NCBI RefSeq assembly: GCF_021272185.1
Contig: NZ_JAJSEC010000009.1
Coordinates: forward strand, 124,001-188,000
Reading direction: 5' to 3'
Source: Roseivivax sp. GX 12232
GTDB taxonomy: Bacteria; Pseudomonadota; Alphaproteobacteria; Rhodobacterales; Rhodobacteraceae
Length of the DNA stretch: 64,000 nucleotides
The position numbers and the translations under genes were made by a program. Positions within the stretch are counted from its first letter, which is position 1; every line of letters begins with the position of its first letter. This document shows, piece by piece, positions 1-64,000 of this stretch. The notes under the pieces are model-generated. The model was not told where the DNA came from and searched no databases. It was given only the letters and a program-made list of their open reading frames with translations.

Positions 1-267
1 GAGCGCGCGCAGGGGCGCCACCCAGCTTTCCATCAGCGCGTTCAGAAGCGCCACGTGGATCGCCGCCTTGCTGTCGAAGTAATACAGCATGTTGGGCTTC
101 GACATCTCCGCCCGCGCGGCGATCTGGTCGAGCGTCGCGCCGCGGAATCCCTCGGCCGCGAAGACGTCGAGCGCGGCATCGAGGATGCGCTTGCGGTTCT
201 TCTCCTGGATCCGGCTGCGGCGCTTGCCGGAGCGGGCAGGGATCGGGGCAGTCCCGTCTTCGGCCAT
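1..267 (-). CDS. rutR: RutR-type TetR-family regulator (partial, 3' end outside window)
   Basis: Only the first 89 residues lie in the window, so the ligand-binding half is missing. The visible part is a TetR N-terminal helix-turn-helix: a basic stretch (KNRKRILDAALDVFA), then TLDQIAARAEMSKPNMLYYF near residues 47-66. The last motif closely matches the RutR/pyrimidine-responsive branch of TetR proteins. ATG at 267 was chosen because it gives this HTH in frame; a longer overlapping frame gives no recognisable protein. The gene is divergent from the pyrimidine-degradation operon and a RutR-like palindrome lies between them. It is probably a uracil/thymine-sensing repressor of that operon and of itself, as in E. 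coli RutR (inference). Confidence 0.85.
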   Translation of the reverse strand, partial: MAEDGTAPIPARSGKRRSRIQEKNRKRILDAALDVFAAEGFRGATLDQIAARAEMSKPNMLYYFDSKAAIHVALLNALMESWVAPLRAL

Positions 268-379
268 AGGCGTCGTCCCGTCGATGCCTTACTGTGCAGC
301 AAGGGGGTGGTTTTCGCGATGATCCGGCGCTTGGGGACGACGCTCGCTTGACAGGGGCGCGACCCGTTGCAATCGTGAC

Positions 380-395
380 TTGACCAAATGGTAAA
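380..395. promoter_or_regulatory. Candidate RutR operator
   Basis: The 16-bp site TTGACCAAATGGTAAA matches the E. coli RutR consensus TTGACCA-N2-TGGTCAA at 13 of 14 defined positions. It lies in the divergent region, 57 bp upstream of the amidohydrolase start and 113 bp from the regulator start. That placement suits control of both genes. Confidence 0.7.
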
Positions 396-451
396 AAACC
401 GACGCGAGAAAGGTCAAGAAGGCCGCGCGCGACAAAAGACAGGGATGTGAC

Positions 452-1702
452 ATGGCAGCACCGGGAGAGAACCTCCGCATCGACGGGGATCGGCTCTGGG
501 AGAGCATAATGGAGATGGCCAAGATCGGCCCCGGGGTCGCGGGCGGCAACAACCGCCAGACCGTGACCGACGAGGACGGCGAGGGGCGCGCGCTCTTCCA
601 GTCCTGGTGCGAGGCCGCGGGCTGCTCCATGGGGCTCGACCAGATGGGCAACATGTTCGCCCGCCGCGAGGGCACCGACCCCGAGGCCCTGCCGGTCTAT
701 GTCGGCAGCCACCTCGACACCCAGCCGACGGGGGGCAAATACGACGGCGTCCTGGGGGTGCTCGGCGGGCTCGAGATCCTGCGCACGCTCAATGACCTGG
801 GCATCAAGACCCGCCACCCGATCGTGGTGACCAATTTCACCAACGAAGAGGGCACGCGCTTCGCCCCGGCCATGCTGTCCTCGGGCGTCTTCGCCGGCGT
901 CCACAGCCAGGACTGGGCCTATGAGCGCGAGGATGCCCAGGGCAAGCGCTTCGGCGACGAGCTCAAGCGCATCGGCTGGCGCGGCGAGGAAGAGGTCGGC
1001 CAGCGCAAGATGCATGCCTTCTTCGAGCTGCACATCGAACAGGGTCCGATCCTCGAGGCCGAGCGCAAGGACATCGGCGTGGTCACCCACGGCCAGGGCC
1101 TCTCCTGGACCCAGGTCACCGTGACCGGCAAGGAAAGCCACACCGGCTCCACGCCCATGCCGATGCGCAAGAACGCCGGGCTCTGCATGGCGCGCATCCT
1201 CGACAAGGTCGACGAGATCGCCTGGTCGCACAAACCCCATGCGGTGGGCGCCGCGGGCCATATCGACATCTACCCCAACTCGCGCAACGTGATCCCCGGC
1301 AAGGCGGTCTTCACCGTCGACTTCCGCTCGCCCGACCTGTCGGTGATCGAGGACATGGAACGGCGCCTGCGCGACGAGGGCGGCCAGATCGCCAAGGACA
1401 TGGGCCTCGAGATCGCCTTCGAGAAGGTCGGCGGCTTCGACCCGGTCGAGTTCGACAAGACCTGCGTGACCGCGGTGCGCGATGCCGCCGAACGGCTCGG
1501 TTACTCGCACCAGGACATCATCTCGGGCGCGGGCCACGACGCCTGCTGGATCAACCAGGTGGCGCCCACGGCGATGATCATGTGCCCCTGCGTCGACGGG
1601 CTGTCGCACAACGAGGCCGAGGAGATCACCAAGGACTGGGCGCGCGCCGGGGCCGATGTGCTCATGCATGCGGTGGTCGAAACCGCGGGGATCGTCGAGT
1701 GA
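452..1702 (+). CDS. Zn-dependent N-carbamoyl amidohydrolase (beta-ureidopropionase / hydantoinase-carbamoylase family, M20-like)
   Basis: The 416-residue protein has the full HyuC/AmaB/PydC architecture. VGSHLDT (His87) and KYDG (Asp98) supply metal ligands, NEEGTRF (about 131-137) carries the Glu pair, ELHIEQGP (about 192-199) carries a His ligand, and SGAGHDA lies near the C-terminus. Family members hydrolyse N-carbamoyl-beta-alanine or N-carbamoyl-amino acids to the amine, CO2 and ammonia. Placed before a dihydropyrimidinase and behind a RutR box, the most likely reaction is the last step of reductive uracil/thymine breakdown. N-carbamoyl-amino-acid hydrolysis (hydantoin use) remains possible. 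The next small gene starts within its stop codon. Confidence 0.88.
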   Translation: MAAPGENLRIDGDRLWESIMEMAKIGPGVAGGNNRQTVTDEDGEGRALFQSWCEAAGCSMGLDQMGNMFARREGTDPEALPVYVGSHLDTQPTGGKYDGVLGVLGGLEILRTLNDLGIKTRHPIVVTNFTNEEGTRFAPAMLSSGVFAGVHSQDWAYEREDAQGKRFGDELKRIGWRGEEEVGQRKMHAFFELHIEQGPILEAERKDIGVVTHGQGLSWTQVTVTGKESHTGSTPMPMRKNAGLCMARILDKVDEIAWSHKPHAVGAAGHIDIYPNSRNVIPGKAVFTVDFRSPDLSVIEDMERRLRDEGGQIAKDMGLEIAFEKVGGFDPVEFDKTCVTAVRDAAERLGYSHQDIISGAGHDACWINQVAPTAMIMCPCVDGLSHNEAEEITKDWARAGADVLMHAVVETAGIVE

Positions 1703-1923
1703 GACCCGCGCTCATCCTCCTTCTCGCGCTTGGCGCCGCGGCCTGCGGACGCGGCGGGGTGGGGGATGCGCTGCGGGTTCTGCCCGACGGCACCGCGATC
1801 CTGAACGACACCAGCGACGCCCAGCTCATCGTCGACGCGCGGGGCTGCCAGAGCGTCGTGCCCGCCAGCGGCGGCCCGGCCGAGCCGGTCACCGACGCCG
1901 ACGGCAACCAGGTCTGCGCCTGA
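1699..1923 (+). CDS. Small putative lipoprotein, unknown function
   Basis: A 74-residue protein starting at a GTG that overlaps the preceding stop (GTGA), which suggests translational coupling. It begins with a short hydrophobic signal (LILLLALGAAAC) with a lipobox-like end at Cys16, followed by a small polar domain with two more cysteines (ARGCQSV and NQVCA). No family recognised. The position between the amidohydrolase and hydA suggests co-transcription with pyrimidine catabolism, but its role is unknown. It could be a chance frame, although the signal sequence plus coupled start argue for a real gene. Confidence 0.55.
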   Translation: MRPALILLLALGAAACGRGGVGDALRVLPDGTAILNDTSDAQLIVDARGCQSVVPASGGPAEPVTDADGNQVCA

Positions 1924-2000
1924 GCCCGCCTCCGGGCCGCGCGCGCCGAAGATCAACGACCGGGGCCACCCCGGCAGACAAGACAACAGGGAGTATTCAC

Positions 2001-3461
2001 ATGACCAAGGTCATCAAGAACGGCACGATCGTCACCGCCGACCGCACCTGGAAGGCCGACATCCTCATCGAGGGCGAGACGATCAAGCAGATCGGCGAGG
2101 ACCTGAAGGGCGACGAGGTGATCGACGCCGAGGGCGCCTATGTCATCCCCGGCGGCATCGACCCGCATACCCACATGGAGATGCCCTTCATGGGCACCAC
2201 CGCCGCCGAGACCTTCGAGACCGGCACCTGGGCGGCGGCCTGCGGCGGCACCACGATGACCGTGGACTTCGTGCTGCCCGGCGCCGACGGCTCGATCAAG
2301 AACGCGATCAACGAATGGCACCGCAAGTCGGCGCCGCAGATCTGTTCCGACATCGGCTACCACGTCGCGGTGACCGGCTGGAACGAGACCATCTTCAACG
2401 AGATGAAGGACGCCGTCGACATGGGCGTCAATTCCTTCAAGCACTTCATGGCCTACAAGGGCGCGCTGATGATCGAGGACGACGAGATGTTCGCCTCCTT
2501 CAAGCGCTGCAAGGAGCTGGGCGCGCTGCCCATGGTGCATGCCGAGAACGGCGACCTGGTGGCCGACATGCAGCAGCAGATGCTCGAACAGGGCATCACC
2601 GGCCCCGAGGGCCACGCCTATTCGCGCCCGCCCGAGTTCGAGGGCGAGGCCGCCAACCGCGCGATCACCATCGCCGATGCCGCGGGCGTCCCGCTTTATA
2701 TCGTGCATGTCTCCTGCGAGCAGGCACATGAAGCCATCCGCCGCGCCCGCCAGAAGGGCATGCGGGTCTACGGCGAGCCGCTGGCGCAGTTCCTGACCCT
2801 CGACGAGAGCGAGTATTTCAACAAGGACTGGGACCACGCCGCGCGCCGGGTGATGTCGCCGCCCTTCCGCAACAAGGAACACCAGGACAGCCTCTGGGCG
2901 GGTCTCCAGGCCGGCAGCCTGCAGGTTGTGGCCACCGACCACGCCGCCTTCTCGACCGAGCAGAAGCGCATGGGCGTCGGCGATTTCACCAAGATCCCCA
3001 ACGGCTCGAACGGCCTCGAGGAGCGCCTCGCGGTGCTCTGGACCTTCGGGGTCGAGACCGGGCGCCTGACCATGAACGAGTTCGTCGCGGTGACCTCCTC
3101 GAACGTGGCGAAGATCCTCAACATCTACCCCAAGAAAGGCGCGATCGTCGAAGGCGCGGATGCCGACCTGGTGGTCTGGGACCCGAAGATCACCAAGACC
3201 ATCTCGGCTTCGAACCACCATTCGATCCTCGATTACAACGTCTTCGAGGGCTTCGAGGTGAAGGCCCAGCCGCGCTACACGCTGAGCCGCGGCGAGGTGA
3301 TCTGGGCCTGGGGGCAGAACTCCCAGCCGCAGCCCGGACGGGGCCGCTTTGTGCCGCGCCCGGCCTTCCCCTCTGCGCATGAGGCGCTGTCGAAGTGGAA
3401 GGCGCTGACCGCGCCCAAGCAGATCCACCGCGATCCGATGAACATTCCGGCGGGCGTCTGA
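2001..3461 (+). CDS. hydA: Dihydropyrimidinase / D-hydantoinase
   Basis: 486 residues, the usual length for the family. The cyclic amidohydrolase signature is complete: GGIDPHTHMEMPF (His56, His58), the metal-bridging carboxylated lysine in FMAYKG (Lys153), MVHAENGD (His180), IVHVSCEQAH (about 234-243) and the final metal Asp in VATDHAAF (about 310). It opens the ring of 5,6-dihydrouracil/dihydrothymine or hydantoins to N-carbamoyl products, the substrates of the enzyme encoded just upstream. ATG 2001 was chosen because family homology begins there (MTKVIKNGTIV); the upstream extension is low-complexity Arg-rich. Cytoplasmic, probably tetrameric. Confidence 0.93.
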   Translation: MTKVIKNGTIVTADRTWKADILIEGETIKQIGEDLKGDEVIDAEGAYVIPGGIDPHTHMEMPFMGTTAAETFETGTWAAACGGTTMTVDFVLPGADGSIKNAINEWHRKSAPQICSDIGYHVAVTGWNETIFNEMKDAVDMGVNSFKHFMAYKGALMIEDDEMFASFKRCKELGALPMVHAENGDLVADMQQQMLEQGITGPEGHAYSRPPEFEGEAANRAITIADAAGVPLYIVHVSCEQAHEAIRRARQKGMRVYGEPLAQFLTLDESEYFNKDWDHAARRVMSPPFRNKEHQDSLWAGLQAGSLQVVATDHAAFSTEQKRMGVGDFTKIPNGSNGLEERLAVLWTFGVETGRLTMNEFVAVTSSNVAKILNIYPKKGAIVEGADADLVVWDPKITKTISASNHHSILDYNVFEGFEVKAQPRYTLSRGEVIWAWGQNSQPQPGRGRFVPRPAFPSAHEALSKWKALTAPKQIHRDPMNIPAGV

Positions 3462-3506
3462 GCCCGCCCCAGCCCCTCACGCAGCCAGTCCCGGAGGACC
3501 AGCCCT

Positions 3507-4289
3507 GTGACAGCCAGTCCCGTGATCCGTGCCAAGGGTCTCAATCTCACCTTCCAGACCAATGACGGTCCGGTCCATGCGCTGAAGGATGTCGACCTCG
3601 ACGTCTCGAAGGGCGAATTCGTCTCTTTCATCGGGCCTTCGGGCTGCGGCAAGACCACCTTCCTGCGCTGCGTCGCGGGGCTGGAGACCCCGACCGGCGG
3701 CGAGCTGAGCGTGGACGGCATGAGCCCCGAGGAGGCCCGCAAGGCGCGCGCCTACGGCTATGTCTTCCAGGCCGCCGGGCTCTATCCCTGGCGGACCATC
3801 GGCGGCAACATCCGCCTGCCGCTGGAGATCATGGGCTATTCCCGCGAGGAAAAGGCCGAGCGCGTCAAGAACACCCTCGAACTCGTTGATCTTGCAGGCT
3901 TCGAGAAGAAGTTTCCCTGGCAGCTCTCGGGGGGCATGCAGCAGCGCGCCTCGATCGCCCGGGCGCTGAGCTTCGACGCGCCGATCCTGTTGATGGACGA
4001 GCCCTTCGGGGCGCTCGACGAGATCGTCCGCGACCGCCTCAACGAAGAGCTCCTGGCGCTCTGGGCGCGGACCGAGAAGACCATGCTCTTCGTCACCCAT
4101 TCGATCCCCGAGGCGGTCTATCTCTCGACCAAGATCGTGGTGATGAGCCCGCGTCCGGGGCGGATCTCGGACGTGATCGAGAGCCCGCTGCCGCGCGAGC
4201 GGCCGCTCGACATCCGCGACAGCCGCGAGTTCATCGAGGTCGCCCACCGGGTCCGCGAGGGCCTGCGGGCGGGGATGGAAGCGGCATGA
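3507..4289 (+). CDS. ABC transporter ATP-binding protein (nitrate/sulfonate/pyrimidine type)
   Basis: A 260-residue ATPase of the SsuB/TauB/ThiZ class. Walker A GPSGCGKTT is at 43-51, the Q-loop in YVFQAAGLYPW, the signature LSGGMQQRASIARAL at about 140-154, Walker B ILLMDEPFGALDE at about 160-172, and the switch His in VTHSIPEA. GTG 3507 follows a GGAGGA ribosome-binding site. Its 3' end overlaps the permease start (ATGA). It powers a transporter with the two permeases and the binding protein downstream. The neighbouring enzymes suggest a pyrimidine, dihydropyrimidine or hydantoin cargo (inference). Confidence 0.92.
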   Translation: MTASPVIRAKGLNLTFQTNDGPVHALKDVDLDVSKGEFVSFIGPSGCGKTTFLRCVAGLETPTGGELSVDGMSPEEARKARAYGYVFQAAGLYPWRTIGGNIRLPLEIMGYSREEKAERVKNTLELVDLAGFEKKFPWQLSGGMQQRASIARALSFDAPILLMDEPFGALDEIVRDRLNEELLALWARTEKTMLFVTHSIPEAVYLSTKIVVMSPRPGRISDVIESPLPRERPLDIRDSREFIEVAHRVREGLRAGMEAA

Positions 4290-5287
4290 GTGACACCGCT
4301 CCCATCGCCGCCCAGGGGGCGGGCGTCGGCCGGTCGGGGCGGGTGGCGCTCTGGGCCCGGTCGCTCGGCGGCGGGCTGGCGCCGGTCCTGACCGTGGTCG
4401 CGGCGCTGGTCGCGCTCTGGTATCTCGCCTGCATCCCGATGAACGCCTCGCAATCGGTGCTCGACGCGAGCCGCGCGGGCATCGAGGTCACCCCGGCCTC
4501 GCCGAGCGACCGGCGCGGCATGTCGGGCACGGCGCTCGCCTTGCAGAACCCCGGGGTCGCGCTGTCGAACGCCTATGTGCAGGACCGCCCGAAGCTGCCC
4601 GCGCCGCACCAGGTGGCGGCCGAGCTCTGGACCGGGCTTGCAGGCGCGGCGCCGACCTCGCCGCGCAGCCTGATCTACCACGGCTGGGTGACGCTTTCGG
4701 CCACCGGTCTCGGCTTCGCCATCGGCACGGTCATGGGCATTCTTCTCGCCGTCGGCATCGTGCACAGCCGGGTCATGGACATGAGCGTCATGCCCTGGGC
4801 GATCATCTCTCAGACCATCCCGATCATCGCCATCGCGCCGATGATCATCGTGGTGCTCTACTCGGTGGGGATCCAGGGGCTGGTGCCCAAGGCGATCATC
4901 TCGGCCTATCTGTCCTTCTTCCCGGTGGTGGTCGGCATGGTGAAGGGGCTGCGCTCGCCCGATGCCATGCAGATCGACCTCCTGCGGACCTATGGGGCGA
5001 GCCGGGGCGAGATGTTCTGGAAGCTGCGGCTGCCCTCCTCGATGCCCTACCTCTTCGCCTCGCTGAAGATCGGCTTCGCGGCCTCGCTGGTGGGCGCCAT
5101 CGTCGGTGAGCTGCCGACCGGGGCGACCGCGGGCCTGGGCGCGCGGCTCCTGGCGGGCAGCTACTACGGGCAGACCATCCAGATCTGGTCGGCGCTCTTC
5201 GCCGCGGCGATCCTTGCGGCGCTCTCGGTCGGCGTGATCGGCGCGCTCGAGCGCGGGCTGCTGGCCCGCATGGGGATGCGGCGATGA
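4286..5287 (+). CDS. ABC transporter permease 1 (BPD-type, pyrimidine-like uptake)
   Basis: A 333-residue inner-membrane permease. After a first TM segment (about 32-50) comes a hydrophilic insert of roughly 70 residues, longer than usual for this class, before the core helices. The EAA loop that docks on the ATPase is seen as LLRTYGASRGEMFWKLRLP. The start overlaps the ATPase stop by 4 nt. It pairs with the second permease as a heterodimer. Confidence 0.88.
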   Translation: MSDTAPIAAQGAGVGRSGRVALWARSLGGGLAPVLTVVAALVALWYLACIPMNASQSVLDASRAGIEVTPASPSDRRGMSGTALALQNPGVALSNAYVQDRPKLPAPHQVAAELWTGLAGAAPTSPRSLIYHGWVTLSATGLGFAIGTVMGILLAVGIVHSRVMDMSVMPWAIISQTIPIIAIAPMIIVVLYSVGIQGLVPKAIISAYLSFFPVVVGMVKGLRSPDAMQIDLLRTYGASRGEMFWKLRLPSSMPYLFASLKIGFAASLVGAIVGELPTGATAGLGARLLAGSYYGQTIQIWSALFAAAILAALSVGVIGALERGLLARMGMRR

Positions 5288-5390
5288 GCGGTGCGAAGAC
5301 ACCCCCGCGCGGCCGTCTCGGGACGGGCGCAAAAGCGCGCCGCCCGGGCCGCAAGACAGACCAAATGAACGCATCGAAGGAGGGCAGGGC

Positions 5391-6236
5391 ATGGCATTGG
5401 TGATCGCGGCGCTTGTCCTCTGGGCGCTTGGCTGGACGCTCAACGCACGGCTGGCCAACGGGCCGCAGGCCGGGCTGCCCCTGGTGCAACTGGCGGTGCC
5501 GGTGATCTTCGGCCTGACGCTCATCGCCATGTGGGAGCTGATCGTCCGCGGCCTGTCGGTGCCCGGGGTGATCCTGCCCGCGCCGACGGTGATCGCGGCG
5601 ACCTTCGCGGCCCAGGCCGGCACCCTCTGGCAGGACTTCGTGCAGACCTTCGTGAAAGGCGCGCTCTCGGGCTTCCTGATCGGCTGCGCGGCGGCCTTCG
5701 CGGTGGCGATCCTGGCCGATAGGACCGAGTTCCTGCGCCGGGGCATCCTGCCGGTGGGCAACTTCATGGCGGCCCTGCCGATCGTCGGCACCGCGCCGAT
5801 CCTGGTGATGTGGTTCGGCTTCGACTGGCATTCCAAGGCCGCGGTCGTGGTGGTCATGGTCTTCTTCCCGATGCTGGTGAACACCGTCGCGGGGCTGGCC
5901 GACACCGGGCCCATGCAGCGCGACCTGATGCGCACCTACGGGGCGAGCTACCTGCAGACCCTGGTGAAGCTGCGGCTGCCCGCGGCCATGCCCTTCATCT
6001 TCAACGGCTTGAAGATTTCCACGACACTGGCGCTGATCGGTGCCATCGTTGCCGAGTTTTTCGGCTCCCCGATCCGCGGGGTCGGCTTCCGCATCTCCAC
6101 ATCGGTCGGGCAGCTTGCGCTCGACATGGTCTGGGCCGAGATTGTGGTCGCCGCGCTCGCGGGCACGCTCTTCTACGGCGCGGTCGCCGCGCTCGAGAAA
6201 CGGGTCACGTTCTGGCACCCGTCGCACCGGCGCTAA
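5391..6236 (+). CDS. ABC transporter permease 2 (BPD-type, pyrimidine-like uptake)
   Basis: 281 residues, about six hydrophobic segments, and an EAA loop (LMRTYGASYLQTLVKLRLP) nearly identical to that of permease 1, showing the two are paralogues. ATG 5391 follows AAGGAGG. A 39-codon frame starts at 5284 inside the stop of permease 1 and ends at 5403, just past this start. It may serve only to couple translation across the 100-nt gap. Confidence 0.87.
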   Translation: MALVIAALVLWALGWTLNARLANGPQAGLPLVQLAVPVIFGLTLIAMWELIVRGLSVPGVILPAPTVIAATFAAQAGTLWQDFVQTFVKGALSGFLIGCAAAFAVAILADRTEFLRRGILPVGNFMAALPIVGTAPILVMWFGFDWHSKAAVVVVMVFFPMLVNTVAGLADTGPMQRDLMRTYGASYLQTLVKLRLPAAMPFIFNGLKISTTLALIGAIVAEFFGSPIRGVGFRISTSVGQLALDMVWAEIVVAALAGTLFYGAVAALEKRVTFWHPSHRR

Positions 6237-6277
6237 AGACGCCGGGCGGAAGACAGGACCGACATGGAGGTAACGCA

Positions 6278-7279
6278 ATGAAAACGAAACTGATTGGTGC
6301 GGCCCTGGCCTTCGGCCTCGCGGCACCCATGGCCCAGGCCCAGGACCTCGACGAGGTGACCCTGCAGCTCAAGTGGGTCACTCAGGCGCAGTTCGCCGGC
6401 TATTACGTCGCCGAGGCGCAGGGCTTCTACGAGGAAGAGGGCCTCGACGTGACGATCAAGCCGGGCGGCCCGGACATCGCGCCCGAGCAGGTGATCGCCG
6501 GCGGCGGCGCCGATGTGATCGTGACCTGGATGGCCGCGGGCCTCGCCGCGCGCGAGCGCGGAGTGCCGCTGGTGAACATCGCCCAGCCTTTCGCCACCGG
6601 CGGGCTGCAGCTCACCTGCCTCAAGGAGACCGGCGTCGAGAGCCCCGAGGACTTCCCCGGCCGCACCCTGGGCGTCTGGTTCTTCGGCAACGAATATCCC
6701 TTCTACGCCTGGATGGCGCAGCTCGGCGTCGACACCGACGGTGCCGACGAGGACGGGGTGACGGTCCTGAAGCAGGCCTTCAACGTCGATCCGCTCCTGC
6801 AGGGGCAGGCGGACTGCATCTCGACCATGACCTACAACGAATACGGCCAGGTGCTGGACGCGGGCTACACCGCTGATGACCTGGTGAACTTCAACTACCT
6901 CGAGGAAGGCGTCGGCATGCTCGAGGACGGGCTCTACGTCATGGAAGAGAACCTCGAGGACGAGGCCTTCCAGGACAAGATGGTCCGCTTCGTGCGCGCC
7001 TCGATGAAAGGCTGGAAATACGCCGAGGAGAACCCCGAGGAGGCCGCGCAGATCGTCGTCGACAACGACATGACCGGCGCGCAGACCATCGACCACCAGG
7101 TCTACATGATGGGCGAGGTCGCCAAGCTGACCGCGGGGTCCAACGGCGCGCTGCGCGAAGAGGACTACCGGCAGACGGTGGACACGCTGCTCTCGGCGGT
7201 CTCCGAGGACAACCCGGCGATCACCGAGGAGCCCGAGGGCGCCTGGACCCATGCGATCACCGACCAGGCGCTGAACTGA
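6278..7279 (+). CDS. ABC transporter periplasmic substrate-binding protein (NMT1/ThiY-like)
   Basis: 333 residues with a clear Sec signal peptide (MKTKLIGAALAFGLAAPMAQA, probable cleavage after AQA near 21). The mature protein begins with the NMT1/THI5-like pattern VTLQLKWVTQAQFAGYYVAEAQGFY, a family known to bind pyrimidine-type and related small ligands. GGAGG lies 8 nt before ATG 6278. It is the last gene of the transport operon and is followed by a strong terminator. With the ring-opening enzymes upstream, a pyrimidine or hydantoin ligand is likely but not proven by sequence. Confidence 0.88.
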   Translation: MKTKLIGAALAFGLAAPMAQAQDLDEVTLQLKWVTQAQFAGYYVAEAQGFYEEEGLDVTIKPGGPDIAPEQVIAGGGADVIVTWMAAGLAARERGVPLVNIAQPFATGGLQLTCLKETGVESPEDFPGRTLGVWFFGNEYPFYAWMAQLGVDTDGADEDGVTVLKQAFNVDPLLQGQADCISTMTYNEYGQVLDAGYTADDLVNFNYLEEGVGMLEDGLYVMEENLEDEAFQDKMVRFVRASMKGWKYAEENPEEAAQIVVDNDMTGAQTIDHQVYMMGEVAKLTAGSNGALREEDYRQTVDTLLSAVSEDNPAITEEPEGAWTHAITDQALN

Positions 7280-7309
7280 GCGCCCGGGCCTGACAAGGGC
7301 TGATCTTCG

Positions 7310-7340
7310 CCGCCGCCGGGTCACCCCCGGCGGCGGTTTT
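7310..7340 (+). terminator. Rho-independent terminator of the pyrimidine operon
   Basis: A perfect 11-bp stem (7310-7320 with 7326-7336), a 5-nt loop and a TTTT run, 30 nt after the binding-protein stop. Confidence 0.85.
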
Positions 7341-7412
7341 CGTTGACGAAGGGGTGAACGGCGCGCGGCGGGCCTTGTCATTCGGGCGCCCGCGGGCTTC
7401 CCCTCTTGGCAA

Positions 7413-7524
7413 GACGCCCGACGCCCGACGCCCGACGCCCGACGCCCGACGCCCGACGCCCGACGCCCGACGCCCGACGCCCGACGCCCGACGCCCGACG
7501 CCCGACGCCCGACGCCCGACGCCC
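7413..7524. repeat. Perfect 7-bp tandem repeat, 16 copies of GACGCCC
   Basis: 112 bp of uninterrupted GACGCCC units between the terminator and the start of the TPP enzyme. All copies are identical. Because 7 is not a multiple of 3, every reading frame through it encodes a 7-residue cycle (DARRPTP in the frame of the next gene). The repeat ends about 31 nt before the likely GTG start, so copy-number changes could alter the leader of that gene. Confidence 0.97.
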
Positions 7525-7555
7525 CGCATCCCTCCGCCGCAGGAAAGGCCCGCCC

Positions 7556-9169
7556 GTGACCGAGACCCGCACCGCCGACATCCTCGCCCGCCGCCTGGCC
7601 GACGCCGGCTGCCGCCATGCCTTCGGGATGCCCGGCGGCGAGGTGCTGACCCTGCTCGACGCCTTCGAGGCCGCGGGCCTGGCCTTCCACCTCGTCCGCC
7701 ACGAGAACGCCGGCGGCTTCATGGCCGAGGGCGTGCACCACCGCGACGGCGCGCCGGGGGTGCTGCTGGCGACCGTGGGGCCGGGGGCGCTCAACGCCGT
7801 CAACGTGGCCGAGAACGCCCGCCAGGACCGGGTGCCGCTGATCCTCGTGACCGGCTGCGTCGATGCCGACGAGGCGCAGCGCTACACCCACCAGGTGCTC
7901 GACCAGCGCGCGGTCTTCGGCGCGGTCTGCAAGGCGAGCTTCACGCTCACCGCAGGCGCCGCCGAGGTCATCGCCGACAAGGCGCTGGCCATCGCGACCG
8001 AGGGCCAGCCGGGCCCGGTGCATATCGACGTGCCGGTGGGCGTGGCCGATGCGCCCGCCAAAGCCGCGCCCGGGCTGCGCCGCCGCGACACCCTGCCGCT
8101 AGCGCCCGCGCCGGGGCCGGGCTGGGAGGCCGCGCGCGCCGCGCTTTCCAAGGCGCGCCGTCCGCTGATCGTCGCGGGCGTCGACGCGGTGAACCAGGCG
8201 GCGGGGCCCGAGCTGCGCGCCGCGGTCGAGCGGCTCGGCGCGCCGCTGGTCACCACCTACAAGGGCAAGGGGCTCCTGCCCGAGGATCACCCGCTGGCGC
8301 TTGGCGGGGCGGGGCTCTCGCCCCTGGCCGACCGGCACCTTCTGCCGCTGGTGCGCGAGGCCGACGTGGTGGTTCTGGCGGGCTACGACCCGATCGAGAT
8401 GCGCCCGGGCTGGCAGGATGCCGTCGACCCCGAAGCGCAGATGGTCATCGACATCTCCGCCGTGCCGAACAGCCACTACATGCACCAGGGCAGCGTGAAC
8501 CTGCAGGGCAGCCTCGGCCCGACGCTCACCGCACTGACCGAAGGGGCTGGGCTGAGCGACGGCTGGGGCGCGCGCATCGCCGAGACCAAGGCGGCGCTCG
8601 CCCGGGCCTTCGCGCCGGAAGCCGATTGGGGCCCCAGCGTGGTGATCGATACCTGCCGCCGGGTGTTGCCGCCCGGGACGCTCGCCAGCGCCGACAGCGG
8701 GGCGCATCGCATCCTCCTCAGCCAGATGTGGCGCTGCGAGGCGCCGCGCGGGCTGGTGCAAAGCTCGGGCCTCTGCACCATGGGCTGCGCGGTGCCGCTG
8801 GCGATCGGCATGGCGCTCGCGGAACCCGCCCGCCCGGTGATTTCCTTCTCGGGCGACGCGGGCCTGATGATGGTCGCGGGCGAGCTGGCGACCGCGGCGG
8901 AACTGGGCGTGCGGCCGATCTTCCTGGTCTTCGCCGACCGCTCGCTGGCGCTGATCGAGAAGAAGCAGCGCGAGAGACAGCTCGGCAACGCCGGCGTCGA
9001 TTTCGCGGGCACGGATTTCGCGGCGCTGGCGCGCTCCATGGGCGGGGCAGGGCGCAGCGTGCGCAATGCGGATGAGCTGGAGGCCGCGCTGACCGAGGCG
9101 CTGGAGGCGCCGACCTTCACCCTGATCGCCGCTGAGATCGACCGGAGGGCCTATGACGGACGCATCTGA
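7556..9169 (+). CDS. Thiamine-pyrophosphate-dependent enzyme (acetolactate-synthase-like)
   Basis: 537 residues with the three-domain ALS/POX layout. An N-terminal pyrimidine-binding domain contains GMPGGEV and the catalytic-type Glu in RHENAGGFMAEG. The central domain is degenerate. The C-terminal PP domain has GDAGLMMVAGE followed 24 residues after GDA by AD instead of the classic NN. GTG 7556 after AGGAAAGG is preferred. A TTG at 7406 would add an Arg/Pro-rich repeat tail that no family member needs. The last 17 nt overlap the CoA-transferase start, implying a joint function. A decarboxylation or carboligation of a 2-oxo acid is likely; the exact substrate is unknown. Confidence 0.8.
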   Translation: MTETRTADILARRLADAGCRHAFGMPGGEVLTLLDAFEAAGLAFHLVRHENAGGFMAEGVHHRDGAPGVLLATVGPGALNAVNVAENARQDRVPLILVTGCVDADEAQRYTHQVLDQRAVFGAVCKASFTLTAGAAEVIADKALAIATEGQPGPVHIDVPVGVADAPAKAAPGLRRRDTLPLAPAPGPGWEAARAALSKARRPLIVAGVDAVNQAAGPELRAAVERLGAPLVTTYKGKGLLPEDHPLALGGAGLSPLADRHLLPLVREADVVVLAGYDPIEMRPGWQDAVDPEAQMVIDISAVPNSHYMHQGSVNLQGSLGPTLTALTEGAGLSDGWGARIAETKAALARAFAPEADWGPSVVIDTCRRVLPPGTLASADSGAHRILLSQMWRCEAPRGLVQSSGLCTMGCAVPLAIGMALAEPARPVISFSGDAGLMMVAGELATAAELGVRPIFLVFADRSLALIEKKQRERQLGNAGVDFAGTDFAALARSMGGAGRSVRNADELEAALTEALEAPTFTLIAAEIDRRAYDGRI

Positions 9170-10367
9170 GAGCAAGGGACCGCTCGACGGCATCACGATC
9201 TGCGACCTCAGCCGCATCCTCGCGGGGCCGACCGCGACCCAGCTCATGGGCGACCTCGGCGCCACGGTCCTGAAGATCGAGAACCCCAAGTCCGGCGGCG
9301 ACGACACCCGCGCCTGGGGCCCGCCCTATGCCGAGACCGAGGACGGCACCCGCGACCTCTCGGCCTATTTCATGGCCGCGAACCGCAACAAATACAGCGT
9401 CGCCGCCGACATCTCGACCGAGGAGGGTGCGGCCCTGGTGCGCGAGATCGCCGCCGCCTCGGACGTGGTGATCGAGAACTTCAAACCCGGCGGGCTGGAG
9501 AAATACGGGCTCGACCACGGTACGCTCTGCGCGGCGCATCCCGGGCTGGTCTATTGCTCGATCTCGGGCTTCGGGCAGACCGGGCCGAACCGGCATCTCG
9601 CGGGCTATGACCTCATGGCCCAGGGCTACGGCGGGATCATGTCGCTGACCGGCCCGGCAGAGGGCGCGCCGCACAAGGTCGGCGTGGGCATCGCCGACGT
9701 CATGTGCGGCATGTATGCGACCATCGGCATCCTCGCCGCGCTGCGCCACCGCGACGCCACGGGCGAGGGCCAGCACATCGACTTGGCGCTGGTCGACGCC
9801 CAGATGGCCTGGCTGATCAACGAGGGCACCAATTACCTGACCTCGGGCCGCGACCCCGAGCGGCGCGGCAACGCCCATCCGAACATCTGCCCCTATGACG
9901 TCTTCGCCTGCGCCGACGGCCATGTGATCCTGGCGGTGGGCAACGACGGCCAGTTCCGCCGCTTCGCCGAAGCCATGGGCCGGCCCGAGCTGGGCTCCGA
10001 GCCGCGCTTTGCCACCAACCCCGAGCGGCTGGCGCACCGGGAAGAGCTGACGGAAATTATTACAGAAATGCTCGCGGGGCAGCCCGCGCGCCGGATTCTG
10101 CAGCAGTTGTCCGAGGTCGGCGTGCCCGCCGGGCCGATCCATTCGGTCGCCGAGGCGCTTGGCTCGGACCAGGCGCAGGCGCGCGGCGGGGTGATCGAGA
10201 TGGCCCGCGGGGGCGCCCTGAAGGGTGCCGTGCAACTCCTTGGAAACCCTCTGAAATTCTCGCGCACCCCGGTGGCCTACCGGCAGCCGCCGCCGCGCAT
10301 GGGCGAACATACCGGGGCGGTCAGGGGCCTCCTCGACCGGATCCTCGCGCGCCGAGGGCGGCGCTGA
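9153..10367 (+). CDS. CaiB/BaiF family CoA-transferase (formyl-CoA transferase-like)
   Basis: 404 residues of the class III CoA-transferase family, starting LDGITICDLSRILAGPTATQLMGDLGA as in CaiB/Frc proteins. Other family features are the NFKPGG motif, CSISGFGQTGP and GEGQHIDLALVDAQ. The catalytic Asp of the family would be the one in YDLMAQ (about residue 152). It moves CoA between carboxylic acids through aspartyl-anhydride intermediates. Overlap with the TPP-enzyme gene recalls the oxalyl-CoA decarboxylase/formyl-CoA transferase pairing, but the TPP partner looks more like acetolactate synthase, so the pathway remains open. Confidence 0.85.
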   Translation: MTDASESKGPLDGITICDLSRILAGPTATQLMGDLGATVLKIENPKSGGDDTRAWGPPYAETEDGTRDLSAYFMAANRNKYSVAADISTEEGAALVREIAAASDVVIENFKPGGLEKYGLDHGTLCAAHPGLVYCSISGFGQTGPNRHLAGYDLMAQGYGGIMSLTGPAEGAPHKVGVGIADVMCGMYATIGILAALRHRDATGEGQHIDLALVDAQMAWLINEGTNYLTSGRDPERRGNAHPNICPYDVFACADGHVILAVGNDGQFRRFAEAMGRPELGSEPRFATNPERLAHREELTEIITEMLAGQPARRILQQLSEVGVPAGPIHSVAEALGSDQAQARGGVIEMARGGALKGAVQLLGNPLKFSRTPVAYRQPPPRMGEHTGAVRGLLDRILARRGRR

Positions 10368-10482
10368 GCGGGGTCTGACGGGCGGTCACAAACGCGCGCT
10401 TTCACGCCGAACTGACGTGGGATGCGCGCCCCCTGGACGTAGAGTGGGCCCCGAGACTTCTGCACATCGTCCAGGGAATTTC

Positions 10483-11841
10483 ATGCGACACGATATCTGC
10501 CGCGCCGCCGTCGATTTCTCCGACCCCGAGGCCCTGGCGGCCTGGAACGCCATGACGCGCTCGTTCCTGGCCCATGGCGCCGAGGCGCCGGACCACCTGG
10601 CCCGGGTGCTGGAGCGCGCGCCCGACGCGGTGCTGCCCTTGGCCGCCAAGGGGCTTTTCTGCCTGATGCTGGGCCGCGCCGAGACGGTGACCGCCGCCCA
10701 TGAAGCGGCCCGCGCCGCGCGGCAGCGCGCGGGCGAGGGGCTGCCCGCCCGCGTCACCGCCTGGCTCGCGGCGCTGGAAGCCTGGCTGTCGGGCCAGCCT
10801 TCGGGGGCGCGTTTCCACCTCGAGGGGGTGCTGGTGCGGACCCCCGAGGACACGCTGACGATGAAGATCGTGCATGGCATCCGCTTCATCCTCGGCGATG
10901 CGGGCGGCATGCGGCGCTCGCTCGACCGGGTGATCGCGGCGCATGACGCCGAGCATCCGCTGGCGGGCTTCGCCTTCGGCTGTCGCGCCTTCGCGCTGGA
11001 GGAGACCGGCGATTACGACGCGGCCGAGACCTCGGGCCTGCGCGCGCTGGAGCTGGCGCCCGACGACGCCTGGGGGCTGCACGCGGTGGCCCATGTCTAC
11101 GACATGACCCATCGGCCCGACCGGGGCATCGCGCTCATCGACGAGAACGGCGCGGCCTGGGGGCATTGCAACAATTTCCGCTACCACGTCTGGTGGCACA
11201 AGGCGCTCCTGCATCTCGACCGGGGCGAGATCGACGCGGTGCTGGCCCTCTACGACGATAAGATCCGCGCCGAGAAGACCGACGACTACCGCGACATCGC
11301 CAATGCCTCCTCGCTCCTGATGCGGCTCGAGCTGGAAGGCGTGGCCTGCGGCGCCCGCTGGGACGAGCTCGCCGATCTCTCCGAGGCGCGGAGCGACGAC
11401 GGCGTGCTGGTCTTCGCGGATCTGCATTACCTCCTGGCGCTGACCGGCGCGGGCCGGCCCGAGGCGGCGGGGCGGCTGGCCGGGCGCATCGCCCTGACCG
11501 GGCAGGAGCACAACGAGCCCGGCCGCGTCGCGGCCCATCCCGGCGCCGCCGCCGCGCGCGGGCTCGCCGCCTTCGGAGAGGGGCGCTACGCCGAGGCCTT
11601 CGCCGATCTCAACGCCGCGCGCGCGCACATGCAGACCATCGGCGGCAGCCACGCGCAGCGCGACATCTTCGAGCGCATGACCGTGGATGCGGGCCTCAGG
11701 GCCGGGCGGCTCGACGCCTGCGCGCGCATCCTCTCCGAGCGCACGCGGCTGCGCGCCGGTCTGCCCGATGCCTTTGCCGATGCGCGGCGATCCGCCATCG
11801 ACGAGGCGCGCCGCACCGCGGCGCTTTACGCCGCCCAGTGA
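10483..11841 (+). CDS. TPR-repeat protein (TTC38-like family)
   Basis: A 452-residue cytoplasmic protein without signal or membrane segments, built of alpha-helical TPR-like repeats. Examples are DYDAAETSGLRALELAPDDAW (split here only by my reading), HVYDMTHRPDRGIALID and HNNFRYH-type conserved His/Asn residues around FRYHVWWHKALLHL. The pattern resembles the TTC38 family of tetratricopeptide proteins. The ATG at 10483 is preferred to an upstream frame extension that is Pro/Arg-rich. It lies 22 nt before opgC and may be co-transcribed, but a link with glucan synthesis is not shown. Confidence 0.75.
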   Translation: MRHDICRAAVDFSDPEALAAWNAMTRSFLAHGAEAPDHLARVLERAPDAVLPLAAKGLFCLMLGRAETVTAAHEAARAARQRAGEGLPARVTAWLAALEAWLSGQPSGARFHLEGVLVRTPEDTLTMKIVHGIRFILGDAGGMRRSLDRVIAAHDAEHPLAGFAFGCRAFALEETGDYDAAETSGLRALELAPDDAWGLHAVAHVYDMTHRPDRGIALIDENGAAWGHCNNFRYHVWWHKALLHLDRGEIDAVLALYDDKIRAEKTDDYRDIANASSLLMRLELEGVACGARWDELADLSEARSDDGVLVFADLHYLLALTGAGRPEAAGRLAGRIALTGQEHNEPGRVAAHPGAAAARGLAAFGEGRYAEAFADLNAARAHMQTIGGSHAQRDIFERMTVDAGLRAGRLDACARILSERTRLRAGLPDAFADARRSAIDEARRTAALYAAQ

Positions 11842-11863
11842 CCGGGGCAGGAACCGCTCCGTT

Positions 11864-13087
11864 ATGAGTACGATCGAACCGCCGATGACGGCACAGACGG
11901 ACAAGACGGCAGCGACCCGGACCACGACCGCGCTCGGGGACCGGACCACGGGCCTGCGCGACCCGCGGCTGGATTTCTTCCGCGGCATCGCGATGTTCAT
12001 CATCCTGATCGCCCATGTGCCCGGCAACGCCTGGACGCTCTGGATCCCGGCGCGTTTCGGCTTCTCCGACGCGACCGAGATCTTCGTCTTCTGCTCGGGC
12101 ATGGCCTCGGCCATCGCCTTCGGGAAGGTCTTCCGCGACCAGAGCTGGCGCATGGGCACGGCCCGCGTCGCCTACCGCTGCTGGCAGGTCTACTGGGCCC
12201 ATATCGGGCTGTTCCTCGCGGTGGCCACGGCCATGGTGGCGCTGAACGCCATCGGCACGCTTGAGCGCGACTACGTGGGCCAGCTCAACCTCTATCCGTT
12301 CTTCAAGGATCCCCAGACCAACCTCCTGGGCCTGATGACGCTGAGCTACGTGCCGAACTACTTCGACATCCTGCCGATGTACCTGGTGATCCTGGCGATG
12401 ATGCCGGTCTTCGTGGCGCTGGCCGGGGTGCACCGGGCGCTGGCGGCGGCGGGGGTGCTCATCCTCTGGGGGCTGGCGCAGGCGGATCTCCTGGCCTTTC
12501 CCGCCGAGCCCTGGTCCGAGCGCGAGTGGTTCTTCAATCCCTTCGGCTGGCAGCTGATCTTCTTCACCGGCTTCGCCTTCATGTCCGGGCTCCTGCCCGC
12601 GCCGCCGGTCGACCGGCGGCTGGTGATCCTGGCCGCGGCGCTGGTGCTGGTGATCCTGCCTTTCGCCTATTTCCGGGTGATCGGGGCGGTGCCCTTCATC
12701 CGCGAATGGCGCTCGGACTACGCGCTCCTGATCGCCAAGACCGACTTCGGGGTTCTGCGCTACGTGCACTTCCTGGCGCTGGCCTATCTGGCCTGGGTCG
12801 CCGCCGGCGCGCGCGGCACCCGGCTCCTGCCCGGAGAGGGCGCCGGCCTCGCCCCCGAGGTCTGGCGGCGGGTTCTTGCCGTCATCATGAAGGTCGGTCA
12901 GCAATCCCTCGCCGTTTTCATCGCCTCGATGTTCCTGGCACGGCTGATGGGGGCCGCACTGGACCTTTTCGAGCGGAACCCTCTGACCACATTGCTTGTT
13001 AACGCAACCGGAATGGCGCTGCTCGTGGCCACCGCCTATGGGGCGGGATGGTTCAAATCCCAGCCCTGGCGGCGCGCGAGACGATGA
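11864..13087 (+). CDS. opgC: OpgC-type membrane succinyl/acyltransferase of periplasmic glucans
   Basis: 407 residues with about ten hydrophobic segments. The OpgC signature follows a short polar N-terminus: RDPRLDFFRGIAMFIILIAH at about 32-51, then GFSDATEIFVFCSGMASA. Family members transfer O-succinyl groups to osmoregulated periplasmic glucans in the inner membrane. The gene stands directly before opgG and opgH, which supports the call. An alternative ATG lies 7 codons downstream. Confidence 0.87.
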   Translation: MSTIEPPMTAQTDKTAATRTTTALGDRTTGLRDPRLDFFRGIAMFIILIAHVPGNAWTLWIPARFGFSDATEIFVFCSGMASAIAFGKVFRDQSWRMGTARVAYRCWQVYWAHIGLFLAVATAMVALNAIGTLERDYVGQLNLYPFFKDPQTNLLGLMTLSYVPNYFDILPMYLVILAMMPVFVALAGVHRALAAAGVLILWGLAQADLLAFPAEPWSEREWFFNPFGWQLIFFTGFAFMSGLLPAPPVDRRLVILAAALVLVILPFAYFRVIGAVPFIREWRSDYALLIAKTDFGVLRYVHFLALAYLAWVAAGARGTRLLPGEGAGLAPEVWRRVLAVIMKVGQQSLAVFIASMFLARLMGAALDLFERNPLTTLLVNATGMALLVATAYGAGWFKSQPWRRARR

Positions 13088-13094
13088 GGAACCT

Positions 13095-14642
13095 ATGCTG
13101 AGACGGGAACTGCTGATGGGGCTGGCCGGGCTGGTCGCCACCCGGGCCGCGGCCGAGGGCGGCACGGGCGAAAGCGCGCCTGCGGCCGAGGCCGAGCCCG
13201 GGATGCAGCTGGGCGCGCCCAGCTCCTTTTCGCGCGCCGATGTGACCCGCATGGCCCGCGACCTGGCCGCCAAGTCCTTTGAGGCGCCCGCGCGCATCCC
13301 CGAGGCCTGGACCAACATCAGCTACGACGACTACCGCGCGATCTGGTTCGACCACCGCAACGCGCTCTGGGAGCCCGAGGGCGAGCTGCCCTTCCGCGTC
13401 GATTTCTTCGCGCCGGGGCTCTATTTCCCGACGCCCATCGAGGTCTCGGTCGTCGATGGGGGCGAGGCGCGCCCGGTGCTTTTCGACATGGGCGTCTTCG
13501 ACACCTCCGACCGCTTCCCCGATCTGCCGGTCGACGAGAGCCTGGGCTATTCCGGCCTGCGGCTCCGGGCCGAGCTCGACACGCCGGGCATCTTCACCGA
13601 GTTCGCGGTCTTCCAGGGGGCCAGCTACTTCCGCGGCATCGGCGCCGGGCAGACCTACGGGCTCTCGGCGCGCGGGCTGGCGGTCGACACCGCGGAGCCC
13701 TCGGGCGAGGAGTTCCCCGAGTTCCGCCGCTTCTGGATCGAGCGCCCCGCCGCCCGCGACGCCGAGATCGTGGTGCATGCGCTGCTCGACGGGCCCTCGG
13801 CCAGCGGCGCCTACCGCTTCCGCATCCGCCCCGGCGAGCGGCTCGACATCCGGGTCGAGGCCGAGATCTTCGCCCGGACGCGGCTGCGCCACTATGGCAT
13901 CGCGCCGCTGACCTCGATGTTCCAGTTCGACGAGACCAACCGCCACCGCTTCTCGGACTTCCGCTCGGCGGTGCATGACAGCGACGGGCTCTTGATCCTG
14001 AACGGCGGCGGCGAGACCATCTGGCGGCCGCTCGCCAATCCCGCGCAGCTGCAGATCAGCGGCTTCCAGGACAACAACCCGCGCGGCTTCGGCCTCATGC
14101 AGCGGGCCCGCGGGTTCGAGGATTTCGGCGACCTCGAAGCGCATTACCACCGCCGCCCCTCGCTCTGGATCGTGCCGGGCGAGGAATGGGGGCCGGGCGA
14201 GGTCACGCTGGTGGAGATCCCCACCGACGACGAGATCTACGACAATATCGTCGCCTACTGGCGCCCGCGGGTGCCGCTGGAGCCGGGCCAGTCGGCGGCC
14301 TTCAGCTACGACATGAGCTGGGGCGCGCGGGGCGTGCATGGCGAAGGGCTCGCGGTGATCAACACCCGCTCGGGCAAGGACCGGGGCGGCGGGCTGCGCT
14401 TCACCATCGATTTTGCCCCCGACCCCGAGGAACCGCTCGACCTCGACCAGCTGGTGCCGCTGGTGCGCGCCAGCGCCGGCGAGGTCGTCGCCCCGATCGT
14501 CGAGCGCAATCCCGAGACCGGCGGCGTGCGGCTGGGCTTCAAGCTCCTGCCGGGCGACGCCCAGGTCATCGAGATGCGCGCGCAACTGAGATCCGAGGAA
14601 GCCGGCCTCTCCGAGGTCTGGCTCTACAGGTGGACCGCATGA
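13095..14642 (+). CDS. opgG: Periplasmic glucan biosynthesis protein OpgG/OpgD
   Basis: 515 residues of the MdoG/OpgG family. The N-terminus MLRRELLMGLAGLVATRAAA looks like a Tat-type or hydrophobic export signal (twin Arg at 3-4), as in OpgD proteins. The mature part has the conserved start FSRADVTRMARDLAAKSFEAP, YDDYRAIWFD, TSMFQFDETNRHRFSDFR and HDSDGL, then a C-terminal Ig-like domain. OpgG acts in the periplasm on the beta-glucan backbone. It starts 8 nt after opgC and overlaps opgH by 4 nt, so the three genes form one operon. Confidence 0.92.
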   Translation: MLRRELLMGLAGLVATRAAAEGGTGESAPAAEAEPGMQLGAPSSFSRADVTRMARDLAAKSFEAPARIPEAWTNISYDDYRAIWFDHRNALWEPEGELPFRVDFFAPGLYFPTPIEVSVVDGGEARPVLFDMGVFDTSDRFPDLPVDESLGYSGLRLRAELDTPGIFTEFAVFQGASYFRGIGAGQTYGLSARGLAVDTAEPSGEEFPEFRRFWIERPAARDAEIVVHALLDGPSASGAYRFRIRPGERLDIRVEAEIFARTRLRHYGIAPLTSMFQFDETNRHRFSDFRSAVHDSDGLLILNGGGETIWRPLANPAQLQISGFQDNNPRGFGLMQRARGFEDFGDLEAHYHRRPSLWIVPGEEWGPGEVTLVEIPTDDEIYDNIVAYWRPRVPLEPGQSAAFSYDMSWGARGVHGEGLAVINTRSGKDRGGGLRFTIDFAPDPEEPLDLDQLVPLVRASAGEVVAPIVERNPETGGVRLGFKLLPGDAQVIEMRAQLRSEEAGLSEVWLYRWTA

Positions 14643-16525
14643 GCCTATCCGAGCCCGAGACCATGATGCCGCCCCGCGCGCCGATGCCGCTGCGCAAGCA
14701 GAGCTTCGGCGCCTGCGAGATCCCGCGCCAGGGGCCCGGGCGGCTGACATGGCGCGACGTGCTCTGGCGGGCCGGGGCCTTCGGGCCGGCGCTCCTGATC
14801 ACGGTCTCGCTGATCGTCGGCATCATCCGCTGGTTCGACGCCGGCGGCTTCACCCTGCAGGAGGGTCTCGTGACCCTCTTGATCGGGCTGACCTTCGTCT
14901 GGGTCTCGCTCTCGGTCTCGGCGGTGCTGCTGGCGGTGCTGCGGCTGATCCTCGGCAAGCGCGCCGAGACCCGGCCGCGCGGCGCGGCGCAGAAGATCGC
15001 GCTTCTGGTGCCGGTCTACAACGAAAGCCCCAGCGACGTGATGGGCAATGTCGCCGCCATGCGCCGCGAGCTCGAACAGGGCCGGCGGACCGACGATTTT
15101 GCCTTCTTCATCCTGTCCGACACCCAGGACCCCGAGATCGCCGAGGCCGAGGCCCGCGCCTTCCGCCACCTCAAGGCCGCGACCGGCCACGACATCCCGG
15201 TCTATTACCGCCGCCGGGCGCGCAACACCGACAAGAAGGTCGGCAACATCAACGGCTGGATCGCCGAATACGGCGCGGCCTGGGATGCCATGGTGGTGCT
15301 CGATGCCGACAGCCTGATGACCGGGGCGGGCATCCGCCAGCTTGCCGATGCGCTCTCGCGCGATCCCGCCGCCGGGCTGATCCAGAGCTTCCCGGTGCTG
15401 ATCTCGGCCGAGACGCTCTTTGGCCGTATGCAGCAGTTCGCCACCTCGGTATATGGCTGGCTTCTGGCCGAGGGCCTGGCGCTCTGGTCCCAGAGCGAGG
15501 GCAACTACTGGGGCCACAACGCCATCATCCGCACCCGCGCCTTCGCCGACAGCGCCCAGCTGCCGCATCTCAAGGGCCGGGGCGGCCAGGACCAGCTGAT
15601 CCTGAGCCATGATTTCGTCGAGGCCGGCATGCTGCGCCGCGCCGGGTGGGCGGTGCGCTTCCTGCCGCGGCTCGGCGGCTCCTTCGAGGAAACCCCGGCC
15701 TCGCTCATCGACTATGTGCTGCGCGACCGGCGCTGGTGCCAGGGCAACCTGCAGCACCTGCGCATCCTCGGCGCCCGCGGCTTCCACCCGATCTCGCGGT
15801 TCCACCTGTTGCAGGGGGCCTTCGCTTACCTCTTGTCGCCGGCCTGGTTCGTGCTCCTGGTGATCTGGTCGGCCTTCCTGCCGCTCGCGCAGCAGGACCA
15901 GGTGATCTACTTCCACCCCTCGAACCCCTTCCACCCGGTCTGGCCGCAGGTCAGCCAGATCGACGGACTGTGGTTCCTGGTCTTCATCTACACCATGCTG
16001 CTCTTGCCGAAGATCGTGGCGGCGGGGTTGCTGGCGGCCTCGCGCGGGGTGGTGCGGCTTTACGGCGGCGCGACGCGTTTCGCGCTGACCACCGGCTACG
16101 AGATCGCGCTGGCCATCCTCTATGCGCCGATCCTCATGGTTCAGCAGACCACGGCGGTGCTGCGGGCGCTGGCCGGGGCCCCCAACGCCTGGTCGCCGCA
16201 GCGGCGCGGGACCACGCATTACGGCTGGCGGGTGCTATTGCGGTTCCACTGGCTCGAGACGGTGCTGGGCGCGGGGATGATCCTCGGGATGGCCTCGGGG
16301 CTCCTGTCGCTCTGGCTCACGCCGGTGGCGGTGAGCCTGGCGGCGGCGCCGGTCCTGTCCTGGCTCTCCTCGGCGCGGGTGGCGGACCTGAGCCTCGCCC
16401 CGCTGCGCCTCGAGACGCCGCTGTCGCTGCGCGAGCCCCGGGTGCAGACCCGCGCCCGCGCCGAACGCGCCGCGCTGCGCGATGCGCTGGAGACCCCCGA
16501 GCCCGCCGCCATGGCGGCGGAGTGA
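14639..16525 (+). CDS. opgH: Glucan glucosyltransferase OpgH
   Basis: 628 residues, a membrane-embedded family 2 glycosyltransferase. Two N-terminal TM segments are followed by the cytoplasmic GT domain: LLVPVYNE, the substrate-binding DAD in VVLDADS, the acidic pair in GGQDQLILSHDF, and the acceptor motif DRRWCQGN of processive beta-glucan synthases. Several TM segments follow (about 400-580). It polymerises UDP-glucose and exports the glucan backbone that OpgG and OpgC then mature. The protein is shorter at both ends than E. coli OpgH, as is common outside the Enterobacteria. Confidence 0.93.
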   Translation: MSLSEPETMMPPRAPMPLRKQSFGACEIPRQGPGRLTWRDVLWRAGAFGPALLITVSLIVGIIRWFDAGGFTLQEGLVTLLIGLTFVWVSLSVSAVLLAVLRLILGKRAETRPRGAAQKIALLVPVYNESPSDVMGNVAAMRRELEQGRRTDDFAFFILSDTQDPEIAEAEARAFRHLKAATGHDIPVYYRRRARNTDKKVGNINGWIAEYGAAWDAMVVLDADSLMTGAGIRQLADALSRDPAAGLIQSFPVLISAETLFGRMQQFATSVYGWLLAEGLALWSQSEGNYWGHNAIIRTRAFADSAQLPHLKGRGGQDQLILSHDFVEAGMLRRAGWAVRFLPRLGGSFEETPASLIDYVLRDRRWCQGNLQHLRILGARGFHPISRFHLLQGAFAYLLSPAWFVLLVIWSAFLPLAQQDQVIYFHPSNPFHPVWPQVSQIDGLWFLVFIYTMLLLPKIVAAGLLAASRGVVRLYGGATRFALTTGYEIALAILYAPILMVQQTTAVLRALAGAPNAWSPQRRGTTHYGWRVLLRFHWLETVLGAGMILGMASGLLSLWLTPVAVSLAAAPVLSWLSSARVADLSLAPLRLETPLSLREPRVQTRARAERAALRDALETPEPAAMAAE

Positions 16526-17044
16526 GGGGGCTGGGGTTGGGGGCTGCTGGGCGAGGCGGTAGTGCCGGCCCCACCCACGTCACCACCCCGCGCAACAGAG
16601 GGCGCGCACCGGACCGGGGGCCGGCGCTACTGACCTGTGAGCGAGGCGCTTTATCCACGCAAGGTCAGGGCTAGCGACGATCTATACGCCTCGCCCACAA
16701 GAGCGCCGGCCCAAGGGGCCGGTCCGGCGCGCGCCCGGCATCTTCGATGCTGTTCGGGCGCAAGGGGGAGGCGTTGCGCCGGGAGGCCTGGCGGGCGGGC
16801 AGGGGGGAAGTGTTGCGGTGCTCCGGGTGAAACGTCGCCGCGTGGTGCCAAGATCAGCGCCCACCAGCGCTTCTCATCGCCATCACCGCCACGCCATGAC
16901 CATACACCTCTCCTCCTTCCCCAGCCCCCCCTGAAACAAACCACACCACCGCCCCACGGCCCCTCACGAAGCGCGGAGGGGGGCTGCCCGGAGCGCGCGC
17001 CCGCCGCTAGCCTCGCTCCCACGCAGTCCAGGAGGAGACACGCC
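16526..17044. other. 519-bp intergenic region with repeat copy 1
   Basis: Between opgH and the YHS gene. It holds one copy of the 167-bp element (16598-16764). The remainder is GC-rich with a C/A-rich tract (about 16890-16960). A GGAGG ribosome-binding site precedes ATG 17045. I see no convincing gene here; frames through it are translations of the repeat. Confidence 0.7.
16598..16764 (-). repeat. 167-bp intergenic element, copy 1
   Basis: Read on the minus strand it runs from CTTGCGCCCGAA to GCGCGCCCTC, exactly 167 bp as in the four other copies. It has the distal hairpin in its GCATC-GAA-GATGC form, the GGCCC-CTT-GGGCC hairpin, the CTGACCT/AGGTCAG stem and the GCGC-rich inverted ends. Confidence 0.92.
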
Positions 17045-17566
17045 ATGCGCCCGACCGCCACACTGATCGCCGCTCTCGCCTTCGCCGCCCCCGGCCTCGC
17101 CGCCGCGGGCGAGCAATACGTCGACCCCACCGGCTTCGCCGTCTCGGGCTACGACGTGGTCGCCTATTTCGACCTGCCGCAGGCCGCGCCCGGCGCGCCC
17201 CAGCCCGAGGCCGTCCCGGGCCGCGCGGGCATCACCGCCGAGCACAACGGCGCCACCTTCGCCTTCGCCTCGGAGGAAAACCGCGCGCGCTTCCTCGCGG
17301 ACCCGGCCGCCTATGTCCCGCAATACGACGGCCATTGCGCCTATGGCGTGGCCAAGGGCGGCAAGGTGCCGGGCAATCCCAACCTCTGGCGTATCGTCGA
17401 CGGCAAGCTCTATCTCAACATCACCGAGGCGGTGGTGGGCTTCTGGGAAGAGGACATCCCCGGCAACATCGACCTCGCCCAGGGCAACTGGCCGGGCATC
17501 GAGCCGCAGGGCGCCTCGTCCCGGGCGATCCCGCAGTTCAGCTCCGCCGCGCCGCTGGCGCGCTGA
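17045..17566 (+). CDS. Exported YHS-domain protein
   Basis: 173 residues with a Sec signal peptide (about residues 1-21, ALAFAAPGLAAAG). The mature protein has a YHS-like core: GFAVSGYDVVAYFD, then HNGATFAFASEENRARFLADP and YDGHCAYGVAKG. YHS domains are small, sometimes metal-associated modules (copper or iron) of extracytoplasmic proteins. No catalytic role can be assigned. It is followed 50 nt later by another exported protein on the same strand. Confidence 0.8.
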   Translation: MRPTATLIAALAFAAPGLAAAGEQYVDPTGFAVSGYDVVAYFDLPQAAPGAPQPEAVPGRAGITAEHNGATFAFASEENRARFLADPAAYVPQYDGHCAYGVAKGGKVPGNPNLWRIVDGKLYLNITEAVVGFWEEDIPGNIDLAQGNWPGIEPQGASSRAIPQFSSAAPLAR

Positions 17567-17616
17567 GCAGGGCGCGCTAGCCTCCCGCCCATGACAGCCA
17601 GTCCGGGAGCCCGCCC

Positions 17617-18459
17617 ATGAACCTCAAGACCGCGACGCTGGCCCTCGGCCTGAACCTCGCCGCATCCCCCGCGCTCGCGCTCTGCGGCGGGGCCGAGCCC
17701 GCCTGCGAGATCCCGGGCGGCAGCTACCACGCCGAACTGCCCGAGGATCTTGCCGAAGGCGCCCCGGCGCTGGTCTTTCTGCACGGCTGGGGCTCGACCG
17801 GCGCAGGCACGCTGACGATGCGCGGCATGGTCGAGGCGGCCCTGGCGCGCGGCTACGCGGTGATCGCCCCCGACGGCATCCCGCGCCAGGGGCGCGGCGG
17901 GCGGACCTGGGCCTTCCACCCCGACCGCCCCGGCCCGCGCGACGAGGCCGCCTTCCTGCGCGCGGTCCGCGACGACGCCGCCGCGCGCTTCGGGCTCGAC
18001 CCCGAGAGGATGCTGCTCGCGGGCTTCTCCATCGGGGGCTCCATGGTGAGCTACCTCGCCTGCGACGCGCCCGGGAGATTCGCGGGCTACGCCCCGGTCG
18101 CGGGCAGCTTCTGGCGCCCGCATCCCGAGGGCTGCGCCGGCCCCGCGCCGCTTCTGCACACCCATGGCTGGCGCGACGGAACGGTGCCGCTCGAAGGGCG
18201 GCTCCTGCGCGGCGAGAGCCCCGAGGCCCCGGGCGCGGTGGTCCAGGGCGACGTCTGGCACGCCATGACGCTCTGGCGCGCCGCCAACGGCTGCCGGCTG
18301 CAGGCCGGGGCCTTCGAGAGCGACGAGACCTATTGGCGGAAGCGCTGGACCAATTGCAACGGCGCGCCGCTGGAGATGGCGCTGTTCGACGGCGGCCACG
18401 GGATTCCGCCCGGCTGGGCGGAGATGGCACTCGATTGGTTCGAGGGGCTGGCGGAGTAG
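17617..18459 (+). CDS. Exported alpha/beta-hydrolase esterase (PHB-depolymerase/LpqC-like)
   Basis: 280 residues with a signal peptide ending ASPALA near 21. Conserved esterase features are FLHGWGSTG (oxyanion region), IAPDGI, the nucleophile elbow AGFSIGGSM (Ser138), THGWRDGTVP (Asp) and a C-terminal His in DGGHGIPPG (about 263). Members hydrolyse short-chain esters such as polyhydroxybutyrate oligomers or feruloyl/acetyl esters in the periplasm. The substrate here is unknown. The gene is convergent with the lipoprotein gene that follows. Confidence 0.8.
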   Translation: MNLKTATLALGLNLAASPALALCGGAEPACEIPGGSYHAELPEDLAEGAPALVFLHGWGSTGAGTLTMRGMVEAALARGYAVIAPDGIPRQGRGGRTWAFHPDRPGPRDEAAFLRAVRDDAAARFGLDPERMLLAGFSIGGSMVSYLACDAPGRFAGYAPVAGSFWRPHPEGCAGPAPLLHTHGWRDGTVPLEGRLLRGESPEAPGAVVQGDVWHAMTLWRAANGCRLQAGAFESDETYWRKRWTNCNGAPLEMALFDGGHGIPPGWAEMALDWFEGLAE

Positions 18460-18590
18460 GCGGGAGGCTGTCGGGGCAGAGGCCCTTTGGGTCACCTTTC
18501 TGTGGTGCGCGTTTCAGTGAGCACGTGCGCCGCGCTGGCGTGGGAGGCCCTCTCAGCCCCTATACGCCAATTTCGCTCCGCCCGCCCGGC

Positions 18591-19139
18591 TCACTCCGCG
18601 ACCGCACCGCCCGCCCTGAGCGCCCGCGCCTGCATCCGCGGCATCCAGTCGTAGCGCGGATCCGCCCCCGGCGCGCCCCAGTAGAGCACCCCGCCGTGGC
18701 GCCAGGGATCAAGCAGCACGCCCTCTTCGAGCGGCGCGCCCCGGGCCGAGATCACCGCGGAATGGTGGATCACCCGGAAGCCCTCGGCGGGCGAGGTCGC
18801 CCAGTGCAGCTCAAGCGTCTCGAAGCCCTCCTGGCGGAGCCGGGTGATCATCGCCTCGGCCCAGTCGTTGCAGAGGCCCTTCTCGCGGAGCCCGTTGCGC
18901 ACCTTGGCGTTATGGACCAGCGGCGAAGAGGTGACCTGCCAATCCTCGGCGAGCTGCAAGGGGTATTCATAAGCGATCCGCGCGGCGCGCTGCGCCTCCT
19001 CCGGGTCGACGCTTGGCCCGAGCGCCGCGATCTCCGCGGCAAGCTTCGGGATCTCGCTCCGGTCCGGTTCGGGCGCGCCCGCGCAGGCGGCCAGAAGCGC
19101 GAGGATCGGCAGGAGAAGAAGCGGCGCGAGGCGGTGCAT
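18591..19139 (-). CDS. Putative lipoprotein with transglutaminase-like Cys-His-Asp pattern
   Basis: 182 residues. A lipoprotein signal (LLLLPILALLAAC) places the lipidated Cys at 19. Further on, GLCNDWAEAM (Cys90), VIHHSAVI (His125/126) and LLDPWRHGG (Asp144) occur in the order and spacing of bacterial transglutaminase-like cysteine peptidase folds. Activity is an inference from these three motifs only. The ATG at 19139 was chosen for the signal sequence; the longer frame runs into the intergenic region. It is transcribed alone, with two copies of the 167-bp element upstream of its start. Confidence 0.7.
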   Translation of the reverse strand: MHRLAPLLLLPILALLAACAGAPEPDRSEIPKLAAEIAALGPSVDPEEAQRAARIAYEYPLQLAEDWQVTSSPLVHNAKVRNGLREKGLCNDWAEAMITRLRQEGFETLELHWATSPAEGFRVIHHSAVISARGAPLEEGVLLDPWRHGGVLYWGAPGADPRYDWMPRMQARALRAGGAVAE

Positions 19140-19258
19140 GGGGGCTCCGGGGCAGGGGGCTGGCTCAGGAGTGGCCGGTTTTGCGGGGTGCTGCAAGAGG
19201 GAGGCTTTGCCGCGGTCGCTCCGCATCGCTGGGTGTTCCGGTCACGGCCAGGCACCCC

Positions 19259-19425
19259 CTTGCGCCCGAACAGCACCGAAGGTGCCGGGCGCGCGCCGGA
19301 CCGGCCCCTTGGGCCGGCGCTCCTTGGGGTGGCGTGCGTAGCTCACCTCTAGTCCTGACCTTGCGTTGATAAAACGCATAGCCCCGAGGTCAGCAGCGCC
19401 GGCCCCCGGTCCGACGCGCGCCCTC
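19259..19425 (+). repeat. 167-bp intergenic element, copy 2
   Basis: Runs from CTTGCGCCCGAA to CGCGCGCCCTC. It is the most divergent copy in the centre, where TGCGTT-GATAA-AACGCA forms a better hairpin than in the other copies. It has the perfect CTGACCT/AGGTCAG stem, and one end base is changed (CCGACGCG). Confidence 0.92.
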
Positions 19426-19582
19426 TGGTGGGGTGTGCGGCGAGGGCGGTGGGCCTGTGGTGAGCAGTCGCAGCAGTCGCCCGAAGGCGGGCGCTTGTGG
19501 CGAGGGGAGGCAAGCCGCCTGGTCGCGCGCTGCTAGGGCCAGCATCCCGCGCAGCACTAGGCCCCTTACCGCCAGGCACCCC

Positions 19583-19749
19583 CTTGCGCCCGAACAGCAT
19601 CGAAGATGCCGGGCGCGCGCCGGACCGGCCCGATGGGCCGGCGCTCCTTCGGATGGCGCGCTTAGCCTGTCGCTAGCCCTGACCTTGCTGGGATAAAGCG
19701 CCTTGCTCAGAGGTCAGCAGCGCCGGCCCCCGGTCCGGCGCGCGCCCTC
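19583..19749 (+). repeat. 167-bp intergenic element, copy 3
   Basis: Same length and orientation as copy 2. Carries the GCATC-GAA-GATGC hairpin variant (also in copy 1) in place of GCACC-GAA-GGTGC. It shares 12 bp of left flank (GCCAGGCACCCC) and about 40 bp of right flank with copy 2. Confidence 0.93.
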
Positions 19750-19877
19750 TGGTGGGGCGTGTGGCGCGGGTGGTGGGCCTGTGGTCAGCGGTTGAGCATT
19801 GGCCCAGCAGCATCCCCGGCCCGACAGACCGCAACGGCAGCGCGACACCCCCAAGGCCCCGCGCCACCACCCGCTCT

Positions 19878-20939
19878 TCACCGCAGCCGCTGCTCGGTCT
19901 CTCCGTCGAAGAACAGCGCCTCGGCGGGGTCGAAGACCAGCCGCACCTCGGTGCCCTCGGGGATGTCCTCGTCCGAGCGGGTCTCGACCACGATCCGGGC
20001 GTCCTTGCCGTCGACGAGGTAGTCGTAGGCCACCCCGCCCAGCCGTTCGCGGATGTCGAGGCGCAGCGGCGACGAGCCTTCCTCGACCGACAGCGCCTGG
20101 GGGCGCAGGCCGACCAGCACTCGGGCGCCCTCGGCGGGCAGGGCGACCGAGGTCTCGATCGGCGTCTCGCCCAGAAGCGGGCAGGCCACCTTGCCGCCGG
20201 TCACCACGCCCTCGAGGAAGTTCATCGAAGGCGAGCCGATGAAGCCCGCCACGAAGCGGTTGTCGGGGTCGTTGTAGAGATGCATGGGCGAGCCGACCTG
20301 CTCGATATGGCCGGCGCGCAGCACCACGATCTTGTCGGCCAGGGTCATCGCCTCGACCTGGTCGTGGGTGACATAGATCATCGTCGCGCCGATCTCCTTG
20401 TGCAGGCGCGCGATCTCGACCCGCATGTCGACGCGCAGCTCGGCGTCGAGGTTCGACAGGGGCTCGTCGAAGAGGAAGACCTCGGGCCCGCGCACGATGG
20501 CGCGGCCGATGGCGACCCGCTGGCGCTGGCCGCCGGACAGCGCCTTGGGCTTGCGCTTGAGGTAATCGCCGAGCTTCAGGATCCGCGCCGCCTCGGCGAC
20601 CTTCTCCTGGATCTCGGCCTTCGGGTGGCCGGTCATCTTCAGCCCGAAACCCATGTTCTCGGCCACGCTCATATGCGGGTAGAGCGCGTAGCTCTGGAAC
20701 ACCATGGCGACGCCCCGGTCGGCGGCATCGACGCGGGTCACGTCGCGGGCGCCGATGCGGATGGTGCCGTCCGAGGTCTCCTCGAGCCCCGCGATCATCC
20801 GCAGCAGCGTCGACTTCCCGCAGCCCGAGGGGCCGACGAAGACGCAGAACTCGCCTTCCTTGATGTCCAGGTCGAGCCCGTGGATGACTTCGACCTCGCC
20901 GTATTTCTTGACGGCCTTTTCCAGTGTGACGCCGCTCAT
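19878..20939 (-). CDS. Sugar ABC transporter ATP-binding protein (UgpC/MsmK-like)
   Basis: 353 residues. The ATPase domain has Walker [10 protein letters not shown] (about 38-46), signature [15 protein letters not shown], Walker [13 protein letters not shown] and the switch in [12 protein letters not shown]-terminal TOBE/regulatory domain of the CUT1 type contains [10 protein letters not shown]. It is encoded next to the IclR regulator, divergent from the binding protein and permeases that it must energise. Probable cargo is alpha-/beta-galactosides, judged from the island. Confidence 0.92.
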
Positions 20940-20952
20940 CGGCTCCTCCTCC

Positions 20953-21750
20953 TCAAATCTCGGCTTTGTCGGGAAACTGCCAGGCCGCGGTGGCCTCGGC
21001 GATCTCCCGCGCGGTTTCGATCAGCCGGGGCTTCAGCCCGGCCAGATCCTCGAGCCCGCGCCGCTCGGTCGACGTGGTGATCGAGAGCGCCCCCATGACC
21101 CTGCCGCCGGGCGACAGGATCGGGGCGGCGATGCAGATGATGCCGGGCTCGTGTTCCTCGCGGTCGTAGGCGATGCCCTCGGCGCGAATCGCGGCGCATT
21201 CCTCCTCCAGGGCCTCGGCGCTGGTGATGGTGCGCGCGGTGTGCCGGAAGAAGGCCTGCAGGGGCAGGGCGGCGGCGCGCTCCTCCTCGGGCAGATGCGC
21301 AAGCATGGCCTTGCCGACGCCGGTGCAATAGCCCGGCCCGACCTTGCCGGCGGCCGAGAACATCTCGAGCGGCTGGCTGGCATTGCGCTTGTCGACGTAA
21401 AGCACCTGGCCGCGGTCGAGCTGGGCGAGGTGAATGGTCTCGCAGACCTCGGCCGAGAGCCGGTCGAGGAAGGGCCGCGCGATGGGCGCCAGCGAAGAGC
21501 GCGCCCAGGCCGCATGGGCCAGCCGCACCAGCCGCAGGCCCGGCGCATAGGCGCCGGTCTCGGCGTCGAGGCGCAGCATGCCCTGGTTCACCAGCGTCTG
21601 CACCAGCCGGTAGAGCGTCGCCTTGGGCAGCGGCGAGAGCGCCTGCAGCTCGGCAAAGCGGATCGGCGCGCCATGGGCGGCCACGAGGTCGAGCACGTCC
21701 AGCGCCTTGCCGACGGTGCCGTCGCCCTGCCTCGGTGAGATCGCGTTCAT
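20953..21750 (-). CDS. IclR-family regulator of the galactoside island
   Basis: 265 residues. A winged-HTH N-terminus ([34 protein letters not shown]) is followed by the IclR effector domain ([54 protein letters not shown]). The ATG at 21750 is preceded by GGAGGAGA on the minus strand; longer frames have no homology. It is divergent from the transport/catabolic operon at 21889 and 13 bp upstream of the ATPase gene on the same strand. It likely senses a galactose-pathway intermediate (inference). Confidence 0.9.
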
Positions 21751-21823
21751 GCCCCTGTCTCCTCCCTCGTGCGGCCAGCACGTCCCGGATGGCCTGTTGA
21801 CAGCGATACGACGAATCCCGCAT

Positions 21824-21861
21824 AGTTTCAATAGTTGGACTCAAGTTTCAAATAATGAGAC
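21824..21861. promoter_or_regulatory. Candidate tandem IclR operator
   Basis: Two AT-rich near-repeats, AGTTTCAATAGTTGGAC and AGTTTCAAATAATGAGAC, start exactly 20 bp apart (about two helical turns) in the divergent IclR/binding-protein region. They stand out from the GC-rich surroundings. A site for the adjacent IclR protein is likely. Confidence 0.5.
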
Positions 21862-21888
21862 AAGGGTTCCGAGCTAAGGGAGGACTTC

Positions 21889-23148
21889 ATGCTCAGAACG
21901 CAACTCACCGCGGCAGCCGCGCTGTCGCTGGCCGCGGGCGGCGCCTTCGCGGCGGCCCATGAGACCCCGCTCAGCGGGACGCTCACGATCTTTTCGGACA
22001 TGTCGAACCCGGCGCCCCGCGCCGTGATGGAGGGCATGGCGCAGCGCTTCGACGAGATGCACCCCGATCTCGACGTCGAGCTGACGGTCATCGACCGCGA
22101 GGCCTACAAGACCCAGATCCGCAACTTCCTGACCGCCAATCCGCCCGACGTGGCGAACTGGTATGCCGCCAACCGCATGGCGCCCTATGTCGACGCGGGC
22201 CTCTTCGAGGATGTCTCGGACCTCTGGGCCGAGCCCGAGATCGCCGACAACCTGGCCTCGACCAAGGGCGCGATGACCATCGACGGCAAGCAGTGGGGCG
22301 TGCCCTATACCTACTACCAGTGGGGCGTGTACTACCGCGAGGACATCTACAACGAGCTCGGCCTGAGCGAGCCCGCCACCTGGGACGAGTTCAAGGCCAA
22401 CTGCCAGGCGATCCTCGACTCGGGCAAGAAGTGCTTCACCATCGGCTCGAAGTTCCTCTGGACCGCCGCCGGCTGGTTCGACTACCTCAACATGCGCACC
22501 AACGGCTATGACTTCCACATGGCCCTGACGCAGGGCGAGGTGGAATGGACCGACGACCGCGTCCGTCAGACCTTCGCCAACTGGCGCGAGCTGATCGACA
22601 TGGGCGCCTATATCGACAACCACCAGTCCTACTCCTGGCAGGAGGCGCTGCCCTTCATGGTGAACGGCGAGGCCGCCGCCTACCTGATGGGCAACTTCGC
22701 CGTGGCGCCGCTGCGCGAGGCGGGCCTGGGCGACGACCAGCTCGACTTCTACCAGTTCCCGGCGATCAACCCCGAGGTGGAACTGGCCGAGGACGCGCCG
22801 ACCGACACCTTCCACATCCCCTCGGGTGCGGAGAACAAGGAAGCCGCGCGCGCCTTCCTGCGCTTCGTGGTCTCGGCCGAGAACCAGACCACGATCAACT
22901 CGGGCGGTGCGCTCGGGCAGCTGCCGGTCAACGCGCAGAGCTCGGTCGACGACGACGAGATGCTGAACCAGGGCTTCGAGATGCTCTCCTCGAACAGCCC
23001 CGGCGGCATCGCGCAGTTCTTCGACCGCGACGCGCCCGCCGAGATGGCCTCGGTCGCCATGGAAGGCTTCCAGGAGTTCATGGTCTTCCCCGACAACCTC
23101 GAGGATATCCTCCAACGCCTCGAGCAGGCGCGCCAGCGGATCTACTGA
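21889..23148 (+). CDS. CUT1 sugar-binding protein (family 1 solute-binding, galactoside uptake)
   Basis: 419 residues with a signal peptide (about 1-24, ALSLAAGGAFAAAHE). The mature part has the SBP family 1 layout: LTIFSDMSNPAPRAVMEGMA, a FDEMHPDLDVELTVIDREAYKT segment (read as two motifs), AYLMGNFAV and a C-terminal repeat of hinge segments. The ATG follows GGAGGA. It is the first gene of the 11-kb galactoside operon, and the sugar-cleaving enzymes downstream imply an oligogalactoside ligand such as melibiose, raffinose or galacto-oligosaccharides. Confidence 0.9.
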   Translation: MLRTQLTAAAALSLAAGGAFAAAHETPLSGTLTIFSDMSNPAPRAVMEGMAQRFDEMHPDLDVELTVIDREAYKTQIRNFLTANPPDVANWYAANRMAPYVDAGLFEDVSDLWAEPEIADNLASTKGAMTIDGKQWGVPYTYYQWGVYYREDIYNELGLSEPATWDEFKANCQAILDSGKKCFTIGSKFLWTAAGWFDYLNMRTNGYDFHMALTQGEVEWTDDRVRQTFANWRELIDMGAYIDNHQSYSWQEALPFMVNGEAAAYLMGNFAVAPLREAGLGDDQLDFYQFPAINPEVELAEDAPTDTFHIPSGAENKEAARAFLRFVVSAENQTTINSGGALGQLPVNAQSSVDDDEMLNQGFEMLSSNSPGGIAQFFDRDAPAEMASVAMEGFQEFMVFPDNLEDILQRLEQARQRIY

Positions 23149-23163
23149 TCCCGACGCGCCATC

Positions 23164-23188
23164 CGGGCGGCCCCGCGCGGGCCGCCCG
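23164..23188 (+). other. Strong intercistronic hairpin after the binding-protein gene
   Basis: A perfect 10-bp GC stem (23164-23173 with 23179-23188) with a 5-nt loop and no T run, placed between the binding protein and permease genes. Such hairpins commonly protect the abundant binding-protein mRNA segment, as in malE-malF. Confidence 0.6.
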
Positions 23189-23259
23189 CACCTTCGGGCG
23201 GCCGGGCCCCGCGCCGGGCCCGGCCCCGACGACGCCCTGAACGAGCGGAGCGGCTTTCC

Positions 23260-24189
23260 ATGACCACGGCCACCCTTCCCGACACCCATGCCGACAGCGG
23301 CGGGCCCGGCTTCCTCCGGCGCCACCGCATGACGCTGGCGCCCCTGCTGTTCCTTGCGCCGGGCGTGCTGTTCTTCCTGGTCTACGTGATCTTCCCGATC
23401 TTCCAGAGCTTCCAGGTCTCCTTCTACCGCTGGGACGGCCTCGGCCAGCCCGAGTTCATCGGGCTGCAGAACTACCAGGAGCTGGCCACCGACCGGGCCT
23501 TCGAGGTCTCGCTCTGGAACAACATGAAATGGCTGGTGCTCTACCTGCTGGCGATCCCGGGCGGGCTGTTCATCGCGCTCTTCCTGAACCAGACGGTCGC
23601 GGGCATCCGCATCTACAAGTCGTTGTTCTTCTTCCCCTTCGTGATCTCGCAGGTGGTGGTCGGCCTGGTCTTCACCTGGTTCTACGACCCGACCTTCGGG
23701 CTGTTGAACACGCTTCTGGAGAGCATCGGCCTGCCGGCGATCAACGTCCTCGGCGACCCGACGCTCGCGACCTACGGGATCATCGCCGCGGGCCTCTGGC
23801 CGCAGATCGCCTATTGCATGATCCTCTATCTCACCGGCTTGAACGCCGTGGACCCCGAGCAGATCGAGGCCGCGCGTCTCGACGGGGCCAAGGGGCTCAG
23901 GATGCTCTGGCACGTGATCCTGCCGCAGCTGCGCCCGGCGACCTTCATCGCCTTCGTGGTGACGATCATCGGCGCGCTCCGCTCCTTCGACCTGATCTCG
24001 ATCATGACCAACGGCGGGCCCTTCGGCTCCACCCGGGTCCTGTCCTTCTACATGTTCGAGAAGGCACTGTCGGAATACGGCTTCCGCATGGGCTACGGGG
24101 CGGCCATCGCGGTGGTGCTCTTCCTGATCATGCTCTGCTTCATTGCCTATTTCCTCTGGTCGATGTGGCGCCAGGAGCGGGGGCGCTGA
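23260..24189 (+). CDS. CUT1 sugar ABC permease (MalF-type)
   Basis: 309 residues with six TM segments. The EAA loop is seen as EAARLDGAKGLRMLWHVILP, preceded by the DPEQI turn. It starts with a cytoplasmic N-terminus and a first TM at about 28-50 (LFLAPGVLFFLVYVIFPI). It works with the MalG-type permease encoded two genes later; the two are separated only by the MmcQ/YjbR gene. Confidence 0.92.
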   Translation: MTTATLPDTHADSGGPGFLRRHRMTLAPLLFLAPGVLFFLVYVIFPIFQSFQVSFYRWDGLGQPEFIGLQNYQELATDRAFEVSLWNNMKWLVLYLLAIPGGLFIALFLNQTVAGIRIYKSLFFFPFVISQVVVGLVFTWFYDPTFGLLNTLLESIGLPAINVLGDPTLATYGIIAAGLWPQIAYCMILYLTGLNAVDPEQIEAARLDGAKGLRMLWHVILPQLRPATFIAFVVTIIGALRSFDLISIMTNGGPFGSTRVLSFYMFEKALSEYGFRMGYGAAIAVVLFLIMLCFIAYFLWSMWRQERGR

Positions 24190-24190
24190 G

Positions 24191-24553
24191 ATGGCCGTGA
24201 CCCGCCAAGAGATCGACGGCATCTGCGCCGCGCTGCCCGGCGCGGTGCTGGCCGAACCGCCGGGCCAGCTTCTGAGCTGGAAGGTCGGAGGCAAGATGTT
24301 CGCCTGTTTCGGCGACTTCGAGGACAGTGGCGGCGTGTCGGTGAAATGCCCCGACCTCGACACCGCCGAGATGCTGATCGAGGCCGGAGCCGCCGAGCGC
24401 GCGCCCTATTTCCACCGCTCCTGGGTGCGGCTCCCCTACGACCGGACCGCGCCCGAGGAGGCGCGCCACCGGCTCACCGTCTCTTATGACACCGTGCGGG
24501 CGGGCCTCAGCAAGGCCCTGCGCGCCACCCTGCCAAACCGGGAGGACGCCTGA
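24191..24553 (+). CDS. MmcQ/YjbR family small protein
   Basis: 120 residues matching the MmcQ/YjbR (CyaY-like fold) family. Features are an N-terminal ICAALPGAVLAEP, then WKVGGKMFACF, VSVKCPDLD, PYFHRSWVRLP and a C-terminal SYDTVRAGL helix. Members are small DNA-binding-like or frataxin-like proteins without an established function. It sits tightly inside the sugar-transport operon, 1 nt after one permease gene and overlapping the start of the next, which is unusual. Confidence 0.85.
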   Translation: MAVTRQEIDGICAALPGAVLAEPPGQLLSWKVGGKMFACFGDFEDSGGVSVKCPDLDTAEMLIEAGAAERAPYFHRSWVRLPYDRTAPEEARHRLTVSYDTVRAGLSKALRATLPNREDA

Positions 24554-25401
24554 TGTTCCCGAGACCGATCCAGCAGGCCTCGCGGCCGGCCCAGATCACC
24601 TACCAGTCGCTGATCCCCGTGGCGCTTCTGATGTGGCTCCTGCCGCTCGTGGCCGTGGCGATCTTCTCGATCAAGCCCGACACCGACTTCACCGCCGGCA
24701 ACTACTGGGGCTGGCCCTCGAGCTTCCAGGGGCTCGCGAACTACGGCAAGGTCTTCTTCGAAAGCGACATGCCGCGCTACCTGATGAACTCGGTGCTGAT
24801 CACCGTGCCCACGGTGATCGGCGCGGTGGCGCTGTCGTGCATGACCGGCTTCGCGCTGGGGGTCTACAAGTTCCGCGGCAACCTCTGGCTGTTCTTCATG
24901 TTCGTCGCGGGCAACTTCGTGCCTTTCCAGATCCTCATGGTGCCGGTCCGCGACCTGACGCTGGACCTGGGGCTCTACAACACCAAGATGGGGCTGGTGC
25001 TGTTCCACGTCGCCTTCCAGACCGGCTTCTGCACGCTCTTCATGCGCAACTTCATCCGCGCGCTGCCCTTCGAGCTGATCGAGGCCGCCCGGGTCGAGGG
25101 CGTGGCCGAATGGCGGATCTTCTGGTTCGTCGTCCTGCCCCTGATGAAGCCCGCGATCGCGGCGCTCTCGGTGCTGATCTTCACCTTCATCTGGAACGAC
25201 TACTTCTGGGCGGTGGTGCTGACGCAGGGCGCCGAAAGCCAGCCCGTCACCGCCGGCATCACCTCGTTCAACGCGCAATACCGCGCCGCCTATCACCTGA
25301 TGAGCGCCGGCTCGATCGTCGCGGCCCTGCCGCCGGTCGCGATGTTCTTCCTCATGCAACGCCACTTCATCGCCGGCCTGACGCTGGGAGCGGTGAAATA
25401 A
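24553..25401 (+). CDS. CUT1 sugar ABC permease (MalG-type)
   Basis: 282 residues, six TM segments. The EAA loop reads EAARVEGVAEWRIFWFVVLP, and the C-terminus is short and typical for MalG-like subunits. GGAGG precedes ATG 24553, which overlaps the previous stop by one base. It forms the translocation pore with the MalF-type subunit. Confidence 0.92.
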   Translation: MFPRPIQQASRPAQITYQSLIPVALLMWLLPLVAVAIFSIKPDTDFTAGNYWGWPSSFQGLANYGKVFFESDMPRYLMNSVLITVPTVIGAVALSCMTGFALGVYKFRGNLWLFFMFVAGNFVPFQILMVPVRDLTLDLGLYNTKMGLVLFHVAFQTGFCTLFMRNFIRALPFELIEAARVEGVAEWRIFWFVVLPLMKPAIAALSVLIFTFIWNDYFWAVVLTQGAESQPVTAGITSFNAQYRAAYHLMSAGSIVAALPPVAMFFLMQRHFIAGLTLGAVK

Positions 25402-25417
25402 GACACCCGGAGAGACC

Positions 25418-26758
25418 ATGACACGTATCGCCTTCATCGGCGCCGGTTCGACGATCTTCATGAAGAACATCCTCGGGGACTGCCTGCATTTCCCCGCGCT
25501 CGAAGGGGTGACCTTCGCGCTGATGGACATCGACGCGGGCCGGCTCGAGGAAAGCGCGCTGGTCGCGCGCAAGCTGATCGCCGCCTCGGGCCGCCAGGCC
25601 CGGGTGGAGACCACGCTCGACCGGCGCGCGGCGCTCGACGGGGCGGATTTCGTCGTCACCGCCTTCCAGGTCGGGGGCTACAAGCCCTCGACGGTGATCG
25701 ACTTCGAGATCCCGCGCCAATACGGGCTGCGCCAGACCATCGCCGACACGCTGGGCGTGGGCGGCATCATGCGAGGCTTGCGCACCGTGCCGCACCTCTG
25801 GGACGTGGCCCGCGACATGGCCGAGCTCTGCCCCGAGGCGACGCTTCTGCAATACGTGAACCCCATGGCGATCAACACCTGGGCGCTCGCCGAGGCCTTC
25901 CCGAAGCTGCGCCAGGTCGGGCTTTGCCATTCGGTGCAGAACACCGTGGAGGAGCTGGCGCATGACCTTGAGCTGCCGAAGGACGAGATCCGCTACCGCG
26001 TCGCCGGGGTGAACCACGTCGCTTTCTTCCTCGAGCTGACCCATGGCGGGCAGGATCTTTACCCGCGTCTGCGCGACGGCTACCGCGCCGGGCGGCTGCC
26101 GAAGCCGCCGCTCCTGATGCCGCGCTGCTGGAACAAGGTGCGCTACGAGGCGATGGAGCACCTGGGCTATTTCTGCACCGAAAGCTCGGAGCATTTCGCC
26201 GAATACGTGCCCTGGTTCATCAAGTCGGGCCGCGAGGACCTGATCGAGGAGTTCAAGATCCCGCTCGACGAATACCCCCAGCGCTGCGTCGAGCAGATGG
26301 CCGACTGGTCCGCCCAGGCCAAAGCCTACCGCGAGACCGAGACCATCGCCTTCGAGAAGAGCCACGAGTTCGCCGCCGAGATCATCAACGCCATGGTCAC
26401 CGACACGCCCTATCCGATCTACGGCAACCTGCCGAACCGGGGCCAGGCGCCGCAGCTGCCCAATGGCGCGGCGGTCGAGGTGCCTTGCATGGTCGATGCC
26501 AACGGCGTGCAGCCCACCGTGGTCGACGACATCCCGCCGCAGCTCGTGGCGCTGATGCGCAGCCAGATCAACGTGCAGGAGCTGGTGGTCCGGGCGCTGA
26601 TGGAAGAGAACGTCGAACACGTCTATCACGCCGCCATGATGGACCCGCATACCGCCGCCGAGCTGGACCTGCGCCAGATCCGCGCGCTGGTCGACGACCT
26701 GCTGGCCGCCCATGGCGAGATGCTTCCGGCCTTTGCGCAAAGGCGCCGGGCCGCCTGA
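25418..26758 (+). CDS. melA: GH4 alpha-galactosidase (MelA-like)
   Basis: 446 residues, closely following E. coli MelA along its whole length. The NAD-binding FIGAGSTIF is at 7-15. The manganese ligands are in GLCHSVQ (Cys170, His171) and GVNHVAF (His200). ADTLGVGGIMRGLRT and SSEHFAEYVPWFIKSGRED are also present. GH4 enzymes use NAD+ and Mn2+ and a redox elimination mechanism, in the cytoplasm. The CHSVQ motif is typical of alpha-galactosidases rather than 6-phospho-glycosidases, which agrees with ABC rather than PTS uptake. Product: galactose plus the aglycone sugar. Confidence 0.93.
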   Translation: MTRIAFIGAGSTIFMKNILGDCLHFPALEGVTFALMDIDAGRLEESALVARKLIAASGRQARVETTLDRRAALDGADFVVTAFQVGGYKPSTVIDFEIPRQYGLRQTIADTLGVGGIMRGLRTVPHLWDVARDMAELCPEATLLQYVNPMAINTWALAEAFPKLRQVGLCHSVQNTVEELAHDLELPKDEIRYRVAGVNHVAFFLELTHGGQDLYPRLRDGYRAGRLPKPPLLMPRCWNKVRYEAMEHLGYFCTESSEHFAEYVPWFIKSGREDLIEEFKIPLDEYPQRCVEQMADWSAQAKAYRETETIAFEKSHEFAAEIINAMVTDTPYPIYGNLPNRGQAPQLPNGAAVEVPCMVDANGVQPTVVDDIPPQLVALMRSQINVQELVVRALMEENVEHVYHAAMMDPHTAAELDLRQIRALVDDLLAAHGEMLPAFAQRRRAA

Positions 26759-26930
26759 GGCCCGCGACCTTCGGCGCAAGGGCCGGGCCGGGCAGGGGCC
26801 GGACGCCCCGGCCTGGCCGGCTGAGTGACATTCCGCCCGCGCCCGATGTCCGGGCGGGCAAGACACGACAGGCCGCGGGGCCCCGGCACGGGGCTGCCGC
26901 CGCCACAGAAGAGCAAATGATGGGACAGAG

Positions 26931-28646
26931 ATGACCAAGACCCGCCGCTCCGCCAACTGGTATGGCAAGCTCGACAAGGATGGCTTCATCCACCGCTCCT
27001 GGATGAAGAACCAGGGCTTCCCCGACCACGCCTTCGACGGCCGCTCGGTGATCGGGATCTGCAACACCTGGTCCGAGCTGACCCCCTGCAACGCCGGGCT
27101 GCGCGACCTCGCCGAGGCGGTGAAGCGCGGCGTCTGGGAGGCCGGCGGCTTCCCGGTGGAATTCCCGGTCATGTCGCTGGGCGAGACCCAGATGAAGCCC
27201 ACCGCCATGCTGTTCCGCAACCTCCTGTCCATGGACGTGGAGGAATCGATCCGCGCCTACGGCATGGACGGCGTCGTGCTCCTGGGCGGCTGCGACAAGA
27301 CCACGCCGGGGCAGGTCATGGGCGCGGCCTCGGTCGATCTGCCCTCGATCGTGGTCTCCTCGGGGCCGATGCTGAACGGCAAGTGGAAGGGCCGCGACAT
27401 CGGCTCGGGCACCGACGTCTGGAAGTTCTCCGAGGCGGTGCGCGCGGGCGAGATGACGCTGCAGGACTTCATGGCCGCGGAATCGGGCATGTCGCGCTCG
27501 GTCGGGGTCTGCATGACCATGGGCACCGCCTCGACCATGGCCTCGCTTTGCGAGGCGATGGGCCTGTCGCTGCCCACCAATGCCGCGCTTCCCGCGGTCG
27601 ATGCCCGGCGCAAGGCGCTGGCGCATCTGACCGGCAAGCGCATCGTCGAGATGGTCGAGGAGGACCTGCGGCCCTCGCAGATCCTGACCCGCGAGGCCTT
27701 CCTGAACGCGATCCGCGCCAATGCCGCGGTCGGCGGTTCGACCAACGCGGTGGTGCACCTTCTGGCCATCGCGGGAAGGGTCGGGGTGGACCTCGACCTT
27801 TCGGCCTTCGAGGACGGCTCCGAGGTGCCGCTGCTGGCCAACTGCATGCCCTCGGGCAAATACCTGATGGAGGATTTCTGCTACGCCGGCGGCATGCCGG
27901 TGATCCTCAACGAGCTGATGCAGAAGGGCCTTCTGGAGACCGCGCAGACGGTGCTGGGGCAGGACATCTCGGCCTATGGGACCGGCGCGGAATGCCACAA
28001 CCGCGACGTGATCCACAGTTTCGACGCGCCGGTGAAACCGGCGGCGGGGCTGCGTGTCCTGCGCGGCAATCTCGCGCCCGACGGGGCCATCGTGAAGCCC
28101 TCGGCGGCCTCGGACCACCTGCTGGAGCACGAGGGCGAAGCCTATGTCTTCGAGAACATCGAGGAGCTGAAGGCCAATATCGACCGCGACGACCTGCCGG
28201 TCACGCCCGAGACCATCCTGGTGCTCAAGGGCTGCGGGCCCAAGGGCTACCCGGGCATGGCCGAGGTCGGCAACATGCCGATCCCGGGCAAGCTCGTGAA
28301 AGAGGGCGTGCGCGACATGATCCGTGTCTCGGACGCGCGCATGTCGGGCACCGCCTTCGGCACGGTGATCCTGCACGTCAGCCCGGAGGCCCAGGCCGGC
28401 GGCCCGCTGGCGCTGGTCCAGACCGGCGACCGCATCCGCGTCAGCGCCTCGAAAGGGCAGCTCGAGCTCATGGTCTCCGAGGACGAACTCGAGGCCCGGC
28501 GCGCGCGTTGGGCGCCTGAACCGCCGCGCTACGAGCGCGGCTACGCGAAACTCTATATCGACCACGTGCTGCAGGCCGACCGGGGGGCGGATCTCGACTT
28601 CCTCGTCGGCAAGGACACGCGGCCCGTCACCAGGGAGAGCCACTGA
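26931..28646 (+). CDS. IlvD/Edd-family sugar-acid dehydratase (probable galactonate dehydratase)
   Basis: 571 residues. The three Fe-S cysteines of sugar-acid dehydratases are present at TPCNAG (Cys53), GGCDKTTPG (Cys121) and GVCMTMGTASTM (Cys194), with GGSTNAVVHLLAIAG and the C-terminal PKGYPGMAEVGNMP/DARMSGTAFGT motifs. Enzymes of this subgroup dehydrate L-arabonate, D-fuconate or D-galactonate to 2-keto-3-deoxy acids. Flanking melA, dgoK and dgoA make D-galactonate the most likely substrate. It is not the enolase-type DgoD. The stop overlaps the next gene start. Confidence 0.87.
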   Translation: MTKTRRSANWYGKLDKDGFIHRSWMKNQGFPDHAFDGRSVIGICNTWSELTPCNAGLRDLAEAVKRGVWEAGGFPVEFPVMSLGETQMKPTAMLFRNLLSMDVEESIRAYGMDGVVLLGGCDKTTPGQVMGAASVDLPSIVVSSGPMLNGKWKGRDIGSGTDVWKFSEAVRAGEMTLQDFMAAESGMSRSVGVCMTMGTASTMASLCEAMGLSLPTNAALPAVDARRKALAHLTGKRIVEMVEEDLRPSQILTREAFLNAIRANAAVGGSTNAVVHLLAIAGRVGVDLDLSAFEDGSEVPLLANCMPSGKYLMEDFCYAGGMPVILNELMQKGLLETAQTVLGQDISAYGTGAECHNRDVIHSFDAPVKPAAGLRVLRGNLAPDGAIVKPSAASDHLLEHEGEAYVFENIEELKANIDRDDLPVTPETILVLKGCGPKGYPGMAEVGNMPIPGKLVKEGVRDMIRVSDARMSGTAFGTVILHVSPEAQAGGPLALVQTGDRIRVSASKGQLELMVSEDELEARRARWAPEPPRYERGYAKLYIDHVLQADRGADLDFLVGKDTRPVTRESH

Positions 28647-29416
28647 TGAGCGACACCGCAACCTATCCCGACCTCAAGGACGCCTCGGTCTTCATCACCG
28701 GCGGCGGTTCGGGCATCGGCGCCGCGCTGACCGAGGGCTTCCTGCGCCAGGGCGCCAAGGTCGCCTTCGTCGGCCGCTCCGACGCCTCGGAGTTCGTCGA
28801 GGAGGTCACGGCTTCGACCGGCAACCGGCCGCTCTTCATCCAGTGCGACATCACCGATGTCGCGGCGCTGAAAGCCGCCATCGAGACCGCCGCCAAGGCG
28901 CATGGCCCAATCACCCGGCTGGTCAACAACGCCGCCAACGACCAGCGCCACAGCGCGCTCGAGGTCACCGAGGAGTTCTGGGACTGGTCCCAGGACATCA
29001 ACCTCAAGGCCTATTTCTTCGCCTGCCAGGCGGTGATCCCGGGCATGCAGAAGGCCGGCGGCGGGCGCATCGTGAACTTCACCTCGATCAGCTACATGAT
29101 GGGCAACGCGGGTTATCCCGCCTATACGACCGCCAATGCCGGCATCAACGGTATGACCCGCAGCCTCGCCCGCGAGTTCGGGCCCGACCGGATCGCCGTG
29201 AACGCGCTGGCGCCGGGCTGGGTGCTGACCCAGAAGCAGCTCGACAAATGGGCCGAGCCCGCCGCGCTCGAGGCGCATCTCGGCAAGCAGTGCCTGAAGG
29301 ACCACCTCGGCCCCGAGGACATCGTGGCGCCGACGCTTTTCCTGTCCTCCGCGGCCAGCCGGATGATGACCGGCCAGGCGCTGGTGGTCGACGGCGGCGT
29401 GGTGGTGACGGGCTGA
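28646..29416 (+). CDS. SDR-family oxidoreductase, candidate galactose 1-dehydrogenase, catalytic Lys replaced by Asn
   Basis: 256 residues of the short-chain dehydrogenase family, resembling Caulobacter D-xylose dehydrogenase in motifs. The coenzyme loop TGGGSGIG is at 18-25 and NNAANDQRH at about 94-102; the active-site Ser is 147 and Tyr 160. The Tyr-x3-Lys motif reads YTTAN, so Asn164 (codon AAT) stands where lysine is nearly invariant. It is placed between the dehydratase and dgoK, with 1-nt overlaps on both sides. The first oxidation step (galactose to galactonolactone) is the obvious role if the enzyme is active. Confidence 0.82.
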   Translation: MSDTATYPDLKDASVFITGGGSGIGAALTEGFLRQGAKVAFVGRSDASEFVEEVTASTGNRPLFIQCDITDVAALKAAIETAAKAHGPITRLVNNAANDQRHSALEVTEEFWDWSQDINLKAYFFACQAVIPGMQKAGGGRIVNFTSISYMMGNAGYPAYTTANAGINGMTRSLAREFGPDRIAVNALAPGWVLTQKQLDKWAEPAALEAHLGKQCLKDHLGPEDIVAPTLFLSSAASRMMTGQALVVDGGVVVTG

Positions 29417-30327
29417 TGGCGGCGCTCGACTGGATCGCGGTCGACTGGGGCACCTCGAACCTGCGGGCCTGGCTGATCGGCCAGGACGGCGCGGTGGCCG
29501 ACCGGCGCAGCTCGGACCAGGGGATGAACCGGCTCGACCGGGCGGGCTTCGAGCCGGCGCTCCTGGACCTGGTGGGCGATGCCTTGCCCGCCGACCGGGC
29601 GGTGCCGGTGGTGGTCTGCGGCATGGCGGGCTCGCGCCAGGGCTGGGCCGAGGCGCCGTATCGCGCGGTGCCCTGCGCGCCGCCGGGCCTTGACGCCGCG
29701 ACCGAGGTCGCGACCGAGGATCCGCGCCTCGCGGTGCGCATACTGCCCGGGATCAAGCAGGCCCAGCCCGCCGACGTCATGCGCGGCGAGGAGACCCAGA
29801 TCGCCGGGATCTTCGCCGCCCGGCCCGAGTTCGACGGCACCATCTGCCTGCCCGGCACGCACACCAAGTGGGTGCAATGTTCGGCCCGCGAGGTGGTGAG
29901 CTTCCGCACCTATATGACCGGCGAGATCTTCGCGCTCCTGCGCGACGCCTCGGTGCTGCGCCATTCGCTCGGCACCGAGGGCTGGGACGCCGCGGCCTTC
30001 GACGCCGCGGTCTCGGACGCCATGTCGCGGCCCGCGCCGCTGGCCGCCAACCTCTTTTCGCTGCGCGCCGAGGCGCTCCTGGCCGATCTGCCGCCCGAGA
30101 CGGCGCTGGCGCGGCTTTCCGGGCAGCTCATCGGCATGGAGCTCGCCGGGGCCCGCGCCTATTGGCTGGGCCAGCCGGTGATCGTCGCCGGCAACGGCGG
30201 CCAGGCCGAGGCCTATGCCCGCGCGCTCGAAGCCCAGGGCGCCGCCGTCGACCGGCTCGACGCCGAGGACATCACGCTTGCCGGGCTGACCGCCGCCCGG
30301 GCCCAACTCAGAAAGGCCGCATCATGA
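29416..30327 (+). CDS. dgoK: 2-dehydro-3-deoxygalactonokinase
   Basis: 303 residues with the DgoK family pattern: IAVDWGTSNLRAW (phosphate 1) at the N-terminus, CGMAGSRQGWAEAPY, LPGIKQ, MRGEETQI, LPGTHTKWVQ and IVAGNGGQAEAYARAL at the C-terminus. It phosphorylates 2-keto-3-deoxygalactonate with ATP, the third step of the De Ley-Doudoroff route. It overlaps dgoA by 4 nt. Confidence 0.93.
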   Translation: MAALDWIAVDWGTSNLRAWLIGQDGAVADRRSSDQGMNRLDRAGFEPALLDLVGDALPADRAVPVVVCGMAGSRQGWAEAPYRAVPCAPPGLDAATEVATEDPRLAVRILPGIKQAQPADVMRGEETQIAGIFAARPEFDGTICLPGTHTKWVQCSAREVVSFRTYMTGEIFALLRDASVLRHSLGTEGWDAAAFDAAVSDAMSRPAPLAANLFSLRAEALLADLPPETALARLSGQLIGMELAGARAYWLGQPVIVAGNGGQAEAYARALEAQGAAVDRLDAEDITLAGLTAARAQLRKAAS

Positions 30328-30929
30328 GCCGCAAGGTCATCGCCATCCTGCGCGGGATCACCCCCGACGAGGCCGTGCCGATCTGCGAGGCGCTGCTCGA
30401 GCAGGGCATCGACCGGATCGAGGTGCCACTGAACTCGCCCGATCCCTTCGACAGCATCGAACGCATGGTCGGCGCCTGCGGCGACCGCGCGCTGATCGGC
30501 GCGGGCACGGTGCTCGATCCGGCGGCGGTCGACAGGCTCGCGGGGATCGGCGCGGGCATGGTCGTCTCGCCCGACTGCTGCCCCGAGGTGATCCGCGCCA
30601 CGAAAGCCGCGGGCATGCAATCCTACCCCGGCGTCTTCACCGCGACCGAGTGTTTCGCCGCTCTGCGCGCCGGGGCCGACGGGCTGAAGCTCTTTCCCGC
30701 CTTCAAGCTCGGCACCGACGGGCTCAAGGCGCTTGCCGCCGTCCTGCCGCCCGAGGCCGAGACCTATGCCGTGGGCGGCGTCGGCGCCGAGGATTTCGCC
30801 GACTGGCGCGCCGCGGGCGTGACCGGCTTCGGCATGGGCACCAGCCTCTACAAGCCCGGCTTCACCCCCGAGGAGGTCGCCCGGCGCGCCGCCCAGGTCG
30901 TCGCGGCCTGGGACGCGCTGCCCGGCTGA
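30324..30929 (+). CDS. dgoA: 2-dehydro-3-deoxy-6-phosphogalactonate aldolase
   Basis: 201 residues, the size of class I KDPG/KDPGal aldolases. Features are the phosphate/carboxylate-binding AILRG (Arg10), IEVPLNSP (Glu33), GAGTVL, SPDCCPEV and the Schiff-base lysine in GLKLFPA (Lys122). The motif IEVPLNSPDPFDSI is typical of KDPGal rather than KDPG aldolases. It yields pyruvate and glyceraldehyde-3-phosphate, ending the pathway encoded by the preceding genes. Confidence 0.93.
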   Translation: MSRKVIAILRGITPDEAVPICEALLEQGIDRIEVPLNSPDPFDSIERMVGACGDRALIGAGTVLDPAAVDRLAGIGAGMVVSPDCCPEVIRATKAAGMQSYPGVFTATECFAALRAGADGLKLFPAFKLGTDGLKALAAVLPPEAETYAVGGVGAEDFADWRAAGVTGFGMGTSLYKPGFTPEEVARRAAQVVAAWDALPG

Positions 30930-30970
30930 TCCGTCGCCCCCCCCACATTCCCTGACCGCGAGAGCCCCCG

Positions 30971-32872
30971 ATGCGCCGCACGCTTGGCACCTGCTATTAC
31001 CCCGAACACTGGCCCCGCGAGATCTGGGAAGAGGACGCCCGGCGCATGGTCGAAGCGGGCCTCACCTGGGTCCGCATCGGCGAGTTCGCCTGGTCGCGGC
31101 TCGAGCCCGCACCGGGGCGCTTCGAGTGGGACTGGCTCGATACCGCCATGCATGTGCTGGGGCAGGCGGGGCTGAAGGTCGTCCTCGGCACGCCCACCGC
31201 CACGCCGCCGCGCTGGGTGGTCGACAAACACCCCGACATGCTGGCCCGCGACGTCGAAGGCCGCCCGCGCGGCTATGGCTCGCGGCGGCACTACTGCTTT
31301 TCGCATGAGGGCTACCTGGCCGAATGCCGCCGGATCGTGACCGCCCTGGCCGATCGCTACGGCCATCACCCGCATCTCGCGGCCTGGCAGACCGACAACG
31401 AATACGGCTGCCACGACACCGCGGTCTCTTATTCCGAGGCGGCGCGGGACGCCTTCCGCGACTGGCTGGCGCAGCGTTACCAGTCGGTCGAGGCGCTGAA
31501 CCGCGCCTGGGGCAATGTCTTCTGGTCGATGGACTACGACAGCTTCGACCAGATCGAGCTGCCGAACCTGACCGTGACCGAGCCCAACCCGGCCCATAGC
31601 CTGGCCTTCCGGCGCTTTTCCTCGGACCAGGTGGCGCGCTTCAACCGTGTGCAGGTCGAGATCATCCGCGCCCGCTCCAAGGCGCCGATCTCGCACAACT
31701 ACATGGGCCGCGAGACCGGCTTCGATCACTACAAGGTCGGCGAAGACCTCGATTTCGTGACCTGGGATTCCTATCCCCTGGGCTTTCTCGAGGACAGGGT
31801 CGGCGCGGATGCCCAGACCCAGCGCCGCTACGCCCGGCAGGGCGAGCCGGATTTCCAGGCCTTCCACCACGACCTCTACCGCGCCACGGGGCGGGGGCGC
31901 TGGTGGGTCATGGAGCAGCAGCCCGGGCCGGTGAACTGGGCGCCGCACAATCCATCGCCACTGCCCGGCATGGTGCGCTTCTGGACCTGGGAGGCCTTTG
32001 CCCACGGTGCCGAGGCGGTCTGTTACTTCCGCTGGCGCCAGGCGCCTTTCGCCCAGGAGCAGCTGCACACCGGCATGTTGCGCCCCGACAGCGCCGAGGC
32101 GCCGGCCTACGGCGAGGCGCAGCAGGTGGCCCGCGAGCTCTCCGCGCGCCCCGAGGTGACGGCGGCCCGCGCCCCGGTCGCGCTGATCTTCGATTTCGAC
32201 GCGGCCTGGGCCTGGGAGGTGCAGCCGCATGGGGCGGGGCTGTCCTATTTCGACCTGGTGCTCGATCACTACCGGGCGCTGCGCCGGGCCGGGCTCAGCA
32301 TCGACATCCTGCCGCCCGAGGGGGATCTTTCGGGCTATGCCATGGTGCTGGCGCCGGGGCTGAACCGCATGCCCGAGGAGCTGAAGGCGCGGCTGAGCGG
32401 TTGCGGTGCCGAGGTGCTGATCGGCCCCCGGAGCGGCGCGCGGGACGGCGAGTTCTCCATCCCCGTGCCGCTGCCGCCCGCGATGCCCGGGCTCGACCTG
32501 CGGGTGACCCGGGTCGAGAGCCTGCGCCCCGACATGCCCCTGCCGCTTGAAGGCGGCGGCGGCGCGACGCGCTACCTCGAGGAGATCGAGGGCGGGGCCG
32601 AGGTGGTGCTGGCCAGCGAGGCGGGCCAGCCCGTCGCCATGCGCGGAGGGCGGGTGCTTTACATGGGCGGCTGGGGCGATGCCGCGGCGCTCGATCGGCT
32701 GGTGGCCGGGATGGCCGCGCGCGCCGGGGTGGCGCTGCGGGATATGCCCGAGGGCGTCCGCTGCCGCGAGACCGCGACCGAGCGCTTCTGGTTCAACCAC
32801 AACGCCGAGGCGGTGGAGGCCGAGGTTGGTGTCATCGGGCCGGCGGATTTCCTGGTGGAGGAGCTGGGGTAG
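30971..32872 (+). CDS. GH42 beta-galactosidase
   Basis: 633 residues with the GH42 three-domain layout. The catalytic TIM barrel opens with GTCYYPEHWP and GLTWVRIGEFAWSRLEP. The acid/base Glu is in WQTDNEYGCH (Glu144) and the nucleophile Glu in WWVMEQQPGPVNWAP (about 315). A trimerisation domain from about 395 and a small C-terminal beta domain follow. It is cytoplasmic (no signal peptide) and lies 41 nt after dgoA as the last gene of the galactoside operon. Together with melA it lets the cell open both alpha- and beta-galactosides. Confidence 0.93.
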   Translation: MRRTLGTCYYPEHWPREIWEEDARRMVEAGLTWVRIGEFAWSRLEPAPGRFEWDWLDTAMHVLGQAGLKVVLGTPTATPPRWVVDKHPDMLARDVEGRPRGYGSRRHYCFSHEGYLAECRRIVTALADRYGHHPHLAAWQTDNEYGCHDTAVSYSEAARDAFRDWLAQRYQSVEALNRAWGNVFWSMDYDSFDQIELPNLTVTEPNPAHSLAFRRFSSDQVARFNRVQVEIIRARSKAPISHNYMGRETGFDHYKVGEDLDFVTWDSYPLGFLEDRVGADAQTQRRYARQGEPDFQAFHHDLYRATGRGRWWVMEQQPGPVNWAPHNPSPLPGMVRFWTWEAFAHGAEAVCYFRWRQAPFAQEQLHTGMLRPDSAEAPAYGEAQQVARELSARPEVTAARAPVALIFDFDAAWAWEVQPHGAGLSYFDLVLDHYRALRRAGLSIDILPPEGDLSGYAMVLAPGLNRMPEELKARLSGCGAEVLIGPRSGARDGEFSIPVPLPPAMPGLDLRVTRVESLRPDMPLPLEGGGGATRYLEEIEGGAEVVLASEAGQPVAMRGGRVLYMGGWGDAAALDRLVAGMAARAGVALRDMPEGVRCRETATERFWFNHNAEAVEAEVGVIGPADFLVEELG

Positions 32873-33315
32873 GGGTGGCTTGCACCCTCAGCTTGGGCCT
32901 TTGGTGAGGGTGGCGGACGCGCTTTTTGCGGAAGCCCGCCAAGACCGGCGTTTGCATGAGTGCGATCGGTTGAATCTGGCTCCTCTTGCGCCCGAATAGC
33001 ACCGAAGGTGCCGGGCGCGCGCCGGACCGGCCCGATGGGCCGGCGCTCCTTGGGCTGGCGTGCATAGCGTTTCTCTAGTCCTGACCTTGCTGGGATAAAG
33101 CGCCTCGCTCAGAACTCAGCAGCGCCGGCCCCCGGTCCGGCGCGCGCCCTCTGGTGGGGCGTGTCGAGAGGGTGCCGGGGTGGCCTGTGCGGGAGACGCG
33201 CCGGATCGATGTCCGGCAGCTCCGCAAGCCTCGCGCCTCCCCCCCAATCCCGGGCTTGCGCCCCAGGACGAGCCTGTCACAGTGGCGCAAAATTCCCCCA
33301 TCAAGGAGCCGCCAT
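32873..33315. other. 443-bp intergenic region with repeat copy 4
   Basis: Between the GH42 gene and the SDR gene. It contains the 167-bp element at 32985-33151, followed by about 20 bp of right-flank similarity to copies 2 and 3. AAGGAG precedes the SDR start. No gene seen. Confidence 0.75.
32985..33151 (+). repeat. 167-bp intergenic element, copy 4
   Basis: Same 167-bp extent and orientation as copies 2 and 3, with the GCACC-GAA-GGTGC hairpin, GGCCC-GAT-GGGCC hairpin and perfect inverted ends. The CTGACCT partner is altered (AACTCAG). Confidence 0.93.
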
Positions 33316-34092
33316 ATGCGAGAGACCGACCGCGCCGTGATCGTGACAGGGGCCGCCCAGGGCCTCGGGCTGGCCTGTGCCGAACGCTTCATCGCCGACG
33401 GCGACCGGGTGCTCATGGTCGACGTCAAGGAAGAGGCGCTGCTCGCCGCCGCGGACCGGCTGGGCGCAAACGCCGTCGCCCATGCGGCCGACCTCTCGAC
33501 GCTGAACGCCGAGGGCGCGGCAGGGATCGTCGCCGCCTGCCGCGAGGCCTTCGGGCGCTGCGACGTGCTGATCAACAACGCCGGCATCATCGTCCAGGCC
33601 GATTTCGTCGACTTCCCCGAGGACGGCTTCGACCAGACCATGGCGGTCAACCTCAAGGCGCCCTTCCTGCTGGGCCAGGCCGCCGCGCGGGCGATGATCG
33701 ACCAGGGCGAAGGCGGGGCCATCGTCAACATGTCCTCGGTCAACGCCGAGCTCGCGATCCCCAATACCGTCGCCTATGCCTGCTCCAAGGGCGGCATGAA
33801 GCAGCTCACCGCGGTCATGTCGATCGGGCTGATCAAGCACGGCATCCGCGTCAATGCCATCGGGCCGGGCACGATCCTGACCGACATGGTGCGCCAGTCG
33901 GTCATGCAGTCCGACGCGGCGCGCAACACCATCCTGTCGCGGACGCCCGCGGGGCGCTGCGGGGAACCCTCCGAGGTGGCCTCGGTCGCGGCCTTCCTCT
34001 GCGGGCCGGATGCCTCCTACGTGGTCGGCCAGACGATCTATCCCGACGGCGGGCGCATGGTGCTGAACTACACCGTGCCCGTGCCCGAGTGA
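33316..34092 (+). CDS. SDR-family oxidoreductase, substrate unknown
   Basis: 258 residues with a complete classical SDR set: VTGAAQGLG coenzyme loop (10-18), INNAG, the active-site Ser in NMSSVNA and YACSK for Tyr-x3-Lys. The C-terminal PDGGRMVLNY closes the fold. AAGGAG precedes ATG 33316. It overlaps the following FAD oxidoreductase gene by 4 nt, suggesting a two-enzyme route. Sugar or polyol dehydrogenases are common relatives, but the substrate cannot be read from the sequence. Confidence 0.85.
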   Translation: MRETDRAVIVTGAAQGLGLACAERFIADGDRVLMVDVKEEALLAAADRLGANAVAHAADLSTLNAEGAAGIVAACREAFGRCDVLINNAGIIVQADFVDFPEDGFDQTMAVNLKAPFLLGQAAARAMIDQGEGGAIVNMSSVNAELAIPNTVAYACSKGGMKQLTAVMSIGLIKHGIRVNAIGPGTILTDMVRQSVMQSDAARNTILSRTPAGRCGEPSEVASVAAFLCGPDASYVVGQTIYPDGGRMVLNYTVPVPE

Positions 34093-35255
34093 GCGCGGCG
34101 CGCAGCTCCGGGACCACCCGCGTCGTCATCCTCGGCGGCGCGGCCATGGGCTCGTTCTGCGCCATGTCGCTGCGGGATCAGGGCTTCACCGGGCCGATCA
34201 CCGTGGTCGAGCGCGACCCGAGCTATGCCCGCGCCTCGACGGCGCTCTCGGCGGCGGGGATCCGCACCCAGTTCGACACGCCGCTCCTGGTCGAGATGTC
34301 GCTTTTCGGCGCCGACTACCTGCGCCAGACGGGCGAGATCATGGCCTTCCGCGAGGAGGGCTACCTGGTCCTCGCCGATGCAGGCAGGGCCGAGCACCGC
34401 GCCCGGCTGGCCGAGATGCAGACCGCCACCGGCGCCGAGGTGGCGCTGCTCGACCGCGCCGAGCTCTCCCGCCGCTTCCCGCATCTGAACACCGGGGACC
34501 TGGCCTGCGGCACTCTCGGCACCCGGAACGAGGGTTGGTTCGACGCCTGGTCGATGCTGACCCAGGCCCGGGCGCGGGCGCGGGAGGCGGGCGTCGACTA
34601 CCTGACCGGCGAGGTCACGGGGCTCGAAGCCCAGGCCGGCGCTGTAACGGGCGTGGTGCTGAAGGACGGCACGACCTTGCCCTGCGACTGGTGCGTCCTG
34701 GCCGCGGGCGCGCATTCCGCGCCGCTCGTCGCGGGCCTCGGGATCGAGCTGCCGGTCGTGGCCAAGAAGCGCACCGCCTTCGCCTTCCGCGCGCCGGTCG
34801 ATCCGGCGGGGCTGCCGCTCACCTGCGATGTCTCGGGCTTCTGGCTGCGTCCCGAGGGGCAGGGCTTCATCGGCGGCATCCAGCCTCCGCCCGAGCGCGA
34901 CGACCACCCGCCCGAGGACCTCGAGCCCGACCATGACCTGCTGCTCGACCTCTTCTGGCCCAACCTCGCGCACCGGGTACCGGCCATGGAGGAGCTGCGG
35001 CTCGACCGCACCTGGGCAGGGCACTACGAGATGAACATGCTCGACCAGAACGCGGTGATCGGCCCGCATGACCGCTTCGGCAACCTGGTCTTCTGCACCG
35101 GCTTCTCGGGCCATGGCGTGCAGCACGCGCCCGCGGCGGGGCGGGGCGTGGCGGAATGGATCCGCCACGGCGCCTACCGCAGCCTCGACCTCGGCCCGCT
35201 CGGCTGGGCGCGGGTCCGCGACGGGCAGCCGCTCTCCGAAGGCATGGTGTTCTGA
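34089..35255 (+). CDS. FAD-dependent oxidoreductase (DAO/FOXRED1-like)
   Basis: 388 residues of the D-amino-acid-oxidase/glycine-oxidase fold. The N-terminal Rossmann loop reads VVILGGAAMGSFCAMSLRD, a GGxxMG variant of GxGxxG. Next come VVERDPSYARAST, VLAAGAHSAPLV, and the C-terminal FAD motif FCTGFSGHGVQHAPAAGRGVAEWI. GTG 34089 overlaps the SDR stop (GTGA). It probably oxidises an amine or hydroxy acid; the substrate is unknown. Confidence 0.85.
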   Translation: MSAARSSGTTRVVILGGAAMGSFCAMSLRDQGFTGPITVVERDPSYARASTALSAAGIRTQFDTPLLVEMSLFGADYLRQTGEIMAFREEGYLVLADAGRAEHRARLAEMQTATGAEVALLDRAELSRRFPHLNTGDLACGTLGTRNEGWFDAWSMLTQARARAREAGVDYLTGEVTGLEAQAGAVTGVVLKDGTTLPCDWCVLAAGAHSAPLVAGLGIELPVVAKKRTAFAFRAPVDPAGLPLTCDVSGFWLRPEGQGFIGGIQPPPERDDHPPEDLEPDHDLLLDLFWPNLAHRVPAMEELRLDRTWAGHYEMNMLDQNAVIGPHDRFGNLVFCTGFSGHGVQHAPAAGRGVAEWIRHGAYRSLDLGPLGWARVRDGQPLSEGMVF

Positions 35256-35370
35256 AGGCGGATCGCCTCGGGCGGTGAGGTTTGGGGCAGGGGGCGCCGG
35301 TCACGCCGTGTGCGCGTCATGCCCAAACCCTCCCGAAGGCCGCACGACAACGCCTGCCAAGCCCCCGCGC

Positions 35371-35556
35371 CTAGCGCGACACCCGGTTCGGCGGCGAATA
35401 GGCCTCGAAGGTCAGCGCCTCGGGCCAGCCGATCCAGCGCTCCACCGCGTAAAGCGCCAGGCAGATCCCGACGATGCCCAGCAGGATCTTCACCTGCTTT
35501 TCGCTCTTCGGACGTTGCGCCCAGAGCCGCATCCTCAGAAGCCAGCGCATGCTCAC
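35371..35556 (-). CDS. Small single-pass membrane protein, unknown function
   Basis: 61 residues (59 if ATG 35550 is used instead of the GTG at 35556). A basic N-terminus ([19 protein letters not shown]) precedes one TM helix ([20 protein letters not shown]) and a short tail. The GTG start overlaps the hpt stop, so it is translated behind hpt. No family recognised. Confidence 0.65.
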
Positions 35557-36092
35557 TCCGTGAAGCGGACCTTGCCGATGAAGCCCAGGTTGCGGTTGCG
35601 CTGCGCGTAGTCGATGCCGTAGCCGACCACGAATTCGTCGGGGATCTCGAAGCCGATCCAGTCGGCGCGGATGTCCACCTCGCGGCGCGTCGGCTTGTCG
35701 AGGAGCGCGATGGTCCGAAGCTGCCGGGGCGCGCGGCTTTCCAGAAGCTTGATGACGTGGCTCAGCGTGTAGCCAGTGTCGACGATATCTTCGACGACCA
35801 GCACGTCGCGGCCCTCGATGCCGGTGCGCAGGTCCTTCAGGATCCGCACCTCGCGGCTCGATTCCATCGCATCGCCGTAAGAGGAGACTTCGAGGAAATC
35901 CACCTCCACCGGCAGGCCAAGCTCGCGGACGAGGTCCGCGATGAAGACGAAAGACCCCCGCAAGAGGCCGACCACGACCAGCTTGTTGGTGTCCTTGAAG
36001 TCCTTCTCGATCTCTTGCGCCAGCGCCTCGATGCGCGCCGCGATGGCCTTGGCCGAGATCATCTCGTCGATCACGTAACTAGGTTGGGACAT
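35553..36092 (-). CDS. hpt: Hypoxanthine phosphoribosyltransferase
   Basis: 179 residues with the PRTase core. The PRPP loop [14 protein letters not shown] is at about 99-112, and further motifs are [24 protein letters not shown] and the C-terminal [20 protein letters not shown]. It salvages hypoxanthine (and perhaps guanine) to the nucleotide. ATG 36092 gives the normal length; the upstream extension has no homology. The small membrane-protein gene follows with overlap. Confidence 0.93.
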
Positions 36093-36160
36093 CTCGTTCC
36101 CTTGATTTTGTCTCGCCTCTATACGACATGACGAGCGGTTGTCACCAGCGGAGCGAGGCA

Positions 36161-36604
36161 GTGCCAAAGCATTCCGAAACCAAGACTTTGCCCTATGCGG
36201 CGGACGATATGTACCGGCTCGTCGCGGATGTCGAATCCTACCCGGACTTCCTGCCATGGTGCGCCGCCGCGCGCATCCGCTCGACCGAGGAGAAAGCCGA
36301 CAGAAAGGTCATGCTGGCCGACCTGGTGATCTCGTTCCGGGTCTTCCGCGAGCGTTTCGGCAGCCGGGTGACGCTGTTCCCCGAAGACCGCAAGATCGAC
36401 ACCGAGTATCTCGACGGGCCGTTCCGCTACATGGAGAGCCGCTGGGCCTTCCGCGACGTCGAGGGCGGCTGCGAGGTCAGCTTCCACGTCGATTTCGAGT
36501 TCAAGAACCGCATCCTGCAGGGCGCGGCGGGGATGTTCTTCTACGAGGCGATGCAGCGCATCGTGCGCGCCTTCGAGCGCCGGGCGGCCGAGCTTTACGG
36601 CTAG
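36161..36604 (+). CDS. ratA: RatA/Coq10-type SRPBCC (START-like) protein
   Basis: 147 residues of the polyketide-cyclase/START family matching Coq10/Rat[46 protein letters not shown] and the C-terminal amphipathic [16 protein letters not shown] 36161 with a GGAG 8 nt upstream fits the usual family start VPKHSE; ATG 36128 would add 11 residues. Bacterial homologues bind ubiquinone-like lipids or act on ribosome subunit association. The two names are used for the same family, and the role here is undetermined. Confidence 0.82.
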
Positions 36605-36762
36605 GGCCGGGGCTTAGCTTTGCGGGCTGGGCTAAAGCGTGTGTTTGGGCCCGCGAAGCGCGCGGGGCAGGGCGGCGCTGGGTAGCCTTGCCTGAGACGC
36701 GAGATGAAGGCGCCGGACAGCCTCACGCTGCAAGACCCCATCGATTACCCTCTGAGCCAAAG

Positions 36763-36788
36763 AAAAAGGCGGGCCGCTTGGACCCGCC
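36763..36788 (-). terminator. Terminator of amtB
   Basis: Read on the minus strand: GGCGGG, a 9-nt loop, CCCGCC, then TTTTT, 28 nt after the amtB stop. Confidence 0.8.
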
Positions 36789-36815
36789 TTCTCGCCGTTC
36801 GCTGTGTGTGGGGCC

Positions 36816-37994
36816 TCAGCTCGCCACGTCGTAGGCCCGCTCGCCGTGCACCGAGATGTCGAGCCCGTTGTGCTCGTCCTCCTCGGTGACGCGCAGCGGC
36901 GTGATCGCCCGGCAGACGATGACCAGCACCAGCGTCACGACCAGGGTGAAGACCCCGACGATCACCAGGCTGCCGAGCTGCGCGGCCCAGCTGCCCGCGC
37001 CGAAGGCCGCGATCATCACCGTGCCGAAGATGCCGCCGACGCCGTGCACCGCGAAGACGTCGAGCGTGTCGTCGATCTTCAGGCGGTTGCGGATCAGGTT
37101 CACCGCCTCCTGGCAGAGGATGCCCGCGACCGCGCCAATGATCAGCGCCTCGACGGGGCCGACGAAGCCCGAGGCCGGGGTGATCGAGGCCAGGCCCGCG
37201 ATGGTGCCGGTGACCATGCCCACGAGGCTCGCCTTGCCGAACTTCAGCTTCTCCCAGAGCGCCCAGGTCAGCGAGGCGGTGGCCGCCGAGATATGCGTCA
37301 CCGTCAGCGCCATGGCCGCGCCGCCGTCGGCGGCGAGCTGCGAGCCGCCGTTGAAGCCGAACCAGCCGACCCAGAGCATGGCCGCGCCGATCATCGTGTA
37401 GCCGGGGTTGTGCGGCGGGATGGTGTTCTTCTTCCGCGGCCCCAGGAAGACCGCGAGGATCAGCGCCGCGATGCCCGCGGTCTCATGCACCACGATGCCG
37501 CCGGCGAAGTCGCGCACGCCGATCTCGCCGAAGATGCCGCCGTCGGCCAGCATGCCGCCGCCCCAGACCCAGTGCACCACCGGCGCGTAGCACAGGAGCA
37601 TCCAGAGCCCCGAGAACAGCAGCACGAAGCCGAAGCCCACGCGCTCGACGTAGGCGCCGACGATCAGCGCGGGCGTGATGATCGCGAAGGTCATCTGGAA
37701 GGCGAAGAACAGCACCTCGGGCAGGGTGCCCGACAGGCTGTCGGCGGTGACCCCGCTGAGGAAGACCTTGCCCAGCCCGCCCCAGAGCGCGCCGCCGTCG
37801 CCGAAGGCGATGGAATAGCCGAAGGCGAACCACAAGACGCTCATCAGGCAGGCGATGGCGTAACAATGCATGAAGACGCTGAGCACGTTGCGGGCCCGCA
37901 CGAGCCCTCCGTAAAACAGCGCCAGCCCCGGCAGCGTCATGAACAAGACAAGCGCGGTGGCGGTGATGATCCAGGCGGTATCCGCTCCGTTCAT
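36816..37994 (-). CDS. amtB: Ammonium transporter Amt
   Basis: 392 residues with about eleven TM helices. The pore histidines are in APVVHWVWGGG and FAVHGVGGIFGT, the phenylalanine gate regions in FAFQMTFAIITPALI, and the conserved GGxxVHxxAG in FAGGIVVHETAGIAAL. ATG 37994 lies after GAGGAAGAGGG. No glnK partner is visible upstream, which is the common arrangement in Proteobacteria. Ammonium channels are normally under NtrC/PII control, and the ntr genes are 3 kb away. Confidence 0.93.
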   Translation of the reverse strand: MNGADTAWIITATALVLFMTLPGLALFYGGLVRARNVLSVFMHCYAIACLMSVLWFAFGYSIAFGDGGALWGGLGKVFLSGVTADSLSGTLPEVLFFAFQMTFAIITPALIVGAYVERVGFGFVLLFSGLWMLLCYAPVVHWVWGGGMLADGGIFGEIGVRDFAGGIVVHETAGIAALILAVFLGPRKKNTIPPHNPGYTMIGAAMLWVGWFGFNGGSQLAADGGAAMALTVTHISAATASLTWALWEKLKFGKASLVGMVTGTIAGLASITPASGFVGPVEALIIGAVAGILCQEAVNLIRNRLKIDDTLDVFAVHGVGGIFGTVMIAAFGAGSWAAQLGSLVIVGVFTLVVTLVLVIVCRAITPLRVTEEDEHNGLDISVHGERAYDVAS

Positions 37995-38105
37995 TGGTCC
38001 CTCTTCCTCCGTTGACCTCGGTGGCGGCGGAGAAAGCGGAAAAGCGCTGCGCGAAAAAGCGGCAGGGGGCCACGGGGGCGCTGAAAACACGGTCATTTTG
38101 CGAAA

Positions 38106-38124
38106 TGCGCCGAATTTGAGCGCA
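38106..38124. promoter_or_regulatory. Candidate operator dyad upstream of amtB
   Basis: TGCGC-N9-GCGCA, a perfect 5-bp dyad with an AT-rich centre, 112 bp upstream of the amtB start. Its form recalls NtrC sites (TGCAC-type half sites), so nitrogen control of amtB is possible. Confidence 0.35.
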
Positions 38125-38188
38125 AATCATGGGCAGGCGCCCGTTTTATGGGCGGTTTGCGAAGGGTTCCGCGCGGGCGCCGGGGTGG

Positions 38189-38656
38189 TCAGTCGAGCGC
38201 GGCGATCAGGAGCCGCAGCGCGTGGTCCACCGTGGCGCGGCGCACCTCGGCGCGGCCCAGGGCGCCGAAGTCCACCGTCTCGCTCCGGGTGCCCTGCGGC
38301 GTGGCGAGGCCAAAGCAGACCCGGCCCTCGGGCTTGTGCTCGGAGCCGCCGGGCCCCGCGATGCCGGTGACCGAGACCGCGAGGTCGGCGGCCGAGCGGG
38401 CGAGCGCGCCCGCCGCCATCTCCTGCGCGACCGGTTCGGAGACCGCGCCATGCGCCTCGAGCGTGGCGGGGGCGACCCCCAGCATCTCGGTCTTGGCGGC
38501 GTTGGAATAGGTGACGAAGCCCCGGTCGAAGATCGCCGAGGAGCCCGCCACATCGGTGATCGCCCCGGCGATCAGCCCGCCGGTGCAGCTTTCCGCGGTG
38601 GCCAGCACCCGGCCTTCGGCGCGGGCGCGGGTCATGAGCTCCTCGGCGGCACTCAT
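38189..38656 (-). CDS. pncC: CinA C-terminal-domain protein (nicotinamide-nucleotide amidase PncC)
   Basis: 155 residues, the stand-alone CinA-C/PncC form. Motifs are TAESCTGGLIAGAITDVAGSS (read as adjacent segments), FVTYSNAAKTEMLGV and VTGIAGPGGSEHKPEG. It deamidates NMN in NAD recycling. Its start overlaps the pgpA stop (ATGA), so it is the last gene of the ispD-ispF-pgpA-pncC operon. Confidence 0.9.
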   Translation of the reverse strand: MSAAEELMTRARAEGRVLATAESCTGGLIAGAITDVAGSSAIFDRGFVTYSNAAKTEMLGVAPATLEAHGAVSEPVAQEMAAGALARSAADLAVSVTGIAGPGGSEHKPEGRVCFGLATPQGTRSETVDFGALGRAEVRRATVDHALRLLIAALD

Positions 38657-39141
38657 AGCAGCACCAGGTGCCAGGCCGCGCCAAGCGCAAAGGTCGCGAG
38701 CGCCGCGAAGACCCCGGCGATCAGGTCGTCGAGCATGACGCCGAAGGGCGTGCCCATGCGGTCCGCGCGGCCCACGAGCCAGGGCTTCCAGATGTCGAAA
38801 AGCCGGAAGAAGAGCAGCCCCGCGACCCAGCCGGGCCAAAGCGCCAGCACGTCCGCGCCGGTGAAGAAGGCCCCGTAACCCACTGGAAAAAGGGCAATCC
38901 ACTGGCCCGCCACCTCGTCGATCACGATCTCGGAGGGGTCGTGGTCCTCGCGGCCCGCGGTCTCGCGGGCGATGGCCCAGGTGCCAAGCGGCACCAGCAG
39001 AAGCGTGGCGATCAGTGTCAGCGCCAGCCCGCCGAGCTCATAGAGCGCGAAGTAAAGCGGCAGGGCGGCCAGCGAGCCCCAGGTGCCCGGCGCGGGGCGC
39101 AGGTGGCCGACCCCGAAGAGCGTGGCGATCAGCGCGCTCAT
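38653..39141 (-). CDS. pgpA: Phosphatidylglycerophosphatase A
   Basis: 162 residues, four TM segments. The family motifs are [13 protein letters not shown] at the N-terminus, [18 protein letters not shown] and MLDDLIAGV with the paired Asp. It removes phosphate from phosphatidylglycerol phosphate in membrane lipid synthesis. Overlaps ispF by 4 nt and pncC by 4 nt. Confidence 0.92.
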
Positions 39142-39617
39142 GCCGCCACCAGAGCGGCGGTGGCAAGCGCCGCGATGCCCTCTTCGCGGCCGGTGAAGCC
39201 GAGCCGCTCGGATGTGGTCGCCTTGACCGAGACGCGGGCTGCGTCGAGCATCATCAGCTCCGCCATTTTCGCTTGCATATCAGCGCCATGCGGGCCGATC
39301 TTCGGGCGCTCGCAGATCAGCGTGACGTCGATATTGGCGATCCGGTAGCCGCGGCTGGCCGCCAGTTCGACCGCGTGGCGCAGGAAGATCTCGCTCTCGG
39401 CGCCTTTCCACTGCGGGTCCGAAGGCGGGAAGTGCCGGCCGATGTCGCCCTCGGCCAGCGCACCGTAGATCGCATCGGTCACCGCATGCATGCCCACGTC
39501 CGCGTCGGAATGCCCGTCGAGCGCGCGGTCATGCGGCACCCGCACCCCGCAGAGCATGACGTGGTCGCCCTCGCGAAAGCGGTGCACGTCGAAGCCGTTA
39601 CCGAGCCGGATGTCCAT
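39138..39617 (-). CDS. ispF: 2-C-methyl-D-erythritol 2,4-cyclodiphosphate synthase
   Basis: 159 residues. Metal and substrate motifs are present: GNGFDVHRF (Asp10, His12), [19 protein letters not shown], and the C-terminal [18 protein letters not shown]. It is the fifth enzyme of the MEP isoprenoid route. Its start lies 20 nt inside the end of ispD. Many alphaproteobacteria fuse the two; here they remain separate overlapping genes. Confidence 0.95.
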
Positions 39618-40269
39618 TCTGCCTCTCCAGGATGTCGCGCGCGCGGTCGAAATCGCCGGGCGCGGTGATTTTCAGGTTGTCCTCGGCGCCCGCGACGATG
39701 GCGACGCTGAGGCCTGCGGCGCGGGCCACCTCCACGTCGTCGGCGGCGGTGCCGTCATGGCCGCGATGGGCCGCCAGGATCTGCGCGAAGCGGAAGCCCT
39801 GGGGCGTCTGCGCGCGAAACAGCCCGTCGCGCGGCTGGGTGCCGGTGACCCGCCCCTCGGCGCCGGTCCAGAGCGCGTCGGTGACCGCCAGAGCCGGGGC
39901 CGCGCCATCGGAAAAATCGAGCGCGGCCAGCACGTTGTCGATCACCTCTGAGGTGACGCAGGGGCGCGCCACGTCATGGATCAGCACCCGGTCCGGCGGG
40001 TCCGAAGCCAGCGCCTCGAGCCCGGCGCGGACCGAGGCGGCGCGGCTCTCGCCGCCCGCGACCAGCTCGGCGCCGAGGCCCGAAAGCTCGCGCGCGGCCT
40101 GGTCCATGTCCTCGGGATGCACCGCCACGATGCGCCGCGCGGCAGCGGCGAAGCGCCCGACGGTCCAGCGCGCCACGCTCTGGCCCGCCAGCGCGCGCCA
40201 CTGCTTCGGCACCGGTCCCCCGGCGCGGGCGCCGCGTCCCGCGGCCACGATGATCACGGCGTAGTCCAT
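39598..40269 (-). CDS. ispD: 2-C-methyl-D-erythritol 4-phosphate cytidylyltransferase
   Basis: 223 residues. The nucleotide-binding [16 protein letters not shown] is at about 9-24, with [23 protein letters not shown] and DGTAADDVE further on. It makes CDP-ME in the MEP route. ATG 40269 follows GGGAAAGGGAAG; an in-frame ATG 9 codons upstream is less likely. First gene of the ispD-ispF-pgpA-pncC operon, divergent from dusB. Confidence 0.93.
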
Positions 40270-40334
40270 GCGCTTCCCTTTCCCCAAGGCCTTCATTAAG
40301 AGACAGCCCGTGGCTTCGCAACGCCAGCGCAATT

Positions 40335-40349
40335 GCCCAAAAATTGGGC
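40335..40349. promoter_or_regulatory. 15-bp palindrome between ispD and dusB
   Basis: GCCCAA-AAA-TTGGGC, a perfect dyad in the 189-bp divergent region, 110 bp before the dusB GTG. It may be an operator or a short hairpin; no known protein is assigned. Confidence 0.35.
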
Positions 40350-40458
40350 GCTCGCCCGGTTTTGCGGCGGCTCCGCCCCCCGCAGGCCCCCCGCAGGCGT
40401 TGAATATGCGCCGTGGCGGGTTTAGCCCAGATCCATGCACAACGAATAGGCATCCGGC

Positions 40459-41432
40459 GTGAACCTCGGAGAGACCCGCATCGACATTCCCGTGTTCCTG
40501 GCCCCGCTGGCGGGAATCACAGATCTGCCCTACCGCGCGCTGGTCTCGCGGTTCGGCGCCGGGCTGGTGGTCAGCGAGATGGTCGCGAGCCAGGAGCTGG
40601 TGCAGGGCAAATGGGCCACCCGCGAGAAGGCGGAGCTGGGCTTCGGGCTCGAGAACACCTCGGTGCAGCTCGCCGGCCGCGATCCCTACTGGATGGCCGA
40701 GGCGGCGCGCTTCGTGGAGGCCTCGGGTGCGCGCATCGTCGACATCAACATGGGCTGCCCCGCCAAGAAGGTGGTCGGCGGCTACTCGGGCTCGGCGCTT
40801 CTGCGCGACCTCGATCACGCGCTGCGGCTGATCGAGGCGGTGGCGGGCGCAGTCTCGATCCCGGTGACGCTGAAGACCCGGCTCGGCTGGGACCACGACT
40901 GCCTGAACGCCCCCGACCTGGCCCAACGCGCCGAAGGGGCAGGCGTGCGGATGATCGTGATCCACGGCCGCACCCGCTGCCAGTTCTACAAGGGCGCCGC
41001 CGACTGGGGCGCGATCCGCGCGGTGAAAGAGGCGGTCTCGATCCCGGTGGTGGCCAATGGCGACATCACCGACAGCACGCGGGCGCGGCAGGCGCTGGCG
41101 CTTTCGGGCGGCGACGGGGTGATGATCGGCCGCGGCGCGCAAGGCCGGCCCTGGCTCCTGGCCGAGGTCGCCGCCGACCTCCAAGGTCAGCCGCAGCCCG
41201 CACGCCCCGAGGGGCAGGAATTTTCCGACATGGTATCAGAGCATTACGAGGCGATGTTGAGCTTCTACGGCGCCGATCTGGGCCTGCGCGTCGCGCGCAA
41301 GCACCTGGGCTGGTACATGGATCATGCGGGCACGCACGGGGCGCTCCGGCGCGAGATCCTGACCGCCCGCAGCCCCGCCGAGGTGCTCTCGGGCCTGCCG
41401 CAGGCGCTGCTCGGCGCCGAACGGGTCGCGGC

Positions 41433-41436
<4 letters not shown>
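40459..41436 (+). CDS. dusB: tRNA-dihydrouridine synthase DusB (NifR3)
   Basis: 325 residues. FMN-barrel motifs [16 protein letters not shown] (13-28), VQLAGRDP, the catalytic cysteine in [11 protein letters not shown] (Cys100), [20 protein letters not shown] and VVANGDI. It reduces specific uridines in tRNA. GTG 40459 begins the homology. It is the first gene of the classical nifR3-ntrB-ntrC cluster and overlaps ntrB by 4 nt. Confidence 0.93.
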
Positions 41437-42514
<1,078 letters not shown>

Positions 42515-42518
<4 letters not shown>

Positions 42519-43888
42519 TGGATGGCACGGTTCTGGTCGCGGACGACGACCGCACGATCCGCACGGTTCTGACCCAGGCGCTGACCCGCGCCGGCTGCAA
42601 GGTCCATGCGACCTCCTCGCTGACGACGCTGATGCGCTGGGTGGCCGAGGGCAAGGGCGACGTGGTGATCTCGGATGTGGTCATGCCCGACGGCAACGGG
42701 CTCGAGATGCTGCCGAAGATCGCCCAGGACCGGCCCGACCTGCCGGTGATCGTGATCTCGGCGCAGAACACCATCATGACCGCGATCCAGGCCGCCGAGG
42801 CCGAAGCCTACGACTACCTGCCGAAGCCCTTCGACCTGCCGGACCTGATGAAGCGCACCGCCAAGGCGCTCGACAACCGCAACCGCGCGCCGCGCCGCGA
42901 CGAGCCGGCCGAGAACGCCGACGGGCCGGACGAGCTGCCGCTGGTCGGCAAGACGGCGGCCATGCAGGCGCTCTACCGGCTGGTCGCCAAGGTGATGAAC
43001 ACCGACCTGCCGGTGCTGATCTCGGGCGAGTCCGGCACCGGGAAAAGCCTCATCGCGCGGGCGATCCACGACTTCTCGGACCGCCGCACGCTGCCCTTCG
43101 TAACCGTGACCGGGGCGGATCTGTCCGACCTCGAGGGCCCGGCGCGGGTGCTGGCGCGGGTCAAGGGCGGCACGCTCCTGATCGACGAGGTGGGCGACAT
43201 CGACGACGAGGTGCAGGCGCGCATCGTGCGGATGATGGATGTGCCCGGAGATCACGCGCCGCGCTTCATGGCCACGAGCCAGGGCGACCTCGGCATCGAG
43301 GTCGAAGAAGGCAAGGTGCGCCGCGACCTCTACTACCGGCTCTCGGGCGCGACCATCCAGGTGCCGGCCCTGCGCGAGCGGGTCGACGACATCGCGCTTC
43401 TGAGCGAGCATTTCCTGTCGCGCATCGAACGCGAGGGCGGCACCCAGCGCTGGCTCTCCGAGGAGGCGGGCGAGATCTTCCGCGCCTATTCCTGGCCCGG
43501 CAACGTGCGCCAGCTCGAGAACACCGTGCGGCGCCTGTCGCTGACCAGCCGCGCCGAAGAGATCACCCGCACCGAGGTCGAGGCGGTGCTGGGCAACCAG
43601 CCCGAGACCGGCCCGATCCTGAAAAGCGGCGAGGGCGAGAAGCTCGGCACCTCGGTGGCGCGGCACCTGCGGCGCTACTTCGACCTGCACGGCAACATGC
43701 TGCCGCCGCCGGGCCTTTATGCCCGCATCCTGCGCGAGGTCGAGGCGCCGCTGATCGAGATCGCGCTGGAGGCCACGGGCGGCAACCAGGCGAAATGCGC
43801 CGACCTGCTCGGAATCAACCGAAATACGCTTCGCAAAAAGATCACCGACCTCGATATCCGCGTGACACGCCGCCGCAAATTGATGTAA
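42515..43888 (+). CDS. ntrC: Nitrogen response regulator NtrC without GAFTGA loop
   Basis: 457 residues. Receiver domain with Asp53 ([11 protein letters not shown]), AAA+ domain with Walker A GESGTGKS (170-177) and Walker [11 protein letters not shown] (218-227), and a Fis-type HTH ([21 protein letters not shown]). Between Walker A and Walker B, where sigma-54 activators carry GAFTGA, the segment is shortened to [19 protein letters not shown]. NtrC of Rhodobacter capsulatus has the same lack and activates sigma-70 RNA polymerase, so this one probably does too. Confidence 0.94.
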
Positions 43889-43988
43889 ACCGGCAACATA
43901 ACCGTGGCGGCGCTGCCCCTGGCAGCGGTCAGACCACAAGATATGGCGGTTGGCCGAGCAGATCGGCCGTAAATCACGAGGGGCGGCT

Positions 43989-46271
43989 GTGGCCACTCGG
44001 GCACGGAACTGGAGCTGGGCGCGTATGGCCCAGCTAAGGCGGATGCGCCGCGTGCAGAACGCGGCAACCCTGGGCCTGGTTCTTCTGGGGCCCGTCCTCG
44101 CCGTTCTGACCTATCTTGTATTAGGCCCGATGCAGGGCGACGACACCGACCTGTCGCTGCGCCTCGTGCTCCTGGCCGATCTTGTCTACGTCCTCCTGCT
44201 GGCGGCGCTGGTCCTGAGCCGCGTCGCCGCGCTGATCGCCGCGCGGCGGGCGAAATCGGCGGGCTCGCGGCTGCACCTGCGGCTGACCGGGGTCTTCGCG
44301 CTCATGGCGCTTCTGCCGACGATCACCGTGGCGGTCTTTGCGGTGCTGACCATCAACATCGGCCTCGAGACCTGGTTCTCGACCCGGGTGCAGAACGTGG
44401 TGGGCGCCTCGCTCTCGGCGGCGGTCGCCTACGAGGAGGAGCACCGCGGCGACCTGATCGAGGACGCCGAGGCCCTGGCGCGCTTCCTCGACGCCAACCG
44501 CCGGGCGCAGGCCTTCATGGACGACGGCGAGCTGCGCCAGCTTCTGGGCGCGGGGCAGGCGCAGATCCAGCGCGGGCTGCGCGAGGCCTTCGTGATCGAC
44601 GGCGAGGGCGAGATCCTGGCCCGCGGCGACCGCTCCTATCTTTTCGACTTCGAGGCCCCGCCGCCCGAGGCGCTGGTGGCGGCGCGGCGCGACGGGGTGG
44701 CGGTGATCGAGGACTGGAACAACAACGAGTTCCGCGCCCTGGTGCCGCTTGGCGCCTTCGTGGACCGTTTCCTCTATGTCAGCCGCGAGGTCGACGGCGG
44801 CATCCTCAACCTTCTGGACGACACCCAGGAGACCGCGCGCTTCTACCAGCAGCAGGAAAGCGAACGCGGCCGCCGGGTCTTCGACTTCGCGCTTCTCTAC
44901 CTGGGTTTCGCGGTCCTTCTGATCCTCGCGGCGGTCTGGCTGGGGCTCTGGTTCGCCGAACGGCTGTCGCGGCCCGTGGGCCAGCTCACCGGCGCGGCGC
45001 AAAGGGTTGGGGCAGGGGACCTCGACGTGCAGGTGCGCGAGGACGAGGCCGACGACGAGATCGCCATGCTGGGGCGCTACTTCAACCAGATGACCCGGCA
45101 GCTCAAAGGCCAGCGCGAGCGGCTCCTGGAGAACACCCGCCAGATCGAGCGCCGCCAGCGGCTCTTCGACAGCGTGCTGACCAATGTGACCTCGGGGGTC
45201 GCGGGGCTCGATGCCGAGGGGCGCATGACCTTCGTGAACCGCTCCGCCGAGCGGCTGCTCGATGTGGGCGACGACAAGGCGCGCTACCCGATCCATGTCG
45301 CCGTGCCCGAGTTCGGCCCGCTCTTCGACCGGCTGATCGACAGCGGCTCCGAGGTGGTGCAGGAAGAGATCAAGGTCAGCCGCGACGGTCGGCTCGAGAA
45401 CCTGCTGGTGCGGATGTCGACCCGGCGCCGCGACGACGGCAGCCTCGAGGGCTACGTGGTGGCCTTCGACGATGTGACCGACCTTGTCTCGGCGCAGCGC
45501 ATGGCCGCCTGGGGCGATGTCGCCCGGCGCATCGCCCATGAGATCAAGAACCCGCTGACGCCGATCCAGCTGTCGGCCGAACGCATCCGGCGCAAGTTCT
45601 CGCGCGGGCTCGAGCCGCCCGAGGCCGAGCGGCTGGAGCAGATGACCGAGGTGATCATCCGCCAGACCGGCGACCTGCGCCGGATCGTCGACGAGTTTTC
45701 CAAGTTCGCCCGGATGCCCGAACCCGAGCGCCGGCCCGAGAACCTGACCGAGCTCTTGCGCGGCGCGGTGCTGCTGCAGGAGACCGGCCAGCCCGAGGTG
45801 CGCTTCGAGGCCGATCTGCCCGACATGCCGATCGAGGCCGAGCTTGACGCGACGATGATCTCGCAGGCGCTCACCAATCTGATCAAGAATGCCGGCGAGG
45901 CGATCGAGAGCCGCCGCGAGGCGGGCGCGCTGCCCGACGACGTGGCGCCCGAGATCCGCGTCGCCATGCGGCTCGGGCCCGAGGGCCGCGCCGAGATCAC
46001 CATCGCCGACAACGGCATCGGCCTGCCCGAGGACCGCGCGCGGCTCTTCGAGCCCTACGTGACGACGCGTGACAAGGGCACCGGGCTGGGCCTGCCGATC
46101 GTCAAGAAGATCATCGAGGAGCATGGCGGCACGCTGGCCCTCGAGGATGCCGACCCCTTTGGCGGGGACGGGCACCGGGGCGCCATGGCGGTCATCCGCC
46201 TGCCGGCCTCCGAAGCGCCGGGGCAGGGGCCGAGCGAGGGCTCCGGCGAACGCGCGGAAGAAACGGTTTGA
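43989..46271 (+). CDS. ntrY: Membrane sensor kinase NtrY
   Basis: About 760 residues. Three or four N-terminal TM helices, then a periplasmic domain and another TM (about 300-325). HAMP (LSRPVGQLTGAAQRVGAGDL) and PAS domains follow, then the HisKA motif RRIAHEIKNPLTPIQLSAER (His about 517), the N box LTNLIKNAGEAI and DNGIGLP/GTGLGLP. GTG 43989 after GAGGGG is preferred to the TTG at 43950. NtrY partners NtrX and has been tied to nitrogen and redox/envelope sensing in alphaproteobacteria. Confidence 0.92.
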   Translation: MATRARNWSWARMAQLRRMRRVQNAATLGLVLLGPVLAVLTYLVLGPMQGDDTDLSLRLVLLADLVYVLLLAALVLSRVAALIAARRAKSAGSRLHLRLTGVFALMALLPTITVAVFAVLTINIGLETWFSTRVQNVVGASLSAAVAYEEEHRGDLIEDAEALARFLDANRRAQAFMDDGELRQLLGAGQAQIQRGLREAFVIDGEGEILARGDRSYLFDFEAPPPEALVAARRDGVAVIEDWNNNEFRALVPLGAFVDRFLYVSREVDGGILNLLDDTQETARFYQQQESERGRRVFDFALLYLGFAVLLILAAVWLGLWFAERLSRPVGQLTGAAQRVGAGDLDVQVREDEADDEIAMLGRYFNQMTRQLKGQRERLLENTRQIERRQRLFDSVLTNVTSGVAGLDAEGRMTFVNRSAERLLDVGDDKARYPIHVAVPEFGPLFDRLIDSGSEVVQEEIKVSRDGRLENLLVRMSTRRRDDGSLEGYVVAFDDVTDLVSAQRMAAWGDVARRIAHEIKNPLTPIQLSAERIRRKFSRGLEPPEAERLEQMTEVIIRQTGDLRRIVDEFSKFARMPEPERRPENLTELLRGAVLLQETGQPEVRFEADLPDMPIEAELDATMISQALTNLIKNAGEAIESRREAGALPDDVAPEIRVAMRLGPEGRAEITIADNGIGLPEDRARLFEPYVTTRDKGTGLGLPIVKKIIEEHGGTLALEDADPFGGDGHRGAMAVIRLPASEAPGQGPSEGSGERAEETV

Positions 46272-46288
46272 AGGAAGGGAATTGAACG

Positions 46289-47722
46289 ATGGGCGACATT
46301 CTGATCGTGGACGACGAGCGGGACATCCGCGAGTTGATCGGGGACATCCTCGAGGACGAGGGCTTCAGCATCCGGCTGGCCGGCAATTCCAACGAGGCGA
46401 TGAGCGAGATCAACGGCGAGCCGCCGGCGCTGATCATCCTCGATATCTGGCTGAAAGACAGCAAGATGGACGGGATCGACATCCTCAAGACCGTCAAGCG
46501 CGACAATCCCGACATTCCCGTGGTCATCATTTCGGGCCATGGCAATATCGAGATCGCCGTGGCCGCGATCAAGCAGGGCGCCTATGACTTCATCGAGAAG
46601 CCCTTCAACATCGACCAGCTGCTGGTGGTGATCCGCCGCGCCATGGAGACCGCACGGCTGCGCCGCGAGAACCAGAAGCTGAAGCGCCGCGAGACCGAGG
46701 TGGCCGAGATGATCGGCGACAGCCCGGCCTTCCGTAACCTGGTGAGCCAGCTCGACAAGGTGACGAAATCCAACGGCCGGGTGATGCTGACCGGCCCCGC
46801 GGGCTGCGGCAAGGAGGTCGCCGCGCGCTACATCCACGCCCGCTCGAACCGCGCGCAGGGGCCCTTCGTGACGGTCAACTGCGCGGGCGTCATGCCCGAG
46901 TCGATGGAAGAGGTGCTGTTCGGCCGCGAAACCCCCGACCGGGGTGTCGAGCCGGGCCTTCTCGAGCAGGCCCATGGCGGGATCGTCTATTTCGACGAGG
47001 TGGCCGACATGCCCTCGGGCACCCAGTCGAAGATCCTGCGCGTGCTGGTCGACCAGCAATTCACCCGCGTCGGCGGGCAGGACAAGGTGCGCGTCGACCT
47101 GCGGGTGATCTCTTCGACGAACCGCGACCTGGAGACCGAGATTTCCGCCGGCCGCTTCCGCGAGGAGCTGTATCACCGGCTGAACGTGGTGCCGATCCCG
47201 GTGCCCTCGCTCGAGGACCGGCGCGAGGACATCCCCGGGCTCGCCACGCATTTCATCGAGCTCTGCAACCGTGCCCAGGGCCTGCCGCGCCGGGCGCTGT
47301 CGGAAGATGCGGTGGCGCTTCTGCAGACGATGATCTGGCCGGGCAACGTGCGGCAGCTGAAGAACCTGATCGAACGGGTGCTGATCCTCGGCGACGGCAC
47401 CGGCCCGATCGAGGCGGCTGAGCTGCCGCAGGAGGCCACCCCGGGCGCCGAGGGCGAGGGCCGGGTGGTGCTCTCGGGCACGCTGGCGACCATGCCGCTG
47501 CGGGAGGCCCGCGAGGCCTTTGAGCGGGAATACCTGCTGACCCAGATCAACCGCTTCGGCGGCAACATCTCGCGGACCGCGAACTTCGTCGGCATGGAGC
47601 GCTCGGCGCTGCACCGCAAGCTGAAGTCGCTGGGCGTGGTGACCTCGGCCAAGGGCGGCGCGCGCATCGCCCATGTCGACGAGGAGGACGAGGCCGAGAC
47701 CCCCGCGCGGCAGACCGCCTGA
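46289..47722 (+). CDS. ntrX: Response regulator NtrX
   Basis: 477 residues. Receiver with Asp52 (ILDIWLKD), AAA+ with Walker A GPAGCGKE (169-176) and Walker B GGIVYFDEVAD, and a C-terminal Fis-type HTH (GGNISRTANFVGMERSALHRKL). The GAFTGA loop is replaced by LFGRETPDRGVEPG (about 210-223), so it is unlikely to activate sigma-54. The ATG follows AAGGAAGGG, 17 nt after ntrY. Confidence 0.94.
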   Translation: MGDILIVDDERDIRELIGDILEDEGFSIRLAGNSNEAMSEINGEPPALIILDIWLKDSKMDGIDILKTVKRDNPDIPVVIISGHGNIEIAVAAIKQGAYDFIEKPFNIDQLLVVIRRAMETARLRRENQKLKRRETEVAEMIGDSPAFRNLVSQLDKVTKSNGRVMLTGPAGCGKEVAARYIHARSNRAQGPFVTVNCAGVMPESMEEVLFGRETPDRGVEPGLLEQAHGGIVYFDEVADMPSGTQSKILRVLVDQQFTRVGGQDKVRVDLRVISSTNRDLETEISAGRFREELYHRLNVVPIPVPSLEDRREDIPGLATHFIELCNRAQGLPRRALSEDAVALLQTMIWPGNVRQLKNLIERVLILGDGTGPIEAAELPQEATPGAEGEGRVVLSGTLATMPLREAREAFEREYLLTQINRFGGNISRTANFVGMERSALHRKLKSLGVVTSAKGGARIAHVDEEDEAETPARQTA

Positions 47723-48088
47723 GCGGGGCTTTCGGCGCGCGGCGGCGGGCCTTGGCCCGCCCGCGCCCGCGCGCGGAGCCCGCGCCCATTCGGCCCACTA
47801 GCCCCCGCGCACGGAGCCCGCGCCCATCCTGCGCGGACGGGTCTCGGCAAACTGCCCGCGCTCGATGCCTGCGCCCATGCAGACCACGCGCCCGCGACCA
47901 CCAGACCACCCGCCCGGGGCCAAGCGCCCGCGGGCGTGGCGTGCGCCCATTCCGCCCACCCACGCCCCCCGCGTCCAAAGTCCCGGCAGCGCCACACCCC
48001 TGCCGCTGCGTCAGCCCCGGCGTGATTGACCGCGGGGGCGCCCCGTGTCAGACCCTCTCTTCAGTCGATCATCTTTTCGGGATGTCCC
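47723..48088. other. 366-bp intergenic region with degenerate GC repeats
   Basis: Between ntrX and trkA. GGAGCCCGCGCCCAT occurs exactly at 47775-47789 and 47813-47827, and shorter related pieces with GCGCCCAT recur further on (about 47870 and 47945). No gene seen. Low-complexity frames here give Ala/Arg/Pro-rich peptides only. Confidence 0.6.
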
Positions 48089-49465
48089 ATGAAGGTCATC
48101 ATCTGCGGGGCGGGCCAGGTCGGCTGGCAGATCGCCCGCCATCTCTCGGGCGAGCGCAACGACGTCACGGTCGTGGACAACAACCCCGACCTGGTGCGGC
48201 GCGCCACCGATACGCTGGATGTCCAGGGCATCGCGGGCTTCGCCTCCTACCCGGACGTGCTGGACCGCGCGGGCGCCCAGGACGCCGAGATGATCATCGC
48301 CGCGACCCATTCCGACGAGGTCAACATGGTCACCTGCCAGGTGGCCCACTCGATCTTCGCCATCCCGCGCAAGATCGCCCGGCTCCGGGCGCAAAGCTAC
48401 CTCGACGCGATCTATTCCGACCTCTACCGCCGCGACCACCTGCCGATCGACGTGGTGATCAGCCCCGAGCGCGAGGTCGCCGACGCCGCCCTGCAACGGC
48501 TGGGCTCGCCCTCGGCCTTCGACACCGAGACCTTCCTCGACGGGCGCGCGCAGCTTCTGGGCCTGGCCATCGACGAGGATTGCGCGGTGGTGAACACGCC
48601 GCTGCGGCAGCTCTCGGACCTCTTCTCGACCCTGCGCGCGGTGGTCGTCGGCGTGCGCCGCGAGGGCACGCTTTTCGCCCCCGAACCCGAGGACCAGATC
48701 TTCATCGGCGACAGCGTCTACGTCATGGTCCACGAGGAAGACGCGATCCGCACGCTGGAGATCTTCGGCAAGCCGCACCGCAAGCAGGAGCGCGTCGTGC
48801 TGATCGGCGGCGGCAACGTCGGGCGCATGGTCGCCCGCAACCTCGAGGAGCGCGAGGAGCGCATCCGCGCCAAGATCATCGAGCGTCACCGCCCGACCGC
48901 CGAACGCGCCGCCGAGGAGCTGGAAAAGACCATCGTGCTGCACGGCGACGGGCTCGACACCGCGCTTCTGGCCGAGGCCAACATCGGCCGGGCCGATGCG
49001 GTCCTCTGCGTGACCGACGACGACAAGACCAACATGCTGGCCGCGGTCCGTGCCAAGGCGGCGGGCTGTCCCATGGCCATCGCGCTGATCAACGACCCGA
49101 CGCTGACCGCGATGATGGAGCCGCTGGGGATCGACGCCTATATCAACCCGCGCGCCACCACGGTTTCCTCGATCCTGCGCCACATCCGCCACGGACGGGT
49201 GCGCGCGGTCTATTCCATCGGCGACGCCGAGGCCGAGGTGATCGAGGCCGAGGTCCTCTCGACCTCGCCGATCACCGGCCAGCGCATCCGCGACATCGAC
49301 TTCCCCGAGGGCGTGCTGGTCGGCGCGCTGCGCAAGGGCGGCAAGGTGGTCAAGCTGACCGGCGCCACCCGCGTCGACGAGGGCGACCAGATCGTGATCT
49401 TCGCGCTCTCCAAGGATGTCGCCGCGGTCGAGACGCTGCTGCAAGTCTCCATCGACTTCTTCTGA
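48089..49465 (+). CDS. trkA: Trk potassium-uptake regulatory protein TrkA
   Basis: 458 residues, two RCK units. Each has a Rossmann NAD-binding loop: VIICGAGQVGWQIARHL at 3-19 and VVLIGGGNVGRMVARNL at about 234-250. They are followed by VTVVDNN, ATHSDEVNMVTC and LCVTDDDKTNML. Cytoplasmic partner gating the TrkH channel. ATG 48089 starts the homology. trkH begins 9 nt later. Confidence 0.95.
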   Translation: MKVIICGAGQVGWQIARHLSGERNDVTVVDNNPDLVRRATDTLDVQGIAGFASYPDVLDRAGAQDAEMIIAATHSDEVNMVTCQVAHSIFAIPRKIARLRAQSYLDAIYSDLYRRDHLPIDVVISPEREVADAALQRLGSPSAFDTETFLDGRAQLLGLAIDEDCAVVNTPLRQLSDLFSTLRAVVVGVRREGTLFAPEPEDQIFIGDSVYVMVHEEDAIRTLEIFGKPHRKQERVVLIGGGNVGRMVARNLEEREERIRAKIIERHRPTAERAAEELEKTIVLHGDGLDTALLAEANIGRADAVLCVTDDDKTNMLAAVRAKAAGCPMAIALINDPTLTAMMEPLGIDAYINPRATTVSSILRHIRHGRVRAVYSIGDAEAEVIEAEVLSTSPITGQRIRDIDFPEGVLVGALRKGGKVVKLTGATRVDEGDQIVIFALSKDVAAVETLLQVSIDFF

Positions 49466-49474
49466 CCCGGTCCC

Positions 49475-50989
49475 ATGGCGCGGCTCCTGTCCATCCCGCT
49501 GATGCTGCTCCTGGCCGGGGCCGGGGCGCTGGCCATGCTGGCCCCGGCGGTGCTGGCGCTGGCGCAGGAGGATTTCCACGACGCCCGTGCGTTTTTCTAC
49601 GCGAGCCTCCTGTCGGGCATCTGCATCACGCTGGTGGCCCTGGCGCTGGCCGGGGGCAACCACAACCGCCGGGCGCTGCGTCAGCTCCTGGCGCTGCTGC
49701 TGGCCTTCATCGTCCTGCCGGCGATGCTGGCGGTGCCGTTCCACCAGGCGGTGCGCACCACGAGCTTCCTCAACGCCTACCTCGAGATGGTCTCCGCCAT
49801 GACCACCACGGGGCTGACGCTATTCGCGCCCGAGCGGCTGTCGGATGCGGAACACCTCTGGCGGGCCGAGGTCGGCTGGCTCGGCGGGCTGTTGATGTGG
49901 ATCGCCGCGGCGGCGATCCTGGCACCGCTGACGCTTGGCGGCTTCGAGGTCACCGCGGTGTCGGAGCCCGGCCAATCCGCGGCCCCGGGCGCCGCCCACC
50001 GCGACCAGGCCGACCCGCGGCTCCGCCTCGCACGGGTGGTGCACGCGCTGGTGCCGGTCTACGCGGGGCTGACGCTGGCGCTCTGGCTCGGGCTCATGGC
50101 GGCGGGCGAGACGCCCTTCGTGGCGCTCTGCCACGCCATGTCGACGCTGGCGACCTCGGCGATCTCGCCGGTGGGTGGGCTCGAGGGCTCGCAGGCGGGC
50201 CACGCGGGCGAGGCGTTGATCTTCCTCTTCCTGCTGTTCTCGCTCTCGCGGCTGACCTTCTCGAACGACACCTCCGCGGCGCGGCGGCAGGGGCTCTGGT
50301 ATGACCCCGAGTTCCGCATGGGCATCCTGATCACCGGGGCGGTGCCGCTCATGCTGTTCCTGCGCCACTGGCTCGCTTCCTTCGACGTCGGCACCGAGGA
50401 GAACATGGCCCAGGCGCTGCGCGCCTTCTGGGGCGCGGCCTTCACCACGCTGTCCTTCCTGACCACCACCGGCTTCGAGAGCACCGACTGGGCCCGCACC
50501 CAGGGCTGGTCGGGGCTGAACACGCCGGGGCTGATCCTGATGGCGCTGGCGCTGGTCGGCGGCGGCGTGGCGACGACGGCGGGCGGGGTGAAGCTCCTGC
50601 GGGTCTTCATCCTGGTCCTGAACGGGCGGCGCGAGCTGGAGCGGCTGATCCACCCCAGCTCCGTCGGCCGCTCGGGCCTTCTGTCGCGGCGCACCCGGCG
50701 CGAGGGCGCCTTCATCGCCTGGGTCTTCTTCATGATCTTCGCGCTGACGCTCGCGGTCATGGTGCTGGCCTTCGCGGCCTTCGGCATCCGCTTCGAGGGC
50801 GCCTTCGTCCTGGCGCTCGCGGGGCTGACCAACACCGGGCCGATCGTGTCCCTGGCGACCGAAATGCCCATCGTGATCGCGCAATACGGCGACGGGGTGA
50901 AGGCGGTCCTGGCGGCGGCGATGATCCTCGGGCGGCTCGAAGTGCTGGCCATCATCGTGACCTTGACGCCCGATCTCTGGCGCGATTGA
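49475..50989 (+). CDS. trkH: Potassium channel/transporter subunit TrkH
   Basis: 504 residues with about ten to twelve TM segments and four pore-loop repeats. The loops are recognisable by Thr-Thr-Gly runs: SAMTTTGLTLF, MSTLATSAISPVGG, FLTTTGFESTDW and GLTNTGPIVSL. GGGVATTAGGVKLLR is also characteristic of the family. Takes up K+ with TrkA. Position behind ntrX-trkA and before hfq matches many alphaproteobacteria. Confidence 0.92.
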   Translation: MARLLSIPLMLLLAGAGALAMLAPAVLALAQEDFHDARAFFYASLLSGICITLVALALAGGNHNRRALRQLLALLLAFIVLPAMLAVPFHQAVRTTSFLNAYLEMVSAMTTTGLTLFAPERLSDAEHLWRAEVGWLGGLLMWIAAAAILAPLTLGGFEVTAVSEPGQSAAPGAAHRDQADPRLRLARVVHALVPVYAGLTLALWLGLMAAGETPFVALCHAMSTLATSAISPVGGLEGSQAGHAGEALIFLFLLFSLSRLTFSNDTSAARRQGLWYDPEFRMGILITGAVPLMLFLRHWLASFDVGTEENMAQALRAFWGAAFTTLSFLTTTGFESTDWARTQGWSGLNTPGLILMALALVGGGVATTAGGVKLLRVFILVLNGRRELERLIHPSSVGRSGLLSRRTRREGAFIAWVFFMIFALTLAVMVLAFAAFGIRFEGAFVLALAGLTNTGPIVSLATEMPIVIAQYGDGVKAVLAAAMILGRLEVLAIIVTLTPDLWRD

Positions 50990-51117
50990 GGGCATAGGCC
51001 CACACCCGCGGGGTAAGATTCGGATTCGCTCTGGAAACTCGCAAAATCGCAGACCATACTCGGCCGAAATCAAGCGGCGGCCTGCGGCACGCTCTGACAA
51101 GAATAAAGGCTCGTTCA

Positions 51118-51360
51118 ATGGCTTCGGATAAGCAGAATCTGCAAGACGCATTTCTTAATCACGTTCGCAAAACCAAGGTCCCGGTGACCGTTTTCCTGAT
51201 CAACGGCGTAAAGCTGCAGGGGGTGATCACCTGGTTCGACAATTTCTGTGTCCTGCTGCGCCGGGACGGTCAATCGCAGCTCGTCTACAAGCACGCGATC
51301 TCGACCATAATGCCGGCCCAGCCGATCAACCTCTATGACGGGGACACCGGCGCGTCTTGA
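51118..51360 (+). CDS. hfq: RNA chaperone Hfq
   Basis: 80 residues. Sm1 motif region [21 protein letters not shown] and the Sm2 motif [10 protein letters not shown] are intact, with QSQLVYKHA supplying the proximal RNA-binding face. Forms hexamers that pair small RNAs with mRNAs. The C-terminal tail is short, as usual in alphaproteobacteria. A 128-bp spacer upstream probably holds a promoter of its own. It overlaps hflX by 4 nt (TTGA). Confidence 0.97.
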
Positions 51361-52631
51361 CGACTGACGATACCCGCGACACCCGCGCCTGGGTGCTGCA
51401 TCCCGACATCAAGACCGACCGCGACCGCCGCGACGCGGAGATCGCGCTTGCCGAGGCCGTGGCCCTGGCCGAAGCCCTGCCGGGGCTCGAGGTCGTGGGC
51501 CAGGAGGTCGTGCCGCTGCGCGATCCGCAGCCGGGCGAGCTGTTTGGCAAGGGCAAGATCGCCGAGATCGCCGAGCGCCTCGCCGAGGAAGAGATCGAGC
51601 TGGTGCTGATCGACGGCCCGGTGACGCCGGTGCAGCAGCGCAACCTCGAGAAGGCCTGGAAGGTCAAGCTGCTCGACCGGACCGGGTTGATCCTCGAGAT
51701 CTTCTCGGACCGCGCGGCGACCCGCGAGGGCGTCTTGCAGGTCGAGATGGCGCATCTGTCTTACCAGCGCACGCGGCTGGTCCGCGCCTGGACCCACCTG
51801 GAACGCCAGCGCGGCGGGCTGGGCTTCGTCGGCGGCCCCGGCGAAACCCAGATCGAGGCCGACCGGCGCGCCATCGACGAACAGCTCGTGCGGCTGCGCC
51901 GGCAGCTCGACAAGGTGGTCAAGACCCGCACGCTGCACCGCGCAGCGCGGGCAAAGGTGCCCTATCCGATCGTGGCGCTGGTGGGCTACACCAACGCCGG
52001 CAAGTCGACGCTCTTCAACCGGCTCACCGGCGCCGAGGTCATGGCCAAGGACATGCTCTTCGCCACGCTCGACCCGACGATGCGCGGGGTGCGGCTCGAC
52101 AATGGCATCGACGTGATCCTTTCCGACACGGTGGGCTTCATCTCGGATCTGCCGACCGAGCTGGTGGCGGCCTTCCGCGCCACGCTCGAAGAGGTGCTCG
52201 AGGCCGATCTGATCCTGCATGTGCGCGACATCAGCCACCCCAACTCCGAGGAGCAGGCGGCGGATGTGCGCGCGATCCTGGCCTCGCTCGGGGTGCGCGA
52301 GACGACGCCCGAGCTGGAGCTCTGGAACAAGACCGACCTTCTCGATCCCGAGGCGCAGGCGGGCTTCGCCGAACGCGCCGCGCGCGAGGAGGACATCCAC
52401 ACGGTCTCGGCCCTGACCGGCTCCGGTATGGGCCCGGTGCTGGAGGCGATTGCCGGCAAGCTCGAGGGCGACATGCGCACCGAGGAGCTGCGGCTGCCCT
52501 TCGCCGACGGCCGCAAGCGCGCCTGGCTCTTCGACAAGGGCCTGGTCGAGGGCGAGGTGCAGGACGAGGAGGGCTACCTGCTCACCGTGCGCTGGTCGGC
52601 GAAAGACGCGGCGCGCTTCGAGAAGGTGTGA
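51357..52631 (+). CDS. hflX: Ribosome-associated GTPase HflX
   Basis: 424 residues. The N-terminal HflX domain has [14 protein letters not shown] and the glycine-rich linker [18 protein letters not shown]. The G domain has G1 GYTNAGKST (about 208-216), the switch [10 protein letters not shown] and the G4 NKTDLL. It splits or rescues stalled ribosomes after stress. The start is a TTG overlapping the hfq stop, indicating coupled translation. Confidence 0.95.
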
Positions 52632-52903
52632 GGGGCGCGGGGGCTTTGGCTAGGGCTTGAGGGCTAGGGCGCGGGAGGCTGTTAGCGGCGCTTGGGCCGG
52701 GGCTTTGGCCTGGGCGTTTGCGCGCGGGAGACTGCGGGAGACTGTAAGCGGCGCTAGTGACAGGGCTTGAGCGCTTGAGCGCGGGGCGCTGTTGGCGGCG
52801 CTGGAGCGCTGGAGCGCCGGTGCTGGCGGGGCTGTGAGGCCGGAGTTGGCGGGTAACGCCCTTCGGTGTGAAACCCGCGGTGCCGACATACCTGCGTAGG
52901 TGA
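52632..52903. repeat. Degenerate GC-rich repeats after hflX
   Basis: A block with recurring variants of AGGGCTTGAG...GCTGTT-GCGGCGCT, first at 52653 and again at 52763 (110 bp apart). A third partial unit GGGAGACTGTAAGCGGCGCT lies between them. No gene. With copy 5 of the 167-bp element directly after it, this makes a 506-bp gene-free zone between the convergent hflX and acylase genes. Confidence 0.6.
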
Positions 52904-53070
52904 GAGGGCGCGCGCCGGACCGGGGGCCGGCGCTGCTGCCCGCCGAGCGAGGCACTTTATCCCGGCAAGGTCAGGACGAGCGACGATCTCAGCGCGCCAT
53001 TCCAAGGAGCGCCGGCCCATCGGGCCGGTCCGGCGCGCGCCCGGCACCTTCGGTGCTATTCGGGCGCAAG
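52904..53070 (-). repeat. 167-bp intergenic element, copy 5
   Basis: Read on the minus strand it has the same CTTGCG...CCCTC limits and the same 167-bp length as the other copies. Carries the GCACC-GAA-GGTGC hairpin; the AGGTCAG arm is altered to CGGGCAG. It sits between the 3' ends of two convergent genes. Confidence 0.93.
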
Positions 53071-53073
53071 ACA

Positions 53074-53111
53074 GCGCGCGCCCGGCACCTTCGGTGCTGT
53101 TCGGGCGCAAG
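53074..53111 (-). repeat. Extra copy of the element's terminal hairpin
   Basis: 38 bp repeating 53033-53070 with one mismatch, so copy 5 ends with a doubled GCACC-GAA-GGTGC hairpin and CTTGCGCCCGAA end. Confidence 0.9.
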
Positions 53112-53137
53112 AGGGCGCGCCCAGCAACACCCCCCCG

Positions 53138-55600
53138 TCACTCCACCGGCGTCATCTCCGTCACGCCCACGGCGGCGGCGCGGGCCAGCTCGGGGTCGAG
53201 CGACATCGGGATATACTCCCCGCGCCGCCAGAGCTGGCCCAGGTTGTCGTAATGCCGCGACAGGAAGTGCCCCGACTGGCCCGTCGAGATGATGAAGACC
53301 GAACTGTCGGGATCGGCGAAATCATAGACCCCGCGGTAGCCCGCGCCGTGCACGTTCATGAAGGGGTCCGGCAGGGTGCCCTTGGTCGCCCCGCGCTGCA
53401 GGGTGAAATCCCCGCCGCTGGTCGACTGGCGGATGTTGACGAAATACCGCAGCACCGGCACCTCGCCCAGCACCTGGTGCTCGTGCACCGCCTCATGCGC
53501 GGTGCCCCAGCGCAGCGAGGCGAGCGTGGTGCCATAGGTCTCCTCGAGCCAGACCAGCGCATCGTCGAGCGCCAGCCGCGCGATGTCGGTGCAGCTTTCC
53601 TCGGCGGCCGAGCGCTTGATGTCGCACCAGGCCGAGGCGCCGCCGACGTCGCGGAAGACCCGCTCGATGAAGAGCGGCTCGACGCGGGTATACTCCTCGG
53701 CCAAGGGCCCCAGGTCGTCGCGGATCAGCCGGTCCTGCAGGAAGCGCAGCCAGGCGGCGTAGATCAGGGGCTCGGGCAGATGCTCGTTCATCTCGCCGTT
53801 CCATTCCGCCAGCAGGTCCAGCGCCATGCGCCGGCGGCGCTCGGGTGTGCCCTCGGGCGCGGCCTCGCCGGTGAACCAGAGGTCCGCGCCGATCAGCGGC
53901 AGCAAGGTCCGGGCGGCCTCGGAGACGGTGTCGAGCTGGAACTCGATGAAGCTGTCGCGGGTGTGCACCTCGCGGCCCTGCATCAGCGCGCGCCAACGGC
54001 GCACCCGCTGGCTGTCACCCCATTCGAAGCTGACGTGGTTGGGGAAGGGCCGGTCGATGACCTTGTTGTTGGTGTTGCCGACGATGCCGCCCGCGGGGTC
54101 GGTGAACTCGGGGTTGCGGGCATAGGGCAGGCGGCCCTGCCAGCGGTTGGCCTCGATCCAGCCGGGGGCGGGCAGGCGGCCCTGGCTCTGGTGGTCGGCG
54201 TCGCGGCGCGGCATGGCGCCGACGAGCTTCATGGCGACACGCTCGGAATCGGCGACGGTCAGGTTCTGCGAGGGGGCGATGTAATCCTCGCCCGCCGCCA
54301 GCGCCTCGTCGATGGTGCCCGCGAACATCGTGTTCACCGCCGCGGTGATCGAAGTGTCCTGCGGCGACAGCGCCGTCCAGGAGAGCGACATGACATGCCC
54401 CGGCGGCGTGATCCCGCCGAGGTCGAACTGGGTGCCGGGCAGCACCGGGCCGTTCTCGGTCCAGCGCAGGGTCACGGTGACCGGGGCGGCGTCCTTGATC
54501 TCGATGATCGAACGCTTGGTGCGGAAGCGCTGCCAGCCGTCGACGCCCTGGTATTCCTCGGGGTTGTCGGGGTTCAGCTTCTCGAGGTGCAGGTCCTGGT
54601 CGTCGAGATAGGACGAGGTGATGCCCCAGCCCAGCCGCTCCGAGCGGCCCGCCATGATCGCGGGAATGCCGGGGATCGTGCCGCCGATCACCCCGCCGGT
54701 CGAAAGCTGCATCCGCGCGAGATACCAGATCGCCGGTGCCGAGAAGCCCAGGTGCGGGTCGTTGGCGAGAAGCGTCCCGCCCGAAGCCGAGCGCGAGACA
54801 TCCGCCGCCCAGGCGTTGGAGGCCCCGGCGAGCCCGCGCGCGGGCACCGGCCAGAGCGCCCCTTTGGCGGCCTCGGATCGGGCATACTGCGGCGCGCCGG
54901 GGGCGAGGTTCGCGTAGTCCGGCAGCGCCGCCACGCCCGAGCCCGGGATGTCGGGCAGGATGTCGGCCAGCCGGTCGCCGTCCTCGAGCGCCAGCGAGGT
55001 CCGCGCGCGCAGCACCTCTTCGGACAGATGCCCCGAGAGCTGCAGCGCCATGATCTTCACGATGGCGATGGAATCCGCCGGCTGCCAGGGCGCGATCTGC
55101 GCCCCGAAGAGGAAGAACTCCGGCGCGCCGCGGCCCAAGCTCTCCTGGTTGATCTCGTCGATCCTTGCGTTGACGCCCGCGGCATAGGCGCTGAGCGCCT
55201 CGCTGGCGCGGGCATCCTGGGCCGAGACGCTCTGCCGGGCGAGCGTGTAGAGATCGAGCCGCCGCAGGAGCTTGTCGGTCTCCACCGTGCGGGCACCGAA
55301 AAGCTCCGAGAGCCGACCCTGCGCGGTCCGCCGCAGCAGCATCATCTGCCAGAGCCGGTCCTGGGCATGGGCATAGCCCAGCCCGAAGAAGGCGTCGGCA
55401 TCGGCCTCGGCCATGATGTGGGGCACGTTGGAATTGTCGCGCACGATCTCGAGCGGGGCATTCAGACCGGCGACCTCGAGACGCTTGTCGTAGTCCGGCA
55501 GCGAGCGCGAGCCCAGGTAATAGACCACCGCCACGGCCAGCACCGACAAGAGGATGCCGAGGCTCACGAGCCTGACGAGCCAACGGAACAGAACGCGCAT
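53138..55600 (-). CDS. Penicillin-acylase family N-terminal-nucleophile hydrolase
   Basis: 820 residues. An N-terminal hydrophobic segment (LVSLGILLSVLAVAVVYYLG, 11-30) anchors or exports it. The alpha part has DNSNVPHIMAEADADAFFGLGY and AQDRLWQM. Autocleavage before Ser261 in GLAGASNAWA would free the beta chain, which begins with the Ser nucleophile and has LLANDPHLGF soon after. Relatives hydrolyse beta-lactam side chains, acyl-homoserine lactones or other amides in the periplasm. The substrate is unknown. ATG 55600 puts the start just before the hydrophobic anchor. Confidence 0.9.
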   Translation of the reverse strand: MRVLFRWLVRLVSLGILLSVLAVAVVYYLGSRSLPDYDKRLEVAGLNAPLEIVRDNSNVPHIMAEADADAFFGLGYAHAQDRLWQMMLLRRTAQGRLSELFGARTVETDKLLRRLDLYTLARQSVSAQDARASEALSAYAAGVNARIDEINQESLGRGAPEFFLFGAQIAPWQPADSIAIVKIMALQLSGHLSEEVLRARTSLALEDGDRLADILPDIPGSGVAALPDYANLAPGAPQYARSEAAKGALWPVPARGLAGASNAWAADVSRSASGGTLLANDPHLGFSAPAIWYLARMQLSTGGVIGGTIPGIPAIMAGRSERLGWGITSSYLDDQDLHLEKLNPDNPEEYQGVDGWQRFRTKRSIIEIKDAAPVTVTLRWTENGPVLPGTQFDLGGITPPGHVMSLSWTALSPQDTSITAAVNTMFAGTIDEALAAGEDYIAPSQNLTVADSERVAMKLVGAMPRRDADHQSQGRLPAPGWIEANRWQGRLPYARNPEFTDPAGGIVGNTNNKVIDRPFPNHVSFEWGDSQRVRRWRALMQGREVHTRDSFIEFQLDTVSEAARTLLPLIGADLWFTGEAAPEGTPERRRRMALDLLAEWNGEMNEHLPEPLIYAAWLRFLQDRLIRDDLGPLAEEYTRVEPLFIERVFRDVGGASAWCDIKRSAAEESCTDIARLALDDALVWLEETYGTTLASLRWGTAHEAVHEHQVLGEVPVLRYFVNIRQSTSGGDFTLQRGATKGTLPDPFMNVHGAGYRGVYDFADPDSSVFIISTGQSGHFLSRHYDNLGQLWRRGEYIPMSLDPELARAAAVGVTEMTPVE

Positions 55601-55735
55601 CGATCCTCCACGGGGCAGTCCTCGCGCCATTGGCGCGCCTGGCTTTCGGGACTAAACCCAATGACATGCATTGCCAAGTGTACCGGCCTGCGGTCACAAA
55701 CGGACGTAACGACATCGAGATGAGGGAGTAGGATC

Positions 55736-56608
55736 ATGGCCAATTGCGCATTTCTGGGACTGGGCGTCATGGGGTATCCGATGGCCGGGCACCTGCAGGC
55801 CAAGGGGCACGCGGTCACGGTCTACAACCGCACCGGCGCCAAGGCCGAGGCCTGGGCCAAGGAACACGGCGGCCAGGCCAAGAAGACCCCGCGCGAGGCG
55901 GCCCAGGGCCAGGACTTCGTGATGGCCTGCGTCGGCAATGACGACGACCTGCGCGCGGTTTGCCTGGGCGAGGAGGGCGCCTTCGCGGGCATGTCCGAAG
56001 GCGCGGTCTTCGTCGATCACACCACCGTCTCGGCCGAGGTCACCGCCGAGCTCTACGCCGCCGCCAAGGAACGCGGCGTAGCCTTCGTCGACGCGCCGAT
56101 CTCGGGCGGCCAGGCGGGCGCCGAGAACGGCCAGCTCTCGATCATGTGCGGCGGCGACCAGGCGGCCTTCGACCGCGCGCTGCCGGTGATGGAGGTCTAC
56201 GCCAAGCTCTGCCGCCGCATCGGTGAGAGCGGCGCCGGGCAGATGACCAAGATGTGCAACCAGATCGCCATCGCCGGGCTGGTGCAGGGGCTCTCCGAGG
56301 CGCTGCATTTCGCCGAGAAGTCGGGCCTCGACGGCCGCGCCGTGGTCGAGGTCATCAGCCAGGGCGCCGCGGGCTCCTGGCAGATGCAGAACCGCTACGA
56401 GACCATGCTCGAGGATCACTTCGAACATGGCTTCGCGGTCGACTGGATGCGCAAGGACCTGGGCATCTGCCTCAAGACCGGCGACGAGATCGGCGCCTCC
56501 CTGCCGGTCACCGCGCTTGTGGATCAATTCTACAAGGACGTGCAGAAGATGGGCGGCGGGCGCTGGGATACCTCCAGCCTTTTCAAGCGGTTGCGCAACG
56601 CGGGCTAG
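55736..56608 (+). CDS. Beta-hydroxyacid dehydrogenase (3-hydroxyisobutyrate dehydrogenase family)
   Basis: 290 residues. Coenzyme loop FLGLGVMGYPMAGHL (6-20), the HTTVS segment, the substrate-binding DAPISGGQAGAENGQLSIM and the catalytic lysine in GQMTKMCNQ (Lys172). Oxidises 3-hydroxy acids or reduces semialdehydes with NAD(P). GAGGGAG precedes the ATG. Related to tartronate-semialdehyde, succinic-semialdehyde and 3-hydroxyisobutyrate enzymes; the exact substrate is not decidable. Confidence 0.88.
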   Translation: MANCAFLGLGVMGYPMAGHLQAKGHAVTVYNRTGAKAEAWAKEHGGQAKKTPREAAQGQDFVMACVGNDDDLRAVCLGEEGAFAGMSEGAVFVDHTTVSAEVTAELYAAAKERGVAFVDAPISGGQAGAENGQLSIMCGGDQAAFDRALPVMEVYAKLCRRIGESGAGQMTKMCNQIAIAGLVQGLSEALHFAEKSGLDGRAVVEVISQGAAGSWQMQNRYETMLEDHFEHGFAVDWMRKDLGICLKTGDEIGASLPVTALVDQFYKDVQKMGGGRWDTSSLFKRLRNAG

Positions 56609-57063
56609 GGCCGTGCCAGGCCCGCGGGGCGCATGTGGAGCCGCGTTTTTCGGCATTGTGTTTTCCCGTCTTCCCAGCGTAAGGTGAGCGGACTGCCGGA
56701 ACGCGTTCCGGCCCCGAATTCGCCGAGACGGGCAGGTGTCCGCGACGAAGGCCGCCGCAATTGCGCCTTCCGACCGCACCGCCCCGACGGACCGATGCGG
56801 CCTTCGGGCCACCCCACCTCGTCCGAGCCACACGCAGCGCCGGACTTTTCGTTGACGCGGTCGCCCTTGGCATCTGAAGTCGAGCGTGCTCCGCGTTGGA
56901 GACCGAATGCGATGACGCGCGCCACGATTGAGAGGCAGACGGGACCGGGCCGCCATGCGGCCGCCGCTGACCCTCATCTCCGCGTCTCGCCCAGCAAAGA
57001 AACACGAGGGTCTGCCTGCCCGCCCGGTCGGGCCGGCGGGCTGGCCCCGTGCAGACGGACACT
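56609..57063 (+). other. 455-bp leader region of rne
   Basis: No gene between the dehydrogenase and rne. It holds an 18-bp perfect palindrome (56695-56712) and a possible long-range stem (AAGGCCGC with GCGGCCTT, about 56747 and 56799). A weak promoter-like pair, TTGTGT at 56656 and CGTAAG at 56678 with a 16-bp spacer, lies upstream. A long structured 5' UTR agrees with RNase E autoregulation known from E. coli. Confidence 0.45.
56695..56712. promoter_or_regulatory. 18-bp perfect palindrome in the rne leader
   Basis: GCCGGAACG followed at once by CGTTCCGGC, with no spacer. May be a protein-binding site or the tip of a hairpin in the rne leader RNA. Confidence 0.5.
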
Positions 57064-59949
57064 ATGGCAAAGAAGATGCTCATCGACGCCACCCACGCGG
57101 AGGAAACCCGCGTCGTGGTGGTCGACGGAAACAAGGTCGAGGAATTCGACTTCGAGTCTGAGAAGAAGCGGCAGCTCGCCGGCAATATCTATCTCGCAAA
57201 GGTAACCCGGGTCGAACCCTCGCTGCAGGCGGCCTTCGTCGACTACGGCGGCAACCGCCACGGCTTCCTGGCCTTCTCGGAAATCCATCCCGACTACTAT
57301 CAGATCCCGGTCGCCGACCGTCAGGCCCTGATGGAAGAGGAAGAGGCCCAGGCTCGCGCCGAGGCCGAGGAAGAACAGAAGCCCAAGCGCCGATCGCGGT
57401 CGCGCTCGCGCCGCAAGACCGAGGCCGAAAGCGCCGAGACCGGCGACAAGGTGACCTCGACCGAGGCCGGCCCCGCCGGCATGGAGACCATCGACCTCGA
57501 CGAGGACGAAGGCGAGGCCGGCGCCGAGGGCGAGGGCCTCTCGCCGATGGAGACCGTGGGCGAGACCCCGGTCGCCGATCCCTCCGAGGGCGAGGACGAG
57601 CCCGCCGGCAGCGGCGGCTCCGAGACCTCCGAGGACAGCGACGACGACGCCGACGAGGGCGCCCGCGCGGCCAAGGCCGACGACGACTCGATCGAATCCG
57701 TCGCCGATGACGACACCGAGGAAGACATCCGCCCGGCGCGCAAGTCGCGCACCCGGCGCTACAAGATCCAGGAAGTGATCAAGGTCCGCCAGATCCTCCT
57801 GGTGCAGGTCGTCAAGGAAGAGCGCGGCAACAAGGGCGCGGCGCTGACCACCTATCTGTCGCTGGCGGGCCGTTACTGCGTGCTCATGCCCAACACCGCG
57901 CGCGGCGGCGGCATCAGCCGCAAGATCACCAATGCCGCGGACCGCTCCAAGCTCAAGGAGATCGCGGGCCAGATCGACGTGCCGAAGGGCGCGGGGCTGA
58001 TCATCCGCACCGCGGGCGCCAAGCGCACCAAGACCGAGATCAAGCGCGACTACGAATACCTGCAGCGCCTCTGGGAGCAGATCCGCGAGCTGACCCTGCA
58101 GTCCATCGCGCCGGCGAAGATCTACGAGGAAGGCGACCTGATCAAACGGTCGATCCGCGACCTCTACAACCGCGACATCGACGAGGTGCATGTCGAGGGC
58201 GACCGCGGCTACCGCATCGCCAAGGACTTCATGAAGATGATCATGCCGTCCCATGCCAAGAACGTGAAACACTACGTCGACCCGATGCCGCTCTTCGCGC
58301 GCTACCAGGTCGAGTCCTACCTGTCCTCGATGTTCAACCCGACGGTTCAGCTGAAGTCGGGCGGCTACATCGTGATCGGCGTGACCGAGGCGCTGGTGGC
58401 CATCGACGTGAACTCCGGCCGGGCCACCAAGGAAGGCTCGATCGAGGAGACCGCGCTCAAGACCAACCTCGAGGCCGCCGAGGAGGTGGCCCGCCAGCTG
58501 CGTCTGCGCGACCTCGCGGGGCTGATCGTGATCGACTTCATCGACATGGACGAGCGCAAGAACAACGCCGCCGTGGAGAAGAAGCTCAAGGAGAAGCTCA
58601 AGACCGACCGCGCCCGCATCCAGGTGGGCCGGATCTCGGGCTTCGGCCTTCTGGAGATGTCGCGCCAGCGTCTGCGCCCCGGCATGATCGAAGCGACGAC
58701 CCAGCCGTGCCCGGCCTGCCACGGCACCGGGCTGATCCGCTCGGACGACAACATGGCGCTGCAGATCCTGCGCCAGATCGAGGAAGAGGGCACCCGCCGC
58801 CGCTCGCGCGAGGTGCTGGTGAAATGCCCCGTGGGCATCGCCAACTTCCTGATGAACCAGAAGCGCGAGCATATCGCCGGGATCGAGCTGCGCTACGGCA
58901 TGGCCGTGCAGATCGAGGGCGACCCCTCGCTGGTCTCGCCGGATTTCTCGCTCGAGAAGTTCAAGACCGCCTCGCGCGCGGTGCCCGAGGCGACGAGCCC
59001 CGTGGTCTCGGCGGATAACGCCATCATGGCCGCGATCGACGCCGATGCCGATGCCGCCGCCGAGGCCGAGGCCGAGGCGGAAGCCGCCGCCGCGCCGGAT
59101 CCCGCCGAGGCGCCCCCGGCGCCGGGCGCCTCCGAGGAAGGCGAGGGCGACCAGAAGCCCAAGAAGAAGCGCCGCCGCCGCCGCCGGTCGAAGAAGTCCG
59201 GCAAGGGCGAGGGCAACGGCGATCAGAACGGCAACGGTGAGCAGAACGGCAACGGCAACGGCGATGACGCCGCGGCGGAGACGCCCGCCGAGGGTGCCGA
59301 GGCCGAGGGCACGCCCGCTCCGGCCGAGGCCGAGACGGCCCCCGCATCCTCCGAGGTGACCGAAGGCGGCGAGACGCCCGCCCCGGCAGCCGAAGAGGAG
59401 ACGCCGAAGAAGAAGCCCGCGCGCAGCCGAAGCTCGCGTTCGCGCAAGAAGCCCGAGCCTGCCGAGACCGCCGAGACCCCGGCTGCCGAGGGCGAGGGTG
59501 AGGCCGCGGATGCCGCGCCGGCCGAGGGTGAGGGTGAGCCCGCGCCGAAGCCCAAGCGCAGCACCCGCTCGCGGTCGCGCAAGAAGCCGACCCCGGAGCT
59601 GGCCGAGGAAGCCTCGGAAGAGGCGGCGGAGGCCCAGCCCTCCGAGGAACCCGCGGAGGCCCCGGTCGATCAGAAGATCGAGGAGACCCCGGCGGCCCCT
59701 GAGCCCGAGGCGACCGAGACCGGCACCGAGACCGCGGCGGATCCCGCCACCGAGGTGACGCCCGAGGTCGCGGCGGAGCCCGCGCCCGAGCCCGAGGTGG
59801 CGGTGACGCCCGAGCCGGAAGCCCCAGTGGCCGAGCCCGCGCCGGAACCCGAGGCCGAGCGTCCGCTCGAGCCCGCCGAGACCGGCAGCAGTGCCGAGGA
59901 CGACAAGCCGAAGCCCAAGCGGCGCGGCTGGTGGAACCTCGGTCGGTAA
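57064..59949 (+). CDS. rne: Ribonuclease E
   Basis: 961 residues. The S1 domain begins NIYLAKVTRVEPSLQAAFVDYG and is split by an acidic insertion of about 135 residues (about 95-230), typical of alphaproteobacterial RNase E. The catalytic part has 5'-sensor/DNase I regions, the magnesium aspartates in VAIDVNSG (about 448) and VIDFIDMDE (about 491), and the zinc-link CPACHGTG (about 549). The tail (about 660-961) is Glu/Ala/Pro-rich with Arg/Lys clusters (KKKRRRRRRSKK). It is a disordered scaffold for RNA and degradosome partners. ATG 57064 is used; a GTG 5 codons upstream is also in frame. Confidence 0.95.
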   Translation: MAKKMLIDATHAEETRVVVVDGNKVEEFDFESEKKRQLAGNIYLAKVTRVEPSLQAAFVDYGGNRHGFLAFSEIHPDYYQIPVADRQALMEEEEAQARAEAEEEQKPKRRSRSRSRRKTEAESAETGDKVTSTEAGPAGMETIDLDEDEGEAGAEGEGLSPMETVGETPVADPSEGEDEPAGSGGSETSEDSDDDADEGARAAKADDDSIESVADDDTEEDIRPARKSRTRRYKIQEVIKVRQILLVQVVKEERGNKGAALTTYLSLAGRYCVLMPNTARGGGISRKITNAADRSKLKEIAGQIDVPKGAGLIIRTAGAKRTKTEIKRDYEYLQRLWEQIRELTLQSIAPAKIYEEGDLIKRSIRDLYNRDIDEVHVEGDRGYRIAKDFMKMIMPSHAKNVKHYVDPMPLFARYQVESYLSSMFNPTVQLKSGGYIVIGVTEALVAIDVNSGRATKEGSIEETALKTNLEAAEEVARQLRLRDLAGLIVIDFIDMDERKNNAAVEKKLKEKLKTDRARIQVGRISGFGLLEMSRQRLRPGMIEATTQPCPACHGTGLIRSDDNMALQILRQIEEEGTRRRSREVLVKCPVGIANFLMNQKREHIAGIELRYGMAVQIEGDPSLVSPDFSLEKFKTASRAVPEATSPVVSADNAIMAAIDADADAAAEAEAEAEAAAAPDPAEAPPAPGASEEGEGDQKPKKKRRRRRRSKKSGKGEGNGDQNGNGEQNGNGNGDDAAAETPAEGAEAEGTPAPAEAETAPASSEVTEGGETPAPAAEEETPKKKPARSRSSRSRKKPEPAETAETPAAEGEGEAADAAPAEGEGEPAPKPKRSTRSRSRKKPTPELAEEASEEAAEAQPSEEPAEAPVDQKIEETPAAPEPEATETGTETAADPATEVTPEVAAEPAPEPEVAVTPEPEAPVAEPAPEPEAERPLEPAETGSSAEDDKPKPKRRGWWNLGR

Positions 59950-59974
59950 TCTCTCCGACGGCAAAGTAAATAAG

Positions 59975-60007
59975 GCGGCGGGTGTCGAAGTGACATCCGC
60001 CGCTTTT
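59975..60007 (+). terminator. Terminator of rne
   Basis: 12-bp stem (59975-59986 with 59992-60003, one G-T pair), 5-nt loop, then TTTTCTTTT. Confidence 0.85.
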
Positions 60008-60199
60008 CTTTTGTGGGTTGGCAGGCGTTGAGTGCAGGCGATTGCGCGCCGATAAGTGCGTCGCGCTGACGGCTGTTAGATTTTCTTAGAAAAGGCGGAT
60101 TGTGCACGTGATGCGCTCGCGGGTTCTTCGACCTGCGACCTGCGCGGACGAAAGGCGCACTCCATTGCTCGGCAAAAGAAGTCTCGGGAATAGGAGGCG

Positions 60200-60228
60200 A
60201 AAAACCCGCTGACCTAGAGCCGTCAGCG
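60200..60228 (-). terminator. Terminator of the tusA-like gene
   Basis: On the minus strand CGCTGAC pairs with GTCAGCG across an 8-nt loop, followed by GGTTTTT. Confidence 0.75.
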
Positions 60229-60265
60229 CCTCAGGCTCCCCGCCACGGCACGGCAGCCGCCACCC

Positions 60266-60487
60266 TCACCGCTTCTCGATCACCCAGTGCATCACCGCGC
60301 CGTCTTCCCGGCGCTCGACCAGCGCGTGGCCGCTCTCGGTGCAGTAATGCGGCATGTCCACCACCGCCGCCGGGTCGTCGGTCATCACGTGGATGCGCGC
60401 CCCGGCCTCCAGCGCGGACAGGCGCTTGCGGGTCTTCAGGACGGGCAGGGGGCACAAGAGGCCCCGGGCATCGAGCTCGTGATCCAT
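60266..60487 (-). CDS. TusA-family sulfurtransferase
   Basis: 73 residues, the usual size. The N-terminal ELDARGLLCPLPVLKTRK carries the active-site cysteine in CPLPV (Cys12), which holds persulfide sulfur. Members relay sulfur for tRNA thiolation, molybdenum cofactor or sulfur oxidation. It is encoded alone, divergent from ccdA. Confidence 0.9.
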   Translation of the reverse strand: MDHELDARGLLCPLPVLKTRKRLSALEAGARIHVMTDDPAAVVDMPHYCTESGHALVERREDGAVMHWVIEKR

Positions 60488-60627
60488 ATCCGCTGCCTAA
60501 TCGGAGGCCCAGGCGCTGTCCAGCGCCCGCCGCCGCGCCGGGCTGCGCCAGATTGTTTCACCATCGCCACGCGCATGTGAGAGCCCCGCTGGGTGACGGT
60601 GCCCGCGCGATGGCTTAGGCAGGGGGC

Positions 60628-61383
60628 ATGTTCGGAATCGAGATCATCGACGCGGGCCTGATGCCGGCCATGTTCGTGGCGCTCCTGGCGGGCGGGCTGT
60701 CCTTCCTCAGCCCCTGCGTCCTGCCCATCGTGCCGCCCTACCTGGCCTTCATGTCGGGCGTCAGCATCTCCGAGATGCAGGAGGGCGCGGGCGCGGCCCG
60801 GCGCAAGGCGGGCCTCGCGGCGCTGTTCTTCGTGCTGGGGCTCTCGACGGTCTTCATCCTTCTGGGCTTCACCGCCTCCTGGCTCGGCACGCTGTTCCTG
60901 CAGAACCAGGTGCTTCTGGCGCGGATCTCGGGCGTGGTGGTGATCGTCTTCGGGCTGCACTTCCTGGGCGTCTTCCGCATTCCCTTCCTCGACCGCGAGG
61001 CGCGCTTCGAGGTCGGGGAGCGCGGCGGCTCGGCCTTCGGGGCCTATATCCTCGGGCTCGCCTTCGCCTTCGGCTGGACCCCCTGCATCGGCCCGCAACT
61101 GGGCGCGATCCTGTCGCTGGCGGCCTCCGAGGCCGATGCGAGCCGGGGCGCGGCGCTTCTCGGCGTCTACGCGGCGGGCCTGGGCATTCCCTTCCTCTTG
61201 GCCGCGCTTTTCCTGACCCGCGCGATGGGGCTGATGAACCGGATGAAGCGGCACATGACGCTGATCGAGCGGATCATGGGCGGGCTCTTGGTGGCCGTGG
61301 GCCTGGCGCTGGTGACCGGGGCTTTCACCGCCTTCTCCTTCTGGCTGCTCGAGACCTTCCCGGCGCTGGCCCTGCTGGGCTGA
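60628..61383 (+). CDS. ccdA: Cytochrome c biogenesis / thiol-transport membrane protein CcdA
   Basis: 251 residues, six TM helices. The two redox cysteines sit in the TM motifs FLSPCVLPIVPPYLAF (about 31) and FGWTPCIGPQLGAIL (about 152). CcdA passes reducing equivalents from cytoplasmic thioredoxin to periplasmic thiol proteins used in cytochrome c assembly. AGGGGG precedes the ATG. Confidence 0.92.
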   Translation: MFGIEIIDAGLMPAMFVALLAGGLSFLSPCVLPIVPPYLAFMSGVSISEMQEGAGAARRKAGLAALFFVLGLSTVFILLGFTASWLGTLFLQNQVLLARISGVVVIVFGLHFLGVFRIPFLDREARFEVGERGGSAFGAYILGLAFAFGWTPCIGPQLGAILSLAASEADASRGAALLGVYAAGLGIPFLLAALFLTRAMGLMNRMKRHMTLIERIMGGLLVAVGLALVTGAFTAFSFWLLETFPALALLG

Positions 61384-61525
61384 GGCCGCGCGCGCCCACC
61401 ACTCCGCCACACCCCCGGACAGCACGGGGACAATCGCGCCACAGGCGCCGGAACTGTCCCGAAATTCGCCTTAAACCTGCCGGAAAGCCGGGCTAGCCTC
61501 CCCCTTGGGCGAGAGGAGTGGAGCC

Positions 61526-62755
61526 ATGGCTTTGACCGGACAGGAGGTGCGCCGCCGGCGGGTGTTCTATATCCCCGGCTACGACCCGATCCATCCGCGC
61601 CGCTACCGCGAGCTCTACCGCAAGGAGGGCGCGGCCCAGGCGGCGATCTCGGGCTACGGGATCACGCTGCGGCCCAAGACCACGGACGGCCCCTACGGCT
61701 GGCATGTCGACAGCGATTTCGACGGCGAGGTCACCGGCACCGATATCGAGTTGCTGGTCTGGTCCGACATCGTGCGCGGCAGCATGTCCGACTCGATCCC
61801 CGCGACCTATCTGAACCTGGTCCGCACCGCCTGGGCCTATATCGGCTCGGGCGCGCTTTGGCGGCTGATGCGGCTGCGCAAGGGGCCGGTGATCGCGGCG
61901 CTCTATCCGATCGGGATGCTGCTCCTGCAGGCGCTGATCGCGGTGCTGGCGGGCTGGGGCATCCTGCGCGGCGCGCAGATGCTGCTGCCGGGGCCCGGGC
62001 TTCTGGCGACGCTGATCGGCGCGCTCGCCGGGCTGGCGCTCGCCGTGGCGCTGTTGCGCTGGTTCAAGCGCCAGGACGGCAAGTTCTTCGCCTATTACCT
62101 GATGCATGATTATTCCTATTCGGCCCGCCACCGCGGTGCCACGCCGCCCGACCTCGAGGCGCGGCTGGCGGAGTTCGGCGAGGCCATCGCCGGGGCGCTC
62201 GACAGCCATGCCGACGAGGTGCTGGTGGTCGGCCATTCCTCGGGTGCGCATCTCGGCGTCTCGGTCCTGGCGGACCTCATCCGCGCAGGGCGCGTGCCCA
62301 AGGATGGCCCGCGCCTGGCCTTCCTGTCGCTGGGGCAGGTGGTGCCCATGGTCTCCTTCCTGCCGGACGCGCACCGGCTGCGCGCCGATCTGCACTACCT
62401 GGCCGCCCGGGACGAGCTGACCTGGGTCGATGTGACCGCGCCGGGCGACGGCTGCGCCTTTGCGCTCTGCGATCCGGTCTCGGTCTCGGGCGTGGCGCCC
62501 GAGGGCAAGCGCTGGCCCCTGGTCTTCTCGGCACAGTTCACCCGCTCGCTCAGCGCCGAGCGCTGGCGCGCCCTGCGCTGGCGCTTCTTCCGGCTGCATT
62601 TCCAGTATCTCTGCGCCTTCGACCGGCCGCTAGATTACGACTACTTCAAGATCACCGCCGGGCCGGTGAGCCTGGCCAGCCGCTACGCCGACCGGCCGCC
62701 CTCGATGAGCCGGATCGACGCGGCGGTGTCGAAATACACCTCCATGGCGGCATGA
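61526..62755 (+). CDS. Membrane-associated alpha/beta-hydrolase-like protein
   Basis: 409 residues. The N-terminus has RRRVFYIPGYDPIHPRRYRE. Two hydrophobic segments lie at about 130-180. After them comes a lipase-type nucleophile elbow, VVGHSSGAHLG (Ser about 237), and later AFLSLGQVVPM. No characterised family is evident. ATG 61526 follows GAGGAG. The gene overlaps the P450 gene by 4 nt, so the two are probably translated together and may act on the same lipid-like substrate (inference). Confidence 0.75.
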   Translation: MALTGQEVRRRRVFYIPGYDPIHPRRYRELYRKEGAAQAAISGYGITLRPKTTDGPYGWHVDSDFDGEVTGTDIELLVWSDIVRGSMSDSIPATYLNLVRTAWAYIGSGALWRLMRLRKGPVIAALYPIGMLLLQALIAVLAGWGILRGAQMLLPGPGLLATLIGALAGLALAVALLRWFKRQDGKFFAYYLMHDYSYSARHRGATPPDLEARLAEFGEAIAGALDSHADEVLVVGHSSGAHLGVSVLADLIRAGRVPKDGPRLAFLSLGQVVPMVSFLPDAHRLRADLHYLAARDELTWVDVTAPGDGCAFALCDPVSVSGVAPEGKRWPLVFSAQFTRSLSAERWRALRWRFFRLHFQYLCAFDRPLDYDYFKITAGPVSLASRYADRPPSMSRIDAAVSKYTSMAA

Positions 62756-64000
62756 GGCCGCCGAAGCCGCCCTCGCGCCCGGCGCGCGTCTCGCTCTGGC
62801 GTTACGCCAAGCTCTTTCGCGCCGACATCCTCTCGGCCCAGCCGGCGCGGCTCTACCGCGCCTGGATGGCCGAGTTCCGCACGCCGTTCTTCCGCTCCTA
62901 CCTGTTGAACCAGCCCGAGCTGGTGAAGCTGGTCCTGAAGGACCGCCCGCGCGACTTCCCGAAGTCCGACCGCATCGGCGCGGGGCTGCGCCCGCTCCTG
63001 GGCGAGAGCGTCTTCCTGACCAATGGCGCCACCTGGGAGCGGCAGCGGCGGATCATCGACCCGGCCTTCGAGGGCGGGCGGCTGCGCGACACCTGGGCGC
63101 CGATGTGGGCGGCGGGGCAGGCCATGCTGAAGCGGCTCGAGGCGCGCAGCGGCGCGCCGCTCGAGATCGAGGCCGAGACCAGCCATGCCGCCGCCGACGT
63201 GATCTTCCGCACGCTTTTCTCGATCCCGATCGAGGATGAGACCGCCCAGGCGGTCTTTACGGAGTTCCGCGCCTACCAGCGCAGCCAGCCGATCCTGAAC
63301 CTCGCCGCCTTCCTGCCGCGGCTCGGCTTCCTGCCGCGTTTCTTCCGGCGCGACACCAAGGCCGCGGCGCGGCGCATCCGGGCGCTGATCACCGGGCTCT
63401 GCGAGGCGCGCCAGGCCGAGATCGAGGCGGGCACCGCGCCGGACGACCTCGCGACCAAGATCATGACCACCCGCGACCCCGAGACCGGGGAGACCTTCAC
63501 CCCCGCCGAGATGGTCGACCAGGTGGCGATCTTCTTCCTGGCCGGGCACGAGACCTCAGCCTCGGCCCTGGCCTGGGCGCTCTACCTGCTGGCCACCCAT
63601 CCCGACTGGCAGGCGCGGCTCGCCGAGGAGGCCCAGGCGCTGACCGGGGATTTTGCTGATGTCTCGCGCCTGAAGGTCAGCCGCGACGTCTTCCGCGAGA
63701 CGCTGCGCCTCTACCCGCCGGTGCCGATGATGGTGCGCGAGGCGAGCTGCCCGGAGCGCTTCCGCGACCGCGAGATCGCCAAGGGCGCGCAGCTCGTCCT
63801 CAGCCCCTGGCACCTGCACCGCCACGAGCGGCTCTGGGAGGCGCCGGACGACTTCGACCCGGCCCGCTGGGGCACAGAGAACGGCAAGGCCTGCGCGCGC
63901 GAGGCCTATATTCCCTTCTCCGCCGGGGCCCGCGTCTGCACCGGGGCGGGCTTTGCCATGGTCGAGGGGCCGCTCCTGCTGTCGCTGATCGCGCGGGACT
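62752..64000 (+). CDS. Cytochrome P450 (partial, C-terminus outside window)
   Basis: At least 416 residues; the stop is beyond the window. P450 marks are the WERQRR C-helix (about 97), the oxygen-binding I-helix FLAGHETSASALAW (about 263-276), ExxR in FRETLR (about 315), and the heme loop PFSAGARVCTGAGFA with the axial Cys at about 396. It lacks a clear N-terminal membrane anchor, so it is likely soluble and needs a ferredoxin partner not seen here. It starts inside the stop of the hydrolase gene (ATGA). Confidence 0.92.
   Translation, partial: MRPPKPPSRPARVSLWRYAKLFRADILSAQPARLYRAWMAEFRTPFFRSYLLNQPELVKLVLKDRPRDFPKSDRIGAGLRPLLGESVFLTNGATWERQRRIIDPAFEGGRLRDTWAPMWAAGQAMLKRLEARSGAPLEIEAETSHAAADVIFRTLFSIPIEDETAQAVFTEFRAYQRSQPILNLAAFLPRLGFLPRFFRRDTKAAARRIRALITGLCEARQAEIEAGTAPDDLATKIMTTRDPETGETFTPAEMVDQVAIFFLAGHETSASALAWALYLLATHPDWQARLAEEAQALTGDFADVSRLKVSRDVFRETLRLYPPVPMMVREASCPERFRDREIAKGAQLVLSPWHLHRHERLWEAPDDFDPARWGTENGKACAREAYIPFSAGARVCTGAGFAMVEGPLLLSLIARD

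What the first reader, a model, noticed from the sequence alone, without database searches (positions are those of the whole stretch)
16598..53111. Five copies of an unnamed 167-bp intergenic element with identical length
Copies lie at 16598-16764 (-), 19259-19425 (+), 19583-19749 (+), 32985-33151 (+) and 52904-53070 (-). All run from CTTGCGCCCGAA to GCGCGCCCTC and are exactly 167 bp by my count, without apparent indels despite many substitutions. The arms GGGCGCGCGCCGGACCGG and CCGGTCCGGCGCGCGCCC are perfect inverted repeats in copies 3 and 4, near perfect elsewhere. None interrupts a gene and no transposase is near. I know of no named family with this sequence. Fixed length plus inverted ends fits a non-autonomous mobile unit; conserved internal structure also fits a structured RNA or REP-like function. 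This is the best candidate here for an undescribed system.
Basis: seen in the sequence. Interest (0 to 1): 0.85.

Follow-up and report, generated by a model that had tools for sequence, protein, structure and literature searches.

The report
Rhodobacteraceae-wide palindromic intergenic repeat family
The five copies belong to a large, apparently undescribed family of hairpin-forming DNA repeats that sits between genes, occurs about 230 times in this genome and elsewhere in one bacterial family, and is surrounded by a strand-biased base composition whose cause is unknown.

Summary
The five 167-bp copies are at the stated places. The genome holds about 230 (3' arm 230 hits, 5' hairpin 234, reversed-pattern controls 0). 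In 864 kb sampled, 129 full-length copies were found; 119 are exactly 167 nt and none overlaps a called gene. Diverged relatives occur in 71 of 295 family genomes, one per genus; of 385 class genomes 2 match, both of this family. The inverted arms covary in 37 sequences from 35 genomes: 111 double-changed cells against 33 shuffled. Copy number in the genus runs from 0 to about 230, and 1 of 6 testable sites is shared with a congener, so copies turn over. No Rfam match, no RAYT gene found, no target duplication found. Unexpected: the strand pointing at the element is G-rich on both sides whatever the neighbouring genes' orientation, also in other genomes. Best reading: an ERIC/CIR-like non-autonomous palindromic repeat. 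My favoured, unproven cause of the flank bias is recurrent breakage and repair at the hairpin; a bidirectional terminator is the main rival.

The parts
16598..16764 (-). copy 1 of the 167-bp element, about 73 nt after the stop of a glycosyltransferase-like gene (ends 16525, + strand), antisense to it
19259..19425 (+). copy 2, first of a same-orientation pair (start-to-start 324 bp)
19583..19749 (+). copy 3, second of the pair, about 129 nt from the 3' end of an ABC-transporter ATPase gene (19878-20939 -)
32985..33151 (+). copy 4, about 112 nt after the stop of a GH42 beta-galactosidase gene (30971-32872 +), sense to it
52904..53070 (-). copy 5, between convergent genes: HflX-type GTPase (ends 52631 +) and penicillin amidase family (53138-55630 -)
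53073..53111 (-). solo fragment of the element's 5' hairpin (model positions 1-39), directly 5' of copy 5

Best explanation
SHOWN: a family of non-coding DNA repeats, intergenic in every sampled copy of this genome and, in the genomes searched, confined to one bacterial family. The core is about 165 nt: a small 5' hairpin, then a long stem of two stacked inverted-repeat helices, around a variable interior with a near-invariant ATAAAG-CGC motif. Arm changes mostly keep Watson-Crick pairing. Copy number differs about a hundredfold within one genus and sites turn over, yet sampled copies of this genome are nearly all full length and similar. INFERRED: it is a non-autonomous mobile repeat of the ERIC/Correia/CIR kind, moved by an enzyme not identified here. 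INFERRED, less certain: the DNA palindrome extrudes a hairpin or cruciform, is cut, and the ends are resected and repaired from a sister or another copy. That would homogenise copies, keep arms complementary at the DNA level, and expose the strand whose 3' end points at the element as single-stranded DNA on both sides, leaving the G-over-C and T-over-A bias on that strand (the halo). Any host use, such as transcription punctuation between convergent genes, would be secondary.
For: About 230 copies. 129 full-length copies against 3 other partial matches and 4 solo 5' ends in 864 kb. 0 of 129 in genes. Relatives in 71 of 295 family genomes; in the genus 7 of 9 genomes (own included) match, with 0, 0, 2, 4, 6, 29, 39, 59 and, for the own genome, 150 hits at the cap (at least 4 of the 59 are the palindrome read on the other strand); 65 stretches in named genomes, titled Rhodobacteraceae, Rhodobacterales or genera I recall as members; 3 plasmid records. 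Covariation: 95.9% of cells paired, 15 of 26 pairs with double changes, 111 double-changed cells against 32.8 shuffled. Turnover: 1 of 6 testable sites shared with G006. DNA-level pairing: outer stem 22 A.C and 12 G.T cells in 116 copies; hairpin pair 18/24 is C-G 63, T-A 40, other 5 in 108 copies. Halo: noncoding skew on the strand pointing at the element +0.207 (91 gene 3' sides) and +0.263 (66 gene 5' sides), against +0.058 (168) and +0.046 (218) in element-free regions; same for both orientations relative to GC skew; fourfold sites in the last 100 nt of genes facing an element +0.182 and +0.145, against -0.071 and -0.088; in other genomes, identical copies removed, upstream minus downstream skew is positive in 86 of 100 copies, control positions 42 of 100.
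Against: No target-site duplication found and no enzyme tied to it (looked for Y1_Tnp only), so mobility rests on turnover and copy-number differences. The halo could be selected or come in with inserted DNA. At equal distance fourfold sites shift more in genes whose 3' end faces the element than in those whose 5' end does, which hints at transcription. G+C does not clearly fall in the halo, so simple C-to-T deamination is not enough. Within about 60 nt of the core the bias is reversed in this genome but not in others, which the break model does not explain. Across species, pairs 64/159 and 72/152 show many wobble cells (18 and 9 of 37), which fits RNA. The other-genome halo was not corrected for gene orientation. 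Breakage and gene conversion were not observed.
Confidence: 0.5

Rival explanations
1. Bidirectional transcription terminator or insulator: RNA polymerase arriving from either side transcribes a C-over-G stretch (rut-like for Rho) and then the strong hairpin, and stops; selection places elements between convergent genes.
For: Elements occupy 37 of 109 convergent intergenic regions against 43 of 475 co-directional and 12 of 117 divergent in the sample. In this genome the 50 nt before the core are C>G in 111 of 129 copies for rightward and 116 of 129 for leftward transcription. The outer arms show no preference for one RNA strand.
Against: No U-tract after the stem (sequence), so not an intrinsic terminator. 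The C>G stretch before the core is absent in other genomes (the 60 nt upstream are G-skewed, +0.106). 12 element regions are divergent. Elements in co-directional regions do not follow gene strand (19 of 43). Copy number from 0 to about 230 within a genus argues against an essential role.
Confidence: 0.3
2. Structured non-coding RNA, or an mRNA-embedded RNase III/RNase E processing module, acting on the transcribed strand.
For: Strong predicted fold of copy 3 (z -4.94) and strong covariation. Some pairs vary mostly between Watson-Crick and wobble (98/134 and 106/123 in own copies; alignment columns 64/159 and 72/152 across species).
Against: The outer stem in own copies tolerates A.C at least as often as G.T; orientation is unrelated to neighbouring genes; no Rfam relative. 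About 230 copies is unusual for a dedicated RNA.
Confidence: 0.1
3. REPIN/REP element moved by a RAYT (IS200/IS605-type tyrosine transposase).
For: Bulged 5' hairpin, ssDNA-foldable; orientation associated with GC skew in this genome (92 regions, Fisher p 0.0019).
Against: No Y1_Tnp match in this 99.69%-complete genome with about 230 copies (5 of 14 control genomes ring). By eye no GTAG/CGTC tag at the ends. Two-block orientation not significant on four other chromosomes. Neighbouring regions agree in orientation only 33 of 53 (p 0.098).
Confidence: 0.03
4. A recombination site at which gene cassettes are exchanged (attC-like).
For: In two Aliiruegeria species the element lies between the same two genes (rplW and rplB, recognised by eye), with a different gene of 233 or 253 aa just left of the element's left edge.
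Against: One locus only; that copy has a degenerate right arm (by eye); spacers of the 31 pairs are too short for a gene; no integrase search was made.
Confidence: 0.04

Closest known systems
CIR elements (CcrM-associated intergenic repeats, Caulobacter and other alphaproteobacteria)
   Same: about 110-bp intergenic inverted-repeat elements in alphaproteobacteria with two-arm RNA folds and no known mobiliser (passages of PMC2229807)
   Different: a conserved GANTC site defines CIRs; here 1 of 129 own copies has one (0.05 per kb against 0.60 background), while 46 of 109 distinct copies from other genomes do. Length of about 165 nt and the composition halo are not in the passages read; the original CIR paper was not held.
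ERIC (enterobacterial repetitive intergenic consensus, 127 bp)
   Same: fixed length, mostly intergenic, stem-loop-forming, copy number from tens to hundreds by species (passages of PMC10969869 and PMC2229807)
   Different: other sequence and clade; the table in PMC2229807 gives TIR, TSD and TA ends for ERIC; no TSD found here
Correia / NEMIS elements of Neisseria
   Same: about 107-bp and 155-bp repeats with inverted ends, more than 120 copies
   Different: TSD and TA ends (table in PMC2229807), IHF site and promoters: not found or not tested here
REP/REPIN with RAYT
   Same: hairpin with a bulge, many intergenic copies
   Different: no RAYT found in the genome, no GTAG/CGTC tag by eye; the unit is 165 nt, not 20-40 nt (abstract and passages of PMC3733652)

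Membership tests
CIR elements | conserved GANTC methylation site in the repeat | tested here: not met
   1 of 129 own copies; 46 of 109 distinct copies of other genomes, 35 with GGAATCAAG in the 5' hairpin
CIR elements | intergenic inverted repeats in alphaproteobacteria | tested here: met
   0 of 129 in genes; 65 named stretches all Rhodobacteraceae/Rhodobacterales by title or recalled genus
MITE (ERIC/Correia type) | short, non-coding, inverted repeats, many copies | tested here: met
MITE (ERIC/Correia type) | target-site duplication | tested here: not met
   no enriched direct repeat in a scan of 61 single-copy sites; element ends are uncertain, so a weak test
MITE (ERIC/Correia type) | presence/absence difference at orthologous sites | tested here: met
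   1 of 6 testable sites shared between two congeners
MITE (ERIC/Correia type) | related autonomous element supplying transposase | not tested
   only Y1_Tnp was searched
REPIN/RAYT | RAYT transposase in genome | tested here: not met
   0 matches
Rfam structured RNA | match to a curated family | tested here: not met
Intrinsic terminator | U-tract after the stem | tested here: not met
   sequence after the right arm is CTCTGTTG or similar, read by eye
Rho-dependent terminator | C>G stretch ahead of the stop point | tested here: inconclusive
   met in this genome, not in other genomes
Rho-dependent terminator | Rho-dependent RNA 3' ends | not testable with these tools
   no transcript data

The most novel reading that the evidence does not exclude
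The element is a programmed or recurrent DNA breakage-and-recombination site: a palindrome about every 18 kb on average that is cut as a hairpin, whose flanks carry a recombination-friendly strand bias (G/T-rich, Chi-like words pointing at the break on both sides), which keeps copies homogenised genome-wide and creates local hotspots of mutation and gene exchange in Rhodobacteraceae.
Probability: 0.15. Interest if true: 0.85.

Novelty: new variant of a known kind. Interest (0 to 1): 0.6.

Why it matters
It adds an apparently unnamed repeat family, with a covarying structure and very different copy numbers in sister species, to a large and well-sequenced bacterial family. The symmetric strand bias around each copy, also visible at fourfold-degenerate sites of neighbouring genes, is a feature I have not met for bacterial intergenic repeats (recall, not a search result). 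It makes testable whether such palindromes are breakage hotspots, terminators, or both. The elements may also serve as markers and cause assembly breaks.

Tried and rejected
Replication orientation: in this genome element strand follows the GC skew of its stretch (copies p 0.0002; regions p 0.0019), but on four other chromosomes (G208, G017, G005, G073) the best two-block split was reached by 143, 216, 201 and 440 of 1000 shuffles (made on the listed hits only: 83 of 99, 26 of 36, 23 of 29, 18 of 21), so I do not claim a general leading-strand rule. Neighbour agreement in orientation is not significant (33 of 53).

Extended hairpin: left and right flanks do not pair better with their own partner than with another locus. 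Tandem duplication as the source of all pairs: on average flanks of 31 pairs are little more alike than between loci (up 0.58 against 0.56, down 0.65 against 0.58), though some pairs are clearly duplicates. Single Chi-like motif: flanks are enriched in G-runs and GGGGTG/GGTGG words rather than one octamer; the top 7-8-mers look like a local tandem array. Solo 5' hairpin as a separate REP: counts of 5' and 3' ends match (234 and 230), so it is rare. Phages: no match with a relative's copy, L052 (the window copy was not tried there). Plasmids: none with the window copy, 3 records with L052. Literature: nine searches; the listings, some capped (12 of 23, 8 of 43 and 10 of 745 papers shown), held nothing on this repeat as far as titles and abstract starts tell; two searches were on general topics; the library lacks most subscription papers. 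Inserted genes beside the Aliiruegeria copies: no Pfam or PADLOC match.

Weak points: genes were called with a home-made codon-usage script, not a standard caller; the 40 stretches were chosen because they hold elements, so densities and region counts are biased; copies of a pair are not independent; one search scored 9 candidates per genome with strict filters and the own-genome model, so 71 of 295 is a lower bound; one search scored at most 7 per genome at E<=1e-5, so weak members outside the family could be missed. In some searches eight copies from other genomes were counted twice because the same site came in through two loci; one search repeats those counts on the 109 distinct copies and I quote it (86 of 100 instead of 92 of 107; 46 of 109 instead of 47 of 117).
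Full report
CHECK. No Rfam family matches the window at gathering score or one representative copy at E<=1.

GENOME-WIDE. The window is part of a 4.12-Mb draft genome (38 contigs, 99.69% complete). The 27-nt 3' arm occurs 230 times with up to 3 mismatches, the reversed pattern 0 times; the 36-nt 5' hairpin occurs 234 times, reversed 0. In 40 stretches of 20 kb plus the window (864 kb, chosen to contain elements) a profile found 129 full-length copies among 172 rows. Of the other 43 rows I read 3 as other partial copies, 4 as solo 5' ends and 36 as the palindrome matching on the opposite strand. Of the 129, 119 are 167 nt, 5 are 168, 4 are 166 and 1 is 165.

CONTEXT. Genes were called by a script trained on Pfam-confirmed genes of the window. 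0 of 129 copies overlap a gene by more than 30 nt; 6 lay at stretch edges and were left out of the context counts. 92 intergenic regions hold the other 123: 61 one, 31 two, none three; all 31 pairs are co-oriented. Start-to-start spacing is 253-371 bp, 16 of 31 in 308-324. Element regions are long (median 689 bp for one copy, 874 for two, against 117 without). They make up 37 of 109 convergent, 43 of 475 co-directional and 12 of 117 divergent regions of the sample, and element strand is unrelated to gene strand (19 of 43 co-directional regions).

FAMILY. A covariance model of 50 own copies found relatives in 71 of 295 genomes of the family, one genome per genus; most of the listed matches span all 167 model positions and are about 160-170 nt. 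An alignment of 37 sequences from 35 genomes (two genomes gave two copies each) shows similar length, the 5' hairpin, two stacked helices and the ATAAAG-CGC motif. RNAalifold gives 26 pairs, 15 with double changes. With controls: 95.9% of cells paired against 81.9% shuffled, 111 double-changed cells against 32.8, and structures slid by 1-3 columns at 37-45% paired. A model from that alignment found 7 of 9 genomes of the genus, own included, positive with very different counts, and 2 of 385 class genomes, both of the same family. A 32-nt pattern of one subfamily hit 65 stretches in named genomes, with Rhodobacteraceae or Rhodobacterales titles or genus names that I recall as members. A relative's copy matched 3 plasmid records of Salipiger and Pacificitalea and no phage.

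TURNOVER. Of 59 hits in congener G006 (at least 4 are opposite-strand readings of the palindrome), 30 came as loci. Six of these had both flanks matched to my sampled own DNA: one site (L201) is shared, in the same orientation, with one copy there and two here; five (L203, L204, L209, L224, L225) are not. Beside L203 an own region of over 1 kb with two copies corresponds to about 250 nt in G006. No target-site duplication was found in 61 single-copy sites. No Y1_Tnp gene was found in the genome.

DNA OR RNA. In 116 copies the outer stem (29-63 with 137-165) departs from Watson-Crick by 22 A.C, 12 G.T and 22 other cells, sums made by hand from the rows. A strand-specific RNA should prefer G.T. 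The 5' hairpin pair 18/24 is C-G in 63 and T-A in 40 of 108 copies, with 5 others. This fits a palindrome kept at the DNA level or working in both directions. Against it: some inner pairs of own copies vary between Watson-Crick and G.T (98/134, 106/123), and across species columns 64/159 and 72/152 hold 18 and 9 wobble cells.

HALO. Around the core, on the element strand, noncoding DNA of single-copy regions is G-skewed at about -181 to -360, C-skewed in the last 60 nt, G-skewed in the first 60 nt after, and C-skewed at about +121 to +300, in convergent (26), divergent (8) and both co-directional classes (12 and 15); the bins between are mixed and the farthest hold few bases (one search gives base frequencies). 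Next to genes, the strand pointing at the element has skew +0.207 (91 gene 3' sides) and +0.263 (66 gene 5' sides), against +0.058 (168) and +0.046 (218) in element-free regions. Copies oriented with and against the GC skew agree. Fourfold-degenerate sites in the last 100 nt of genes facing an element are shifted (+0.182 and +0.145 against -0.071 and -0.088); for genes whose 5' end faces the element the shift is weaker. In 100 distinct copies of other genomes upstream skew is +0.089 and downstream -0.050, against -0.002 and +0.019 at control positions; the difference is positive in 86 of 100 (control 42 of 100, which removes copies counted twice). This was not corrected for gene orientation. 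The reversed inner 60 nt are not seen there. Flanks of one copy do not pair with each other better than with other loci.

INTERPRETATION. Kind: a non-autonomous, hairpin-forming intergenic repeat like ERIC, Correia or CIR. CIR membership fails on GANTC (1 of 129). The halo has the geometry expected if a break at the palindrome were resected on both sides, because the strand with its 3' end at the break would be single-stranded on each side; it is also the geometry of Chi-like words pointing at a break. Those statements rest on general knowledge of SbcCD, RecBCD/AddAB and Chi, not on a test here. The terminator rival explains convergent enrichment and the inner C>G stretches of this genome, but not the other genomes. 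I put the kind at about 0.85, breakage as the cause of the halo at about 0.35, and a transcription role at about 0.3; these can overlap.

LITERATURE. Passages were read in PMC10969869, PMC3733652 and PMC2229807. The word Rhodobacter occurs in none of the three; Paracoccus and Roseobacter were also absent from the first two. Nine searches gave no description of this family in their listings, which is not proof that none exists.

Noticed in passing
window 7385-7552: Tandem array of a 7-nt GACGCCC unit.
   Followed up: no
L021 1205-1385 (G000 C1:90722-90902): Three extra copies of the 5' hairpin at 73-bp spacing upstream of a full element; the intervening sequence is similar by eye, so a tandem duplication rather than a CRISPR.
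   Followed up: partly
L112 about 3335-4183 and L147 about 2197-3106: Two Aliiruegeria species carry different genes of 233 and 253 aa, without Pfam or PADLOC match, between rplW and the same element copy.
   Followed up: partly
own genome flanks: What looks like a tandem array of an ATCTCCC-type heptamer dominates the enriched 7-8-mers of the flanks.
   Followed up: no
L034, L032, L037 upstream flanks: Diverged variants of the 5' hairpin lie just upstream of full elements and may be a second hairpin subfamily.
   Followed up: no
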